A DNA stretch of 64,000 nt from Phlyctochytrium arcticum (lineage: Eukaryota > Chytridiomycota > Chytridiomycetes > Chytridiales > Chytridiaceae): positions 310,001-374,000 of the forward strand of contig JAHLKI010000004.1 in NCBI GenBank assembly GCA_025602905.1. The letters run 5' to 3'. Numbering within the stretch: the first letter of the stretch is position 1; every line of letters begins with the position of its first letter. Made by a program: the position numbers and the translations under genes. The notes below the pieces were generated by a model. It saw only the letters and a list, made by a program, of their open reading frames with translations. It was not told the origin of the DNA and did not search any database. Below, piece after piece: positions 1 through 64,000 of this stretch.

Positions 1-3000
1 CGTGGTGATGATGGTGATGGTGGCGGTGGTAAGGAAAGTGGGTCGCTGTATCGCCGAGCGGGGAGGGTTGTAGAGGGAGATGGGAGAGATGTGGGGTGGT
101 GGAAGTGGAGATGAGGGAGGGGGAGAGGTCGGCTACGGATAGGAGGCTATAGTCGGGACGGATGGTGCTAGAGTCGGTGAGATTGCTACCTCTTGGGAGA
201 GGTGAGACAGAGGACGCGGGAGAAACAAGGTCAGACTGGGGAGAGACTCGGGATGGGATCCCAGGACCCAAGGAGCCCCCACGCCCATCGAGAGCCCTGA
301 GCGGTTCTCGTCCATACTCGCGCTGCTGACTACTACCTCCTCGTCCGAGCTGCGAATACCACCCATCCAAGCTGGGGGCGCTGCGGTGAGATGACAAGGG
401 GCGAGCAGCCGTGCTGGATGTGGTCGGGGTGGTTAGACTTGTATCAAGGAGGCCAGGGATATTGACAGTCAAACCAAGCGGCGAGCTGGTAAGCTGCCGT
501 CGATGATCGTCCATGGCACCCATATTCCAGTCATTATTCGTGGTTGCAGCCCAAACACTGTCGCCGTAATCAGGCTTCTCCGCAAATGAGGATGGCCACT
601 GCGTAGACTCCCATTCTGCCATTAATCGGGCCGAAAGGTGTTTTTCTTCCTCGAGCACCTGCTCCAACGCCTCGCTCCGCTTCTTGAGCCCCAGACATGC
701 GTTGCGCCAAGTCACACCCTCCTCATACAAGCGCTGCTGTATTTCATCCGAAATCTCAGTGGCCCGTTCCTGTTGTAGCGCCGCATGCCCCAATTCATCT
801 TCCAGGGCCTTCAACTCGTTTTGGGCTTCCTTAACTTTATCGGTGCATAAAGTGAGCTGTCGACTGAGATCCTCGAGTTTGATGTCCAATTCATGACTCA
901 AATTCTCCATTTGCTGGTTCGACATTCCACCTGCCAAGCCTTGATCATCCTTGATGGGTTTCTTGAGGTCACGTAATTGATGTTTGACCTGCGTAAGCTT
1001 TTCTTCCACTAAGCGCAACTCATCATCCAACTCCTTCTTTTCTGTATAAGCAACCGCAAGATCTTGCTCCTTCTCACGGTACTTTTCAGTCAATCGAGTA
1101 AGGGCCTCCTCGGTTCCCTGAATCCGCTGGCGTAACCGTACATCCAGCTGCTGGTCCTTGTGCAACATTTTCCGCAACAATTCCAACTCGGTACGCATCA
1201 TAAGCCCTGTACGCGACATGTCTTTGCGGTGTCTTTTGACATCAGCTAACAATAGCCGTTTGTCGTCAAGGAGCTCGTCCAGTTCTTGAAAGCAGAGTCG
1301 CAATTCTTCACTCTTTTCAGCGATACGAATGGTTATAGGCAAATGCGCGAGATTAGGCGTTGCTTCCCCATTTTCTTCCGACAAAGTACTGCCGAAACTG
1401 GCCGTTCGGGTACGTACACGATGGTGCGAGCCGCTGCTCGTCCAATCCCTGGATTTTTGCCAGTCTTGGGTACAGATCCGGATTGGGGTTGACCAATATC
1501 CTTTAATCGACATGACGATATCGTACTCTGTGTTTGACTGTAGCCCACGCACCAAAACAACGCCTTCGGGCATAGAGACAGTCAAATCTTCCCAATATGA
1601 CAAGTTGACCATGACCTCCACATCTTTGCCCAGGAGGGTAGTGCTGCCGGATTGAGGTAAAACTGGAGGAAGCGATAGTTGAGAGGTAGCATGACCGACA
1701 ATTCCTGCTGTGAGTGCTGCAGCCGTGGCATTGGCTATGGGTAAGGTGGGAGTTACAAAGTTTTCTGGCGAGGACGCTGCTGACACAGGCGGAGGAGGAG
1801 CAACCGGTCCGGTCAAATGAGTAGCATGACCCGATTGAGGAACGTGATTCAGTTTCGTTTTGTTGTGAGAATGCCGGGAATGATGTACAGGGTTGTCGTG
1901 CTTAAAGCGGGCAGGATCGGAATTGTTGAGTGAGCATAATGTAACTATAAGAGACTGTGGCAAACTCCAGCCCAGAGTCACGTATTCTTCGCCAATCTCC
2001 CAAACGCACAGTTCAAATCTGCTGTGTAACTCGTAGTGATTGGAATAATAGAACGATTTGAGATATTCGCCCTGGCCTTCATTATGTACAACGGCTGGGG
2101 GTGGTTTTTGTTGTTGCTGTTGGTCTTGTGAGTGATCAGATGCAGTTCCACCTCCCTTGGACACCACGCCGCTACTGGCCGCCGCCATTGCAGCCAAAAC
2201 GTTCCGCTGTCGACAGGCATTGAAGAAATTGCGCTGTATCCGCGGGTAAAAAGTTTTGGTGCTGACCTGTTGTACTTCGGGAGCAAGTGTCGGGACCGTA
2301 TTATTTAATGCAGCGAGTTCGATTCCGCCGTCCTTGATCCACTTGGAGGCCCCTCCACTAGGCTTGAGGGTGGGATACGTGCGCAACTCCCCATAAACTA
2401 CATTCTGCGCCGCATTCCGCTCTGTCCGAGTGTCGATTGCCGTAGTGACCAGCTCACCCAGCAAAATATATACACCATGCCCTACTGTGTGAGATCCCAG
2501 TATCATATCCATTTCCTTGACCGGTGGTCCCTTTGTACAATAATCCAGAAAAATAAATAAGGTGAATAGGCACCAAGAGGCCGCGTCAAAGCCGCGGACC
2601 CTCCCAATTAGCCAGTATACGACAACATTTGCCATCAGCGGGACCACCAGAGCTGTCGGATGATGCCGCATTGACGAGACCAGAGATGCATCCAAGCACA
2701 GGATGATCATGCAAACGGACATGAAGACTTTGCTCGACAAATACCATGCTTTACGGAGGGATGCCAGGGAAAAGATGGAGAATCCGATCCACTCGACTCT
2801 GGCCGGTAGCGAAACCCAGATATCCAATATGGTCATAATTAACCATAGTCCAATCAAGTCGAGAACTTTGAGCTTCAGAAAAAAGTTTTCCACATTTCGG
2901 TCCAAATCATCCGCCAGGTTCCATAATCGGGCCCCCAAAGATTCAGCGACGGGCTCCGAACAAGACAGACCGCTCAACCCGCCGTTCGCTACACTATTTC

Positions 3001-3653
3001 GCAAGTCATAGCTGTAGCTGGTCACACCTGGGGTTTCCTGACGAACCGCTGACGCATCAATGACTTTCCATTCAGGAATAACGGGAGGTGAACTTGAGCG
3101 CGCAGAGTGTTGTTGCTGATATTGGTAGTATTGTGACGAGAGGGTAATTCCGTGCGGCAAAGACTCTGACGGTCCGCCGCCTTCATGATAAGTTTCCCAA
3201 TCCGAATCGTCGTCGTCGTCTGAAGATGATGATGCGTGACCAGCGCGTGATGCGTACCCACTGCCATTGAGTGTTTTCTTAATGATTAAGAGTTAGCCAG
3301 AAAACTCTTGGGGAACTGACTTGTGGAATAAGCTGACTTACATTGATGACATCCCGATTTCGTTGCGGCGAGTTCCTGCTGGGCGTCCGAGTTCCACGGG
3401 CGCCCAACCCTACATGTCCTCCCATGGATAAAGCAGATCCCGATGCCGGACCTGATGATCCCATCCCCAGAGATGTGGCAGGTCCACCTGCGCTGGTCAA
3501 ATTCGCTCCCAATCCCAACGAAGCAATGACCCCACCAGGTCCCAATCCATCGCCCCCTGCTGATGGCCCAGACGACGACGAAGCCGCCGCGGCAGCACCC
3601 ACCAACTCCTTCAACTTTCCAATCGTAATCTTGTCCCCAGCCCGGTGTCGCAT
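1..3653 (-). CDS. Membrane protein with FN3-like region and long coiled coil (3' end off the window)
   Basis: Two exons are visible. Exon 1 is 3653-3342, starting at ATG with MRHRAGDKITIGKLKELVG. An intron at 3341-3278 has GTAAGT and AG borders. Exon 2 runs from 3277 open to base 1, so about 1,196 residues are seen and the C-terminus is missing. Residues about 20-100 are low-complexity Gly/Ala/Ser. Several hydrophobic stretches at about 230-350 look like membrane helices. A beta-rich region at about 510-700, with a Q-rich insert before it and a Pro/Ala/His-rich stretch inside it, resembles a fibronectin type III fold (motifs YVTLGWSLP and LQSNTEYDIVMSIKGYW). A charged coiled coil spans about 755-1000, and a Ser/Pro-rich tail ends in a His run. 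The layout recalls fungal FN3 coiled-coil membrane proteins. The function is unknown and the FN3 call is inference from pattern. Confidence 0.72.
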
Positions 3654-5060
3654 AGCTCCTGGTTGCCCTTTGTCCAATATAGCTTGGTTTTTGGTGGTGA
3701 AAAGAAACCCTTCGTTTTTCAGACGGCAATGCTGCTACGGCAGCAACAAGTATAGATAGTCCCCTGACCAGCCCGACGACCCATAGTGGGTAACTAGAAG
3801 TCGTCCAAGTTCTGTAGTTGTCCGAACGTAAATAGTTTGTTACGCAAAGATTGAACGAACGAGAATCCCGAGGTGCCGAAAAAGTAGCGCGCGCGTAAAC
3901 AGAAAAATATGAGGAATGCGGAAAAAGTTGCAGCAAAGAGGTGCAAGTGTTCGGTGGGCCGGTTGTTGAGTCGAGTATTAGTAGGAGGTTTTTATTGTTT
4001 TTTGTAAGGTGGGATCCGGGAAACAGGAGAGAGAGAGTTGTTGCAAAAAAAAGGTCAAAAGAGTGCAAAAAGTCGTTTGGTCAGCGTGAGAAACAAAACA
4101 ACCACTCGGGCGCCCTGGCTGCCTTTTCGTATGAGACGCCGTACCTGGGCAATCTGGAGAAGCAAGTCCTAGTAGTCGTCGTCTTGAAGGCCGAGGTCAA
4201 AAGTCGGTGCTAACAATGCTTGGTGGCAATGGTCAACCCTGGGTCAACCCGGTTTGTCAGACACCGTCGTGTTGCAAGCAGCCAAAACTGCTTTGCAGTT
4301 GGACCGGGATGGACGGGACGTGACGAGATTGAGGACGATCGGGAAATGCTTGCACCTCAACGCTATACAATAAATACAAGAACTATGGAAAAAAACCCTG
4401 GGACAACTCGCTGCCCGTCCCTAGGACTTTTTTAACTTTGCAGAGATCCCAGCAATTGCCAGCTGCGAGTTGATGACATTCGTACTGCGGCGCCGTGACT
4501 CACGTAGAACTTCAAAGAGAAGATGAAAAAGTCGAGAGGACCCTGAGTCTTAATAGAGCGAGAGAGAAAGAGAAGGGGATGGGTATCAAGCAGAAGCGAG
4601 GGAAATGCTTGTGTGTGTTGTGAAATTTGTGTGGATTTGTTCGGTAAAATTTGGATTAATGGATCCAATCCAGTCGAAAGGTACATGGATTTTAGAGAGA
4701 GAGAGAGAGAGACAGAGGGGAAGTGTTTGTCGAGAAATGTGACCAAAGACCAGAGGTGAAATTCCAGGTGAAATTTGAGAGGAGTAATTGGCCCCGATAT
4801 CTAGATCTATGGACGTTCAATGTGAAATACGAGTCGCGAGGAGGAATATTTGGGGTGAGAGAGAGAGAGAGAGAGAAGTGTTGATGAACGGAAATTGTTA
4901 CGGAATGGCCAATGTTTTTAGAGTGTTGCGAAAAAATTTGATTTAAAAACGTGTAAAAAGATGTATCAGACAACAAAAACCAAAGTCCAAACTAAATAAA
5001 GAAGAAGGAAGAGAGTGCGTATGTACAAGAACAAAACAAAAGAATCACGAAGAAAGATCT
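3654..5060. other. Intergenic region with GA-repeat tracts
   Basis: No convincing gene. It holds the upstream region of the leftward gene ending at 3653 and the 3' flank of the ABC transporter. Purine-rich GA dinucleotide tracts lie near 4695-4711 and 4858-4876, each followed by a similar GAAGTGTT context. The short ORFs are low-complexity shadows. Confidence 0.6.
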
Positions 5061-8000
5061 CTACTCGACACAAGTCAGCGTACTTCCAGTTCGTTTGGCG
5101 ACCCGTTCATCATGCGCCGCGGAAGCCTGAGCGTAGAGCATGCGGTACTCATCGGGACCAGTTTGTTCCAGCAGACTTCGGAAATCACCGCCTTCCCGGT
5201 CGAGGAGTTCCTTCGGCTCGCCGAATTCGAGAATCTGACCGGCGTCCAGAACAAGTACCCGATCGGATTCAATGATGGTGTTGAGACGGTGAGCAATGGT
5301 GAGGACGGTCAAGTCGGCGAATGAGCGCTTGATGGTTTCTTGGAGCATGGCGTCTGTCCGAGAATCAATGGCGGCGGTAGCTTCGTCCAGAACCAGAACC
5401 TTGGATCGAGAGAGAATAGCCCGAGCGATGCAAACACACTGCCGGAGTCCCAAAGAAAAGTTTTTGCCGTTTTCAATAACCTCAGAATCGAGCTTGGAAG
5501 GCATGGCACGAATCTTGTCACCGAGTTGAACCGCATCCAGAGCTTTCCAGATTTCGTCGTCCGTGTTTTTGCCAAAGGGGTCAAGGTTGGACCGAATGGT
5601 GCCGACAAACAGCACGGGTTCTTGAGGGATAATGGCAATGTTGGAGCGCAAGTCGTTGAGGCCGATCTTGGAGACGTCGATGCCGTCAATGGTGATGACT
5701 CCCTCGTAGGACTCGACAATGCGGAGTAGGGCGGTAAGAAGGGTAGATTTGCCAGAACCGGTTCGTCCAACGATACCAATCTTTTCGCAGGACTTGATGT
5801 GGAGGTCAATGTTCTTGAGGACGTCGACTCCCGTAGGGTTGTAGCGGAGTTTGACACCCTTGAAGATAATGTTGCCTTGGTCGGGCCAGTTCTTGGGGAC
5901 GGGGTTGGATTCGATGACTGCGGGTGCCTCGGGCTTCACTTGAGCGTAGTAGACGAGTTGACCAACGGAAGACATTTGGGATTGGACTTCACCCCACATA
6001 CGAACAGTCCATTGGACGAATACGAGCATTTGAAGAGCGTTGGAAAGGGCGAGACCAGCGACGGAAGCCATGTCGGCGTCGTTACGAGCAACAACGACGA
6101 GCAGAGAAGTAAAGTAGACGACGAAAGAAGACAAGAAATCGAGGTAGAGAGCTTGGAAGGATCGAACGTTCATGGCGGCGAGCATGGCAGCGTGGTTATC
6201 GTCGAGACGCTCCAAGTTCATGTCGTCGAATCGCTTTTCGGCGTGGTAGGCGCGGATGGAGAAGAGACCTTCCAGGGTAGCGGTCAAGTGGTTGAAAATG
6301 GGAGGTTTGGTGATGGCTTCAAGACCCTTGGTCTTGGTTTCAGCGGCCGTGGAGAATTTGAGAACGATGCCACCAATAATGACGAGACCAATACAGGGGG
6401 CCCAGTTCCATGGAACGACAACAGCGCAAAGGATCAAGGCACCGAGACCGAGAGGAGCGTACTGGAGACCTTGCATGGCAGCATCGGGGAGAGTGTCGTC
6501 CGTGTGCAGTTGGTGCTTGGAGAAGGCAGAGAGAACACGACCGAGAGGAGTAGAATCAAAGAAGGACATGGGAGCCCGAATAACTGCACCAAAGATGTTG
6601 TCGTGGAGTTCAGTTGCCTTCTTGGTCGAGATGAATGCAAAGAGGAGACCACGGGTCAAAACACCGGTAGCAAAGGCAACCGTGGCGGCACCGTAGACAC
6701 CCAAGTAGACTGCATCCGTGAAACCTCCGACACGAGGAACCCAGAGACGAAGCCAGTAATCAGATCCGATACGAATGCCGTGAACGAGGAAGAAGAAGAG
6801 CATGACCAGGATAGTAGTAGTGGAACCGGCACCGGATTTCGTTGCAGCTCGTCCGTATTTGGCAAAATCACCGAAACCGGTAGAGGCAGCGGACGTGTCT
6901 TCCTTGACCAACTGTCCCTTGCGCTCGTTCATAATGTCGTCCAGACCCTCAATGTCGGCCGTAGAGTAAACCGAGGCTTCGTTGCGGCGAATAGCTTCAG
7001 CCAAGTCGTGGCGAGATCCCATGCTTCGAATAGTGGTACCAGCATCCTTCTCGAGTTCAGCCCGTAAAGTCTTTTCGTTGAGATCCTTGAAGCGGACCGA
7101 CAACTGGTTGCGAGAAATAATAGAGAGTTGGTTCAAGTCGGCCATGGCCTTGGCATCGTGAGGGCTGAGGGTGTGTTGGTTGAGGCCGGAGGGATTCTCG
7201 TCTTCGAGAGCGTAAGATTTCTCCTCTGGAATCTCAAACTCGGCCTTGTTCATGGGCAGACCGGGCTCGTCGTCGACACCTTCAGTAGAAGCGGCAACAG
7301 CAACCGACTTGCAGAAATCCATAAAGTCGGCTTCGTTGTGCATCAAGTCGTCAAACGTGCCTTGCATGGCGATGCGGCCTTCCTTCATGACAACAATGTA
7401 GTCCATGCGAGCGAGGTACTGCAACTGGTTCATGGAGACAATGACGGTCTTGTTCTTGAGGTGCTTCATGAAACATTCCTCGAAGATGTGGACACCGACG
7501 TGTTGGTCGACAGCCGAGAGGGGATCGTCGAGAAGAACAATGTCGGCATCGTAGTAGACAGTACGGGCGAGAGAGACACGTTGCTTTTGACCACCGGACA
7601 AGTTGGCACCACGCTCGGCAATTTCAGTCTTGTCACCGGCGACCAGGAGGGTCAAATCACGCTGAAGGGCACAGACACGGACGACTTCGTTGTATCGCTT
7701 GCGGTCAAAGTCCTTGCCAAAGAGAATATTTTCGCGAAGCATAATGTTGAGCAACCAGGCTTCCTGGGACATGTAGGCGGTGGTTCCGTAGAGCTTGAGA
7801 CCCTCACCGTTGACCAGACGAATTTGACCGAGAAGCGCGGCAATCAGCGAAGATTTTCCGGAGCCAACATCACCAATGACGGCGACCTTGCTACCGGCCT
7901 TGATCTTGAGGTTGATGTCCTTGAGGGTAGGTTCGGGGACCTCGACACCATCCCACTTGAAATCCGAGGTGCTCATCTCAAAGGCCAAGTCAGAGCCCTG

Positions 8001-9320
8001 AGGGCGGGGCACGACCTTGCATTCCTCGACTTCGTCCAAGTGCATGAATTCGTTCAATCGCTCAATGGCAGTCAGACAACCGGCGGTGGAGCGGACAGCC
8101 AAGGGCAACATCAGGAAGGGGTAACGAAGCGTGTTGTAAACCGAAAGAATGGTGAAGGAGGTGGCAGCCGTGAGGACGTTGCCGAGGGCGACGTACATTC
8201 CGAGGGAGCTGAGAGCGACAAACACGGGAACGGCAAAGACGACGGTAAAGTTGATGGCCTTGACGACCATACCGGCACGGATGAAACCCATTTCCTTCTT
8301 TCGGATGTTGGAAATCTTTTCACTGAATGGTGACTCCCAAGCGTAGAACTTGATGAGCTTGATGGCCGTCAGAATTTCAGACATGATGTGGACACGGGTG
8401 GTCGTGACGGCGGTCTGGTTGCGGTTAAGGGTGTTTGTCTTTGAGCCGAGGTACATTTGGATGGGGAGCAACAACAGCACAAATCCGAGACAGGGCAAAG
8501 CCGAGAGACGGATTTCGACAAAGGCGATAATGACAATGGCGGCGGCTTCGACAAAGGCCGACCACAAGAAGTGAAAGTTGGTAACGGCGTCGACCATACG
8601 GGTAATGTCGGTAGAGTAAATGTTGATGACATCGCCGGCACCACCACGAATGCGCGAGAGACGGAGGGATTTTCGGAAGACGAGACCGGTCAAGGCGGCA
8701 CGGACTTGAACTCCGATACGGTTGCATTCAGCGTACAGTTGGTGAATGGCAATGGACGAGAAAAGCGAGGCGAGCAGCAGACCAATGGCGTACAGGTGAC
8801 CATCCTTGGCGGAGGGGGCCTTTGATGCAATGAATGCAATAATTTGCTTGACTAAATATTTCTTCAAAGTTAGACTCTGTGTTGGTTGCGCATAAACATT
8901 AGCATGAAACTTACGTAGCCAGTAAGCCGAGAGCCAGGTAAAGATACCCCAGACAATTTTGTAGATGCCAATCAGCGCATAGGTTTTGCCGTAAACACGC
9001 GCCAGGGCCTTGATGATGGATTGTTGCCTATTAGAATGAACAGCCAAAGTTAGCCATGCTACTATGAGAATAGGCGCCAAAAGATAGAGGACTTACTCGG
9101 CGGGCTTTTGGAGTTCCATTTTCCAAGACTCCTCAAGAGCGTCCGCGTTGCGGCGGGCCGACTCGGCCTTGCCCAGCTTGAGGTTGAGATTCTTCATGGA
9201 GACGCGGTTGGCGCGGAAGAGAATGGGGTAGACCCAGAAGAAGAACCAGTTGGAGAGAAAGATGGACGACCATAGCTCGATGGGCTGGCCGCCGCCGACA
9301 TTCTTCTTGTTGTTGGCCAT
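5061..9320 (-). CDS. ABC transporter, ABCC/MRP family (full transporter without TMD0)
   Basis: Three coding exons: 9320-9097, 9027-8915 and 8851-5061, all with GTAAGT..AG introns, give 1,375 residues. The order is TMD1-NBD1-TMD2-NBD2. NBD1 has Walker A GDVGSGKSSL near residue 440, signature LSGGQKQR, and LLDDPLSAVD with Asp in place of the catalytic Glu, as is normal for NBD1 of MRPs. NBD2 has Walker A GRTGSGKSTL near 1140, a degenerate signature FSLGLRQ, and VLDEATAAID with the catalytic Glu. The protein starts directly at a short cytosolic segment before TMD1, so it lacks the N-terminal TMD0 of long MRPs. The family exports glutathione or other conjugates across vacuolar or plasma membranes; the substrate cannot be read from sequence. 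A 5' UTR intron lies upstream. Confidence 0.93.
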
Positions 9321-9346
9321 GCCTTCAAGATTTGTACAGTTGGGAT

Positions 9347-9676
9347 CTAAAAACGGGGGAGATTGCGGTGGTTAGCCTTTTTGTCGTGTGGAGTTGTCGT
9401 TGTCAAGTCGTTGGGGGAGTAGGTGGTAGTCAAAGGGTAGAGTGAAGGAAAGGAATAGGGAGAGGATGCAAAGGAAAAAGGATATAGGAAAAAGGAGGAG
9501 AATCCAAAGTCGCCTCAAATAAATTTCGGTCGCCCAAAATCCGATTGCCGCCAAATATAAACAAAGAGCTAAGCGCGTCGCGGCATCCATCGCCATAATC
9601 CTCATCCCAAAAAATCATTGGATACATACATTCACGCCGGGGATGGGGGAGGGAAATAGTAGGGAAGAATACTTAC
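9347..9676 (-). other. Probable 5' UTR intron of the ABC transporter gene
   Basis: On the minus strand a GTAAGT donor begins at 9676 and a TTTTTAG acceptor ends at 9347, 26 bases before the ATG at 9320. The start of the gene therefore lies upstream of about 9680. Splicing is inferred from the consensus sites only. Confidence 0.5.
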
Positions 9677-12600
9677 CAGAAAAAGACTATGTTACAGAGG
9701 AATCTATACACACAGTCCGAGTCGCTTGTCTTTTGTCCGGCAAAAAGTAGTTCGACGTGGATGTGTTGGAATGAAGAATGTGAGAAATGGAAGAGTACTG
9801 TGTCGGACTCTGAAGAAAGGCCGGGGGCGAATGGAAGCCTTTGAGGTTTTGTAGGTTGGGCGGCGAAAGGAAAAGAGAGAAGCTTTGTTGACTTTTTCCG
9901 GACCCAGAAAGACTCTAAACGCGTAGTTGTTATGGTGGTATTAGGGGTTATGCGGTGCCGTGGGTCGCAGCGGAAATAGAGTTATTTTTGGACGGAAAAA
10001 AGTCTGAAGAGCAGGGGGGGTTGCCGGCGGCGGACCCGGCTTTTAAAAGCTATGAATAGTCTCTCTATAGTTCATTGGCAAGGTATCCCCGCAAGTAAAC
10101 ATATTGAACATATTCATACGCGTCGGAGTTTATGGGGTTGGCGCCGAACTTGGCGGCGCTCTGGGCGGTGGCTCCTAAACTCAGACCATCGAGTACTCAA
10201 GAACCTTGACCGCGGAAAAGAACGAAAAGGTTCATTTCGCCCATTTCTTGGCTCTTGAACTATGGAAATCCGGGTCGGCACGGCCAAATGCGCATATGCG
10301 CCGCATCAAACGTCGGAGTTTGTTGGCATTAGCTGCGCACAACGCTTAATCTCTTGGCAGTTTATAATGATTTCGCACCCCGGGAAAAAACGGCGGTCCA
10401 TGTCTACTGGGCATATCCCGATTGCTTGCTGATGTGCGCACTGTTCTATGGGCATAGACCAAGACTGCATACAGCGAATATCAGATCACTCCGTGTCGTG
10501 TTTCATGTCTGAAAGCGCCGACCTGAGCCGGCAAAATGGCCGCAATCGGTCCCACCATGGCCTTGCGGTAAACGCCAGCAAGTAATAATCATCATTTGCA
10601 ACTTGCAAGCAGGAACGACGGCGATTCCTCGGCGTTGTTGGCAGGCTCAGACCCGGGCTCAGACCATGCCAAGTCAGATTCCAAGTGCTCATCTACATAC
10701 ACAGTCCTACTCGCATGCCTTATGAAAGATCCCCCCTCCCAAGAGTTGACCAGCCAAGAAAGTACTTTGATGCCCTTCTCTGCCCATGTCCTGCTGCAGC
10801 CTGCAGCATATATTCCGAAATAGAACATTGCACCAGTGTATAACTATATAGAACCCCGATTAGATAGGTCTGCCCAAGTTTCCACCAACCACTTTTCTAA
10901 ACGCGTCGTGGCGCGTCGGCTCATAGGCTCCATACGCGTTCCGGGCAAGGAAAAGTGGATTAGCCCAACCAATGGCACATACAAAGTACCCAAAAAAAAA
11001 GGTTTTAAGAAACATATTGCCTTGGCAAAAGTCGCAACCAAGCACTCAAATACCAAGAAACTCTATGGAACAAACTTCACTCTTTCTGTTCGGAAAAAAA
11101 GAATGTGCCGCTTGGTCGCTTTATTGCATTTACTATTTGAGCCACTTTTTGACTCCAACAGTGTTCCGTTGGATATTGACCAGTTGCCAAGAGATCTGAA
11201 GGTTCTGAATCTATACTTTTTTTTCGTTCAAATTGAAGTAGATTTCTGGCCGAGATATTGATACGAGCGCCAACACAAAGACTACAAATATCGTTTGTGG
11301 ACTGCCAAGTCAAATACTTTTTGTGTATCGCATGAAAATGTTTGGTATAGAAAAACGAACAAACGGATGTCAGAACCACAGACTATAGACAAAGCATTCC
11401 TCCAAGATGTGATAATGTCAATATGAATGCTACTACAGATTTGAACAACTACCGAAGACGGTTAATAGCGTCATGAAACGACATTGAGATACGGAAGGCC
11501 CTTATTCATAACTTTGTGATCCATCTGCTCATAGTTTATGCAACTCTTCCTGAATGAATTGGCAATTAGAGCAGAGGAGACCTTCAAAGTCGATGGGGTG
11601 AGATTACTGCGCGAAGGGTGTCGGGGAATCCCGGGGCAGCACTCCCGAATCAACGCGCTTGTTCTCACGGTAATAAATCTCACCACCCAGCACAACATCC
11701 ATGTGCTGGTGAACATATCTCATGGGATGGAACATGAACAAACAACGGCCGTTGCGAAGGGGCGGGGTGTTTGGAACCATGGAGGCCATATTTTTTGCGG
11801 AAGAGTCCCAAGGGCGCCTGGCCATTCATCCGCACGACCTTGCTTGGATCCTGGGTTTGCCTCGAACAGATGCAGAATGGCGGAGACAATAGTCAATTCT
11901 ACTAGCATTTCGCAACGGCACATAACTGGGGACGGCATCTCGAGGCACGCTATGATCACACGTCTGCCTTCACTCGATAACACCAACATGCTGCTTTCGC
12001 GCACATCTACAGCATCAGTGACACCATCAAAGAAGAGAAGGTGCATCTCTAGTGTCCGTCGTTGCAAGCCGTGGTAGATCTAGAGCCGACGCGGTGACTT
12101 TTGGCTTCATGATATACCATACGACTTTCCAAAGAAATCCTCTGTTATCATAAATTCCCAAGTCTCCTCGCACGAAACCGTTTTACCCTATGTGACCCAT
12201 TTCTGTAATTGCCTCTCCGTCTTATGCATGGTCTCCTTCGACGCATTCTCATCAAAAAAATCTTCGTTATGTTCCCTTCGTTTGGAGCGACTAAAATCAT
12301 TAAACTCTACAGATTCTGTCCATGATACCGTCTATTCTGTGTTTATGAGATTGTGGGTCTCGTGAATCGAGATATAACTTTCTCCTTTTTGTAAGCTGAA
12401 CTTGAGAAGGTATCTCGATGACCCGAAGAAAATGTTTCTTTTTCTATCGGTCTCATTTCTTTCTAGCATGTTTATTGGTTTTGTAAAAGCAAACATGTGG
12501 ACCATGATGTGGTTGAGCAATTGTTTCATTAGGACACATTTTCAGACCTCTGTTCCCTCAAGGCGATCATTTTGACAAGAGCAACATGGAGGGGTAGATA

Positions 12601-13079
12601 ATGTGGACGATACGTTCGGGGAATCAAGGGAACTGCTCATCAACCTGCAAATTATCAAGCGAGTATCGATTGCAATAGGTCAATTGCTCCAGGGAATAAA
12701 AACGAATTTTGGTAAGAATAGTGTATCAATCGCGCCTCACCTTATGTGAGATGCAAACATCTGCCCAACATATCGCCTCCAGCGTAAATGTTTTGGAAGA
12801 GACCCCTCAATAAAAGGAATGAAAAATAAGCACATAGGTTATTCAAAACAACATTTTCTCTGCCAGCACCTCCTCAAAAATAAATAAACAGGGATGAGGC
12901 GCACGGGTCATCAAAAATGGCTCTTGGTTGATGCACACGGAAGCGCCAACTTGTACTAAAGAAAGTAAGGATGATGTGCGCCTCCCATCTGGGCAAAACT
13001 GGCTCAGCATCCCTCAGTCAAACAATAGCATATGGAGAAGGGTACTTTTGGGATGTATCGGACACGGGGGCATTTTTGC
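9677..13079. other. Long region without a recognisable gene
   Basis: Apart from a weak open stretch at 11600-12067 (listed separately), I see no ORF with family motifs or coherent splice structure. Short ORFs occur on both strands without bias. The left end presumably holds the ABC transporter promoter. The right end holds the promoter of the Q-rich gene. No RNA gene was recognised. Confidence 0.5.
11600..12067 (-). pseudogene. Possible gene fragment, unknown
   Basis: On the minus strand one frame from 12067 to about 11720 reads as ordinary protein (for example VIIACLEMPSPVMCRCEM, then GTLPQKIWPPWF). A second frame, from 11825 to 11604, carries on with similarly protein-like sequence (VVLGGEIYYRENKRVDSG). 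The two overlap, so a frameshift or a small intron may separate them. Both strands are partly open here and no domain was recognised. It may be a decayed gene or chance. Confidence 0.22.
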
Positions 13080-13087
13080 TATAAAAG
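13080..13087 (+). promoter_or_regulatory. TATA box of the Q-rich protein gene
   Basis: TATAAAAG lies 108 bases before the ATG at 13188. It is followed by a pyrimidine-rich stretch and ATTTAAATT just before the start codon, which is plausible for a core promoter. Confidence 0.55.
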
Positions 13088-13187
13088 CAGGGGCGAGGAA
13101 CTCGTTTTTCCCACATCAGCAATCTTTGATTTTCTGATACCAACACACACTTTTTTCCATTTCCCAGTTTTCTTTTTGATTTAAATT

Positions 13188-14051
13188 ATGGCTCGAGGAA
13201 TCGCTCCAGTTGCTGCTCAAGTTCAGGCCCGGGTTCAAGATTCGCGGGCCCAGGCTACCAAGAATAATGTGGTCAATGCGGCGCCCCAGCAGCAACAGCA
13301 GAAGCAGCAGCAGCAGCAAAATGTGCAGCAGCCGGCTCAACAACAAAAACAGCAACAACAATTGAACCAACAGCAGCAACAACAACAACAGCCGCAACAG
13401 AATGCGCAGCAACAGGTTCAGAAGCAACAGGCTCAACCGCAAAATGGCCAGCAGCAGCAGCAACAGGCTGACCGTCAGCTCTCAAAGCAGCAACAGGCTC
13501 AATGGGCTCAAGAGCAACGAGAGCTACAAATTCAGCAGAAACACCAAAAGAGCGGTGTGCCTGCTCGAGTCGATCAACGGCTTTGGAAGCAAGAGATTCA
13601 ACAGGAACGTCGCGGCGGCCACTGGGCCGACCATCAACCCAAACAGCAAGCGGGTAACCACTGGGTGCAACAGCAGCAAGAACAACAAGTCTTGAAAAAC
13701 GGGCAACAAACTCGCGACCACCTTCAACCCTTGATCTGGCAATCACAGGCCGAACAGCAACGTCAAGGATCCGCCCGTCCTCCTAGCGCCCAAAACCACA
13801 CCCAGCGGAAACGGTCTCGCTCTGCATACGACAATAGCGATGTCCCCGCCCTTCCAGCCAAAGAACAACAAAACAACTCTGATGATCAACAAGACAGTGA
13901 TTCGGCTGAGGAAGGGTCGGCCAAACGGAATCAGACCCGACAAGATCGCAAGCAGGCTCGCCGGGAAAAGGCATGGGCCAAGCAGCGCGGCGATGTCAGA
14001 TCGGAGGGTTTCCGTAACCCCTCTCGCGGGAGCGGTGCTAGTGGACGTTAG
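13188..14051 (+). CDS. Glutamine-rich protein with basic C-terminus, unknown
   Basis: Single-exon ORF of 287 residues that starts at an ATG downstream of a clear TATA box. Residues about 35-165 are dominated by Gln (QQQ runs broken by Asn, Ala and Lys). The middle has KR-rich patches (KRSRSAYD), then an acidic Ser/Asp stretch. The C-terminus is strongly basic (RKQARREKAWAKQRG) and ends in RGSGASGR. No catalytic domain is visible. Such composition is common in nuclear or RNA-associated proteins, but nothing here identifies the role. The opposite strand is also open because CAG/CAA repeats read as Leu/Val there; the promoter and the codon context favour the plus strand. Confidence 0.68.
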   Translation: MARGIAPVAAQVQARVQDSRAQATKNNVVNAAPQQQQQKQQQQQNVQQPAQQQKQQQQLNQQQQQQQQPQQNAQQQVQKQQAQPQNGQQQQQQADRQLSKQQQAQWAQEQRELQIQQKHQKSGVPARVDQRLWKQEIQQERRGGHWADHQPKQQAGNHWVQQQQEQQVLKNGQQTRDHLQPLIWQSQAEQQRQGSARPPSAQNHTQRKRSRSAYDNSDVPALPAKEQQNNSDDQQDSDSAEEGSAKRNQTRQDRKQARREKAWAKQRGDVRSEGFRNPSRGSGASGR

Positions 14052-14430
14052 AAGGTCCCGGTTTTGAGGTTATGAGACGACTTTTTTATTCCCCACTCTT
14101 TTTTTCGGATAGCTTAAAACTCACCTAAAACATATCCTGTTTGCGTAAAGTTCTTGATGTGGAAATAGCGTATACCTCTGTGGTTCTCTTTGATGAAAAT
14201 GTCACAAAAAATTCTCTTGAAATCTGCTTTACTTGCTTCGACTACTTCTACTTTCCTGCGAAACGTGAATCATGTGACCAAGAAAGTGAAGCGGAGCCGG
14301 CAGCAGCCGACGCAGCAGCAGAGTCCGAAACCGCAGCTTTGACTGATCTGTATAGCAGGCCGGCTGAAAACTCACGGCGTGGACGGAAGACAGCAACCAC
14401 CAGACGTAGCAGGAAGTTTGGGAACATAAC
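14052..14430. other. Spacer between the Q-rich gene and UBC9
   Basis: No supported gene. It contains the 3' flank of the Q-rich gene and the upstream region of UBC9, with a short GCAGCAG-rich patch near 14300. Confidence 0.5.
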
Positions 14431-15041
14431 ATGCCCAACGCAATTTGCCAAGCGCGGCTCGGGGAGGAGCGGAAACAGTGGCGGAAGGATCACCGTACGT
14501 TGACTGTTTGTTGCAACCTCTTGCAGCGGGAAGGAAACTAACTCCTTACCCCTTCATAGCGTTCGGTTTTTGGGCACGACCGGAGAAGAATGCTGACAAC
14601 ACTTTGAACTTGAACCGGTGGTCGGTGGGAATACCAGGTGGGTTCCGTGCCAGTTTGGACACCCTCCTCAGAGAGCCAGAACCTAATACCTCAGACGCAG
14701 GCAAGGCCGATACACCTTGGGCTGGAGGAACATATCCGCTGACAATGATCTTTCCTGATGATTACCCCCAAAAACCACCCAAGGTCCAATTTCCCGCCAA
14801 ATTTTTCCACCCAAACATTTACCCATCCGGCACCGTGTGCCTATCCATTCTCGACGAAGAAAAGGACTGGAAGCCCTCTATAACAATAAAGCAAATCCTT
14901 CTTGGAATCCAGGACTTGTTGAACGATCCAAACTTGGATTCACCGGCCCAACAGGATGCGTACGTGATGCTGAAGCGGGATAAGGTGGCCTATGTCAAGC
15001 GGGTCAAGGCACAGGCTAGGGAGTATGCTGGCAGGGAGTAA
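14431..15041 (+). CDS. UBC9: SUMO-conjugating enzyme E2 Ubc9
   Basis: Three exons: 14431-14494, 14560-14637 and 14701-15041, with GTACGT/TAG and GTGGGT/CAG introns. They join in frame to 160 residues, the usual Ubc9 length. The protein starts [20 protein letters not shown], followed by PFGFWARP, and carries the Ubc9 insertion region around IPGKADTPW. The E2 catalytic motif is [14 protein letters not shown] with the active-site Cys at residue 94. The C-terminal [14 protein letters not shown] and PAQQDAY segments are typical of Ubc9 rather than ubiquitin E2s. The enzyme receives SUMO from the Aos1-Uba2 E1 and passes it to lysines in PsiKxE sites, mainly in the nucleus. Confidence 0.95.
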
Positions 15042-15373
15042 ATGGTCTTTTTCGTAGGGGCCAGGGATAGTGCGTTCGTCGCCTTTTTTAGTTAGGCCAT
15101 CCAAGGGAGATTGGATTTTTTGAAGACCCAACCCATACTTCATCGTGTCCTGATGAGGTGATTGCACCGGTGTAGATAGTGTTTTATGTATTACCTTTTA
15201 TGTTGTCAAATTTACATTATTACCATTACTCGCATTTCAAGTGATGTGAACGGTGTTTGTTCTATTGCAAACTCCATCAGGTGAAAATTCCAGAAGCCTG
15301 CGCAGATATGAAAGTGATGACTCTGGAAATTTGAAATTCCGCCAGTTCGCGAAATTTGCCAAACTGCAAACAA

Positions 15374-17098
15374 TGCAGCTACTTGCAAGATCAATCTATG
15401 CAGTCCCTTTGAGGACATCGATACCACTACTATCATCAAGGATATGTTCCGCTCAATTCATTCTGCGGCAGCCCTTCACTTCCTCGACTTTGGCACTTTA
15501 TAGTGCTCGGTTAGGTCCTGGTAAGATAAACAAACCTCTTTGTGAGAGAATCTTTATCTGAGAAGAGTCTTTCAATAGATCGTCTTTCCCGCCGTGCCGT
15601 CCCTCGTCCCATCAAACGTGCCCCCAACCACCCTCCCCCTCTCGATGCGTCCTCGTCCAATCCCTTCCCCGTCAACACAACTGAAACTGCAGTTCAACCA
15701 ACGATCGAGGACACTGTAGCCGTCAACCTTCCTGATCGGGATGCACCAGATGCAGTCCTTTCAAAGGCGTCAGGGGCCTATTCAGTCCTGGCTCATCCGG
15801 CATTGGTTGTAACACGGCAAATGGAGATGATGAACGTTTTGCTAGGTACACCTTGTCACATCCCAATTGTCCAGCTGGATCAAACCCCACTCATGTTTGG
15901 GCGCTTACAGGTTATGAACAGGCCAACAAGTATGCCATCAAGACTTCTTCAGGCCAGGATGTAGGGTTCATTGCCGAGGAAGAAACATCTTTCTCAGGCG
16001 TCATTTCGCGTCAATTACTTCGTACACGTCGACCATTCAAGGCGGTCGTACTGGACCAGAATGGGGGCATTGTGCTCAAGGTCGGTATCTGACTTGCCGC
16101 GTTCTCCAAACACGCTTTACTCATTTTGGAAGCAGATTGAGCGACCATTGAAATGGTTCCTGAATAGTACTATTACGGTACGCGATGAGAATGATAACCT
16201 CATTGGTGAAGTCAAGCAGTATGTTTCACTCTCTTTTGACTCACGCTTCAGTTCACTAACGATAAGAACCTCTGCAGAGTCTGGCACATATGGCGCCGAA
16301 AGTATGATCTATTTCTCAAGCAAAGGCAGTCTGCCGTGATCGACTCAGGTAGGTACCCATCCACGTTGATTATCATGATCTTCTGAACTCATGCCCATAT
16401 AGGCTTTTGGGCCTGGGATTTTCCCATGCGCGATGCCAACAACTACCAAATTGGCGAGGTCAACCGTAACTTTGTCGGCTTTGCCCGCGAGATCTTTACC
16501 GATACTGGCGCGTATGCCATCCACATGGACGATGCCGAACGGGTCTCCCGGCCATTATCGCTGGACGAGCGCGCCCTGATCTTGACCTGTGCCATCAACA
16601 TCGATATTGACTATTTTAGTCGGCATTCGGGACACCAGTAAGTACTCTTGTGTTTTACTTTCATATGTCAGATTATGAGCAGCAAGCTAAGTTGCGATTC
16701 GCGTATCTAGCGGTGGATTCATGCCTATTCCCTTTTTCGGAGGTGGTGCCGGTGCGGCAGAAGCAGGAGCAGGTGCCGAAGTAGCAACGACAGCAGCTGG
16801 TGGAGCAGTTGGCGGTGCAGTTGGGGGTGTCGCTGCTGGATCGGTTGGGGGCGACATGGCAGCAGGTGCAGCTGGTGCTGCCATCGGCCATGGCATTTTT
16901 GGTGGAAGCGGCCATGGAGCACCATCAGCTGGTGGAGGTGGTGTACCTGGAGATATTCCGCCTCCACCTCCACCCCCTGCCGGCGAGCCCTCTGCATGGG
17001 GAGATGCACCCTTCTTATCAGATGACGAGGCGGGAGTCTCGTCAGACAGCGAAAGCGGCTTGGGGGGATTTATTAGGGATTGGTTCGATAGTGAGTAG
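15374..17098 (+). CDS. Phospholipid scramblase family protein (Aim25-like, probably mitochondrial)
   Basis: Multi-exon gene with consensus introns. Exon 1 starts MQLLARSIYAVPLRTS and is Arg/Ser/Leu-rich like a mitochondrial presequence. A proline-rich linker follows. The scramblase core begins MEMMNVLLG and, across an intron (about 15845-15909), continues YEQANKYAIKTSSGQDVGF. It goes on with IAEEETSFSGVISRQLLRTRRPFKAVVLD, IERPLKWFLNSTITV, VWHIWRRKYDLFLK, FWAWDFPMRDANNYQIGEV and SLDERALILTCAINIDIDYF, the last being the conserved C-terminal helix of the family. The last exon adds a long Gly/Ala-rich tail, a proline run and an acidic end GFIRDWFDSE. Yeast Aim25 is the likely counterpart. Scramblases move lipids between leaflets; activity in this branch is not firmly established. 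Confidence 0.86.
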
Positions 17099-17272
17099 GC
17101 CATCCAGATATTTATCCTTTTCCCTATACTATCATACATGTCATTCTGCCACCTCTTCGACTTTGCCAGTCACTCCCTGACTTTTTTGTGCTATTGAGAC
17201 ATTGTGAAATTCCGTAACGATTCTGGTCTACTGATTTGGACGATGCTTTGGCAGCAGTTTTCATCGATCTTT

Positions 17273-17346
17273 GCCCTCTTGGCTCAGTTGGTTAGAGCGT
17301 CTGCCTAGTAAGCAGAAGGTCCCGTGTTCGACTCTCGGAGAGGGCA
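17273..17346 (+). tRNA. tRNA-Thr (anticodon AGT)
   Basis: The 7-bp acceptor stem GCCCTCT/AGAGGGC is perfect. The D arm is GCTC..GAGC. The anticodon stem TCTGC/GCAGA encloses loop CTAGTAA, so the anticodon is AGT. The T arm contains TTCGACT with one mismatch in its stem. No intron. The discriminator base is A. Confidence 0.93.
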
Positions 17347-17762
17347 GTTAATCTTTTGATTTTTTGTTCTTCATCATGTTGAACTGATTTCCCGAGGTCT
17401 TGGGTTATGAGATCGAAGCTTGAAAAGTTGAAAGAGGATAGTCTGACCAACTGTGATTTTTTTTGGAAACCGTTTGTAATTGTGTTCTGGGATCCTGGGA
17501 TCCACAATTTTCCCGTGACCACACCTCAAACCGCTTTCCGTTTGACAATTGCGGTGACAAATTCGCACGAGATCACACTGCACCTCTGGAAGGGGCACTT
17601 CATAGGAACAAAGGTGCACGGCCGACTTGCCCAAAGAGCCGGAGGCCCGTGAGAACTTGTTCTCCATTCCGGCTCCGCATTACTGCAACATAGCTGGGTT
17701 CCGTTTGACTTTGCCGCGGCCTATCGCCGAGTTTTGGAAAATACACGCAGCACACACACATT
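17347..17762. other. Spacer between tRNA-Thr and the DENN gene
   Basis: Short overlapping ORFs on both strands only; no supported gene. A T run after the tRNA is a plausible Pol III terminator. The right part should contain the DENN gene promoter. Confidence 0.45.
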
Positions 17763-20700
17763 ATGGACTCTACCTGCTTGTTTGCCCATGTAGATCATGT
17801 TCTTGTGGCAGAGTTCGACATTGACAAAGGGTCATCCATAACCTATCAATACCCCGAAGATACAGGCACCGATGTTCAGTACGTGTTTGATTTCGTATTT
17901 TGGAGGGGCGATGACACCCTCTGAGGCCACGTTGCGATCAAGGACTCATTGCCTCTACAGCATGCTTGCAGATCTGATGATACCCGATGGGGCACATCTT
18001 CGAGAGGAAGATTGGACCATGTTTTTCCTGAACCAACCCAGAAGCAACAAGGTGCCCTTTCCGTTTAGATGCAACCCCACTTGCGCCATAAGGCATTAAC
18101 ACAGCTCTAGGATGAACTCCCCCTTCGGCCAAATTCATATTTTGATTTCAATCAAGGGTGTGTGTGGTGGGCGCGATAGGATATTTTGGTTCCACTCTCT
18201 TACCACCACTTATTTCTCTAGCGGAGCGCAAGGTTTTCCAATTTCAATGTTGCAGTACTCAGCAACCACTGGTACGAATGATACGAAAGCATTTTGAAGT
18301 TTCCTTAGCCTTACCAGGTGGTCATGTAGGCTGGCGTACGATGGGATTGCGTACTACGGTTCTCGTTGAACTCACCGATAAATGTTTGATCTGGGACGAG
18401 GAGCATAGCCAGATTTTGAAAGAAATGTACGTCCACCCGAAACATTCATACAAGGTGCGAGCTACAGAAGACTCACCTAGATTTTGTATATCACATTCAG
18501 AACATCCCTTGATTTGGAGTATCGAAGACTGGGACCCATGTGCATGTATATATGGATAAACGACGTGGCTCACGGTGAGCACTTGCGTGAAATCTGGCGG
18601 AATTGCTTACTTACATTTGGATTTAGCCCTTCGATTTTTCTCTGAAGATGACGAAATATACTTCATGACTGCCATATCTAATGCCCGAGAACCAGAAAGT
18701 CCAACTGAATCAACCCGAGGTTGGTGCATCGCTGAATCGCCCATTGATGGAAAATGCAGCGAGACTGATTGTGTCCGATGCAGATCTACCACCATCCCCT
18801 CCCACATCGAAAGAAAAACCACTGCTGTATGTACTGAATCTGGTTCGAACAAAGCACATATCTGGTGTCCGGCGCGGAGCTCGAGTCAAAGCAATGGCTC
18901 TGACCTCTAGGCATCATGTGAGTTCTGATGCTATAATTTTATCTGCTTAACGTACTTATTCGTGTTCAGTGGGTTCATGCTTTCAAAGTAAGGCACTAGT
19001 CATGTACTGCATGAAACATCCAGCTAACAAAGCTATAATCAGCCGTTACTACTTCTGGCTCTTGACAAGTACTTCAATGCTCCATCAGAATCAATTGTCG
19101 TTGAGCTGTACAATTCGATAAACGCAACAGATTGCAGCCTAATCCCTCCATTATCTACTGCCGAGAAGAGAATTCTGCGGTCCTCCGAGGATCGGACGCT
19201 CTTTGAGGGCAAGTTTGGTGGTGACATTGGCTTAGATGGTGAACGCTTGGCGCAGCGAAGCTTTAGTGTGGACAGTACCGCGACGGGTCTCACTGTGCGG
19301 GATGGGCAGCGACCCGCAGGGGTGTCCAAAGCTACAAATAAAGACCGTCACTTTTACGAGACGCGAGCTTCATATAGCGGCATCAAGGTAAATAGCCAGA
19401 CGCGGTCATGAATAAAGGAATTGTACCATTGATTTTGCTCATGCTCCAGGTTCCGATACGCATACCCCTTACAATATACCCTGAGGAGATTGGAGATGTA
19501 GGCTATCGCAGTTGTGACCCCATTGAGCAACACTGACATTTGCTGCTAGTTCACCGTAGCCAAACTCCTTAGCTGTTTTGGTCACAGTACAGCCTTGAAT
19601 CCGCCAAAATCGTCAAAAGATTCCCCACCCCCATTACAGTGGAAAAACGGGGCACCTTTCTGCTGGCACCCTCACCTTGACAGTGGACCGCAAACTCATC
19701 CGCTTGTTGTGTTACTAAGTGCTCTTCTGACGGAAAAGCGCGTGATTTTTTTGGGCGACAAGCGTCCGAGTGGAGAGGTTGCGCAATACGTACTTGCTGC
19801 ATGTTCACTCGCTGGTGGGGGTGGAAGTATCGTGCGCGGCTTCGCCGAACGGTGCTTTCCGTACGTAAGTCTTGCTGGATTGGATACACTTCTTTCTGTG
19901 TAAGTAAGGGCCTCGTCAACGTCAACGTGTTCAGTCAAACCAAGACTAAGACGTTTGGTATAGCACGGGTTACGTTGCCGGGGTTACCAATCCTGTCTTC
20001 GAAGAACAGCCATCCTGGTGGGATGTTCTTTGTAACATCAACACAGGGAAAATTACTGTCAGCCCACAGCTCATAAGCGCCATCTCTCCGGACAGCAAGG
20101 AATTAAACAAGGAGAACGAGAAAGACTGGATGCGAACCGGATATTGGGAAGGCGATAACGAGTTTGTACAGGAGGTGATTCTCACGTTACGTTTGGAGCC
20201 GTGGCAATCTTTTCTAATCAATGATTTCGTTTTCAGACAATTTTGGCTGTACAGTCTCATACTGGAGAACTTCATGTTCGGCAGCGGTTTCACGATTACA
20301 TCCGAAAATTAGTAGATGTTTGCGCCGCTTTTGAAATTGACCTCCTTGGACCGACGAAAATAGCAGTTCTCTCCCAACACACCTCGGCCCCAGAACTTGG
20401 ATATGGCCCTTTCTTTCCGGACCTGATGACCAGAAAGCGAGAAATTGCCATCCTGCGAAATCGTGTGGAAGCTTGGCGTCAAACAACGTCCTATAAAAAA
20501 TGCCAGCTGGTGGGTTCGCAGACAATGACGCTTGGGGTGCATAACTAATCGTACTTCCAGGACTTCCAAACATTTTTGCACCGCCGAGCCATAAAGGGGA
20601 TTGATACTCGCCACATACTATGCACATTGCGATGTGAACAGCTGATGGCGGATTCTGCTATCGTAAAGGTGTTTTTTGGTTTGCAGGATAACCTTGCATT

Positions 20701-22387
20701 CGCCGACGACGACATGATTCTGGAATTGCTCAGCCTCCTGCCACAAAGTCAAGGCGGTCTTTTTCCGATAGCAGCTGGTCTTTACCACGCGAGATGGGAG
20801 GTTAGGCGCGCCGTTGTGCGACTGCTTCGCAGGATAGGATGGCATGAGGTACGTTTGGTGCGATTGTCGACGCTGATGTTGAGATTTGCTGACATGCTTG
20901 CATTTTTACAGACTGGGGCCAAATTCATAGCTCACCTGAATGCCTTCGTGCTAATGACCTACCAGCGCGTTCATCAAGACTTCTACAAGGGGGAAATGCC
21001 ACCAGGGGTCGCCCCGTTACTTACTGCCTCTCCCGATGGGAGTGGCTTGTTTACAGATGGCATGTCGACATCAGAGAGTTCGTTAAATCGGGACATGGGC
21101 GCCTCCTATTTGCGAAATGTTGAAGATAACATGCGCTCAACGACGGAATCCCGAATATCTTCCAATCTTAGATCAGTAACTGGATCAACAAACTCATTAG
21201 AAGTTCGCGCCCCAACCGTACCAGACAAATCCAGCAACGCTATACGTACATTTCTCGCACCTTTCGGTTCGTATACCGCAAAGGGTCAAGGTACACCCTC
21301 TCCAGCCCAGTCTCCGCCACGATCAAGCGGAGGTGCCACACCACCTAGCGGGACCACAACTCCTCCCGCACCTCTGAGTCCTGTTCTCCGTCGGATCCTC
21401 CAGCAACAACAGCAGCAGCAGAATGAGCTTAAAGCAAAGCTGACTAACATAGAAAAGTCCACTTTGCCGGAAGACACGATGAACCCGGAATTTGGCCAAC
21501 ATTTAATAAACAGCCCAAAACGAATACCTCCTTCGAAGGTCGCCAAGCGACTATCCATGGACGTGTCTCCAGAAGTGATCATATCTTCATCGAACATACA
21601 GATACAGCCTCAAAGCTCAGTAACTGATAGTGCGTTGTCCACCAGTATGTCAAGCTCAGCAAAGTTGGCTTCGCAAGACAATGATTTTTCAGCATCAGCT
21701 CGAATGACGCCAACGACGTTATCCCCCTTCGACCCTACCCTTTCCCCTTCATATTCAGTATCTTCCGTGTCATCGATGTCTGATTCCGCCCAACAGATCA
21801 ATTCTCCTCAACGAGCTACTTTCAACCAACCTCGATCGCGTTTAGCCGAAGCCTCTACTCACAGCGACGGGCATACAGCATTATACCCAGCCCAGAATTC
21901 GAAGACACCAGGCTCGCTCAATGGCAATTTTGACGATTCAAGGAACCCATCTAATCAGGACTTCGTACCGCCACCGTTTCCCGCACATGCCATGCCAGGC
22001 TCGCTAGTAAGACCATACCCGACCAAAATAACACCTGGGGGTTCGTCAGCTCCCCCGGCGGACCAAGTTTCACCATCCCGCCTCACAGTCCACACTGCCA
22101 GCCCTGACAGGGATGAGCTCCCCACAGCACCACTCCGCAAGGAGAGTATGCAAAAGACAATGTTGTCACCGTCCAAATCTCCAAATTTTGACCTGCCAAA
22201 CTCTCCGTCATCTTCTACCACACAACGCCTTTCTCCAAGAATATCCACAGAAGGGTTCGCCACTGAGGACAATTCATACGACTATCTCATGGACCTGTAT
22301 GGAATGGGAAGTGACGACTCTGCATCAATGTCCTCCGCGAATACTTCCCCGGTACGAACGATACCAAATAGTAGACTATCAAAGTGA
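17763..22387 (+). CDS. DENN-domain protein, Afi1-like
   Basis: Many-exon gene starting MDSTCLFAHVDHVLVAEFD followed by KGSSITYQYPEDTGTD. An intron separates this from MLADLMIPDGAHLREEDWT. These two blocks are the N-terminal module of fungal Afi1 (Arf3-interacting) proteins. Later exons give GWRTMGLRTTVLVEL and then the DENN core: WHPHLDSGPQTHPLVVLLSA, LLTEKRVIFLGD, VAQYVLAACSLAGGG, and across an intron GYVAGVTNPVFEEQPSWWDV. The final exon, to 22387, carries helical sequence and then a long Ser/Pro/Thr-rich disordered tail with a short Gln run. At least eight introns with GT..AG borders are evident, and I did not fix all of them. DENN proteins act as Rab exchange factors; yeast Afi1 works with Arf3 in polarity. 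Confidence 0.85.
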
Positions 22388-22943
22388 CAGCCTCAGGGTC
22401 GGATCCTTGATTCGCAATGACATTCGAATTTTGTAGCTCCATATGCCAGGCAAAAGACTCTGTCGTCACATATCTAACTCAAACTGATGGAGATTTCCAC
22501 CATTTCCCTATAAATTGTCGAGAATTGGCCCTTCCGTGTTTTTCGGACGACAAGCAACACAACTCTCACCACCTGATTCGTGATTAGTCGAATGTCGAGA
22601 CTGCACGACCTCCCAAGTGGACGACAAAATACTGCCAGTACGGAAAGTGGGCTTGCAAAAGAGGAACGCCGGACGCTCTTCTTGCGCACCTCCTGGTCGG
22701 TCGACACTCTTACTGGCAGGTCTTCCTCCGTCCATGTCAAATGTACCTACCTATACACATTAAATTACCTGATTAGTTCGCGCATGCATGTTTCCTGTTC
22801 CTGACACTCATTGGTTGTGTGATTACGGTCTTCTATTCTGCAGATAAAATAAAAACTAATGTAGGGATTAAAATTCAGCTGCTCTATGTCAAAAAAGAAG
22901 AAACGGATGGGCAATCTGAAATATATACAGTTCCGGATTTGTT
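22388..22943. other. Shared 3' region of two convergent genes
   Basis: No supported gene. The DENN gene ends at 22387 rightward and the checkpoint kinase gene ends at 22944 leftward, so this holds both 3' UTRs. Confidence 0.55.
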
Positions 22944-25900
22944 TTACATTTTGAACTTCCGCTCTTCCGCCCCGGTGGCGACACGTTTGAGAAGTCCCCT
23001 CAAATTCTTCTTTGTCCTAGATGCTTCGGTGACAAGCCATGCTTCCAACTCCAGTCGCTTCTCCTTGATGGCTTGACTGACCGGAAATTCCGGCACTGGC
23101 GGTGAATCTCCGTTGTTGGGACCGTTTGTTGCAAGGATATCGGAGTTCCGGGAGCCCGCATTGAGGAGCAGATCAAAAAGCGGTTTCCATATGTTGACCT
23201 GCCAATACCTCTTCAGAGCGGTTTTGAGGATCTGCCGAGGTCGGCCACCCCCGGCGGCAGCCTCCTCCTCAACTTCCATGTATTTCCCAAACAGCAAGAC
23301 ATGAAGCACGCAGGCGGCGCCGTACCAGTCCGGCTCGAATGTCCAACTCTTGCTATTTCGGAATTCCCAGCACTCAGTGCTGCTGTCCACCTTGATATTC
23401 TTGTTTCGCTTCTTCTTGGCTTTAGCCGCTTCTTCAAACTCAACGATAAACCGCTGATCAGATTCAAATTTAGATTTGTCGATGCTAGTGCCCCAATCCA
23501 CAATGAGTAGACCTTTAGAGTGCCAACCAGCACTTCCGTCAGCATGGTATTGATCACTCCATTCTTCCTGTGGCGTGTCCAATCGCAGAAGAATATTATC
23601 TGGTTTGATGTCGCGATGAATGAAACCAGCCGCGTGAACGCCCTCTAGTATGCGAAGTAGCTCGATCGCCCAGAATGCCGCTAGTGCCTCATCAACCCCT
23701 CCTCCTGCCGCACCACCAGTTCCTGAGGCATATCCGTATTTTGCGGACGAGTTGACGGCGTCGAGAAGTGAACCATGTGACTCGTAATCCATTAGTAGGC
23801 AACTCTCGTTCTTGAAAATGTGACAGCTTCGAGGGTTGGCGATCGACCGAGCGAGCTGTGCGCCGACTCGGTCACGAACATTTGCCAGTGCACAAAACTC
23901 CCAGGAGGTTGGCTCAAAGTGAACCTTTAGTGCAAAAAGTTCGGAATCGCTTGACAAACTATCGTCGTCATCGAAATCGTTGAAGCTAGCAAATTTGGTA
24001 GTGTTGAACGAGTCATCGTCCGCCTCCATCAAGTAAACGCGCCCAAAACCGCCTTCCCCGAGCCTCCATTTGACATTCATCGGGCTAGATCCTTGCAGGC
24101 TGATAGAGGGAGTGAACGGTAAGATGGCATGACTCTTGGATTTTCCAGATGCCTTTTCGATGGTCTTCATTGCCTTCTCGCAGAGATCTCCAAAGTTGGA
24201 CATTTGCCGAGACTTGAAATAGAGATTTTTCAGAGATTCAGGGTTTGAGCGGCGGGTCATATAGTCAACAATCAAGTCGGTCATAGGATTACATGGATTT
24301 GGGATATGCGCAGATAAAACGTTGTCTATTTTTGGTGAAGTGCGTTCTGTGTTCAGCTTGGGTTGTTGGAGTTGCTCACTAATCGGTTTTGAGATAGCAG
24401 TGGGATTAATTGGCGATGTCGAACGCCCGGAGGACTGCGTATCGGAAGAACTGATTGTTCTCGACCGAGACAAATCTTCACTGATTGATTTATCGGCTGC
24501 TCGAGATAAACTGGCATTCTCGTCACTAGCAATGTGAACTCTGTCCATGTCATCGCCCAGATTACCGACATGCCCCTCTGACAAATGTGCAGCCGCGGAA
24601 CTGCTCGCGGTCGGCACTATCGGTGGCCTCTCGTCAAAAGTCTTGGATGAATCACTCCTTTCATCCATTTCATCTCCGCCGTTTCCACAATAGCTGATGT
24701 TGCTGAACGTCCTCTCCCCAAATGTTGCCAACGTCATCAGCGTGTGACCATCATCGGCTCCATTTGACAACTCGCCATATGAGCGGCCAATCGTGCTCAG
24801 AAGTGCGGTTCTGTCCACTTCATGACTTACTTCCGTGATAGGCGTCATGGGCTCTAAAGCGCGACCGCTCCGGCCAAAAGGTACTTGCGAGTTTGTGAAG
24901 CTGCTGTTCTCATCATGCTCTAAATGCACTCCTTGTCGGTAAGGGGTTGAGTGAAGCAAGCCAGAAAATAATGCTTTTTTCGAATCTTTGGCGGGGTTAT
25001 CAGCAGGCTGTCGGACGGACGATGCGCTTTTGCCTTGCTTTTCAGCTAAAACGCTTTCATCCTTGAAGTTTTGCGAGGATTCGTTAGAGCCAAAAGAATG
25101 GTTTTCGTTCTGAGGATGGATGCCTTCTTCATCGTCGTCATGATCCTCAAAGACGCCAATGCTTGTCGTGGTTTGTCGTTTGAACACCTTGCTGCTGATT
25201 GTCTCGTCGTCCTCAACGTAGAAGGCGCCAGTAGTACCGCGTGCGGCCGGTTCCGGGGGAGGAGGGCTGTCCCGCATTTGCAGAGGCTGACTGAACATTT
25301 TCAGCACTTCGGCATTGGCCGCCTTTGTGTTAATGGTTGGGGAGGGATATGACTTCACATTATGAGGGTTGGAGCCTGGGATATCTTTGGTTGGAAGAGT
25401 GTTGGGAGCCTCCATAGATGTATGATAGACAGATAGATCCATCTCCATAGAAATATCTTCCTCCACGTCCTCCTCCAAGTGATTTGATGATTCCTCAGCG
25501 TAGGTGTACGTCAGGGCACGGTGTTCTTCGGGTGATAAAAGCATACCGTCGGCATCCTCTTTTTCCAATTTAGCCATCAACTTTGATTCTCGGAATTTGG
25601 TGGATGCGGCCGCGGCGTCCCCGCTCGCTTTCGTTCGATTTGGTTCAGTATTAGGTTTTGGTTGAACTGGTGCACTGCCTTCGATTTCCGAAAGCATAGC
25701 TGTGGTACTAGACTGAGTGGCCACCTTGATGTCCTTTTCCTGAAGTACGTGAATCGCACTTGGGACTTGGATATCTGTATCAGATGGCTGCAGAAAGAAT
25801 GAGATCACTCGAGCTCCTGTGTCCAATAAAAAAGTAATTGCAACGAACCTCATCTTGATAAACTTCAATTTTGGATCTGACTGGTGGTGGTTGGCCCCGT

Positions 25901-26846
25901 GCTGTCTTGCGTTGTGGAATGTTGGCAGCTGACCATCGTGATGGTTCCCGAACATTTTCTTTCTTCTGGGAGATGGACGTTCCAATCTCGCTCCATGGAT
26001 TCGCCGATGTGCTTGATGGCATAACGCGATCCACTATATCCTTGGATGTTTCCTTCGCATCGCGGTCGCAAAAGACTTGTATCTTCCCTTGGCCTTTCTG
26101 AGATTGCTCCAAGAAATTCGCATCGCCGGCAGCAACATGACCTAAAGCAGGGCGGCGAGACGGTGCAGGCTCGGCACTCTCAATCTGCTCTTCCTCTTGT
26201 CCCCCTTCACGTATCGCACTCATTTTCGCATCTAATGCTTCCAATTTTCTTCTCAGACGTTCCACCGGCAGAGCATTCCTGTTTATCCCCAGTCGAAGAA
26301 TCTCGAGCGCCTCATCATACCTGTAAAGAAACTCGTAACTTGCCCTTCAAAGGTAAAAATTGGGAATACATACCTTTTGCGTGAAATCAGGTAATCTCCA
26401 TATTCGTCGTAATATGGAGCTAACTGCGTTCCAATCTCGTTAACGCTCATATACTTGAAGACTTGCAGAGGATCTCGTGTTTGTCGTGCGATTCGGATCC
26501 AAATGTTGAAGTATCGTATATCATTTTTGTATCGTTCGTCGAGCTTGAACGTCCTTGCCGAATTTTCCAGCGCCAGCAGCAACTCCTTGTACCCACTGGG
26601 ATAATGCTCATCCAGAAACTGAACGTAACGATGGTGGAAATCAAGCGGGTCAGGGTGATCTTCTCTCACAGTCAGCATGCGCCTCTCCAATATGAGTCGT
26701 TCCTGCTCTAGCGCTGCTTGTGACTTTTCGGCGGTGCAGACTTCAAGCAAGGTGTTGGCACTGCGGCCCGACCTCTTGGGTTGTATGTTCTCCTTGTGGT
26801 GCTCGAGATCGTCCATAGAGACTATGGGACCGGCCTGCTCGGCCAT
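22944..26846 (-). CDS. MadBub spindle-checkpoint protein kinase (Bub1/BubR1/Mad3 ancestor type)
   Basis: Exons 26846-26374, 26320-25849 and 25787-22944 join in frame to 1,262 residues. KEN box 1 is at residues 18-20 (HHKENIQP). A Mad3/Bub1 TPR region follows (about 60-150, with FNIWIRIARQTRDP). An ABBA-like motif IQVFCD is at about 238-243, a second KEN box at 278-280, and a second ABBA-like motif IEVYQD at 309-314. This ABBA-KEN2-ABBA cassette belongs to BubR1/Mad3, which inhibits APC/C-Cdc20. A GLEBS-like stretch (LSPEEHRALTY) could bind Bub3. The C-terminal kinase has GEGGFGRVYL, ALKVH, HRDIKPDNILL and DWGTS, so it retains key catalytic residues as in Bub1. Having both halves fits an unduplicated MadBub gene. 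It acts at kinetochores. Confidence 0.9.
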
Positions 26847-27123
26847 TGCTAGGATTGGACAAAAAGTACCGTAAACCATCCAGCAACAACGCGTCGGACA
26901 GTTGGCAGACCACTTCAGATCTTCCAGATCTTCGGTGATCTGGGCATGCTCTGTGAATCGACAGCGCCAGAAACATTTTGACTATACAATTTACATATAC
27001 TTAGGAGCGTCATGAGTTTTGGCTGACGCGGAATATATTCAGTATAACAAAAATGGAGGTTTCAGCTAGTACGCACAGCGACAAAGAGCGTTGCGCTTCA
27101 AGTCATCGTATAATTTGAGGTCC

Positions 27124-28548
27124 TTAAGATGAAACAGCGATATCAGGAAAGTGCCGACTTGCAGCCACTGGATTTGATCTGGAAGGAACATCTGAGATCC
27201 AGTCCACAGAAACGTGATATGTAATCCAACTTACTTGATGCGCCTCTGTAGCTCGGCAATGCCCACTGTGCTGGGAGTTGCTGCGTGATCTTTGCTTGGG
27301 GATATGGCTACAGGTTTTGATAAGTACAGATAATAGGTAGCACGCTAGCAGGGCATCATCCTACCTGCTTCAGCAGCATGCTTGAACCCTCGAAGTCCTC
27401 CCACAACTTTGCGAACAATGTTGAAGCCGCGCCGGCCTTTAGCGCTCCTGTCTTTACCCACACGCTGTGCTTCCTCGCACATTTGCTCGAGGCCATGTGC
27501 TCCCTGCAGAATTTCATCATAAGAGAGATCCGGACGTAACAGTGTGGCAAATCGAATGAGAAGAGTATCATTCATGTCTTCGGGTGGTTGCAAAACACGG
27601 TGTGGCAACGACAATATGGCATGATGGGTTGCAAATGATAGAGCAATTCCTGATTGCACCAGCAGAGTGGAGGGTAAGGGAGGCAGCAGTAGAGTCTGAT
27701 TACTTTCTGATCGCATCTCCACTCCGGGAACATCATTCGCAAACATGGTGAACGAAAGCCAGGCATCACGGTAGGGCGCTTCTCCGAACAGCTTTGGATC
27801 GTCTGCCCTGAAGTACCGATTAAACTATTGGCAAAAATCCGTTATATCGGGTATCAGATTCCAATTCGCTCTGCCAAAACAAACCTTGATCTTGCCACCC
27901 GTTTTAGAATCCTCATCCCAGAACGCATCAAAGGCACCAGTCGGCAACCCCAGAGCTTCGAGAATGAGCTCGTTGTAGGTGAAAGATAGATCCGTTAGAA
28001 ACTTATTGTATGCCTTTATGATTTCCTTGCCGCCTGGCAAGACCTGCTCACTCGGATACTGATTTTGTGCGTAACGGAATTTTTGGACCGGGTTCTGCCC
28101 ATCTGCACGCTCTTTGGAACAATCAGCAATGATGCATCATAGAGGTCTGAACATATCCCTTACTGTCAATATCTGGGCCGAATTCCCAGGTTTCTCGACA
28201 TTCGCCTTCAGATATACCACCCCATCCCAAAAAGCCAGGGCTGTTGATGACCGAGCAAGACTCTTTCTCAGCTTGCGGGAGTTTGAAAAGGGCTTCAGCC
28301 ATCTTGGCCATCTCCTCTGTCACCTCCTCAGGGATCCCCACATTGGTCAGGTAAAAGCTGCCATGATAAAGTAAAGCCATACGCAGCCAGTACAGAAACT
28401 CTGGTTTGGTGCTCGGTGACAGGGCCTTTTGGTGATCCAACAGAATCAGTGGCAAGGTCAATCCCGTCGCATCTTCTGGTGGAGGAACACTGGGAGGCGG
28501 AATGATGTGGGCAGCCTGTACCTCCTCGTCGTGAGCTGATTCGGGCAT
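27124..28548 (-). CDS. 2-oxoglutarate/Fe(II) oxygenase-like protein, isopenicillin-N-synthase superfamily, degenerate active site
   Basis: Starts MPESAHDEEVQAAHIIPPPS with the N-terminal DIOX_N-like block LPLILLDHQKALS, GSFYLTNVGIPEEV and FKLPQAEKES. Introns separate this from KFRYAQNQYPSEQVLPGG and from the C-terminal domain starting FNRYFRADDPKLFGEAPYRD. That domain has LPPLPSTLLVQSG, then LPHRVLQPPEDMNDTLLIRF. The second iron-binding His (LPHRV) is kept. In the place of the usual HxD the sequence reads YRD, so the first His is missing. Two more short exons appear to end near 27124, or near 27150 if another acceptor is used. Family members oxidise small molecules; this one may be inactive or divergent. 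Confidence 0.72.
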
Positions 28549-28815
28549 GTCTTAAATCTCCTGCTGATGGATACTATCCTGAGTTCGAGATTGCTTGTTC
28601 GCTTGATGGCGCGCTTTCACGTCACGACTCACCAGTTTTGCGAGTCATGTATATGATAATGTGGGATTTGATTCAACCCTCAGAAAAAAATCAGATCAGA
28701 CCAGGAACTTAAAGTGGAGGTGACCAAAATATGAATTTGCTTTTAGAGAATCAAATACGTGCATATAATACAAAGACAGAAAAAAACAACTGAGAAAAGA
28801 TGATCGATCCAGAGG

Positions 28816-29173
28816 TCATGAGGACCCCAACATGCCATCAGTAGTCTCCTCTTCAGCCTCTGGAACAGCTAACGGTATCTTGTCGACATTGCTGAGCTCG
28901 ACAGGGATAAATGTACTGAGCCCTGCAGCGAGTAAAGGGTCGGGTGCATCCGGTATTGATCTGATTCCTTCCGATGTTTCCATGTTTTCCAGAGTGTTGG
29001 TCTCATCGTACGAGAGAGAGCGGCCTTCAAAAGGTAATCGCGATGAGTACTTGAATCTCGAGGAGGCAGTCGATCCACGGAGCTGCGGATCGTCCGTAGA
29101 AGGTGTTGAATCAGCATCCGAGGGTCGGCGCCGCATGATGACCGCTTCCAGTTTTTCGCGAACATTTCCTGTC

Positions 29174-29204
<31 letters not shown>

Positions 29205-31836
29205 TGGCAAGGGGTTCAGACGACAACCGATGTGGAAACGAGTCAGTGCGTGGTGCGGAAACGGCTGCAATCATCCGAGATGAGCCTGCGTCCGACGCGG
29301 GTCCTTGGCTACTATTCCTACTCTTGACCATGGCCGATGCTGAGTTGTCGTCGCTGTCGCCGTTGCGTTCAGACTCGCGGGCTGCCCCAAGACTCGCATC
29401 TTCATTCTGTCTGGTGTTCTGAGCACTAAAGTCTGTACTGGTCGTCCCCTCGACGCCTGCTATCGGAAAACCCAGCGATTCAAAGGTAAATTCGGGTGCG
29501 CCAAACATGCCACTCTGATACCCGGTAGTAGTTTCGTACAAGTACGGAGCCTGTGATCGATTCTGGGGGACCGGATCAGGTACAGGAAGCTTATCTCTCT
29601 TGCTCGCGTCCCCGGCTGACATTTCCTGCTGCTGTTCTGGCTGCGGGTTCTGTTGAGGGCCCCAGAACTTCAGGTCAAAGGATCCACGCGTGCTAGCCGA
29701 TGGCTGCCCATCACCTCCAGAGTCTGATCCCTCTGAATCCATCCAAGGCGGGACATGATCGCCAAATGTTGCTGGCGCGGAATGAGGTTCTCCAGCCGGT
29801 GAATTCTGAGATTCATTGACTTTCTTGGTACTACCCCAACCATGAGAGTCGGTACTGCCGAGCGTCAATCCATACTCGGTGCGCCGAGAGAGGTTCTCGC
29901 GTTCCCCGCTAGCCGCCGTGCTGCTGGTCGTCGCAGGTGGACGCGATGATGGCGCGTTGGCCCGTGCTGAGGAAGAGGCTGAGGGGGGCAAGGCCGACGT
30001 AGCGCTGGCTACCTTCCGTTTACGGCGTTTGGGCTTGTTCTTTCTCGGAGCATACTTGTAGTCTGGATGTAGCAGTCTATGCCTTCGTCGCTCCTCTTCT
30101 GCTCTGGTTTTGTAAACATTCTTCTTGTGTTCCGGCTCGGTTTTCCACATTTCAGCCACAATTTTCGAAATCTCATTGTTGGTAATCCCTTCCCGTTGCG
30201 CAAGTACAATAGGGTGCTTCTCCTGCCGGTACAGGATCCAAGAGTTGGCGGGTCGCTTAGCAGTCTTGACCTGTTTGCTCGCGTCGTTGCTATTGCTACC
30301 AGTACCATTGTTCGCGTGTTGGTCGCTATTGTTGCTGGTGGAGGGACCCCGGGGTCTCAAATCATTGATAGTATACCCTCCAGGTCCATAGCTATTACCT
30401 GGTAGGTGTCCCCGCGGAGCGTTACCAAGTCGAGAGTTTTGGGTGCCCACCTCCAGACGATCATATAAAGGGGTAGGTTCTCGGTGCCGGGAAGATGAAG
30501 ATGGGGATTGCGAGTAGTGGTGGGGTGGCGGTTCGGGGTGTGGAGACTGGTTTGAGTGATGCTGGCGTGACTGGTGGTCCTGTTGATGCGGGTTTAGGTG
30601 GTGATGGGAGTGGTCGTGTGGGTGGAGGGAGAGGAGCGGAGAGGGTGGTTGTTGCTGGTGGTGGTGGTGCTGCTGCTGTGGATGATGGTGGGGGTGACTG
30701 TGGTGGTAGGAGGAGCTTGATGGCGAGTAACTATGTAGATCCTGTTGGGAGCTGTCCGATGGCCTGTCATTGGACGACGTCAACATGCTATTGTACGGAT
30801 TTTGACTCGAGGCTTGGGACGACCCACGTAGATGACCATGACTTGTCAACAGCGGCGAAACAGGGAATGATGAATGGACACCCGACAGAATCGACGAAGT
30901 TGACGGAAATGGAAGATGTTCGGAGTTACGAGGTAACGCGTAGGAATAGCTGGAATCAAAACTAGCGCGACTCCGATTTCCAGGCCCACTGCCACCACCA
31001 CTATGAGCGCTATTAATGGACGAGCTAGAATGATATGATGGTACGGCAATGTTGGGACTAAGAAGGTTGTTCACTGTAATGCTACTGCTGCCAGCATTAC
31101 TAGAACCTGCACCCATGTAGTACCGCCCTGAAGTCAAATCCATACCAGGGCCTCCACTACCACCACCACTGCTAGGTCCGCCGGCACCCGACAAATTACC
31201 AGACGGCCCACCGCGCTGTCCGGACGTGCTGCCCTGATTATCAGGGTATACGAGCGGCACGTACCCATCTGGGAGGTAGAGTAGCCCACCATGAGAAGAC
31301 GAGTCCTGGTGTTGCTGATGCGATGATGAGAAGGACTGTGACGGGTGGTGATGGGATGGGTGGGGGTGAAGAGAGGGAAGATCTTGGGGATGGTGATGCA
31401 TCGGGTGCTGATGTCCGGGGTGAGAGTCGTAATACGATCCCGGTGGATTATTCCCAAAGGAATTTGACCGAGAAATGCCTGATGCCAATCCACTCGAGCT
31501 TGAGTGTAAACTACTCTGCGAGCCAAATGTGGATGATGCAGCACCGCCTGGAGGCCCCAGGTTAGTGGAAGCTGAAGGCACGACAGATAGCAGTGGGGTC
31601 AATCCTCCACGCGTGGTGTAAGATCCACCACTCGGAGTCGACGCGTAAGCCTGCAGAGGAGGAAATGTATACGTGGATGGATAGCTAGCAGGCATTAACG
31701 GGCTAGTTGATGGCGCGTAATGTGCATGATGGGATGATGAAGCTGCCAGATGGCCGGGCGGTGGGACGGTCGTTGCCGGTAAAGTATACTGCTGCCAAGC
31801 GGGACTTTGTTGCTGATAATAATCACGGTCGGCCAT
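28816..31836 (-). CDS. Large HMG-box protein (MATA_HMG type)
   Basis: Single-exon ORF of 1,006 residues starting MADRDYYQQQ. The HMG box is at about 520-600: KRPANSWILYRQEKHPIVLA, then NEISKIVAEMWKTEPEHKK and YKTRAEEERRRHRLLHPDY. This is the fungal mating-type-like (MATA_HMG/SOX-TCF) class that bends DNA at specific sites. It is followed by a basic nuclear-localisation stretch (PRKNKPKRRKRK). The rest is disordered: Ser/Gly/His/Gln-rich N-terminal half with long His-Pro tracts, and an acidic tail with a nine-Asp run near residue 880. It is far longer than typical sex-locus HMG proteins, so a general transcription regulator is more likely than a mating-type gene. Confidence 0.85.
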
Positions 31837-34800
31837 TGTTATTCAGTCGGACTGTCGGCTATTTTGTCGCGCGCGTCCCTCCGAGCCAGACACGCTTACG
31901 CTCGCTACAGTACTTGGCAGTCACACAATGAAATACACGCCAGGTCCCAGGGTCGTTAGACTCCTATTGAGTTGCGTTTGGAGAGAGTGGGCTGGAATCT
32001 GGCCCATAAAATCACCGCAAGATTAAATGCCCAACCGAACCACCGAAATGGTTGAAGGCTTCCAATAATCGGTAACAAGGGTCGAATGGCAATTTGTCCA
32101 GTTTGCCGTTCTCCACGCTCCGGTAAGTTCGCGGTAACCGTTGGTCTTGCAGATTTAGGGATGCTGGAGCGACAAGAATATCCGAAATCCGGGAAACAAA
32201 TTAGCTTTTAAGCTTTGTAGAGTTGGGAACAGAGGTAAACGAAAGCCCAAGAGGATATTAATTCCTTGTTCTGCTGATATGAATGAGCAGCTCAAGCGAC
32301 AAAAATCGCATTTGAGTGGTTTTGTCACTTGGCCCAATTTCAGCGCCCTGCCAAAACTCCGACGCGACAATTGTGAGGCGCGTCCCAACCAAGCTTTCTT
32401 TCCTGCAGAATAATCCTATTAGGGATCACCACGACTAAATTGGAATACACCCGCATCCCGAACTTACCTAATAGAATACGAAGACGTTGATGATTCGTAG
32501 GATGGCCCCCCAATGTTTCGCTGATTCCGCAGGATAAAATCAAAATCGGCGGTTGGATCTCCCTCTCTTTTTTAGTAAGCAATGGTGAAGGCAACTGGAG
32601 GTACTTGTGGCAACATGTATGTATTGTTTTGGCCGTCTCGTGGAGAAAGGTAAGGGTTGCCGTTTGGGGTCTGATAAAGAATAGCGCGATAACGGTGTTG
32701 TTTAGAGGCAAGGATTGGCAAAGGTTTCCGGTGTAGCCGACCAACACGTCTTGAAAGAGATGGAGCACGGGTAGAAATCCAACGATTAGGTGGGTGCGGT
32801 GGACCAGTACACCTGATGCAAGCAGAGTTTGCCGTAGCGGTGAGTTGGATGCAAAGACGATAACGACGGAGCGGATGTCCCCGGCAACAACCTAGTATTG
32901 TATTGGCTTCGGAACAAGTTCAACGCCTGCGTATCACTATGACCGATCAAAGTAGCGTTGGAGAAGGAGTAGGGAGTAGGGGGAGCGGGACCCGAGGATC
33001 TAGATCTGACGCGGGGTTTGGCAACTTTTGTCAATGGACAGGGGCGATGCGACGTTACGGATGCTGGCAGAAAATGGTACCGTTGGGCGTTTAACTTCAA
33101 GCCTTGACTCTGCAAACTGCTGTTGCTGCGGACCACCGCATTCGACTCCCAGAGAGAGAGGTTGGAGGCGTTCATCGGACGACATTCATTGTTACGGGTT
33201 AGAGAGAGCAAGGGTGAAAAGGTAGACCGAAGGGATCATTCCCTGACAAGAGCAAAACACCCCCGGACATTCATTCAACCCCACAGTTGTGGGTCTGGTT
33301 TTCCCCGGTGCTCCCAAGGAACATATAGTGGCAACACGCGAAGAATACGGGATGTGGGGTAGAACAATATGTAGATGATTATGAGAACAGGTCTCTTTTC
33401 TTGGTTTTGGGTGAATAATACCAAACAAAAAATGTTATTCCTTCGTTACCAGAGCACAAAGATGCGCATCCTTTCGGTGAACGGAGTGAGCGTCCCCGAA
33501 TCTGCCCCCCATCTCGCATCTCGCATCTATACATACATGCATGCATAAATCAGGCCGCCCACACGAGTTGCAGATGCTTCAAGCAGTCACACCTGTTGCG
33601 TTGCTAGCATTGCAGAAAATAAGCATACTACGGAGACATCAAGATTCTCACCCGCAGCGCACCGCTGTCCGGCAAAAGGAGAGAAGGATCAAAGCTTTGA
33701 AGGTCGTTGCCGCCCAACCGGACCCGCGAGCGCTCAACTTTTGGGCGCCATTTTTGGCTACCCTTGACAAAAACGTCCAAGCAAGGAATGCAGTCAGGAT
33801 AACTTTTTTTGGATGCACCTCGCAGGGTTTGGCATCGACGCGTTTTCCTGCAAGATCGTTTCGTGCTTTAAAAAGTTCCCAAGCTTGAAAGTTTTTTTAA
33901 ATGTTTCATCTCTGACCACACAGCTTTAACATTTTTAAAAGTAATTCTGTGCAATTCAATTATTTTGGGCAAAACAAATTAGGCGTGATAGAATGTGCGG
34001 TGTGTGACTGCGGTCCTTAGTATTGTGCACCTTTTCTTGTCCCCCCACGGAGATCTGGGGAACGCCCCATAAAGCTGAGAGAGCGGTTTTGCGCAGCTTA
34101 GACCATAACGCGTCGACGCGACGCGACAAAAAATAGATTTGAGCAGCAAGGCGGGCCCTAACCCAGCAGCACCGCAGGTTCAAGATGTGAGCGGGAAGGC
34201 TGTGAGAGAGGAAGTGATCCATCGGAGATGATCCATGGTGTTTGTTATGGGGTCTTCTCATCAGGGAGTCTTGGCATGGCCGCTTGCCCTGCATGCATGC
34301 ATGGACCAGGGATCTTTGATAGATCTCGCGTGCAAGCAGTGAACCCCATGCGTGTGCATCGTTTATATATAACGCGTCTTTACCTCGAGAGCATGGTGGC
34401 GGTTGTTGATGGTACTGCACATATGACAGCAGAAACAAGGATGCGGGTCAAGTCCGGAGCACAGAGTAGTTCCGATCCTGCCGAGGCCGGTTCCGGGCAC
34501 AGAGTTTGATTGAGGGAACGGTATTATGCTTCGCCTCACTCCTCTCACCTGGAAAAAATGGTGACGATCTTTGGACCAGCATGTGTAGCATTGTGCCAAA
34601 CGTGGAAACATGTGTGTGGATTTGTTGACACAATGTCGGGTTCTGAAAAAACTTCTTGGCCCGAGATGAGCCATTAGATCGAGAGGATACCAACGGAGAA
34701 ACCATTGAGCATCTGGGCAGCATCTGGGCCGACATATCACGCAAGAAGGGATACTGAGCACCCATCATCTTATGATATTCATGTAAACATTTTGCCCAGA

Positions 34801-34885
34801 TAACGGATAGATACACGACAGAAGAAAGGCAACATGGTAATAGTAAAAAAGGAAAGAAAGAAAACAAAACAAAAATGCATAGAGG
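31837..34885. other. Intergenic region, no recognisable gene
   Basis: Only short ORFs without motifs on both strands. The left part should hold the promoter of the HMG-box gene and the right end holds the 3' flank of the gene at 34966-35877. No tRNA or transposon end was recognised. Confidence 0.5.
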
Positions 34886-34955
34886 TTCATTCATCAACAA
34901 AGATAATACGCCAAATTTTTTTCATTCATCAACAAAGATAATACGCCAAATTTTT
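34886..34955. repeat. 35-bp perfect tandem duplication
   Basis: The unit starting TTCATTCATCAACAAAGA occurs twice head to tail (34886-34920 and 34921-34955), just downstream of the stop codon of the gene at 34966-35877. It probably lies in its 3' UTR. Confidence 0.85.
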
Positions 34956-34965
34956 CTTTATTTTT

Positions 34966-35877
34966 TTATCGCATGGTCATGACGGCCATGTATCGAGATC
35001 CGCATCGATCCAGCCGACTTCCGCAACCGCGCGCGTTATTGCGATGTTCCCGTCGAGACTGAGCGGTAGTTTTGCGCATCGCGATTTCACGGCGCCGCAA
35101 GTCGAGGAGAACGGGGTGAGTTGAGAGGCCGCTGCGGAGCGGTGTTGATGCAAAGACTGCCATGCGGTTGAGAGAAGAGGATATGGATGAGAGTGCTAGG
35201 GTATTGAAGGTCATGTAAGTAAAAGCATTCTTGGGGTCGTCGTTGTCGGAGTTTGGTGGGTTCGGGGAGTCGGTAGCTTGGTGAGGTGTTTGTGTGCGGT
35301 GATGGGTAAACTTGCATAGAGTTGGTGGGATGACGGGCGTGAGTGGTGGTGTGTCATCGTCGTCCTGCTCGCGGACTTGGTGAGTCGAGACCATACTGCT
35401 GTCCTTGGTATTTGCTCCATCTGCACCTCCCTCTTCATCTTTGGTCGAACGATCATCAGTGCCCATCTCATCGTCCACAGACAAATCCAGATCTACGAGA
35501 TATTGCTCCCTCCCTTCTTCCCCGTCCGACACCCGATCACTGATAACGACCCACATGTCCTCGCCTTCATCGCTGTCATTGTCTGGGGCTCCAGTTCGTA
35601 TGCGGGACCAGCTGAAGCGGCGACGCCGGTACGGTGATTTTGCGGGATCAATCTTGAAGGTAGATTCATCATGGACGGGTGAGCTCGGCGGTGATACGGG
35701 TTGGCCTTGTGCTGCACTCAGCGTCAACATTTGCACCGTCGCTGCTGCCGATGGATCTGGGGTTCGTATTATGGTGTCATTATCGGTGGATGTGGGAAGT
35801 TGGGATATGGTGACGGAGCGCACGGCGGATCGGGCAGCTCGCGCATCGTCCAGGATATGCAACGCCCATGCCAACAT
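34966..35877 (-). CDS. Unknown acidic, disordered protein
   Basis: Single ORF of 303 residues starting MLAWALHILDDARAARSAVR. It has a Thr/Pro/Ser-rich stretch, a basic patch YRRRRFSWSRIR, and then the acidic sequence DSDEGEDMWVVISDRVSDGE. Later it turns Pro/His-rich and ends basic (LRRREIAMRKTTAQSRREH). I recognise no family. Coding is supported by length, amino-acid composition and a clean ATG. An N-terminal amphipathic helix is possible. The real gene might have further exons upstream. Confidence 0.5.
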   Translation of the reverse strand: MLAWALHILDDARAARSAVRSVTISQLPTSTDNDTIIRTPDPSAAATVQMLTLSAAQGQPVSPPSSPVHDESTFKIDPAKSPYRRRRFSWSRIRTGAPDNDSDEGEDMWVVISDRVSDGEEGREQYLVDLDLSVDDEMGTDDRSTKDEEGGADGANTKDSSMVSTHQVREQDDDDTPPLTPVIPPTLCKFTHHRTQTPHQATDSPNPPNSDNDDPKNAFTYMTFNTLALSSISSSLNRMAVFASTPLRSGLSTHPVLLDLRRREIAMRKTTAQSRREHRNNARGCGSRLDRCGSRYMAVMTMR

Positions 35878-37921
35878 CTGAATAATTTGCCGTGGTGGCC
35901 AGAAAAGAGGGCGAGCGAGTGGATTGTCGTCTCCTTTATCCGCTTTGCAATAAGGATATGCACACGGATATATGGGGGACCGACGGGCCTGACAAGACCA
36001 GTAAGTCGGGCTTGCGAGATGACAGGAGTTTGTTGTTGGTAAAGTTTGTTGTTGGTAACTTTTTCAAAAAAAAACTTGGATATTGTGCTCTAGAGTGGGG
36101 CGCGGCGGACGGTTCAGCAGCAGCAGCTACCCTGAGCGGGCAGCGGGGGGAGGGCCGGCTATATGTGACTGCTTCTCCTTTTCCCAATGGTTCAGCGCGC
36201 TACCAGGTGGATTTCTGGATTTGACGCGAGTCACGCAAGCGTCCGTCTCGTCGCGTATTAGAATAACTCGGATTAGCCAATGTTTGTTGCACGTTCCTCC
36301 GCTCTCGGTTGAGTCTCGAATCCCGATTTTTATTCCAGTCAATAATCAATTGAAGGGGATGACTAAAAGTTCCCCTGGGCGCGGCCGCGAAAGAGGGGGG
36401 TTCACTTTCGTGTAGTAAATTGGTGGGGGGACGGATTAGCCTTGGAGATTTCCAGTGGGATTTTTGATTTGACGTGAGTACTGTTGTGAATTTTAGTGGA
36501 GGGGAATATATATATGTCGCTGGCTTGCAAAAGTTGAAGGTGTTTTGGTGGGGTAGTTGCTGACCGGCGTGTTACTTATATATGGTGGTGATGAGGTGCC
36601 GACGTCGTGTGATTACCGCCCGGTTATGTCGGAATAACCACATAATCCAGCCAAAAGACGAAACGTCCATAAAACCCGTACACGTTGTCGCTCGACGTTA
36701 TCACCGGATGAGGGTAGTGATATGGCACACCACAGGTTGAGGAAAGCACGCCAAAAGCACGACACACGGTTATATCCCTGTCGCCTGAGCCGTGTTATTA
36801 TTATTAGCCATACCCGTCACATTGCTCGCCGCCGTCAAGTCAGGCGGCATCCTTGACGTGGTTCGCAGTTGCGGCGGCTCCTTGGCTGGATTTCATTCTT
36901 GGGCCCATATCCGGCAGTCGTTTTCCAGGGGGGTTTGGCTCATGGATCTAGGTCGAGTAGAGTAGTAGGACAGACTTGAGCAATATGTGTACTTTTGCAC
37001 GATGAATGGTTTACTGCCACTATGATAAGTAGTGCGTCGGAGTTTGGACTGCTCACATAACCAGGACTTCAGACTTCAGACTTCGCGGCCGCTGAGCCAC
37101 CTGACCGTCCGGCAACTTGCTCAACTTCCCCAAACTTCCGGCAACCTTTCTTGAGAGTTATGGGAATGATGTTTACCTCATTCAGGCCATATCCACCCAA
37201 GTATCATGCACTTTTATTCCCTGAAAGCAAATCCTGAATTGATACACTTTTTGGTCAAAAGTTGCCGAATCAAGGTTTGTTCTATTCGTGTAACACGACC
37301 GTATTTCGAAGCTTCTAAATACCTTTCCGCGGAAATTCCGCCGGTTTTTTGAATCTTGGCTGGGCTCTTGGCGATTTTGATCATTTTATATCTGTTCAAG
37401 CACTGAGTTATTTTGCTGCCTCGCTCCCATCATCTTCTTCATAAGAGTAAATTCCTTAGCTGCTACCCCTTCAGCGACACGATGTCATGTCTTCAGCAAA
37501 GCTCTGCAGTTTCTGAAACACGTTGGATTTGAAACTTGGAGTCCGGGCCATAGATCAACATGTGATCCATCTGACGGAGCAATTATTGCAGCTGGAGTGC
37601 TGGTGTAGCTCGGCTTGGAAGACAAGTGTCATTGCCAGGCGGTGCAAACTTGCTACAATCATTTCAAAATGTTGTCTTCAGTTTTTTTACCTACATCAAC
37701 CACGATGCCCTTGAATGACATGCAGAAACTGTCATTTCATTATGTAAAGAAAACGTCCATTGCATCGTGGATGTGCATTTTCCACAGATTCGATATCAAA
37801 TGCAACGACGTCTACAAATATACACTTCAAGACACTGGAATCTGAGGTGTCTTTCTTTCCCAAATCGTGAGAAAGGTGGAGAAGACCCCGGAAAACCCGA
37901 GAAGCAGCCAGAAACCCAATA
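35878..37921. other. Intergenic region, no recognisable gene
   Basis: About 2 kb between an unknown leftward gene and a rightward protease-like gene. Only short, motif-free ORFs occur, with TATATA stretches around 36510 and 36570 and a pyrimidine/purine-mixed composition. It probably holds two divergent promoters. Confidence 0.5.
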
Positions 37922-37929
37922 TATAAAAG
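37922..37929 (+). promoter_or_regulatory. TATA box of the DTGA-protein gene
   Basis: TATAAAAG lies 74 bases before the ATG at 37996, a normal spacing for transcription start about 30 bases downstream of the box. Confidence 0.6.
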
Positions 37930-37995
37930 CTCTCGACTTTCTAAGACGTGAACAAACTACTTTTCCAGCAACATTTACCAAAACAAATCTCAGAC

Positions 37996-38544
37996 ATGGT
38001 GATGGACGTAGGAATTGTCACGGCGTCGGGAATGAACCCCGCTATCCTCCTATCCAGGCTCGATTACCCAGAGGAATATCTCACCCCCGGAAAAATGTTT
38101 GCCCACCCAAACGACTACGAAATCACCACAGAGCCTATTGAACCCGACGTGTTCTACTATGCCCGTTATTCCCACCGGCGCATCTTTGCGCGGCTCCCAG
38201 TGGCCTTGGGAAACGACAAGTGGACCAGCGCAACCTTTATAGTGGATACGGGGGCGGGCGGATGGTTTTATTTGAGTGAACCTCTTTTGAACATTCTGGA
38301 CGACTACCAGCGCGTCAAGGACGACGATCTAGGGGGTATCTTTATCGAGGTGGATATCGGCGGTACTGGCACTCCCCAAAAGTGCCCGTGCGACGAAGTG
38401 CCACGTCAATACATCCAGGGCAACATAATTGGCCTCCCGGTCCTACTGATGGCAGGGTTCTCGATCAAGAAAACCCCAAAGTGTGAATTGGATGACAAGT
38501 TTATCGCTCGAGGAGTTGTAGAATTGGGCCTGAAAATGGTGTAG
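37996..38544 (+). CDS. Small protein with aspartic-protease-like DTGA motif
   Basis: ORF of 182 residues starting MVMDVGIVTASG. A frame extension upstream begins only at GTG, so the ATG at 37996 is preferred. Near residue 82 is ATFIVDTGAGGWFYLS, in which hydrophobic-hydrophobic-DTGA followed by aromatic and Leu residues resembles the catalytic loop of retropepsin-like aspartic proteases. The later stretch IIGLPVLLMAGF could be the hydrophobic loop that follows in that fold. Typical second-lobe motifs are absent, so it would act as a dimer if active. It is only about 420 bases from the virus end but lies outside the target duplication, so it is host DNA. The assignment is tentative. Confidence 0.6.
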   Translation: MVMDVGIVTASGMNPAILLSRLDYPEEYLTPGKMFAHPNDYEITTEPIEPDVFYYARYSHRRIFARLPVALGNDKWTSATFIVDTGAGGWFYLSEPLLNILDDYQRVKDDDLGGIFIEVDIGGTGTPQKCPCDEVPRQYIQGNIIGLPVLLMAGFSIKKTPKCELDDKFIARGVVELGLKMV

Positions 38545-38962
38545 ATAGAATTCATCTCTTTGTAAATAGACACCTTTTAGTATGCTATACTTTGAAAGAT
38601 TTGAAAAAAACTTTTGCCTCCTACGTGTCACAACAGGCCGGAATTGCGCAGCTACGCTTTCTCCTCCTTGGGACGAGGATCCACTCTTTGAGATTGTCCA
38701 AGTTGCGATATAGATTGGGCTGCTGAGAGTAGGGGTATCGCCATGTTTCCAGTGTGCTATGGTAATGCAACGAGAATGGCATAGGTAAGCGTTAATAGTT
38801 TCTTGCAAGCCAAGGATGGCGTCCCGTAGGATACACAGTATGAGAAAAGGATGCTTCATATATCTGCCAAACCTCTACCTTTATGAAACTCAGTCCGTAG
38901 AGACGTTGCCAATTGAGTGACGAATCCCGGGAATACTCTCGACTCCTTGGCAGTCCTAGTCG
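38545..38962. other. Left host flank of the virus
   Basis: No supported gene. On the minus strand a stretch (for example EYSRDSSLNWQRLYGL) is open and protein-like. In the empty site it would abut the right flank, whose minus strand is also open (63850-64000), but two stops separate them. The virus may have landed in or near a host gene. Confidence 0.35.
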
Positions 38963-38967
38963 CCGTT
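38963..38967. repeat. Left copy of 5-bp target-site duplication CCGTT
   Basis: CCGTT sits directly before the first base of the left inverted repeat (TGCCACGG). An identical CCGTT follows the last base of the right inverted repeat at 63845-63849. The neighbouring bases differ, so the duplication is exactly 5 bp. Confidence 0.82.
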
Positions 38968-39035
38968 TGCCACGGTGCATACTGCCACTGACCACCCACC
39001 CGGGTGGGTGGTCAGTGGCAGTATGCACCGTGGCA
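38968..39035. repeat. 68-bp perfect terminal palindrome, left
   Basis: A 34-bp arm starting TGCCACGGTGCATACTG is followed directly by its exact complement with no loop, with the centre CCCACCC/GGGTGGG at 39001/39002. The outermost base of the virus is the first base of the palindrome. Confidence 0.95.
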
Positions 39036-39300
39036 CTGGCTGGCATCTATATAGGGATTGAATAGCTGCATGCAGTTTAATGATATAGTTTAATGATATA
39101 GTTTAAAATTGACACGTTTTTGAACCGTGGCAAGCGCAGATCAGGCCTGTATTCGCAGATCTATCGTTAAGATCTTGCCCGTGTCAGAAGCTCCCTATAT
39201 AGATACATAACTATACTGATCTGATCTAAGATCGTGGCAACTATCTATCAATAGGATTCTGACACGATCCGAGCGGCCACATAATCATTCGATGCTAACT

Positions 39301-39642
39301 CTAATCTATCACTATCACTTCTGACTCGATGACGTCATCCGCCGCTGGATCTTCCACTCTCACGTTTCTTGTCCAGATTTCCATTAGTGTCTGGTATGAA
39401 TCGCGAATATCCATCGGTAATGCCTTGATATCGACGCGGCTTTGTTTCCTTATGTTGAACGATAGTTTCTTGGATATTCCGCCGTCCTTCACTGATAATG
39501 AAGTTATATTCTTCTTCTTCATCTCTTGCTTGATATATTCTAACGCCGCTGTATGTTTCTTGACGACTCTATTCGCCGCATCGTATTCTGCTGATATGTC
39601 TAGGTTGATAAACTCCAATACTCGCTCCTCCAATCGACTCAT
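39301..39642 (-). CDS. Repeat-encoded small protein, left copy, unknown
   Basis: 113 residues starting MSRLEERVLEFINLD; the frame extends upstream only to a TTG, and a TATA box fits the ATG at 39642. Mixed helical, highly charged sequence follows: ANRVVKKHTAALEYIKQEMK, then a basic strand KLSFNIRKQSRVDIKALP, and a helix QTLMEIWTRNV. It ends acidic (DDVIESEVIVID). No known domain was recognised; a small DNA-binding or terminal protein is conceivable because it is encoded within the terminal repeat. The copy at the other end is identical, so the virus has two genes firing outward toward the termini. Confidence 0.75.
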   Translation of the reverse strand: MSRLEERVLEFINLDISAEYDAANRVVKKHTAALEYIKQEMKKKNITSLSVKDGGISKKLSFNIRKQSRVDIKALPMDIRDSYQTLMEIWTRNVRVEDPAADDVIESEVIVID

Positions 39643-39687
39643 TGCTAACTTGATTCTAACTTGATGCAATGTAAGGCAGGTTCGTCG

Positions 39688-39696
39688 CTTTATATA
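39688..39696 (-). promoter_or_regulatory. TATA box of the left repeat-encoded gene
   Basis: TATATAAAG on the minus strand, 46-54 bases upstream of the ATG at 39642. The mirror copy is at 63116-63124. Confidence 0.6.
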
Positions 39697-40155
39697 CTCG
39701 TGATTGTATCGATACCTTTTCTTTGTATCGATAGGAAAGAACCAATTGAATCTCTCGCCGCTTATTCGCTCCTAAGGTACCCATCTACATGTCGCTACTT
39801 GTCGCCACTTGTCGCTACTTGTCGATTTACTTTTAGCAAAAAAAGGAAAAAATCCTACAAAAGTAATAAACGTTTAAGTGTGTTTTACTTTTATAGGAAA
39901 ATTTCCTTTTTTCAAATTGCTGAATATGATGAAGTGTGTGGAAAACGTGAAACAATGACCCTCACCGCATCAAAACGCAACGGGAATGAAATATTCACTT
40001 TTCAGGATCTACCCCTATCATCTCGATACGGATACGACTCACCACTATTTGGGGATGATTCTTTCGTGATTCATGTACGATTCATGTACGATTCGGGCAT
40101 TTATAAAATACGCAAATGATACTAGTCTAGAGACATTTATTGTAATATAGTTGTA

Positions 40156-40599
40156 ATGAACTTGTTGGACACTTTGCCTTTGGAACTAATATTAGATATT
40201 TCTAAATATTTGGATACCGATGACTACTTGTCACTTGCAAGCATGTATCGTATTAATCCTGTACGTGAAATTTGCCAGAGATTGAAAAATGAGAAATGGG
40301 CAAAGGTTACATATCCGGTTGAAGGTAATAAAATTGATGGCGATAAAAACAAAAAGTATTGGCATGAAGAAATTATAACTATTCACTTAAGGTATCAAAA
40401 TGCGTATGTGTGTAGTATGTCATACCAATATACATTTGAACCATACTGGGGAAGAAGGGAATATCTGCATTACCATTGGCATTGGAGAGGAAGAAATTTT
40501 CGTTCAGAATTATATGATTATTTTGTATATAGGCGTGAAAGGAAACGCAAACCTTTTATATGGCACCTCATAGATCGATACCCGAAACTCGATACATAA
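40156..40599 (+). CDS. F-box protein
   Basis: 147 residues starting MNLLDTLPLELILDISKYLD followed by TDDYLSLASM, a clear F-box (LPxEL.L.I..YL...D.L.L). The rest has many aromatic and basic residues (for example YWGRREYLHYHWHWRGRN and RRERKRKPFIWHLID) and no WD40 or LRR repeats. F-box proteins bind Skp1 and bring targets to SCF ubiquitin ligases. A viral copy suggests use of host protein degradation, as known for F-box proteins of some other large DNA viruses. It lies just inside the left repeat and points inward, followed by the receiver gene on the same strand. Confidence 0.78.
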   Translation: MNLLDTLPLELILDISKYLDTDDYLSLASMYRINPVREICQRLKNEKWAKVTYPVEGNKIDGDKNKKYWHEEIITIHLRYQNAYVCSMSYQYTFEPYWGRREYLHYHWHWRGRNFRSELYDYFVYRRERKRKPFIWHLIDRYPKLDT

Positions 40600-40637
40600 G
40601 AAATTCTCGCCTCTAATAGTAAAACACATGCCATGTG

Positions 40638-41033
40638 ATGTTAATCGTAGTCGACGACAATAATTTTACTAGGAAACTTATGAAGAAAATGATTAATAGC
40701 ATTACTCAAGAACAAGTCTTGCTATCATCTACCATGATGCTTTTCGACGTATTCAATGATAATTACGATGATATAACTTATGTCTTTACTGATATGTTAC
40801 TCAATGAACGTATTCAGGATCCAACCTTCACGTATAAACAGGAAGGGCTGAACCTGATAGCGTGGATTCGCCAGGCAGAAAAAGATAACATGATCTCTGA
40901 AGGGGTGAAAATTATAGCATTCTCTTCTGATGCAACATTGAAACACAAGGCCCTCGCAGCCGGAGCGGACCTGTTCTATACTAAGCCTGTGACAAAACAG
41001 ATATTGATGGAGATTTTGAAACCTGTAGAGTAG
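40638..41033 (+). CDS. Stand-alone CheY-like response-regulator receiver protein
   Basis: 131 residues from the ATG at 40638 (a GTG lies just upstream). All receiver landmarks are in order: acidic pair D6-D7 (IVVDDN), phospho-acceptor D52 (VFTDMLL), Ser96 in place of Thr/Ser (IIAFSSD), and invariant K116-P117 (FYTKPV). The GADLFYTKP block and length fit a complete single receiver domain with no output domain. Such proteins accept phosphate from histidine kinases or phosphotransfer proteins. Fungi use these in stress and osmotic signalling (Sln1-Ypd1 type). I know of no receiver protein as a standard PLV gene. It follows the F-box gene by 38 bases on the same strand. Confidence 0.85.
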   Translation: MLIVVDDNNFTRKLMKKMINSITQEQVLLSSTMMLFDVFNDNYDDITYVFTDMLLNERIQDPTFTYKQEGLNLIAWIRQAEKDNMISEGVKIIAFSSDATLKHKALAAGADLFYTKPVTKQILMEILKPVE

Positions 41034-41086
41034 ACGCAAAAAAGCTTCAAGTAAGAAAAAGACTAGCTTCAAGATATATTCAAGAC

Positions 41087-41428
41087 ATGTGCTATTTATG
41101 TCCTGAATCAAGGGCTATAGAGATTACATCGAAGAGCGGCGAAACTGCATATATGTTAAGACTGCCTATATCGACCGAAGCACAATTGACAGATATAGCT
41201 ATTTCTTTAAGAGGAAAAGATTTGTATGTGTACGTACCGAGGACCCCATGTAATCGACCATTGTTCGAGAAGATTATCACCATTTCAAGTATGCTTCATC
41301 CCAGGGTCAATAAGAAACTAAGACGGGAATTCTTGCAGTCAGGGTGGTTGAATGTCAGTGAAAGTAAAGTTGCACTTGGATGCAACAAGAAAACATTTAT
41401 TGAATACTTTGAAGTAATCTATTCCTAG
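41087..41428 (+). CDS. Unknown viral protein
   Basis: 113 residues starting MCYLCPESRAIEITSKSG. Beta-rich first half (AYMLRLPISTEAQLTDIAIS, then LYVYVPRTPC), helical second half with basic residues (LHPRVNKKLRREFLQSGWLN) and end FIEYFEVIYS. No family recognised. Its stop overlaps the end of the convergent fibre gene by four bases, and it is the last of three rightward genes after the left repeat. Confidence 0.6.
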   Translation: MCYLCPESRAIEITSKSGETAYMLRLPISTEAQLTDIAISLRGKDLYVYVPRTPCNRPLFEKIITISSMLHPRVNKKLRREFLQSGWLNVSESKVALGCNKKTFIEYFEVIYS

Positions 41429-44400
41429 TATTCCAACATCTGCAAATCAATGCGAGAATTCCCATCAAATCCTAAATTACTACCTGTCCATGTCAATGTG
41501 AATGTGTGTGCTCCAATAGAAAGCCCTGTAGTAATGAATGACAGTGGGAATCGCAAAATCTGACCTGCATATCGCCAAAACAAATACATAGTTTTGACAA
41601 CATTACCATCAACTCTAAGAGAGACATCTATACCGTAATTATCCGAGTTTGCATACAAGGCGATACTCCCCATATACGTTTGCGTCGTTCGTGTCGTTGT
41701 AAAAGTCTTTGAGAAACCGCTGGGAATACCGGTTTGTCCTGAGCCAGCATTATCCCAAATGTTCGCAGCAGAAGGTCGTGTTAACAAACCCTGGCCATCT
41801 AGATATAATCCCGAATCTGCTTTGATGTACATCATATTTTGGTATGGAGCCGCCGTTGACGTATTACCCACACCTATGTAACCGGAGACAGTAGCATTGT
41901 TGTTCTCGAATTGAATAGTGGAGTAACCACTAGCATGTCGATTTTTGACTTTGAGAGTATTACCCACGAGATTTGCTTGTATGACATTTTGGGTTACTGA
42001 ATTAAATCCAAAGTCGACCTGAGATTGGCTATGGATCAACCCAGCACCACCCATTGGTCCCAATGATAAAGTCAATGAGTTTGAATACCAGCCAATGAAG
42101 CGGTGGTTCGTAGGGGTATCAAAGAAATGCAGATCCCCTCTTTCATGTACAGGTGTGCAATTTATATACATGTTGCCCAAGTTGATTTGACTGAAACCCG
42201 TATTCGGAATCTTCAGATACGTCCCATTGATCGTAATGTCTCCAGTCGTTGTCAAACTTGGTAGCGTTGGTGTTGCACCAGACAAACTTGTAAGATTCGC
42301 ATGAAGCGGTTGTTTGCTACCAAGAGATGTTGTCAGTGAAGTCCCACCAATGAATACGTCTGTACCGACATATAATTTCTTGGCTATTCCAGCCCCACCA
42401 GCTACAGTAAAACAGCCAGATGTTGTACTTGTAGAGTCTGTTGCAGTATTGATAGCAATCTGACCGTCGGATCGTAACTGGAGAATATGGCTCGATAAAG
42501 CAAAATTGTAGAATCCCAATGATCCATTTGATAAACCTCCTGTACCATTTTGACCTGCATGATACAAACCCCATTGCGTACTTGATGATGCATTATTCAT
42601 AAGGAGAATACTGTTACCTGAAACAGCAGACAACGGCGCGTTAATAACCAACGCATTAGGCTGGTTGTCTGCTCCCAAATTCAAAGTCAAAAGTTTTGAA
42701 GTAAATGAAGTATCATATCCAGTCAATTTTGATTCAATTGGTGCAAGACGAGTATTGTAGTCTGAAGTCAGAACATAGGATGGAACATTAGTTAATCGGG
42801 AAAAGTCCAGTTGTCCAATCGATTCTGAAGTTGACAAATCAATAGAATTCTTCAGGGACAACGAACCGAATACTGGCTTACTAGTGACATTCGTCCAATC
42901 AATCGTACCACTTGTCGCAGATGAAGACAAGCCTAAAATAGTCTTTATAGATGCAGCGTTATCAATTGTGATGAGAGGTTGCAATGTCGAAGTATTCACC
43001 TTATTGATGGGGATAATACCGGTTACCTCGGTTGTCGAAAGGTCGATAGAATTCTTCAGGGACAACGAACCGAATACTGGCTTACCTGTGACATTCCCCC
43101 AATCAATATTACCGCTAGATGCAGTACTGGATAATCCCAAAGTTGTCTTGATTGATGCTGCATTTCCCGAGGTGATCAAAGGTTGAAGTGTCGAAGTATT
43201 CACCTTATTCACTGGAAGCACACCTGTTACAAATGAAGTACTTAGATAAATTGTGTCAAGATTTGATAATGCTTTCAACAAACTCTGCCGTGTCTCTATC
43301 GGTGTGAAGCGGTTATCGATTACAGTCTGTCTTGTATTGTAGGTTGATAATAACGTATAATTTGACAAGGGAATTGCCGCGATTTGAGTCGTCACGTATT
43401 CTTGGCTTGCAACTAACTTGTTTCCTGCGAGAAATACACCAGTTGATTGGATACGCAGTTGTTCAGATAATGTTCCTACGAGACCAGTTGATGATGAGAT
43501 ACTAATAGCGCTTCCATAGTTGTTGTCATCAATTATTGAAATCTGTGAAGAGAGTTTATTAGCAGAGGGTAGAAATCGAATATTCTGTGTGGAATCACTG
43601 TTCTTCACAACAGTAACATTATCGAGCAACTTACTGGAACTAAAACCTCCTGAAGTACCGCGGAATATCACTGGTACATTACTTGTCAAAGTCCCGGCGT
43701 CTGTATTCTGTAAACTAGTGACGAATACATTATTCACAAATACCTCAAGTTTGTCATAAGTGAATACCAACTTCACCGTTATCCAAGTATTTCTAACAAG
43801 TGACAATGGAGGAATGGTTGTTTGATTTACATTAGAAGGACTCCATATTCTTGTATAATTATAAAAGGAACTAAACCCAACTCTCCATCCTCCACATACA
43901 ATTTCGAGACCTTCGTCGTTTCCGCTTCCATAATAAAGATCTGCTTGTAATGTCCAATATCTACCTAAAGATGTGATAGTATAGGTTAACGTACCATTTG
44001 AATGTGTCTGACCGGCCACTTGAAGATTCACCCACTTGTTGGTTGCATCATACGCTGCAGTTCCCGCTAATGTACCAGTAGGAGCACTTGTGAAATTATC
44101 AGTTAGAAGTGAAGTTAAAGTCGAGTCCACACCAGACAATGACAGAATACTAGTGATTGTATTCTGCTTCATCGAAATAGATGTATCAATTGCCGTCTGC
44201 CGAATATCATAGACACTTTGAGCTACCTTGGTTCCAATCGATGCGTTAATCGTATTCAGATCAGTCGTTCGATTTAGATAAATTGACAAGTCTGGATTTC
44301 CACTAACAAGACTATACGGAATCTTGTTTGTACCACTTATTTTCGTCTGGTAATTATTGTTTAGATCTCCTTCAATTGACCCTAGCAATGCCTGTTGTGT

Positions 44401-46650
44401 ATCTATAAGATCAGTTATTGGATTCACTAGTTGAGAGACGAGACTCATAGTATTCGGTTTAATCACTTCTGAATCGTATTCTCGTAGAATTTCGAGATTC
44501 ACGGCCTGCTGTTTATATTCAGATGTGATACCTAGCCAAGAACATGGAGGCGGTTTATCAAAAAGAAGCCTCGTTGCATCACATCCGGTATTGTCTGGCA
44601 TCGTTACGATAACCACATTAGCACCGGGTTCTAAGTCAATATTTCCATCACTGTCAAGAATTGGATCACCATTAGTGTCTTCTTTACGCTCACGCTTCCT
44701 GCCAAAAATGGAGATGAAACCTCCAGTTGCAGCCGCTCCGCCAAGTAAGCCCCCAGAACCCGCAATAGCGCCTATAGCAGAACTTGCTGTTCCGATTGCA
44801 CCAGCACCTCCCAATATTCCGCCAAGTCCAGCCAATCCACCGGCCAATCCACCTGTAACTTGAATAATATCACCTCCTCCGTTCTTCAATACTCTCTGAT
44901 CACTGTTTTCCGTCGTCTCTTCATTAGGAGCATCTTCTGCTTTTTTTTGGGTGAGTGTATCAATACTTGAAATCGTGTAGGGTCCACCAGGACCACCCGT
45001 CACTATGATTCCTGTGCCTGGCAGAATACTGAGGGTATTTGAAATCGTTTTGCCAACAACTGATATACCGTTACTACCGACATATGGCTGTTCGGCTTCG
45101 GGTTGATATGTACATGATATAGTTGAACCTGATATAGAGATGTTATTTCCCGCTGTATAAGCACCTTTAAATTCATTACCGATTCGTGTGATTCCATTGG
45201 AAGCAGTGAGATTCTCTGTGATATTCGTTTTAGTAGAATTCATTTCTAATGCGCCAGAAACACTCAAATCCAAGGAGACTTCATGACTTGAATTTTCATG
45301 AAGGCCATTTGAAAATGTTCTAGTATCAGTCAACACTGAACCATCGTAATCCAAATTGCCACTAGTTTGAATATCAAGATACACATCATTGCCATTAATA
45401 CCAAGTCCATTGGCTTGTTGAAACAACAGACCAGAAGCAATCTTACCTTGAGAGTTGATTCGGATTGTTGAGTTGTCAACCAAGGGACTTGGATTCACAC
45501 CAAGATTAAAGTTTGTATCAACCGCTAAACTCGCGTCGGTATTCAATTCAACGACTTGGTCTCGAATCACAACTGCTCCACTTCCCTGGTAAACACTCTT
45601 CACGTATTCCGCAGTGACAGCTTCGTTGTTTGAAGGATTCGAGTTTGCGCTAAGTGAAACATGACCGACAGACAACTCATTCAAAGTACTGTTGAATACG
45701 AATTCGGATGATTGGTTCATACCAACCAGTCCGCTACCATAATACACCTGACCCAAACCGTCACTTTTGATCCCCAGTCGATTTGATTGTTGAGTGAGGT
45801 TGTTTGTATCGACGCTAAGCTTTACAATACTAGCATCGAACGATTCAAGTGGGTCCTTATACACCGATATTGCATCAATGCCGTTTAGGTATTCGGATGC
45901 ATCTTTGGCATTCAGTTTACCATCTTTCACTTCTAATCGACTTCCAATCTTTAAGGACACTTCATTGTCAATCTCATCGAGGGGTTCAATAAAGGACATG
46001 CGCTCTGGAATACGGGCCTTCAACTCACCTCCATCAATATCCATAGTCTCGCTGTCTATCTTGAGGGACAATTTGTGACTATTTAGAACATTGTAATAGA
46101 ACGGATCAGAGATTTTGAGACTCAACCCTTTTGCAAATAGATTCAAATCACCGTCAAGTATAGATTCTGCGTCTTCCATATGAGATGCATACCTTAACTC
46201 TATTTGGTCATCGTCATTGTAAAAGAGCGGACTGTTCAATTCAGGCTTTTGCTTCCTGGCAACCAATTTATTATCTTGATCAACGAACAATGAGTCTTCG
46301 TCAATCAAAAGACTTATGGACCGTCCATTGTTTGAGTCATTTTCTTCACATGAAAGCGGAACCTCATAAGAGGGATCAATTGTGGTTAGAAGATTATCTT
46401 CTGTTATATTCAGTCGATGAGGATCTATATTCAAGGAAGTGGTTGCCTCCCCGTTGGAAAGACTGGTTGAAAGTGGTGAATTTGAGGTTATCTCGTTTAC
46501 CTTCATTTCGCCATTAGTATTCGATATTTTTGGAACACTGATACTCGAGTATTCGTCACCTTTTAGCTCTCCGGAGATGAAGCTATCGGAGATAATCGTG
46601 CTATTAAGATTTCTCAATCCATTTGCGGATCTTGAATTTAACCCACTCAT
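41425..46650 (-). CDS. Giant fibre/adhesin-like virion protein
   Basis: 1,741 residues from the ATG at 46650 (MSGLNSRSANGLRNLNS); upstream there is only a TTG. The N-terminal third is made of repeated beta-rich segments with SLKI, NxLT and GxG patterns, typical of trimeric fibres. A Gly/Ala-rich hydrophobic stretch lies at about 585-655 (GGLAGGLAGLGGILGGAGA). A jelly-roll, concanavalin/laminin-G-like domain at about 850-1005 includes WTLQADLYYGSGNDEGLEI and WITVKLVFTYDKLEVFVNN. Then come two near-identical units with LKNSIDLSTTEVTGIIPINK and TLQPLIT. The C-terminus has a beta-sandwich tip. Long proteins of this kind form host-binding fibres in PLVs and relatives; binding to a fungal surface glycan is an inference from the lectin-like domain. 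Confidence 0.8.
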   Translation of the reverse strand: MSGLNSRSANGLRNLNSTIISDSFISGELKGDEYSSISVPKISNTNGEMKVNEITSNSPLSTSLSNGEATTSLNIDPHRLNITEDNLLTTIDPSYEVPLSCEENDSNNGRSISLLIDEDSLFVDQDNKLVARKQKPELNSPLFYNDDDQIELRYASHMEDAESILDGDLNLFAKGLSLKISDPFYYNVLNSHKLSLKIDSETMDIDGGELKARIPERMSFIEPLDEIDNEVSLKIGSRLEVKDGKLNAKDASEYLNGIDAISVYKDPLESFDASIVKLSVDTNNLTQQSNRLGIKSDGLGQVYYGSGLVGMNQSSEFVFNSTLNELSVGHVSLSANSNPSNNEAVTAEYVKSVYQGSGAVVIRDQVVELNTDASLAVDTNFNLGVNPSPLVDNSTIRINSQGKIASGLLFQQANGLGINGNDVYLDIQTSGNLDYDGSVLTDTRTFSNGLHENSSHEVSLDLSVSGALEMNSTKTNITENLTASNGITRIGNEFKGAYTAGNNISISGSTISCTYQPEAEQPYVGSNGISVVGKTISNTLSILPGTGIIVTGGPGGPYTISSIDTLTQKKAEDAPNEETTENSDQRVLKNGGGDIIQVTGGLAGGLAGLGGILGGAGAIGTASSAIGAIAGSGGLLGGAAATGGFISIFGRKRERKEDTNGDPILDSDGNIDLEPGANVVIVTMPDNTGCDATRLLFDKPPPCSWLGITSEYKQQAVNLEILREYDSEVIKPNTMSLVSQLVNPITDLIDTQQALLGSIEGDLNNNYQTKISGTNKIPYSLVSGNPDLSIYLNRTTDLNTINASIGTKVAQSVYDIRQTAIDTSISMKQNTITSILSLSGVDSTLTSLLTDNFTSAPTGTLAGTAAYDATNKWVNLQVAGQTHSNGTLTYTITSLGRYWTLQADLYYGSGNDEGLEIVCGGWRVGFSSFYNYTRIWSPSNVNQTTIPPLSLVRNTWITVKLVFTYDKLEVFVNNVFVTSLQNTDAGTLTSNVPVIFRGTSGGFSSSKLLDNVTVVKNSDSTQNIRFLPSANKLSSQISIIDDNNYGSAISISSSTGLVGTLSEQLRIQSTGVFLAGNKLVASQEYVTTQIAAIPLSNYTLLSTYNTRQTVIDNRFTPIETRQSLLKALSNLDTIYLSTSFVTGVLPVNKVNTSTLQPLITSGNAASIKTTLGLSSTASSGNIDWGNVTGKPVFGSLSLKNSIDLSTTEVTGIIPINKVNTSTLQPLITIDNAASIKTILGLSSSATSGTIDWTNVTSKPVFGSLSLKNSIDLSTSESIGQLDFSRLTNVPSYVLTSDYNTRLAPIESKLTGYDTSFTSKLLTLNLGADNQPNALVINAPLSAVSGNSILLMNNASSSTQWGLYHAGQNGTGGLSNGSLGFYNFALSSHILQLRSDGQIAINTATDSTSTTSGCFTVAGGAGIAKKLYVGTDVFIGGTSLTTSLGSKQPLHANLTSLSGATPTLPSLTTTGDITINGTYLKIPNTGFSQINLGNMYINCTPVHERGDLHFFDTPTNHRFIGWYSNSLTLSLGPMGGAGLIHSQSQVDFGFNSVTQNVIQANLVGNTLKVKNRHASGYSTIQFENNNATVSGYIGVGNTSTAAPYQNMMYIKADSGLYLDGQGLLTRPSAANIWDNAGSGQTGIPSGFSKTFTTTRTTQTYMGSIALYANSDNYGIDVSLRVDGNVVKTMYLFWRYAGQILRFPLSFITTGLSIGAHTFTLTWTGSNLGFDGNSRIDLQMLEY

Positions 46651-46684
46651 TTTATTACTTATAATACACAAATTCTAATCAACC

Positions 46685-46774
46685 TTAATCAAATGTGACT
46701 ATTGAAACTTTAGGTTTCTGTGGCTTTTCTGGTTTCTCTGGTTTCGTTTCTGGTTGGGTCTTTACAGGTTCCAT
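46685..46774 (-). CDS. Possible small proline/lysine-rich peptide
   Basis: A 29-residue ORF, MEPVKTQPETKPEKPEKPQK and a short tail, lies 34 bases upstream of the fibre gene on the same strand. Its KPEKP repeats are compositionally clean. It could be a small virion peptide or an upstream ORF of the fibre transcript. Short length makes this weak. Confidence 0.3.
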   Translation of the reverse strand: MEPVKTQPETKPEKPEKPQKPKVSIVTFD

Positions 46775-46863
46775 TGTTACATTTTAGAAACAAAGTTTAT
46801 TTATATAAATACAAAATGCGTCTCGGTTTTTGGACTCTTTTCTTTTTACATTAATAAGATAAA

Positions 46864-47100
46864 ATGAACAATTCTCAACTTTTTCAGTCAGATTCAATTG
46901 AGGAGAAAATTGTCTTTCTCTTTGAACAAGTACAAGTATCACCGGGTGGTTCTAAAGTGACAGAGGAGTTTATTGAAGAATTGAAAAAGTCAGAGATTGA
47001 GCAAGTAAATGACAAACTGGTCAACCACTTGAAAAGTATGATGAAGCTAAGTGAACTACGAAAGAAGTATATCAAGCCCCGCAGCAGGGCAAAAAAGTAA
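46864..47100 (+). CDS. Small helical viral protein, unknown
   Basis: 78 residues starting MNNSQLFQSDSIEEKIVFLF. Strongly helical with heptad-like leucines (EEFIEELKKSEIEQVNDKLV) and a very basic C-terminus (ELRKKYIKPRSRAKK). It sits between the divergent fibre gene and the left CACAGCT repeat cluster. A small DNA-binding or scaffold-like protein is possible; no family recognised. Confidence 0.55.
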   Translation: MNNSQLFQSDSIEEKIVFLFEQVQVSPGGSKVTEEFIEELKKSEIEQVNDKLVNHLKSMMKLSELRKKYIKPRSRAKK

Positions 47101-47146
47101 ACCAAACATTTAGACACAACGATTCTTTTTCCAGTAACAATATTTA

Positions 47147-47329
47147 CACAGCTATGCACAGCTTTATGCACAGCTTTTTTCTTGAAAAAATGCCAAAAGC
47201 TTCATCCCCTTCCTAAAAAAACACAGCTAACACAGCTTTTTTCTTAGTTTGTAGAAAAGATGTATGTTTTTAAGCTTTATATATTTTACAAAGTAGCCAA
47301 AATAGATGTGTAGATTGTGTAGAGCTGTG
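47147..47329. repeat. Left cluster of CACAGCT repeats (iteron-like)
   Basis: CACAGCT occurs at 47147, 47157, 47169, 47222 and 47231, with one reversed copy (AGCTGTG) at 47323. The block including ATCCCCTTCC and CTTAGTTTGTAG is the inverted counterpart of sequence at about 50219-50337, on the other side of the replication genes. Confidence 0.82.
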
Positions 47330-47354
47330 TTTAGGTATGCATAACAATTTTGTA

Positions 47355-49750
47355 TTACAAACTCAAATATACAGGAGTACCTCTATGTCTATCTTTGCTT
47401 CGATCCTGAATATTCAAGAGTTTACGAATCTGCATTGAAAATCCGTTTTTAGCCATATTCGTACGTACGTTCCCTGCCTTCTTGCTCTCAATGAATCTTA
47501 CGTATTGACGGAAAATATGATTCATAGTCGTTTCGTATTTCACGTCCTTCTCAAAGTATTCTCCAGCAACTTCACGTTCTATGTTCCCTGTCTTGAACTC
47601 ATCAACAAACATTTCGAGTGGGGTCATAGCATATATTTTCATATCCTCTTTGGCCTGAGTGAAGGGAATGTCTCTAACTTCAAAATCTGAAAGATCCAAC
47701 GACATGAGATATGTATAGTAGTGGTCTGCAGTTTCTTGTGTCAACTTGCTCCGCAACTTTTTAAAATATTCTCGATTGCCGATATATTTGTTGGAAGTAC
47801 GATTCACCCAGTAGCGTCGATCAGACTTTTCGACTTTGACACAATCATCGTCGTTGGATAAGAATACGAAATTGTTAAAATCTCCAATCATCACAGCATC
47901 TATCCCTTTGGTCTCCAGTCTCTGAATATCTTGAGTGATTTTAGACTTCATGATGCTGTTGTTTTTGTGACCATTTGACCAAAGAACTTCATCTCCAATA
48001 GTGAATATTTGCCTGTGCAAAATCCAGTAAATTGACCACACAATTCATCAATGTTATTCACATATAAATAGTGTTCTTTTCCGATAATCATCTTGCCAAA
48101 CCATTCCAATAAAATGTTCTTGCCGGCTCCTTGGTCACCGTGATAAGCTGCCGAAACCTCAGTTTTCACATTGGGATTCTGAAGAAGCGATGCCAACCAG
48201 CGTTCCCCATATTCCATCTGTTCTTCCATTTCGTTATAGAGTACCTCAAACATATGATTTTGTATAGGTTTGATAATTTCCGGGTCATATGAATCTAGTA
48301 ATTTGGCTTTGAATCCACGAAACATATTCATCTCAAGGCCGGGTTTGTCACCAATGTAACTAGGATCCATCACAACATTTTTGAATGTAAGCAACCCTGT
48401 CGTTTTTTCCCACATCTTGAAAAGTGGAACAACCTTTTTCTCGCCTTTCACCTTAATAGTCATGGTGAGATGGTCAGTTGCGCTTATTGTATTACCGTAA
48501 TTGCGTATGATCCATTTCTCATTTGGATCGCTTCTAAAGCAAAAGAGTGCAGTTTTTTCATGAGTGATTTTGGCAAAATACTGGTTCAGATAGTGAATCA
48601 ATTGAGACTTGTCCTTCTTGTAAATTGCAGTGGCAATCTTGCCACAAATTTCTTGATTTTCAGGTGCTTCAATGTCCATCTCATTGGGTGATTCAACTAG
48701 AGTAAAGTCATCGCCTTCAGAATCAGATTCATCGTCTTCATACATGTCATATTTAGACAAAACCTCTTTAATGATCTGCTGCTTCTTTGGAGCACGAATG
48801 CTTTTTGATTTGCAAGAGAAGCATGACAGAGTCACGCAATTCTCATTGACATAAATACAAGAGTGCTTCTTGTCAGAATGCTCCTTCCGCGGATTCACCA
48901 AACATCTCAAGCAATCTGGTATCACTTTGATGGTGTCGTCCTTGCGAAACGTATCCCACGTAGTTTCCATGTCAAAATACGTGTCAAGTATTCCAATCTG
49001 AATATTTTTGTCTAAAACTGCCCAGCCGTCTTTGTCTACAACAACCTTTACATTCTTCTCCTTCTTCACGTCATCATACTTCCACATCGCCTTGTTGAAT
49101 ACATCCGATACATTTTGAATCAAGTATTTCTCCAAAGGTTCACTGTTGTCTCGAAGTAGAATACGGGAATCAGACGGGGACTTTTGTTTATCAACGCAAC
49201 ACATCTTTCTCATGTTTTGATACACAGATATATCGAATAGAGGTCCCTTGAAACCTTTCAAGTATTCAGGCACGTTTTCAGTAGGAAAATAGTTACTGAA
49301 CGCTCTAGTTAATTCAGCGCGAGTGGTGACAAGATTAGAAAAGATACGCCACGAAATCTTGTGTCCAGTTTTTTTCTTTTTGACCACCAATCCGTCTTTT
49401 GGACGATATGCACAGACAAGTTCATATTCATCATTTTCCAAACGATCTTGGAATGCTTGCGTTACAAATTGTCGAACTTTCTTTTCATCTTCATCGCTCG
49501 GAATAGCGTTCACAACCTCAGTATCAAAGTCGACAAATGCAAGGATAGGTTCATTCTCATCGATTTTACCAACGAATTCACAAAGATGTGGATAGTCGCC
49601 TTGCTTCTGAAGATATTCACTCAAGGTCCATTCCAAGACTTGATCATTTCCAAACTGGTCCTTGCGAAAAAACATCTTTTTCTCAGTGGTGTTTGTCATC
49701 TTGACTCGTTTGTTGCTGTTTGTCATCTTGTCTTGATTTTGCTGAGACAT
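47355..49750 (-). pseudogene. Primase-SF3 helicase (AEP primase + D5-like helicase), frame shifted
   Basis: Starts MSQQNQDKMTNSNKRVKM at the ATG at 49750. The N-terminal archaeo-eukaryotic primase has the metal-binding DFD at about 74-76 (ILAFVDFDTEVV), HKISWRIFSN and a conserved YQNMRKMCCVD. A Cys-rich possible zinc site follows (CLRCLVNP..CFSCK). The C-terminal superfamily 3 helicase has Walker A YHGDQGAGKNIL and, after the shift, Walker B-like IFTIGDEVLWSNG and sensor-like VMIGDFNNFVFLSND. The frame ends at about 47948, whereas the rest of the domain continues in another frame from about 48006 to 47355. This suggests a one-base loss in an A run, or a sequencing error. The protein would prime and unwind viral DNA; it is flanked by inverted repeat clusters. 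Confidence 0.85.
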
Positions 49751-49767
49751 TAGCAATACTTGTCTCT

Positions 49768-49775
49768 TATTTATA
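49768..49775 (-). promoter_or_regulatory. TATA-like element upstream of the primase-helicase gene
   Basis: TATAAATA on the minus strand ends 18 bases before the ATG at 49750, next to an A/T run. The short distance is unusual for a fungal promoter, so it may be a viral element or chance. Confidence 0.35.
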
Positions 49776-49861
49776 AAAAAAAAGTCTATTAATATGCTGA
49801 AACGCACTCAATTTTTTATTATGTCATCTATGGTAATAAGTGATATCACACAAAGGCCGCA

Positions 49862-50044
49862 ATGTCAAAGAACATGTATGAAGCGATTGTGTCGCGATTT
49901 GATAAGGAGACGCACTATACAGCTAAATCGATTTTGGCATTATCTAAGCAGGTGGGGATCGATCGCAACACGTTGAGTAAAGTGTATAAAGGTAAACCGT
50001 CCATTTGGTCGAATTACATTACAATTAGGAAGATATCTGTTTGA
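49862..50044 (+). CDS. Small helix-turn-helix protein
   Basis: 60 residues with ATG at 49862: MSKNMYEAIVSRFDKETHYT. The stretch ILALSKQVGIDRNTLSKVYK has the spacing of a Cro/XRE-like helix-turn-helix (second helix ALSKQVG, turn, recognition helix NTLSKVYKG). It is divergent from the primase-helicase gene and lies between it and the right repeat cluster. It could regulate the replication genes or bind the CACAGCT repeats. That is inference from position. Confidence 0.58.
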   Translation: MSKNMYEAIVSRFDKETHYTAKSILALSKQVGIDRNTLSKVYKGKPSIWSNYITIRKISV

Positions 50045-50094
50045 GATGGATGGGTGAGAATACACAACTTTAACAAAATAATACACAACTTAAA

Positions 50095-50337
50095 CACAGC
50101 TTTTTGCTGAAAAGTACACATTTGAAATGTTACGCTAACGAAAATACACAGCTTACACAACTAACACAACCTTTTTTCCAGTTCTACTGTAAATATGTTC
50201 TAAACTATTTACTACTTTTTTTCTACAAACTAAGAAAAAAGCTGTGTAAGCTGTGTAAGCTGTGTATTTTCGGAAGGGGATGCTGTTTTTTGGTTTTTTT
50301 CAAAGAAAAAGCTGTGTAAAAAGCTGTGTAAGCTGTG
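50095..50337. repeat. Right cluster of CACAGCT repeats (iteron-like, inverted to the left cluster)
   Basis: Forward copies lie at 50095 and 50147. Reversed copies (AGCTGTG) lie at 50240, 50249, 50258, 50310, 50322 and 50331, with a 9-bp spacing in the first run. The segment from CTACAAACTAAG to GGAAGGGGATG is the reverse complement of the left cluster with few changes. Confidence 0.82.
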
Positions 50338-50509
50338 TATAACTGTGTATTTTTGAACGGATAACACACAATATGACGTGTCATTGTGTGTTCCAATTGA
50401 TAGAAACAAAAGGGTTAAAATGGCTCGGGGTGTTGTCAAAACTCAACCACCAAGAATCAACATGTACGTCGATTGTGTTAACTGTGAACGCTCACACCAT
50501 CAACCAGCT

Positions 50510-51581
50510 ATCACTGATACACTCGGCTACGCCGACTCCGGATATCTCTCAAACATGGCCAAAGGACGATCTCAATCCGGCTATGTGTTCATCCGAAACG
50601 GGGCTGCCATCTCATGGCGATCTACTCAAACAACAATGGCCACGACGAGCACAAATTACGCCGAAATCCTAGCTCTCCATGAAGCTGGACGAGAGGCTGT
50701 TTGGCTCCGTCTCCTGCAAAAGCACATATCAACCGCAGCTGGTCGTCCTGTACCCGATACGCCTACCATTATCTACGAGGATAACCAGGCCGCCGTGACT
50801 CAAATTCGATCTGGATATATTAAAGGGGATCGTATCAAACATATAGCTCCCAAGTTTTTCAGCACTTCTGAGCTCAACGGCACCGAAATCGACGTCGTCA
50901 ATATTCCCGGCCTACACAATCTTGCAGACATTTTCACCAAGACTCTTCCAGCTGCTCAACATTCCTATCTCCGAACTGGACTGGGACTCCACAGCCTGAA
51001 AGCTCTTCTCGCACCACCAGATTCTAGCACTGCTTGAATCAAGGGGAGTTCTGCAATCCATCTTTCTTCCATACCCGTACTCGCGATCCGCTCTTTTACC
51101 TCCTGTTCTTTTTCCCAATGGGTTTTGGGCAGGAGGATGTTTACAAAGGGATCTTCAGCGACTGCAAAACTACGACATTGTACATACTACGACAACTCAT
51201 CAATTTCTACTCTTCCGTTCCTGTTCATCGTACATCGTTGATGAAGGGGAGTGTTGTGAAACCATTGCCGCTACCGCGTTAGCATCACCGCTGTGCGGCC
51301 TATTTCCAATAACCGCAACTCTAACCGTAACTCCGAACGGCGTACTTCAGAGACTTCGTAGCCTTACTTCATATGCGTAGTGTCTGTCCATAGAAATCCT
51401 TATATAGACTAGACTTCTTCTGTTTCCTTTTTACACTTACACACAATCCTAATACATATTGATCATCATCATCATATCGTATTACACGACAAAGTAAAAG
51501 TTCGCCTTCGGTGTTTGAAAAACGTTTCTAAACAACGTAAAGTTCATTTCACCATTTCTGGAGACAGTTTGCTGCGCAACA
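50510..51581 (+). mobile_element. 5'-truncated Copia-type LTR retrotransposon (RNase H + 3' LTR)
   Basis: From about 50518 the frame reads GYADSGYLSNMAKGRSQSGY, then AAISWRSTQTTMATTSTNYA, TIIYEDNQAAVTQ and HNLADIFTKTLP: the RNase H domain of Ty1/Copia polyproteins, ending at 51037. A purine tract AAGGGGAGTG directly precedes the probable LTR. Integrase and reverse transcriptase are absent, so the copy is cut at its 5' side. The exact left join to viral DNA is not certain. A viral-looking ORF beginning MARGVVKTQPPRIN at 50420 runs in frame into it and was probably cut by the insertion. Confidence 0.82.
51252..51581 (+). repeat. Probable Copia 3' LTR
   Basis: It starts TGTTGTGAAACC right after the polypurine tract and ends CGCAACA, giving TGTTG/CAACA termini. 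Inside, TATATAGACTAGACTTCTTC is a typical LTR promoter region. Length is 330 bp. No second LTR is in the window. Confidence 0.55.
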
Positions 51582-51612
51582 AAATATTTGAGAAGATTTG
51601 ACTCTAGGAGTC

Positions 51613-51667
51613 TGTAACAGTGCATATTCAGAATCCCTTAAGGGGAATCTGAATATGCACTGTTACA
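51613..51667. repeat. 55-bp near-perfect palindrome related to the viral tip
   Basis: 20-bp arms starting TGTAACAGTGCATATTCAGA (51613-51632 and 51648-51667) are exact complements around the core CCCTTAAGGG. The outer 16 bases share TG..AC.GTGCATA.T with the viral terminal palindrome. Confidence 0.75.
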
Positions 51668-51674
51668 CAGCGTT

Positions 51675-52232
51675 ATGGTATACCGCAAAGCAAGCGAGCC
51701 CATTTACGACGAGTATATTTCTTTCCTTTACGATCATGGTGGGACGCTGAGCGAGTGCTGGAGTCTAGTTGATTCTGTTGAGATCGCCAGTATGTTTGTT
51801 GATAGGAGTCCGGTCACGGCCGAAGTACTGGAGGACGCCACCCGTCATCCCGATGTCTTCAGTCTTCTGCTATCACATTTGCCCAACCCGGCCCCAACTC
51901 CCGACTGGTATGGGGAATGGTATATTCCTGCCCTCTACGGAGCCTCGAGCAAGGGCCACCTTGAATCTCTCAAAATTCTTTTGGCTCGAGACGATGTCAA
52001 TGTAAATGCGGATGGTCCCGAAGCAAACGAGCCCTACGTTGTGGCAAGATCATTCGCAACCCGTTCCACTGATACTGCGGATTTCCTACTTTCTAAAGGG
52101 GCGCCGGTGGGCCGCCCGGAGCTCCACTCTGCTATCGATGATGGCATATCAGCAAAGTACATCAAGGAAATTCTCATTGAAAGGCATGGTGCCCGACCTG
52201 CTGTGGGACTACCTTACGGTGCGAGGGAATAA
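51675..52232 (+). CDS. Ankyrin-repeat-like ORF, probable fragment
   Basis: 185 residues starting MVYRKASEPIYDEYISFLYD, beginning only seven bases after the palindrome at 51613-51667. It contains ankyrin-like units: PALYGASSKGHLESLKILLA with DDVNVNAD, then ADFLLSKGAPVG and LHSAIDDG. It ends early in GLPYGARE. Proteins of this sort are multi-copy in early fungal genomes. The lack of further repeats suggests a truncated gene. Confidence 0.5.
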   Translation: MVYRKASEPIYDEYISFLYDHGGTLSECWSLVDSVEIASMFVDRSPVTAEVLEDATRHPDVFSLLLSHLPNPAPTPDWYGEWYIPALYGASSKGHLESLKILLARDDVNVNADGPEANEPYVVARSFATRSTDTADFLLSKGAPVGRPELHSAIDDGISAKYIKEILIERHGARPAVGLPYGARE

Positions 52233-52748
52233 TTTTTGCGCTTCGGTGAAGAGTCGAGAGAGGACTCCGCGAGAGTCTTGAGAGGACCTTGCGGGTTCAG
52301 AGGGCTGCTATTTGCTGGTTCGTAAATACATCTTGCTCGTCCGCTTTGGACGCGTGTCGCTTGTTGCGACGCCACAGGCGCCACAATGAGATCGGTGAAA
52401 GGACGACGTGCAGAGGACGTGGGGACGTGCGCTCGAGGGATACTCAATCTCTGCAGGGCCTCACCGCTATCAACGACTTTGATTTCAGTGAAGAAGCATA
52501 CGTAGTAATTTGGAAGTATAGAAGTGAGTGGATTTAAGTGAGCTCTGATTGGTCGTACTAATCTCCTGGTAGGAGCCGAGCTTTAACCAGACCTATTCCT
52601 CACAACGATCGAATGAATCTCTGAAAATGGCCATACAATATCTTGAGTCGCTGGGTGAGTGTCCGCTGACCGCTTTCTGAAGAGCTGCGACCGGAACCAC
52701 TGTGCACTTTGCGATGAGGGTAGCACGCATATGGAATATCGTGTCAAT

Positions 52749-53165
52749 GTGCGAACCCAGTAATTCCCTCGCTGCCCTTTTTGGAAGGGTTTTTAAATGC
52801 AGGCTTGGCTCAGTGCTTGATGCGTATGACGTTGCACAATAGAAGAGCTGTTGTGCAACGAAAAGATGACGTTTGGGATTGCCGGCGCCAGTCACCAACC
52901 CATTCGTTTTCATACCTTTGTCCTCATCCCGGCATTGTGCACGGCAGTTCCAGCAAGGGTACCGCCTGTGTAAAACACGACGTGCTTGTGCGAACCCAGT
53001 AATTTCCTCGCTGCCCTTTTTGGAAGGGTTTGTAAATGCAGGCTTGGCTCAGTGCTTGATGTGTATGGCGCTGCACAACAGAAGAGGTGTTGTGCAGCGA
53101 AAAGTGGACGTTTGAGATTGCCGGCGCCAGTCACCAACCCAGGCGTTCCCATACTTTTACCCTTG
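52749..53165. repeat. Tandem duplication with 239-bp period
   Basis: A block starting GTGCGAACCCAGTAAT at 52749 recurs at 52988 with about 90 percent identity over roughly 175 bases, including CTTTTTGGAAGGGTTT and GATTGCCGGCGCCAGTC. It holds no intact gene. Confidence 0.8.
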
Positions 53166-53922
53166 CTGTTGCCATTTGATGATCACTCTGATTACGAGCT
53201 AATTACAATCGGAGATCTTTTCGTTACAGGTCGTTCTTGTGGTAGTGAACATCCCGACCCCACCAAACGTCAATGGTCACACGACTGCCAAAGTAAGAAC
53301 ATGCATACCGGAAGTCGCATATAAAGTACTTATCATACCTTTGTGGCAGCGAATCTATTTGCAGTAAAAGGGATAGTTGAGTATTGAAGACCCTGATCAT
53401 ACGGAAAGATCTAACGAGACACAAGCATAACAACATCATAGCAAGATAAAGATAGAAAAAACTAAGTCAATTTTACTGAAACTAAATAAGATGTCAAGTT
53501 GGCCATGGCTATGGGATTGGCGATCTCTTTTTTCGCAATCTCAATGATGTCCAATGAAAGTTCGACTCCGGCTTGTGATAGTGCAAGGCTGGTATCGACC
53601 CAATTTTCTTCTATTCCCAGAGTAGAGTAGAATGGGTGAAAAGGCAAAGTAAAAGGCAATGGAAAAGATTGGGAGTGCAGCGGGGGCGGTGTGGGTGGGG
53701 GGGTTGATCTATGCGGTTGCGTCTGGGCCGTCGTTTCTCTTGGTTCTTCCTTATGTATGCTGTTTAAGTACTCTCTCTTGATAGCCGTCGTCAGTAGCTG
53801 GAAATAGTGAAATGGGAGTAATGGAAGTAGTGAAATGAAGAAGGAAAATGCCTTCAAGCAGAAATAGCCGGGCATCATGCATCAACTTTCTCCGATACTC
53901 ATAGCGAGAGGTATCTGGGTGT

Positions 53923-55819
53923 TCATTTTCGAAATTTGTGGCGGACGGTTTCTTCTTCACCAACGTCTTTTGCCCCGTTCTCTTCTTTGGCCACCTCTTT
54001 CATGAGTTCTTCCTGATCTAGGAGGACATTAAACACCGTGGCGACGAGCTCAAAGACCTTGATCCAGCCGTATCTTTGTGACCATTCCATGGGAATAATG
54101 GCCGACCGGAGCTCCAGATATTTCCATTTTTGGGTCAGAGGGCACAATGATAACTGCGTGAGAGTGATTTTTCCGCCAATGTATTGGACGCCGAGTATCT
54201 TTCTTTGCGTCATTGTAGCAAAAGAGGCGTCTTTGTGAGATAGAAATTCGGTTTTCAAGGAATGGACGCAAGATTCCAAGAGTTTCAAGGTATCTTCAAG
54301 CGTGTGGGCCATGTGTTCCCTGGCGGTACCAGCTACTCCGCTGGACGCCTCCATGATGACAATCTCCGAATCGGTAGTGGGATCCAGTCCCAAACCGTCG
54401 GCGAGTTTGCATGCCCTCGCGGTAAAGTCATTGTCTTCCATCGTAGTCGTGAATCTTCCCATCATCGTGTACTCGCACCAAGTGAATCGAATCAAACCAG
54501 TATTGAAGGCAAGACTGTCAAAAATTGGGACAATACGTTGTACCCATGTTGTCCGCTCATGCTTGGGGCGGTCGGAGGAAGTGGCTTTTTGAGTGAAATC
54601 TGTCAGCGTGTACCTCATCGCCAACCACAATCGTTCCGCTCGGTTGTCGCCACTTGGGAGGTCGGTGGTCCACAAGCGCAACGGCCAGCCCTTTATGTCC
54701 ATTGACAGGATAGTTTGCAACGCAGTCTCTACCCCGTCAAAGACTTTCAAAGATTTGCGGGCGCGCTGGTCTAGCGCTTCTTGCGTCATTTCGGCCTCTC
54801 CCTCAGCAGTTACATCTTGGCGACACCACGATACGGCCAAAATCATTACATCCTTCAAGGCTTGAACATCTGATTTTTTCATCTTCGGTTTAACGGGCGT
54901 GATGCTATCGCACACTCCTTTCGGGTATAGATAGTGCTTGTTGTTCTTCTCCAGTTCTACGTAGTTCGCGCTACTAGAGGAAGACGATTCAGACGATTTA
55001 CTTGGTGTCCTTGGGGTTTCCATCGGCATTGCGGGCATCGCGCGAGCGGGACGCGTTGGCGAGACAGATACGTCGTCTTCTAGCTCATCTTCCAGAATTG
55101 AGGGTGTTGGGATTAGCGGCAAGTCTGCGGCTGGCGCATCCAAGATCGGGCTGCGATTGGAAATATGAGCAAGCATCACACCATGAATCCGACTTGTTTC
55201 AACTGACCGAGCTTGTGCTGCATTTCCGCCTTTGATTTTTTTGCGGAGACCCTCCGTCAGTGCAGTATCAATCAGACCAGATTGCCGCTTGCGGTTCAGA
55301 TGCTGTTGGAGATCGAATCGGTTGAAGGAACGAAAAAATACAGCCTCCCGAATTATACCTTGTCATCAATCAACTTCAACCTTTCCCAATGGCGACCCCA
55401 ACAAGAATCCGCGTCTTCAAACTGGAAACAGAAGCACCAAGTGTGTTGGAAGAAAAATGCCTTGATCTCGCATCAAGCATCCTCACCTTATATGCAGCGA
55501 TGCTTCTCGCGCACACAGCAACGGAAGTCCGATGTGCCGAAGGCATTCGACCCAGCCTACGAATAACCCATTTGACGGCATTTTGAATCCTCGTTTTCGC
55601 GGTATCATAGTCGCTGAAGTTCCACTGACAGTATTTTGCAAAGCGTACCGGATCCAAGACACCCTTCCTCATTTGCTGTTCACAGTACATAAGCTCGCGT
55701 AGGGAAACACCCGAGACTACATTTTCAGCATTTTCCTTTTCTGATGGAAGGTCTGCAAGTCCCCACTCGTCGTTCTTGTCCATTACTTTACGAGGTTGAT
55801 TGGTTGACGATTGGGACAT
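53923..55819 (-). CDS. Unknown protein, lineage-expanded type, one intron
   Basis: Exon 1 starts at the ATG at 55819 (MSQSSTNQPRKVMDKNDEWG) and reads to about 55379. A probable intron ends near CCAACAG at about 55304, after which the frame continues HLNRKRQSGLIDTALTEGLR and runs to 53923. The donor site is not clear. The body has a Ser-rich linker and then a conserved-looking C-terminal domain with WPLRLWTTDLPSG, EIVIMEASSG, HTLEDTLKLLESCVHSLK and LGVQYIGGKITLTQLSL. The acidic residue followed by alternating strands recalls PD-(D/E)XK-like repeat proteins of Mucoromycota. That resemblance is from memory of layout and is weak. It is divergent from the zinc-knuckle gene. Confidence 0.55.
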
Positions 55820-55893
55820 GTCTTTCAGAGAACACGCTCAGGCCGCGCAGACAGAAACTCGATCGGTTGAACAATTTCATTTGCCAAATCCGA

Positions 55894-55985
55894 CCGAGGA
55901 GGTTCGAATCACAGCTGAGTCGAGCCTACAAATCAGCGGCTTGTCACGAGATTATTCGCTGGATCCAGCCGAGGAGGTTCGAATC
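55894..55985. repeat. Pair of 17-bp direct repeats in the divergent promoter
   Basis: CCGAGGAGGTTCGAATC occurs at 55894 and 55969 between the two divergent genes starting at 55819 and downstream of 56133. It could be a regulator-binding site. Confidence 0.6.
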
Positions 55986-56132
55986 GCGGAGATTTAATTA
56001 GGAACAATTGCTTGGCCGGCTAAAACCCGAGTTTAGCCGAGCGGCGCCGTCGACTAACTCCGACTTGATCTATGATACTTTGAACCTCCTCCCCTCCTCC
56101 CCTCCCGGACCCTCCCGGACCCTCCCCCCTTC

Positions 56133-56140
56133 TATAAAAG
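56133..56140 (+). promoter_or_regulatory. TATA box
   Basis: TATAAAAG lies within a C-rich stretch (CCTCCCGGAC repeats just upstream). About 75 bases downstream is CCGAGGTAAGATT, a probable donor of a 5' UTR intron. The ORF starting at 56706 is the likely product. Confidence 0.5.
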
Positions 56141-56705
56141 GACTCGCTCGCGGTACTCCCCCGTCACTCATTTACTTGAACCTCCTACGTTACAAACTTC
56201 CAACGACCACTTCCGAGGTAAGATTCTGCAGCTTTGGACATGCCGCGAGATCCCTTTCTAACTTTGGTAAACCTTCCTCCATAGATTTTTCCCCGCAACC
56301 GCCGCATCTGGCCCTTCTACTCAGCTTCCTCAACTCCACTGCTCCTCCAAAACCTTATCTCAAGTCCTCAACACCACCCTACCCTCGTCCCTGTCTCTAT
56401 CACCCATCTCTCCCTCCTCCTCCTTCCTCAAGACACCCGTACATTATCCCTCGCCGCCCGCCTCCATCTCCTGCTACAGATTCTTCAACACACACCCTCA
56501 TCCACCCCATCGACCCCGCAAACCCAACCTACAGTGGAGTCAGTGTCGAGTCATTGTCAGAGTCATCCGGCCCGTAACTTACGCGTAGCGTGGGAATCAG
56601 CATCGGATCATTTCAGAGGGGAGGTGGCGATTCTCGACTACAAAAGGATTCTCCTTCCCTACTTCCCTGCATACGGCGTCTTACCTCTTATTACTTTATC
56701 CCACA

Positions 56706-57074
56706 ATGGCCAAAAAGCGCAAGCGGTCAGAGAAAGAGAACGAAGACGAGCCTGATCCCAACAAGTTTTGCAAAGTCTGTCAATCGAAAGGCCGAACCTT
56801 CGCGGACAACGATCCACCTTTCCATCAACGATCTTCCTCGTCGCTTTGTCCCGATCGCCAAAAGTCACACAAGTCTACTCTGAAGGATAAACTCAAGGGG
56901 GAAAAGAAGACTGCGGATGGGAATACTGAGAATACTGATGACAACACAACTCGGGCGTGTGAAGTTACGGTCAAGGATGGGATCTCTGGTTTGCTACGAG
57001 CAACTCCCTATCGCCGGCAGCTTCAAACAACGATGGAGATGAACGTCTCTCGTATGACATTGTTGACTTACTGA
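56706..57074 (+). CDS. Basic protein with CX2C..HX6C zinc-knuckle-like motif, probably truncated
   Basis: 122 residues starting MAKKRKRSEKENEDEPDPNK, then FCKVCQSKGRTF and HQRSSSSLCP. This Cys-Cys-His-Cys pattern is common in proteins of fungal transposons. The rest is Lys/Thr-rich and then VKDGISGLLRATPYRRQLQT. The stop codon is formed by the first bases of the half palindrome at 57073, so the original protein was probably longer and cut at this junction. Function unknown. Confidence 0.5.
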   Translation: MAKKRKRSEKENEDEPDPNKFCKVCQSKGRTFADNDPPFHQRSSSSLCPDRQKSHKSTLKDKLKGEKKTADGNTENTDDNTTRACEVTVKDGISGLLRATPYRRQLQTTMEMNVSRMTLLTY

Positions 57075-57108
57075 CACGGTGCATATTGACACTGACTACC
57101 CACCCGGC
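57073..57108. repeat. Half copy of the viral terminal palindrome
   Basis: TGACACGGTGCATATTGACA and the following bases match 30 of the 34 bases of the viral palindrome arm, through CCCACCC. The complementary half is missing: after CCCGG the sequence turns into viral coding DNA. It marks the boundary of the right viral arm. Confidence 0.8.
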
Positions 57109-58130
57109 GACTGTTGATTAATACTAGTAGCATCCAATGGATTATATTCAACACTACGTTCAACACGACGAGATATATCCTTACCTGTTAACCTGTCTTC
57201 GACACCTGAACGAACTACTGATGGAATCATCGGAACCAATCTTCTCGGTTTCCTCGGCGGAATTGGATTAACTCGATTAGGAGTACGATTCGGTCTTACA
57301 ACAAATGGGGAACGATAATTAGGAACAGCATCTTGCCTGTCGGGCTCAACCTCAATAGGATCTACAAGTACGATTGGGGGAACTGGTGCAGGGATTGGTT
57401 CTGGTTCTGGTGGTTCTATTGGAGATACAATTTGTATTGGCTCAGGCGATGGTATTCGCGGAAATGCTCCTGGCAAACTAATATCTCTTTCTCGTTCTCT
57501 ATCAATACGAATCGGGTTGGGGTTTAACGTTCCCATTCCTTCTGATGCGAATGTTCGTCCCGTTTCATTGTCTCGTCGTATAACTGTTTGCAATGTTTCA
57601 ACCATGGGAGGCGGTACTGAATCAATGCCCTGAGGCGGGCGTTGAAATTCTCTAACATTACGGGGCGGTTCAAATCGAATACCGGACATAGCAGCAACAT
57701 CATCGCTATAATGTGGAACAACACCATTTACAGAAGGGATCGGCATGTAGGACCGATTAGTACCTGAAAGTGATTTCTCTGGAATAAGTGAATCAAGAAA
57801 GTCCTTCTGTTTCTTGTATGACAACTCAATGTTTTTGTATTCATCGTAATCTTTGTAAGCCTTAGTAGCATAGACTGTGTTGGCCACATTCGTAACAGAC
57901 AGTGACGGTTTTGCAACATTATTGTTCATCAGTCGTTCTACTGTATTATATTTTCCACTATCCAGTCTTTGCGTTAAGTGATTCCACGTGCTAATAATTT
58001 TACCAGGTCGTCCGAATGAATCATACTTATCTCCATCAACAATATTCGTAATGAGATTGTTTTGAGCATTGACTTGTCCCGGTGGATCATTCACACCGGC
58101 AAACTCTAACGTATTCGTTCTATATACCAT
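57096..58130 (-). CDS. Proline-rich viral protein, probable virion component, C-terminus altered
   Basis: 344 residues starting MVYRTNTLEFAGVNDPPGQV. A long mixed region (YDSFGRPGKIISTWNHLTQR; helical ELSYKKQKDFLDSLI) precedes a proline-rich part (IPSPEPIQIVSPIEPPEPEP) and a basic end (PNRTPNRVNPIPPRKPRR). The last codons read into the half palindrome, where the stop codon arises, so the original end is probably lost. It is divergent from the small basic gene at 58215. The setting beside packaging and capsid genes suggests a structural role, but no family was recognised. Confidence 0.6.
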   Translation of the reverse strand: MVYRTNTLEFAGVNDPPGQVNAQNNLITNIVDGDKYDSFGRPGKIISTWNHLTQRLDSGKYNTVERLMNNNVAKPSLSVTNVANTVYATKAYKDYDEYKNIELSYKKQKDFLDSLIPEKSLSGTNRSYMPIPSVNGVVPHYSDDVAAMSGIRFEPPRNVREFQRPPQGIDSVPPPMVETLQTVIRRDNETGRTFASEGMGTLNPNPIRIDRERERDISLPGAFPRIPSPEPIQIVSPIEPPEPEPIPAPVPPIVLVDPIEVEPDRQDAVPNYRSPFVVRPNRTPNRVNPIPPRKPRRLVPMIPSVVRSGVEDRLTGKDISRRVERSVEYNPLDATSINQQSPGG

Positions 58131-58214
58131 ATGTTAGGCGCTCTGTTCTTTATCTAATTGAAATTATATTTAAAAATTTACTCTGTAATAGGTAAACTAT
58201 CCCATACTACGAAT

Positions 58215-58526
58215 ATGAGCTTCGGTAAGTTCTTGACCAAAGGACGACAGAATCTGAAATCATTTTTTCATAATGCTCCCTCTCATTTAAGCAAAGCGCG
58301 TGGTTTTGCGGCAAGTGCTGTAGGATTTGCCAATCGAGGTTCTAAATTGATAGCAGGTGTAAATAAATCGATTCAAGAAAGCCCAGATTTATTTAATGAA
58401 AAGGTTAGAAGCAAGGCAGATGATATAACTAGCAAAACTGGAAAAGGCGTCAAGAAACTAAGTGATCTTCATGCTTCGAGTGACAAATTTGTGGATCGAC
58501 TGAGTACTAATTTAAGCGGTGACTAA
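58215..58526 (+). CDS. Small basic viral protein, probable virion-associated
   Basis: 103 residues from the ATG at 58215 (MSFGKFLTKGRQNLKSFFHN); upstream the frame continues only to a TTG. It is basic and amphipathic, with a central hydrophobic helix (GFAASAVGFANRGSKLIAGV) and KR-rich surroundings. It ends four bases into the convergent packaging ATPase gene. Small proteins starting MSFGxF beside the ATPase and capsid genes look like minor virion or membrane-interacting factors in such viruses; that is inference from context. Confidence 0.6.
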   Translation: MSFGKFLTKGRQNLKSFFHNAPSHLSKARGFAASAVGFANRGSKLIAGVNKSIQESPDLFNEKVRSKADDITSKTGKGVKKLSDLHASSDKFVDRLSTNLSGD

Positions 58527-59233
58527 AAGTAGTCTTTGAATACGTTATTCTCGCAATACTTGTATATATCTTTAGCTGTATTCTTTGATAGATCGACAAG
58601 ACAAAATGAATACGGTATCCTAGTACAATCAATCAAATATTGAAGCACTTCCTTTTTAGTCACATGAGAAGTGACTAAGGTCTCTGATAACGTCTCAAAA
58701 TCTTTGTTATTATTCTTAAAGATGATCCATTCTGTAGTGCAACCCTTCTGTTTTTGACTTAGTTGGGATTTAATCGACTGGCAACATACTATAATACTGA
58801 TATTGTAATGCCGACCCTTTGTATATAAAAGATCAAGTTTTTTTGCTAAATCTTTCGATCTCGCACCATCAGCAGCATCGTCTATGAAGAGTAGTATTCG
58901 ATCCTTACAATCATTCTCCTCTTGATATTTCACGATAGCGGAAATACTATCATTTGAGACTTCGTCATTGAAATAAATATTTTTATGTTTCGTTGTCTGG
59001 GCAAATTGTTGAATACACGTGTCATAACGAACAGTATCTGACATTATGATAGTCTTGTCGAATCTATTAGCATACACATCTTCAATCAAACCCATGGCCA
59101 AGCCAGTCTTACCAGATTTACGTGGCGCACATAAAGTGCACGCTAGGGGATGTGAGGGGATCGGCTCAGGGACGCGAGGATCCCTTTCAATAGCTTTCGG
59201 ATTGTATATGGGCTTTACCTTGTACGTCGTCAT
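58523..59233 (-). CDS. Packaging ATPase, A32/FtsK-HerA type
   Basis: 236 residues starting MTTYKVKPIYNPKAIERDPR. Walker A is APRKSGKTGLAMGL, preceded by the strand LACTLC, as in PLV and virophage ATPases. Walker B is ILLFIDDAAD. A downstream SIIVCCQSIKSQL block is typical for the sensor strand, and LVTSHVTKKEVLQYLIDC is the usual C-terminal helix. It pumps viral DNA into the capsid. It is one of the PLV core genes and sits next to the capsid genes. Confidence 0.9.
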   Translation of the reverse strand: MTTYKVKPIYNPKAIERDPRVPEPIPSHPLACTLCAPRKSGKTGLAMGLIEDVYANRFDKTIIMSDTVRYDTCIQQFAQTTKHKNIYFNDEVSNDSISAIVKYQEENDCKDRILLFIDDAADGARSKDLAKKLDLLYTKGRHYNISIIVCCQSIKSQLSQKQKGCTTEWIIFKNNNKDFETLSETLVTSHVTKKEVLQYLIDCTRIPYSFCLVDLSKNTAKDIYKYCENNVFKDYF

Positions 59234-59266
59234 TTATTTATTACTTAGATAATAACAAACGACATC

Positions 59267-59986
59267 ATGACCATCAATGAGTGGACCTATTGTTCTCTAA
59301 AGCGTCGATCGTTCAATATAGAGAAGCGGAACGTTTCATTTGTCAAAATATTGTCAGTGAGTTTTATTCAAGACTATGATTTGATCAACAGTACCAACAA
59401 CGTATTCGCTTTTAAAGAGGACGGGAATACCGACACTATTAAAGCCAGTATTCCTCATGGCAACTACACTGTAGCAAACTACCCGCAAGCCGCTGCAGCC
59501 GCAATGACTACAGCAGGGAGTCAAGCATATTCGTCAAGTTACAACCAAATTACTCGAAAAATTACTATAACAGCTGTAGACAAAGACTTTCAAATATTGC
59601 CAGGTATGGAAGGGACTAATGCGTATTCAGTTTCTGGGTATTCGAATCGAACTGCATCGCCTATGGCAAAGACCGTCACATTTAAAAACAGTGTGAATCT
59701 ATCTGGTTCATACCCGATTCTTTTGACATCGAATATCAATGTTCCAAGTGTTCGATATCTATCTGATTACAATGATACAGCGAGTACCGTTATTGCTACA
59801 ATCATCCCCGATTCGTTTGGGGATGTTGTCACATTTATAAATGATTCAGAATGGTTGCCTTGTAATGATACAATTAGCAAGGTTGAGTTTCATCAAATTG
59901 ATTCACAAACAGGTGAAGAACTTGCATTGAATTCACCATTAACAGTGAGATTCTTGATAGCCGACGACATTTCAGATGTTCAATAA
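59267..59986 (+). CDS. Probable minor capsid (penton) protein
   Basis: 239 residues starting MTINEWTYCSLKRRSFNIEK. It has the arrangement common in penton proteins of PLVs and polintons: N-terminal strand, a segment for emptying onto a grid (IPHGNYTVANYPQAAAAAMT), then beta strands (ITRKITITAVDKDFQILPG), and a single jelly-roll ending in PLTVRFLIADDISDVQ. The IPHGNY block is characteristic of capsid pentons of this group. It lies between the ATPase and the major capsid gene, which is the usual place. Confidence 0.72.
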   Translation: MTINEWTYCSLKRRSFNIEKRNVSFVKILSVSFIQDYDLINSTNNVFAFKEDGNTDTIKASIPHGNYTVANYPQAAAAAMTTAGSQAYSSSYNQITRKITITAVDKDFQILPGMEGTNAYSVSGYSNRTASPMAKTVTFKNSVNLSGSYPILLTSNINVPSVRYLSDYNDTASTVIATIIPDSFGDVVTFINDSEWLPCNDTISKVEFHQIDSQTGEELALNSPLTVRFLIADDISDVQ

Positions 59987-60015
59987 ATTATTATTTTTGT
60001 AGAATACAAGTAACA

Positions 60016-60477
60016 ATGACGGACCATAACGAAAATGAGCTACCGATTGAGCCTGAGCAACCCATTGAAGAAGAAGTTGAACAAGAAATTGAACAACCCG
60101 TTGAACAAGAACCTCCACCTCCACCTGAACCAATTCAAGTAGTGAAGAAAAAGAAACAAACAGCGAATATGATCAAAGCCCAAAAGGAACGGACTCGACA
60201 ATTAAGAGAGATGCAGCAGAAACGAGATGAAGAGAAACGTATTCAAGATGAAAGAACACGTATTCAAAATGCCTATGATTTGGTAAATGAATTAGAAGAG
60301 AAAAAGAGACAAGAAAAGCAACAAAAGAAAGAAGAAAGAGCGCGTAAAAAAGCGGAACGTTCTTCAACATCGAATACCAAAAAGAAGGTTGTTGCTCCAA
60401 AGAAACCAGTTGCTACACGAAAAGCAACACCTGTTCCACAATATTCAAATGATGACTTTGGAGGAATATTCGGATAA
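60016..60477 (+). CDS. Coiled-coil, charged viral protein
   Basis: 153 residues starting MTDHNENELPIEPEQPIEEE. The N-terminus is an E/P-rich repeat (EQPIEEEVEQEIEQPVEQEP). The middle is a Lys/Glu/Gln/Arg coiled coil (RTRQLREMQQKRDEEKRIQD and EEKKRQEKQQKKEERARKK). The C-terminus is basic and ends YSNDDFGGIFG. No enzyme motif. It lies between the penton and major capsid genes, on the same strand; a scaffold or tegument-like role is plausible. Confidence 0.6.
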   Translation: MTDHNENELPIEPEQPIEEEVEQEIEQPVEQEPPPPPEPIQVVKKKKQTANMIKAQKERTRQLREMQQKRDEEKRIQDERTRIQNAYDLVNELEEKKRQEKQQKKEERARKKAERSSTSNTKKKVVAPKKPVATRKATPVPQYSNDDFGGIFG

Positions 60478-60528
60478 GTGTTTTTTTATTTTTTATTCAT
60501 ATAGTAAACAACGCCAAAAGCATCAATC

Positions 60529-62017
60529 ATGACCGATATTCAAGTACCTAAGAACTGGCTTGTGGGATCGTCGAGGTTCGCTCAGCCGTATTCCAACCCC
60601 CGCCTTGAATCAATTAATAAATGGTATCCCATCGGGCAAGATTCATTTACGTCCAAGAATCGGCAAGCAGCACCAATTAAAATCTCGTTGCACGATGCAT
60701 CTCGATCCCTTCAATTGCAGAATCTTCTGTTGAATTTCAAAGTTCAAGTATTCAAAAATGGGCAACCAGTTTCAGGGAATACGGTCATCAACAGCAGTAT
60801 CGGTTTAGAAGGTTTGATTCAATCGGTACGAGTATGTATCGGATCGAAGGATTTGCAGAAAATCGACAATTATCCTAAATACCTCAAGACTGTCTACAAG
60901 TATCTACCAAAGACGCAAAAGACATTCTTGAAGTCATTATCTGGATATGGAGTTAAAAATATTTTTGAAACGAGCAGCGTGGCAGGTTGTTCAACACATA
61001 TGCCAATCGGTGTACACTTTAAAATAGGCCACTTAATCTTTATTCTGGGGCGAGCCATTGCTCCTTTATATACATGAGTGAAAATAATTGACAGCTATAA
61101 ATGTGACAGTCCATGGATGTGGAGGGTGAGAAGATTACGGCTGTCAATCTACTACTCCAAACTGTTCAATGTGGGATAAAGGAAAGCAGGTAAGTAGAAC
61201 ATGGAACAATCATCATGGAGCTCGTGCATCAGTATCGCATACCTCTTACATACACCACCCGGATAATGACTCTTTGTTTCATGTGTGGGCCCTCCCCAAT
61301 CAAACGCTAGATTACTACATAACACTGCGCGATCCTGCTCTAGTATTCTTAAACAATACTGTTGATGAAGTGAAATTTAGTGAAACTTCCATCATGGTAC
61401 CGACTTTCCAGCCGCCCCCCGAGTTCCAACTCGCTGTGCAAAGATCCGTCGCTGCAGGTAAAGAATTGTTCTATGATTACACACGTTATTCTACTCAAGA
61501 GTTGGCTTGTAACGGTTCCACTCGTCAAACTTACCGTATTCACATGAACGGTGTTCGGAGTTTGAAGGCCTTTGACTTTTCCTTTGTCGATGAAGACCTT
61601 CTTGCTAATCCTGCACTTGACAAGAATGAAATTTCGTCTAGTAAAGGTCTTCGTGAGTGGTTCATCCAAATCGGTAACCTTGTCACGCCTAATGGTACTA
61701 CTGGATTTTTGAACGGTCCTACCAATCCAGAAACACTGCTCATTTCGCAGATTAAAGGCAACTACTTGTCTGCTGTAGGTGAGATGGATTTACCCTCACT
61801 GTCTGACTACCAGAACAAGGACTTTAGCGCCGGGTTTTCATACCAGAGCATTGATGAATCTTCTAGTGCGGCCCTTTCGTTTGTTGGCACTGATAGTATT
61901 ATGGAAATCACAACTATCCATGAAGCAGGACAACAGCCTTCCACCAACTGTCGCATGGAATTCCAATATTCTGAGAACGTCACACTCTCAATTAGCACAC
62001 TAGTCGATGTGATCTAG
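60529..62017 (+). pseudogene. Major capsid protein, double jelly-roll type, interrupted
   Basis: The N-terminal part (60529-61077) starts MTDIQVPKNWLVGSSRFAQP, with the PLV MCP features NPRLESINKWYPIGQDSFTS and FKVQVFKNGQPVSGNTVINS. The C-terminal part, in another frame from about 61130, has the second jelly-roll: SYIHHPDNDSLFHVWALPNQ, LVFLNNTVDEVKFSE and, near the end, STNCRMEFQYSENVTLSIST, stop at 62017. About 120-180 bases between them are not in frame and contain the inverted pair ATTGACAGC/GCTGTCAAT (61086 and 61140). They are an intron or a damaging insertion. The protein would form the icosahedral shell. Confidence 0.82.
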
Positions 62018-62071
62018 ACAACAATTGAATATTTAAAAAAAAACATAAAGATAAGAATATAATCATAAAAA

Positions 62072-62148
62072 TCCGGCTGTAGTGTAAAGGTTGTCATAAG
62101 GTTTCTTCTTCGCATTCCCGATGCAGGGTTCGAATCCCTGCCGGCCGA
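62072..62148 (+). tRNA. Degenerate tRNA-like sequence beside the capsid gene
   Basis: The T arm CAGGG-TTCGAAT-CCCTG is perfect, the internal promoter boxes are well formed (TAGTGTAAAGGTTGTCA and GGTTCGAATCC), and 3' CCGGCCG pairs in part with 5' CGGCTG. The anticodon arm does not fold into a normal 5-bp stem, so no anticodon can be assigned; the D-arm wording recalls tRNA-Glu. It may be an old or altered tRNA or a Pol III-transcribed viral RNA. Confidence 0.42.
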
Positions 62149-62254
62149 AAATAACAGACTTTGAAATATAAAAGCTTCAATTAATGCAATGTATGATACA
62201 TGTATGATACATGGTGCGTTTGCGTTTGCAATCCAAGTTTTAAAAACATGAAGA

Positions 62255-62545
62255 ATGTTAAACAAGAAAATGTTGTTATTTGACACGGGAGATATCGCAT
62301 TAAAGAGAATAGAACCTGATAGTGACGGAATATTTCATGTCGTCTCTATAGCAGAAAACGCAGTCTTTTCATCTCTGTATCTAGATGGCTTGAATGAAAC
62401 TGATTTGAAGAATATCGATGTTGTCTTGGAATATATAAGATTGGATCATCAATTGGAAACATTTCGAGTGCCGTTAGAAGACCTTAGAAAAAAAGGTGTT
62501 GATTACAGATCTAATTTGTTTCCAGTATTCATTCTTAATGAGTGA
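62255..62545 (+). CDS. Unknown small viral protein
   Basis: 96 residues starting MLNKKMLLFDTGDIALKRIE, mixed strands and helices (DGIFHVVSIAENAVFSSLYL, then DVVLEYIRLDHQLETFRVPL). Acidic overall. The MLNKKML start may use either of two in-frame ATGs. No family recognised. It lies between the tRNA-like sequence and the right repeat, pointing toward the repeat. Confidence 0.5.
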   Translation: MLNKKMLLFDTGDIALKRIEPDSDGIFHVVSIAENAVFSSLYLDGLNETDLKNIDVVLEYIRLDHQLETFRVPLEDLRKKGVDYRSNLFPVFILNE

Positions 62546-62608
62546 CACTTAAAAGTCAGTTTCTTTATCGGAGACAAACTTGCAGTACCCAAACAGATAT
62601 TCTTGAAT

Positions 62609-62710
62609 ATGCTTATATTACCGCCATCAGAATATATAAAACTACTTCTTCACGAAGAGAAAGATGAAATCATTATCAAATTGGCAGGTAGAGAGTTGCG
62701 TATTTTTTAA
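62609..62710 (+). CDS. Possible 33-residue viral peptide
   Basis: Begins MLILPPSEYIKLLLHEEKDE and ends in a beta-like LAGRELRIF, with a stop in an A/T-rich tract. It follows the previous gene in the same orientation. Short, so weakly supported. Confidence 0.3.
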   Translation: MLILPPSEYIKLLLHEEKDEIIIKLAGRELRIF

Positions 62711-63115
62711 ATGCCCGAATCAATAAAGAATCAATAAAGAATAGCTAAAGAATAGCTAAAGAATCACGAAAGAGTCGTATCCGTATCAATTTGATAGGGA
62801 TGGATCCTGAAAAGTGAATATTTCATTCCCGTTGCGTTTTGATGCGGTGAGGGTCATTGTTTCACGTTTTCCACACACTTCATCATATTCAGCAATTTGA
62901 AAAAAGGAAATTTTCCTATAAAAGTAAAACACACTTAAACGTTTATTACTTTTGTAGGATTTTTTCCTTTTTTTGCTAAAAGTAAATCGACAAGTAGCGA
63001 CAAGTGGCGACAAGTAGCGACATGTAGATGGGTACCTTAGGAGCGAATAAGCGGCGAGAGATTCAATTGGTTCTTTCCTATCGATACAAAGAAAAGGTAT
63101 CGATACAATCACGAG

Positions 63116-63124
63116 TATATAAAG
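63116..63124 (+). promoter_or_regulatory. TATA box of the right repeat-encoded gene
   Basis: TATATAAAG lies 46-54 bases before the ATG at 63170; mirror of 39688-39696. Confidence 0.6.
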
Positions 63125-63169
63125 CGACGAACCTGCCTTACATTGCATCAAGTTAGAATCAAGTTAGCA

Positions 63170-63511
63170 ATGAGTCGATTGGAGGAGCGAGTATTGGAGT
63201 TTATCAACCTAGACATATCAGCAGAATACGATGCGGCGAATAGAGTCGTCAAGAAACATACAGCGGCGTTAGAATATATCAAGCAAGAGATGAAGAAGAA
63301 GAATATAACTTCATTATCAGTGAAGGACGGCGGAATATCCAAGAAACTATCGTTCAACATAAGGAAACAAAGCCGCGTCGATATCAAGGCATTACCGATG
63401 GATATTCGCGATTCATACCAGACACTAATGGAAATCTGGACAAGAAACGTGAGAGTGGAAGATCCAGCGGCGGATGACGTCATCGAGTCAGAAGTGATAG
63501 TGATAGATTAG
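63170..63511 (+). CDS. Repeat-encoded small protein, right copy, unknown
   Basis: Identical 113-residue product to the gene at 39301-39642 (MSRLEERVLEFINLD start). It reads outward toward the right end of the virus. Equal gene dose at both ends and the same distance to the tip (333 bases from stop to terminus) show that repeat and gene are maintained together. Confidence 0.75.
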   Translation: MSRLEERVLEFINLDISAEYDAANRVVKKHTAALEYIKQEMKKKNITSLSVKDGGISKKLSFNIRKQSRVDIKALPMDIRDSYQTLMEIWTRNVRVEDPAADDVIESEVIVID

Positions 63512-63776
63512 AGTTAGCATCGAATGATTATGTGGCCGCTCGGATCGTGTCAGAATCCTATTGATAGATAGTTGCCACGATCTTAGATCAGATCAGTATA
63601 GTTATGTATCTATATAGGGAGCTTCTGACACGGGCAAGATCTTAACGATAGATCTGCGAATACAGGCCTGATCTGCGCTTGCCACGGTTCAAAAACGTGT
63701 CAATTTTAAACTATATCATTAAACTATATCATTAAACTGCATGCAGCTATTCAATCCCTATATAGATGCCAGCCAG

Positions 63777-63844
63777 TGCCACGGTGCATACTGCCACTGA
63801 CCACCCACCCGGGTGGGTGGTCAGTGGCAGTATGCACCGTGGCA
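63777..63844. repeat. 68-bp perfect terminal palindrome, right
   Basis: Same 34-bp arms as on the left (TGCCACGGTGCATACTG start), with centre CCCACCC/GGGTGGG at 63810/63811. The last base of the palindrome is the last base of the virus before CCGTT. Confidence 0.95.
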
Positions 63845-63849
63845 CCGTT
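63845..63849. repeat. Right copy of 5-bp target-site duplication CCGTT
   Basis: Directly follows the terminal CCGTGGCA of the virus and matches 38963-38967. Confidence 0.82.
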
Positions 63850-64000
63850 AGGCTCAATGTATGGACTTCCCACACTGTTCGGAATTAAAAATCGTGCGAG
63901 AATCCACCAGCCTACTACCGGATGTCAAGGCTGCACCACACCATTCGATGTACGCGTTCGTCGCTTTTTCCCAAGGATTGTTGGGATGGAGGGTCTCACA
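63850..64000. other. Right host flank of the virus
   Basis: 151 bases of non-viral DNA. The minus strand is open at its right side (PNNPWEKATNAYIEWCGAAL), so a host coding exon may begin beyond the edge. Too short to identify. Confidence 0.3.

What the first reader, a model, noticed from the sequence alone, without database searches (positions are those of the whole stretch)
38963..63849. A polinton-like virus integrated in a fungal genome, with identical repeats and an exact 5-bp target duplication
Seen: repeats of about 1,042 bp, identical by eye, CCGTT on both sides, and viral hallmark genes (major capsid, A32-type ATPase, primase-SF3 helicase, fibre). Known: PLVs are documented mostly in algae, protists and some animals; fungal hosts are less familiar to me. 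Inferred: identical repeats suggest recent entry or recent homogenisation, so relatives may still be active in this fungus.
Basis: partly seen in the sequence, partly recalled or inferred. Interest (0 to 1): 0.93.

Follow-up and report, generated by a model that had tools for sequence, protein, structure and literature searches.

The report
Hairpin-ended virus family in chytrid genome
A virus related to polintons is built into the DNA of a chytrid fungus, and it and many relatives there end in self-complementary DNA hairpins that they probably use to copy and insert themselves, a strategy I could not find described for this kind of virus.

Summary
Window 38968-63844 is a polinton-like provirus with 1,073-nt inverted repeats, 100% identical, and CCGTT on both sides. 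The host is the chytrid Phlyctochytrium arcticum (contig lengths). This copy is broken: no integrase found, capsid gene interrupted, primase-helicase split, a 5.4-kb host-like block inside. The larger finding was missed: each end is a perfect 68-nt palindrome, and dozens of relatives end the same way. Of 85 motif sites 72 were listed and 63 are true palindromes; near neighbours differ by 32 compensated and 3 uncompensated changes. Asymmetric apices occur in both orientations. 16 of 19 candidate end pairs carry exact 5-bp duplications directly outside TG...CA. Five of those share nothing between their ends inside the palindromes. Best reading: linear viral genomes with hairpin telomeres, replicated through fold-back priming and inserted by a PFV-like integrase with a chromodomain (present in relatives) that acts at the stem base. 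Hairpin telomeres are known in pox-, asfar- and phycodnaviruses; my searches found none for polinton-like viruses. A fungal polinton-like virus as such is not new (Spizellomyces, 2021).

The parts
38963..38967 (.). Left target site duplication CCGTT
63845..63849 (.). Right target site duplication CCGTT
38968..40040 (+). Left terminal inverted repeat, 1073 nt, 100% identical to the right one
62772..63844 (-). Right terminal inverted repeat
38968..39035 (.). Left terminal palindrome: 34-nt arms, no loop, starts TG and ends CA
63777..63844 (.). Right terminal palindrome, same sequence
39301..39642 (-). 113-aa terminal-repeat protein, reads toward the hairpin; its family has 74 matches in the genome
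63170..63511 (+). Second copy of the 113-aa terminal-repeat protein
40156..40599 (+). F-box-like protein (weak, below Pfam cut-off)
40638..41033 (+). Stand-alone response-regulator receiver domain; 33 matches in the genome
41087..41428 (+). 113-aa protein of unknown function, also in the C15 relative
41425..46650 (-). 1741-aa repetitive protein, possible fibre (not tested)
47355..47951 (-). C-terminal helicase part (DUF5906 match below cut-off), a separate ORF here
47948..49750 (-). Primase-helicase N-terminal part; two close relatives show open frames of 818 and 863 aa
50420..51037 (+). RNase H ORF (below Pfam cut-off) with dispersed relatives; copia-type origin is my reading
51613..51667 (.). 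Internal, slightly imperfect palindrome resembling the C40-type ends
51668..57071 (.). Host-like high-GC block (ankyrin ORF), next to the place where C15 carries its integrase
57072..57107 (.). Half of a terminal palindrome (C8 type), cut 2 nt past its centre and joined to viral DNA
57096..58130 (-). Truncated relative of a 520-aa protein of C15
58215..58526 (+). 103-aa protein of unknown function, also in C15
58523..59233 (-). A32/FtsK-type packaging ATPase
59267..59986 (+). 239-aa protein, candidate minor capsid protein by position only
60529..62017 (+). Double jelly-roll major capsid gene, interrupted in this copy
61018..61250 (.). 233-bp insertion in the capsid gene, flanked by a TACAC repeat

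Best explanation
The element is one broken member of a large family of polinton-like viruses integrated in Phlyctochytrium arcticum. Shown: each end is a complete palindrome bounded by TG...CA; integrated copies have exact 5-bp duplications right outside it; palindromes diverge between subfamilies yet stay self-complementary; asymmetric apices occur in both orientations; the two ends of one element may share nothing but such palindromes; relatives carry an rve (PFV-like) integrase with a chromodomain. Inferred: the free genome is linear double-stranded DNA whose ends are hairpins, closed as in poxviruses or fold-back as in parvoviruses. A nick after CA at the stem base frees a 3' end that primes copying through the hairpin, which inverts the apex at each round. 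The same CA 3' end, through the integrase, attacks host DNA with a 5-bp stagger; fill-in leaves a whole palindrome at each end. The viral primase-helicase drives replication, and host or viral nucleases resolve the junctions. That the integrase itself makes the nick is my guess (about 0.4).
For: Of the 20 end loci fetched first, 18 hold a palindrome with arms of 29-36 nt around an unpaired centre of 0-5 nt (arms fully paired in 17; in L045 the extended arm has one mismatch); the other two loci hold none. Genome pattern search: 85 sites against 1 for the reversed control. 72 of 85 listed: 63 of 72 have at least 80% of the unconstrained interior paired, 1042 of 1077 interior pairs form, stems without the three apical pairs are perfect in 58 of 63, 27 distinct stems; 13 nearest-neighbour comparisons give 32 compensated and 3 uncompensated changes. 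Exact 5-bp duplication directly outside TG...CA in 16 of 19 candidate pairs (15 of 18; C25). Flip/flop in elements with exact duplications and asymmetric apices: both ends in the same orientation in C23, C7:648k, C25:139k and C6:775k (there with a 1-nt length difference); opposite in C41, C18, C26 and C1:1308k (and C3:1361k, same flanks as C1:1308k). No inner homology between ends despite exact duplications: C2:456k, C2:1321k, C6:775k, C1:1308k, C3:1361k, local alignment at shuffle level; C25 shares a 73-nt exact repeat only. C18: left and right palindromes differ, each perfect. Terminal-repeat gene within 1.5 kb of 35 of 63 palindromes, 34 pointing at it, chance about 0.7% per site. Integrase: rve 4e-14, Chromo 3e-13, PFV integrase match 1.7e-8. 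Primase of the C15 relative: PF09250 and D5_N. Double jelly-roll capsid.
Against: No free viral DNA, read or virion was examined; everything is from integrated copies. No hairpin-processing enzyme was recognised: no ResT/TelK family match in the genome, and no Holliday junction resolvase among the ORFs scanned against Pfam. 28 of 63 palindromes have no terminal-repeat gene within 1.5 kb, and of the 35 that do, two take it from a neighbouring palindrome (C1:1323982, C25:139564); 40 of 74 terminal-repeat genes have no listed palindrome nearby. 3 of 19 pairs lack an exact duplication: C4:900k has 4 of 5 bases, C6:103k has flanks that are inverted copies of each other, C5:1128k has unlike ends and may not be a pair. 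In two end loci (L052, L054) no palindrome was found. Compensated change could in part reflect repair of cruciforms in the host genome. 13 of 85 sites were never listed. No related contig was found in IMG/VR.
Confidence: 0.77

Rival explanations
1. The palindromes are only binding and cutting sites for the integrase; the free genome replicates in another way (protein-primed ends or circles) and never has hairpin ends.
For: The boundaries coincide exactly with integration points. No hairpin-resolving enzyme was recognised.
Against: An integrase site needs neither fully paired arms around an apex nor compensated change (32 against 3) nor both orientations of the apex. No protein-primed polymerase was found among the scanned ORFs of the window or the C15 relative.
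Confidence: 0.13
2. Telomere-resolvase system as in phage N15, Borrelia or, as proposed, phaeoviruses: a resolvase cuts the replicated palindrome and reseals each half as a hairpin.
For: Palindromes of 58-73 nt with a short symmetric core resemble the telRL-type sites described in PMC13236599 (passages).
Against: No ResT/TelK catalytic-domain match in this genome, while 1 of 14 control genomes gave one. Palindromes lie at the element ends next to 5-bp duplications, not at an internal linearisation site.
Confidence: 0.05
3. The elements are now plain transposons that keep capsid genes as relics and move only inside cells.
For: 5-bp duplications, a 1.75-kb derivative with the same kind of ends, many copies.
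Against: Capsid frames of about 417-441 codons without stops at many loci, also among matches of 26-28% identity, and conserved ATPase frames suggest selection on virion genes. It does not conflict with hairpin ends.
Confidence: 0.15
4. Assembly or library artefact (fold-back chimaeras).
For: Long palindromes can arise from fold-back artefacts; I saw no reads.
Against: 63 palindromes with 27 distinct stems that share the outer motif, with exact duplications in the DNA outside in 16 of 19 pairs.
Confidence: 0.02

Closest known systems
Polinton-like viruses, 'Spizellomyces punctatus group' (PMC7805220, passages)
   Same: Double jelly-roll capsid relatives (S. punctatus proteins P0003 and P0007), integration in a chytrid; terminal inverted repeats and 5-7 bp duplications in some of the elements of that paper.
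   Different: There one fungal provirus; here dozens in one genome. 'Hairpin' and 'palindrom' do not occur in that paper's held text. A chitinase gene is noted in 52% of that group; none was seen among the ORFs I scanned.
Polintons/Mavericks (features as given in passages)
   Same: rve integrase (in relatives), inverted repeats, capsid and ATPase genes.
   Different: No protein-primed PolB found in the scanned ORFs; 5-bp rather than 6-bp duplications; terminal palindromes.
Poxvirus, asfarvirus and phycodnavirus hairpin telomeres (flip-flop noted in PMC11788076, passages; PBCV-1 in PMC6260650, passage)
   Same: Hairpin ends with an apex in two orientations; D5-like primase-helicase in a relative; inverted repeats of variable length.
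   Different: Much smaller viruses, integrated with target duplications; covalent closure not shown; no A22-type resolvase recognised.
Phaeovirus telomere-resolvase system (PMC13236599, passages)
   Same: Integrated eukaryotic virus with a palindrome thought to become hairpin telomeres.
   Different: There a tyrosine recombinase, an internal site and a resolvase gene; here rve integrase, terminal sites and no resolvase match.
Parvovirus terminal palindromes (recalled)
   Same: Terminal palindromes in flip and flop.
   Different: Single-stranded genomes and HUH nickase (recalled); no HUH protein recognised in the Pfam scans here.

Membership tests
[quoted passage not shown]
Polinton-like virus | FtsK/A32-type packaging ATPase | tested here: met
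   PF04665, 1.8e-7, above cut-off.
Polinton-like virus | Minor capsid (penton) protein | tested here: inconclusive
   239-aa candidate by position; no Pfam match, and no Pfam, PHROG or NCBIfam match for its C15 relative.
Polinton-like virus | Primase-helicase instead of protein-primed PolB | tested here: met
   PF09250 and D5_N above cut-off in C15; in the window weaker matches, PF19263 below cut-off and phrog_1156 DNA primase 1.5e-4; no PolB match in the ORFs scanned.
Polinton-like virus | About 14-40 kb, inverted repeats, integrated with target duplications | tested here: met
   24.9 kb, 1073-nt repeats, CCGTT.
Polinton/Maverick in the strict sense | Protein-primed PolB | tested here: not met
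   None among the ORFs scanned with Pfam in the window and C15; not every small ORF was scanned.
Polinton/Maverick in the strict sense | 6-bp target duplications | tested here: not met
   5 bp in all 16 exact cases of 19 pairs.
Polinton/Maverick in the strict sense | rve integrase | tested here: met
   In C15 and many other loci; no match inside the window copy.
Hairpin-telomere linear genome (pox-like) | Terminal palindromes with apex in flip and flop | tested here: met
Hairpin-telomere linear genome (pox-like) | Covalently closed ends in free viral DNA | not testable with these tools
   No reads or free viral DNA available.
Hairpin-telomere linear genome (pox-like) | A22-type Holliday junction resolvase | tested here: inconclusive
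   No Pfam match among the scanned ORFs; not every ORF was scanned and remote homologs may be missed.
Telomere-resolvase replicon | ResT/TelK-type resolvase gene | tested here: not met
   PF16684: 0 matches in the genome; control positive in 1 of 14 genomes.

The most novel reading that the evidence does not exclude
A lineage of polinton-like viruses has hairpin telomeres and uses a retrovirus-type integrase on them: the stem base is both the nick that starts self-primed replication and the end that is inserted into host DNA, so any two such hairpins, even of different subfamilies, can define a mobile unit. That would join the telomere strategy of poxviruses or parvoviruses to retroviral-type integration, and would answer how viruses of this kind without a protein-primed polymerase copy their ends.
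Probability: 0.4. Interest if true: 0.9.

Novelty: new variant of a known kind. Interest (0 to 1): 0.82.

Why it matters
To my knowledge, polinton-like viruses without protein-primed polymerase have no established way to replicate the ends of a linear genome. The palindromes suggest one and make it testable with ordinary long reads. They would link small polinton-like viruses to the telomere strategy of large DNA viruses, they give an exact terminal signature for finding such elements and their gene-poor derivatives, and a chytrid with dozens of diverse copies gives a fungal system for studying endogenous DNA viruses. The recurrent stand-alone receiver domain also hints at interference with host phosphorelay signalling.

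Tried and rejected
Relatives in IMG/VR: capsid single sequence, capsid profile of 10 and ATPase profile of 8 gave none. The terminal motif gave 3 contigs in IMG/VR, none palindromic inside. So I could not test free viral contigs.

Repeated outer motif TGNCACG as an iteron: 4-5 copies in the first 300 nt of three ends (window, C2:456k, one C45 end), 2 in C15, none in the other 8 of 12 ends examined; not general, dropped as a family-wide rule.

Intron for the 233-bp capsid interruption: no GT-AG solution restores the relatives' reading by eye (sequence); read as an insertion. The first capsid model was poor (pLDDT 48) and was not used. Sequence search of the window primase part against solved structures found nothing at 0.01.

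Link of primase type to terminal sequence, noted for Cafeteria virophages (PMC10945749, passage): not supported by the one case seen, since window and C15 share end type but C15 carries a PF09250-type primase that the window primase did not find. Only one pair compared.

Composite origin of the window element (two proviruses plus 5.4 kb of host-like DNA moved as one unit) against later internal rearrangement: undecided. Outer duplications match; the 5-nt flanks of the internal palindrome do not match each other, and the 5 nt before the half palindrome do not match CCGTT (by eye).
Full report
Observation. One search finds inverted arms 38968-40040 and 62772-63844, 1073 nt, fully complementary, and searches show CCGTT on both sides. 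GC inside is about 0.37-0.42 against about 0.49 in the flanks, with a block of host-like GC at about 50-57 kb.

Host. The window is contig C4 of a 31.48-Mb genome in 91 contigs. Database proteins named Phlyctochytrium arcticum lie on contigs of the same lengths as this genome's contigs: 742860, 713194, 139798, 1280568, 1458904, 2971897, 415809 and 434575 (lengths; names). That species is in Chytridiomycota.

Viral nature. The ATPase passes the Pfam cut-off for Pox_A32. The primase-helicase is split here; its parts give weak matches, DUF5906 below cut-off and a phage DNA primase family at 1.5e-4, while two close relatives have open frames of 818 and 863 aa. The capsid gene of the C15 relative is one 414-aa ORF. 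A profile of 10 capsid proteins finds 9 proteins: chytrid genome proteins, two unnamed contigs and 'Powellomyces chytrid fungus MELD virus 5'. The model of the S. punctatus relative matches double jelly-roll capsid proteins.

State of this copy. Relative to C15, the capsid gene carries a 233-bp insertion, no integrase match falls inside the element, and the region 51668-57071 is host-like DNA with an extra palindrome before it and half a palindrome after it. It is a damaged mosaic. Identical repeats mean recent integration or homogenisation; I did not date it.

Family size. In the own genome the ATPase gives 52 matches, the capsid part 48, the receiver-domain gene 33, the terminal-repeat protein 74 and the integrase 103. 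Some of these are fragments, several matches can come from one element, and the weak tail of the integrase list covers only the chromodomain part and probably belongs to other elements.

Terminal palindromes. Among 20 end loci fetched, 18 hold a palindrome with arms of 29-36 nt, and one of them holds two. The other two hold none, and I did not find those ends. A genome scan for GTGCATA-N(20-50)-TATGCAC gives 85 sites against 1 for the reversed pattern. 72 of the 85 could be listed: 22 of 22 and 50 of 63. Nine of the 72 are not palindromic inside and were set aside. In the other 63, 1042 of 1077 interior pairs form, 58 stems are perfect outside the three apical pairs, and there are 27 distinct stems. 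The 80% threshold selects for pairing, so the fair statement is that 63 of 72 pass it when only the outer 7 nt were asked for. In 13 nearest-neighbour comparisons (equal length, at most 8 differences) 32 changes are compensated and 3 are not. C18 is the clearest single case: its two ends carry different palindromes, each perfect.

Integration. I tested 19 neighbouring palindrome pairs. 16 have exact 5-bp duplications outside TG...CA (C25): CCGTT, GACAT twice, GTTAC, GTCAG, GTAAC, CCCTG, TGCCG twice (C1:1308k and C3:1361k share flanks, so probably one event duplicated), CATAG, AACGT, AACCT, AGCTC, GTGCC, ACAGA, GAGAG. Three lack it: C4:900k (4 of 5 bases), C6:103k (inverted flanks) and C5:1128k (unlike ends). 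Five of the 16 have no similarity between the two ends inside the palindromes (C1:1308k, C3:1361k, C6:775k, C2:456k, C2:1321k; local alignment at shuffle level, 168-250 nt compared). C7:648k shares 26 nt inside the palindrome. The 1747-bp element C25 has a 73-nt exact repeat and holds an ORF of the terminal-repeat protein family besides a 157-aa ORF. At the other extreme, matches in C40 are mirror-symmetric out to 5855 nt from each end, so its repeats include capsid and ATPase genes (coordinates). So the palindrome, not the long repeat, is the constant end.

Flip and flop. Where the apex is asymmetric, its orientation relative to the element interior is the same at both ends in C23, C6:775k, C7:648k and C25:139k, and opposite in C41, C18, C26 and C1:1308k. 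In C6:775k the two apices differ by one nucleotide in length; in C18 the stems differ too. C3:1361k is also opposite but is not counted apart. C2:456k has unlike ends and cannot be scored. The even split is what independent flipping at each end predicts. It fits replication through a hairpin and is hard to explain for a fixed binding site.

Enzymes. C15 carries a 423-aa protein with rve and Chromo domains that matches foamy virus integrase structures. TG...CA ends and 5-bp duplications fit such an enzyme. No ResT/TelK-type resolvase match is in the genome. The terminal-repeat protein has no significant Pfam match. A gene of its family lies within 1.5 kb of 35 of 63 palindromes and points at the palindrome in 34 of 35; two of the 35 take it from a neighbouring palindrome, and 34 of the 74 genes have a listed palindrome nearby. 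Homologs were found only in this species (13 proteins). I suggest it binds or protects the hairpins; that is a guess.

Model. A linear genome with hairpin ends is nicked after CA at the stem base. The new 3' end can prime copying inward, or can be transferred to host DNA by the integrase with a 5-bp stagger. Gap filling then leaves the full palindrome at each end, as observed. Mismatch repair of stems would keep the arms matched. Steps shown: palindromes, boundaries, duplications, orientation, gene content. Steps inferred: hairpin form of free DNA, nick site, enzyme.

Literature. All papers were seen as search listings and passages only. Bellas and Sommaruga 2021 (PMC7805220) report one fungal PLV. 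Bellas et al. 2023 (PMC10120064) left Fungi out when they collected genomes. Bulzu et al. 2025 (PMC12220804) describe terminal repeats and duplications of cryptophyte PLVs, with no occurrence of 'hairpin'. Yutin et al. 2015 (PMC4642659) has no occurrence of 'hairpin' or 'palindrom'; nor do two papers on Cafeteria virophages (PMC10945749, PMC8547959). Of the 4, I looked at passages of two: PMC11788076 names flip-flop hairpins for asfar-, pox- and phycodnaviruses, and PMC6260650 mentions them for PBCV-1. In PMC12747079 'terminal hairpin' is said of giant viruses. The library lacks most subscription journals and a key PLV review, so absence there is weak evidence.

Verdict. The provirus is ordinary in kind, though a rich fungal case. 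The terminal hairpin system is, as far as I could check, a new variant of polinton-like virus biology.

Noticed in passing
window 40638-41033: A stand-alone response-regulator receiver domain recurs in this genome (33 matches, 27-100% identity); the usual acidic, phospho-acceptor, Ser/Thr and Lys residues look present by eye (recalled motif). No paper in the library holds both 'polinton-like virus' and 'response regulator'.
   Followed up: partly
G000:C2:456723-480891: Element with unrelated left and right ends, two integrase matches and one pair of 5-bp duplications: a chimaera that seems to have integrated as one unit.
   Followed up: partly
L096 (G000:C25:139557-141303): 1747-bp element with viral-type ends, a 157-aa ORF and the terminal-repeat protein: a non-autonomous derivative or satellite.
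   Followed up: partly
G000:C40:7173-32114: Mirror-symmetric matches out to 5855 nt from each end: terminal repeats that include capsid and ATPase genes.
   Followed up: no
window 57072-57107: Half of a terminal palindrome, broken 2 nt past its centre and joined to viral DNA; may record breakage at a hairpin tip or deletion at a palindrome.
   Followed up: partly
G000:C2:707991, C2:1495513, C3:71734, C9:383642, C19:533654, C25:130109: A separate dispersed repeat family that matches the outer motif but is not palindromic inside.
   Followed up: no
G000:C6:103483-127749: Palindromes whose outer flanks are inverted copies of each other, so no target duplication; possibly a later inverted duplication.
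   Followed up: no
L060:1205-2371: 388-aa ORF of the C15 element with a weak, sub-threshold match to phage N6-adenine methyltransferase (0.03).
   Followed up: no
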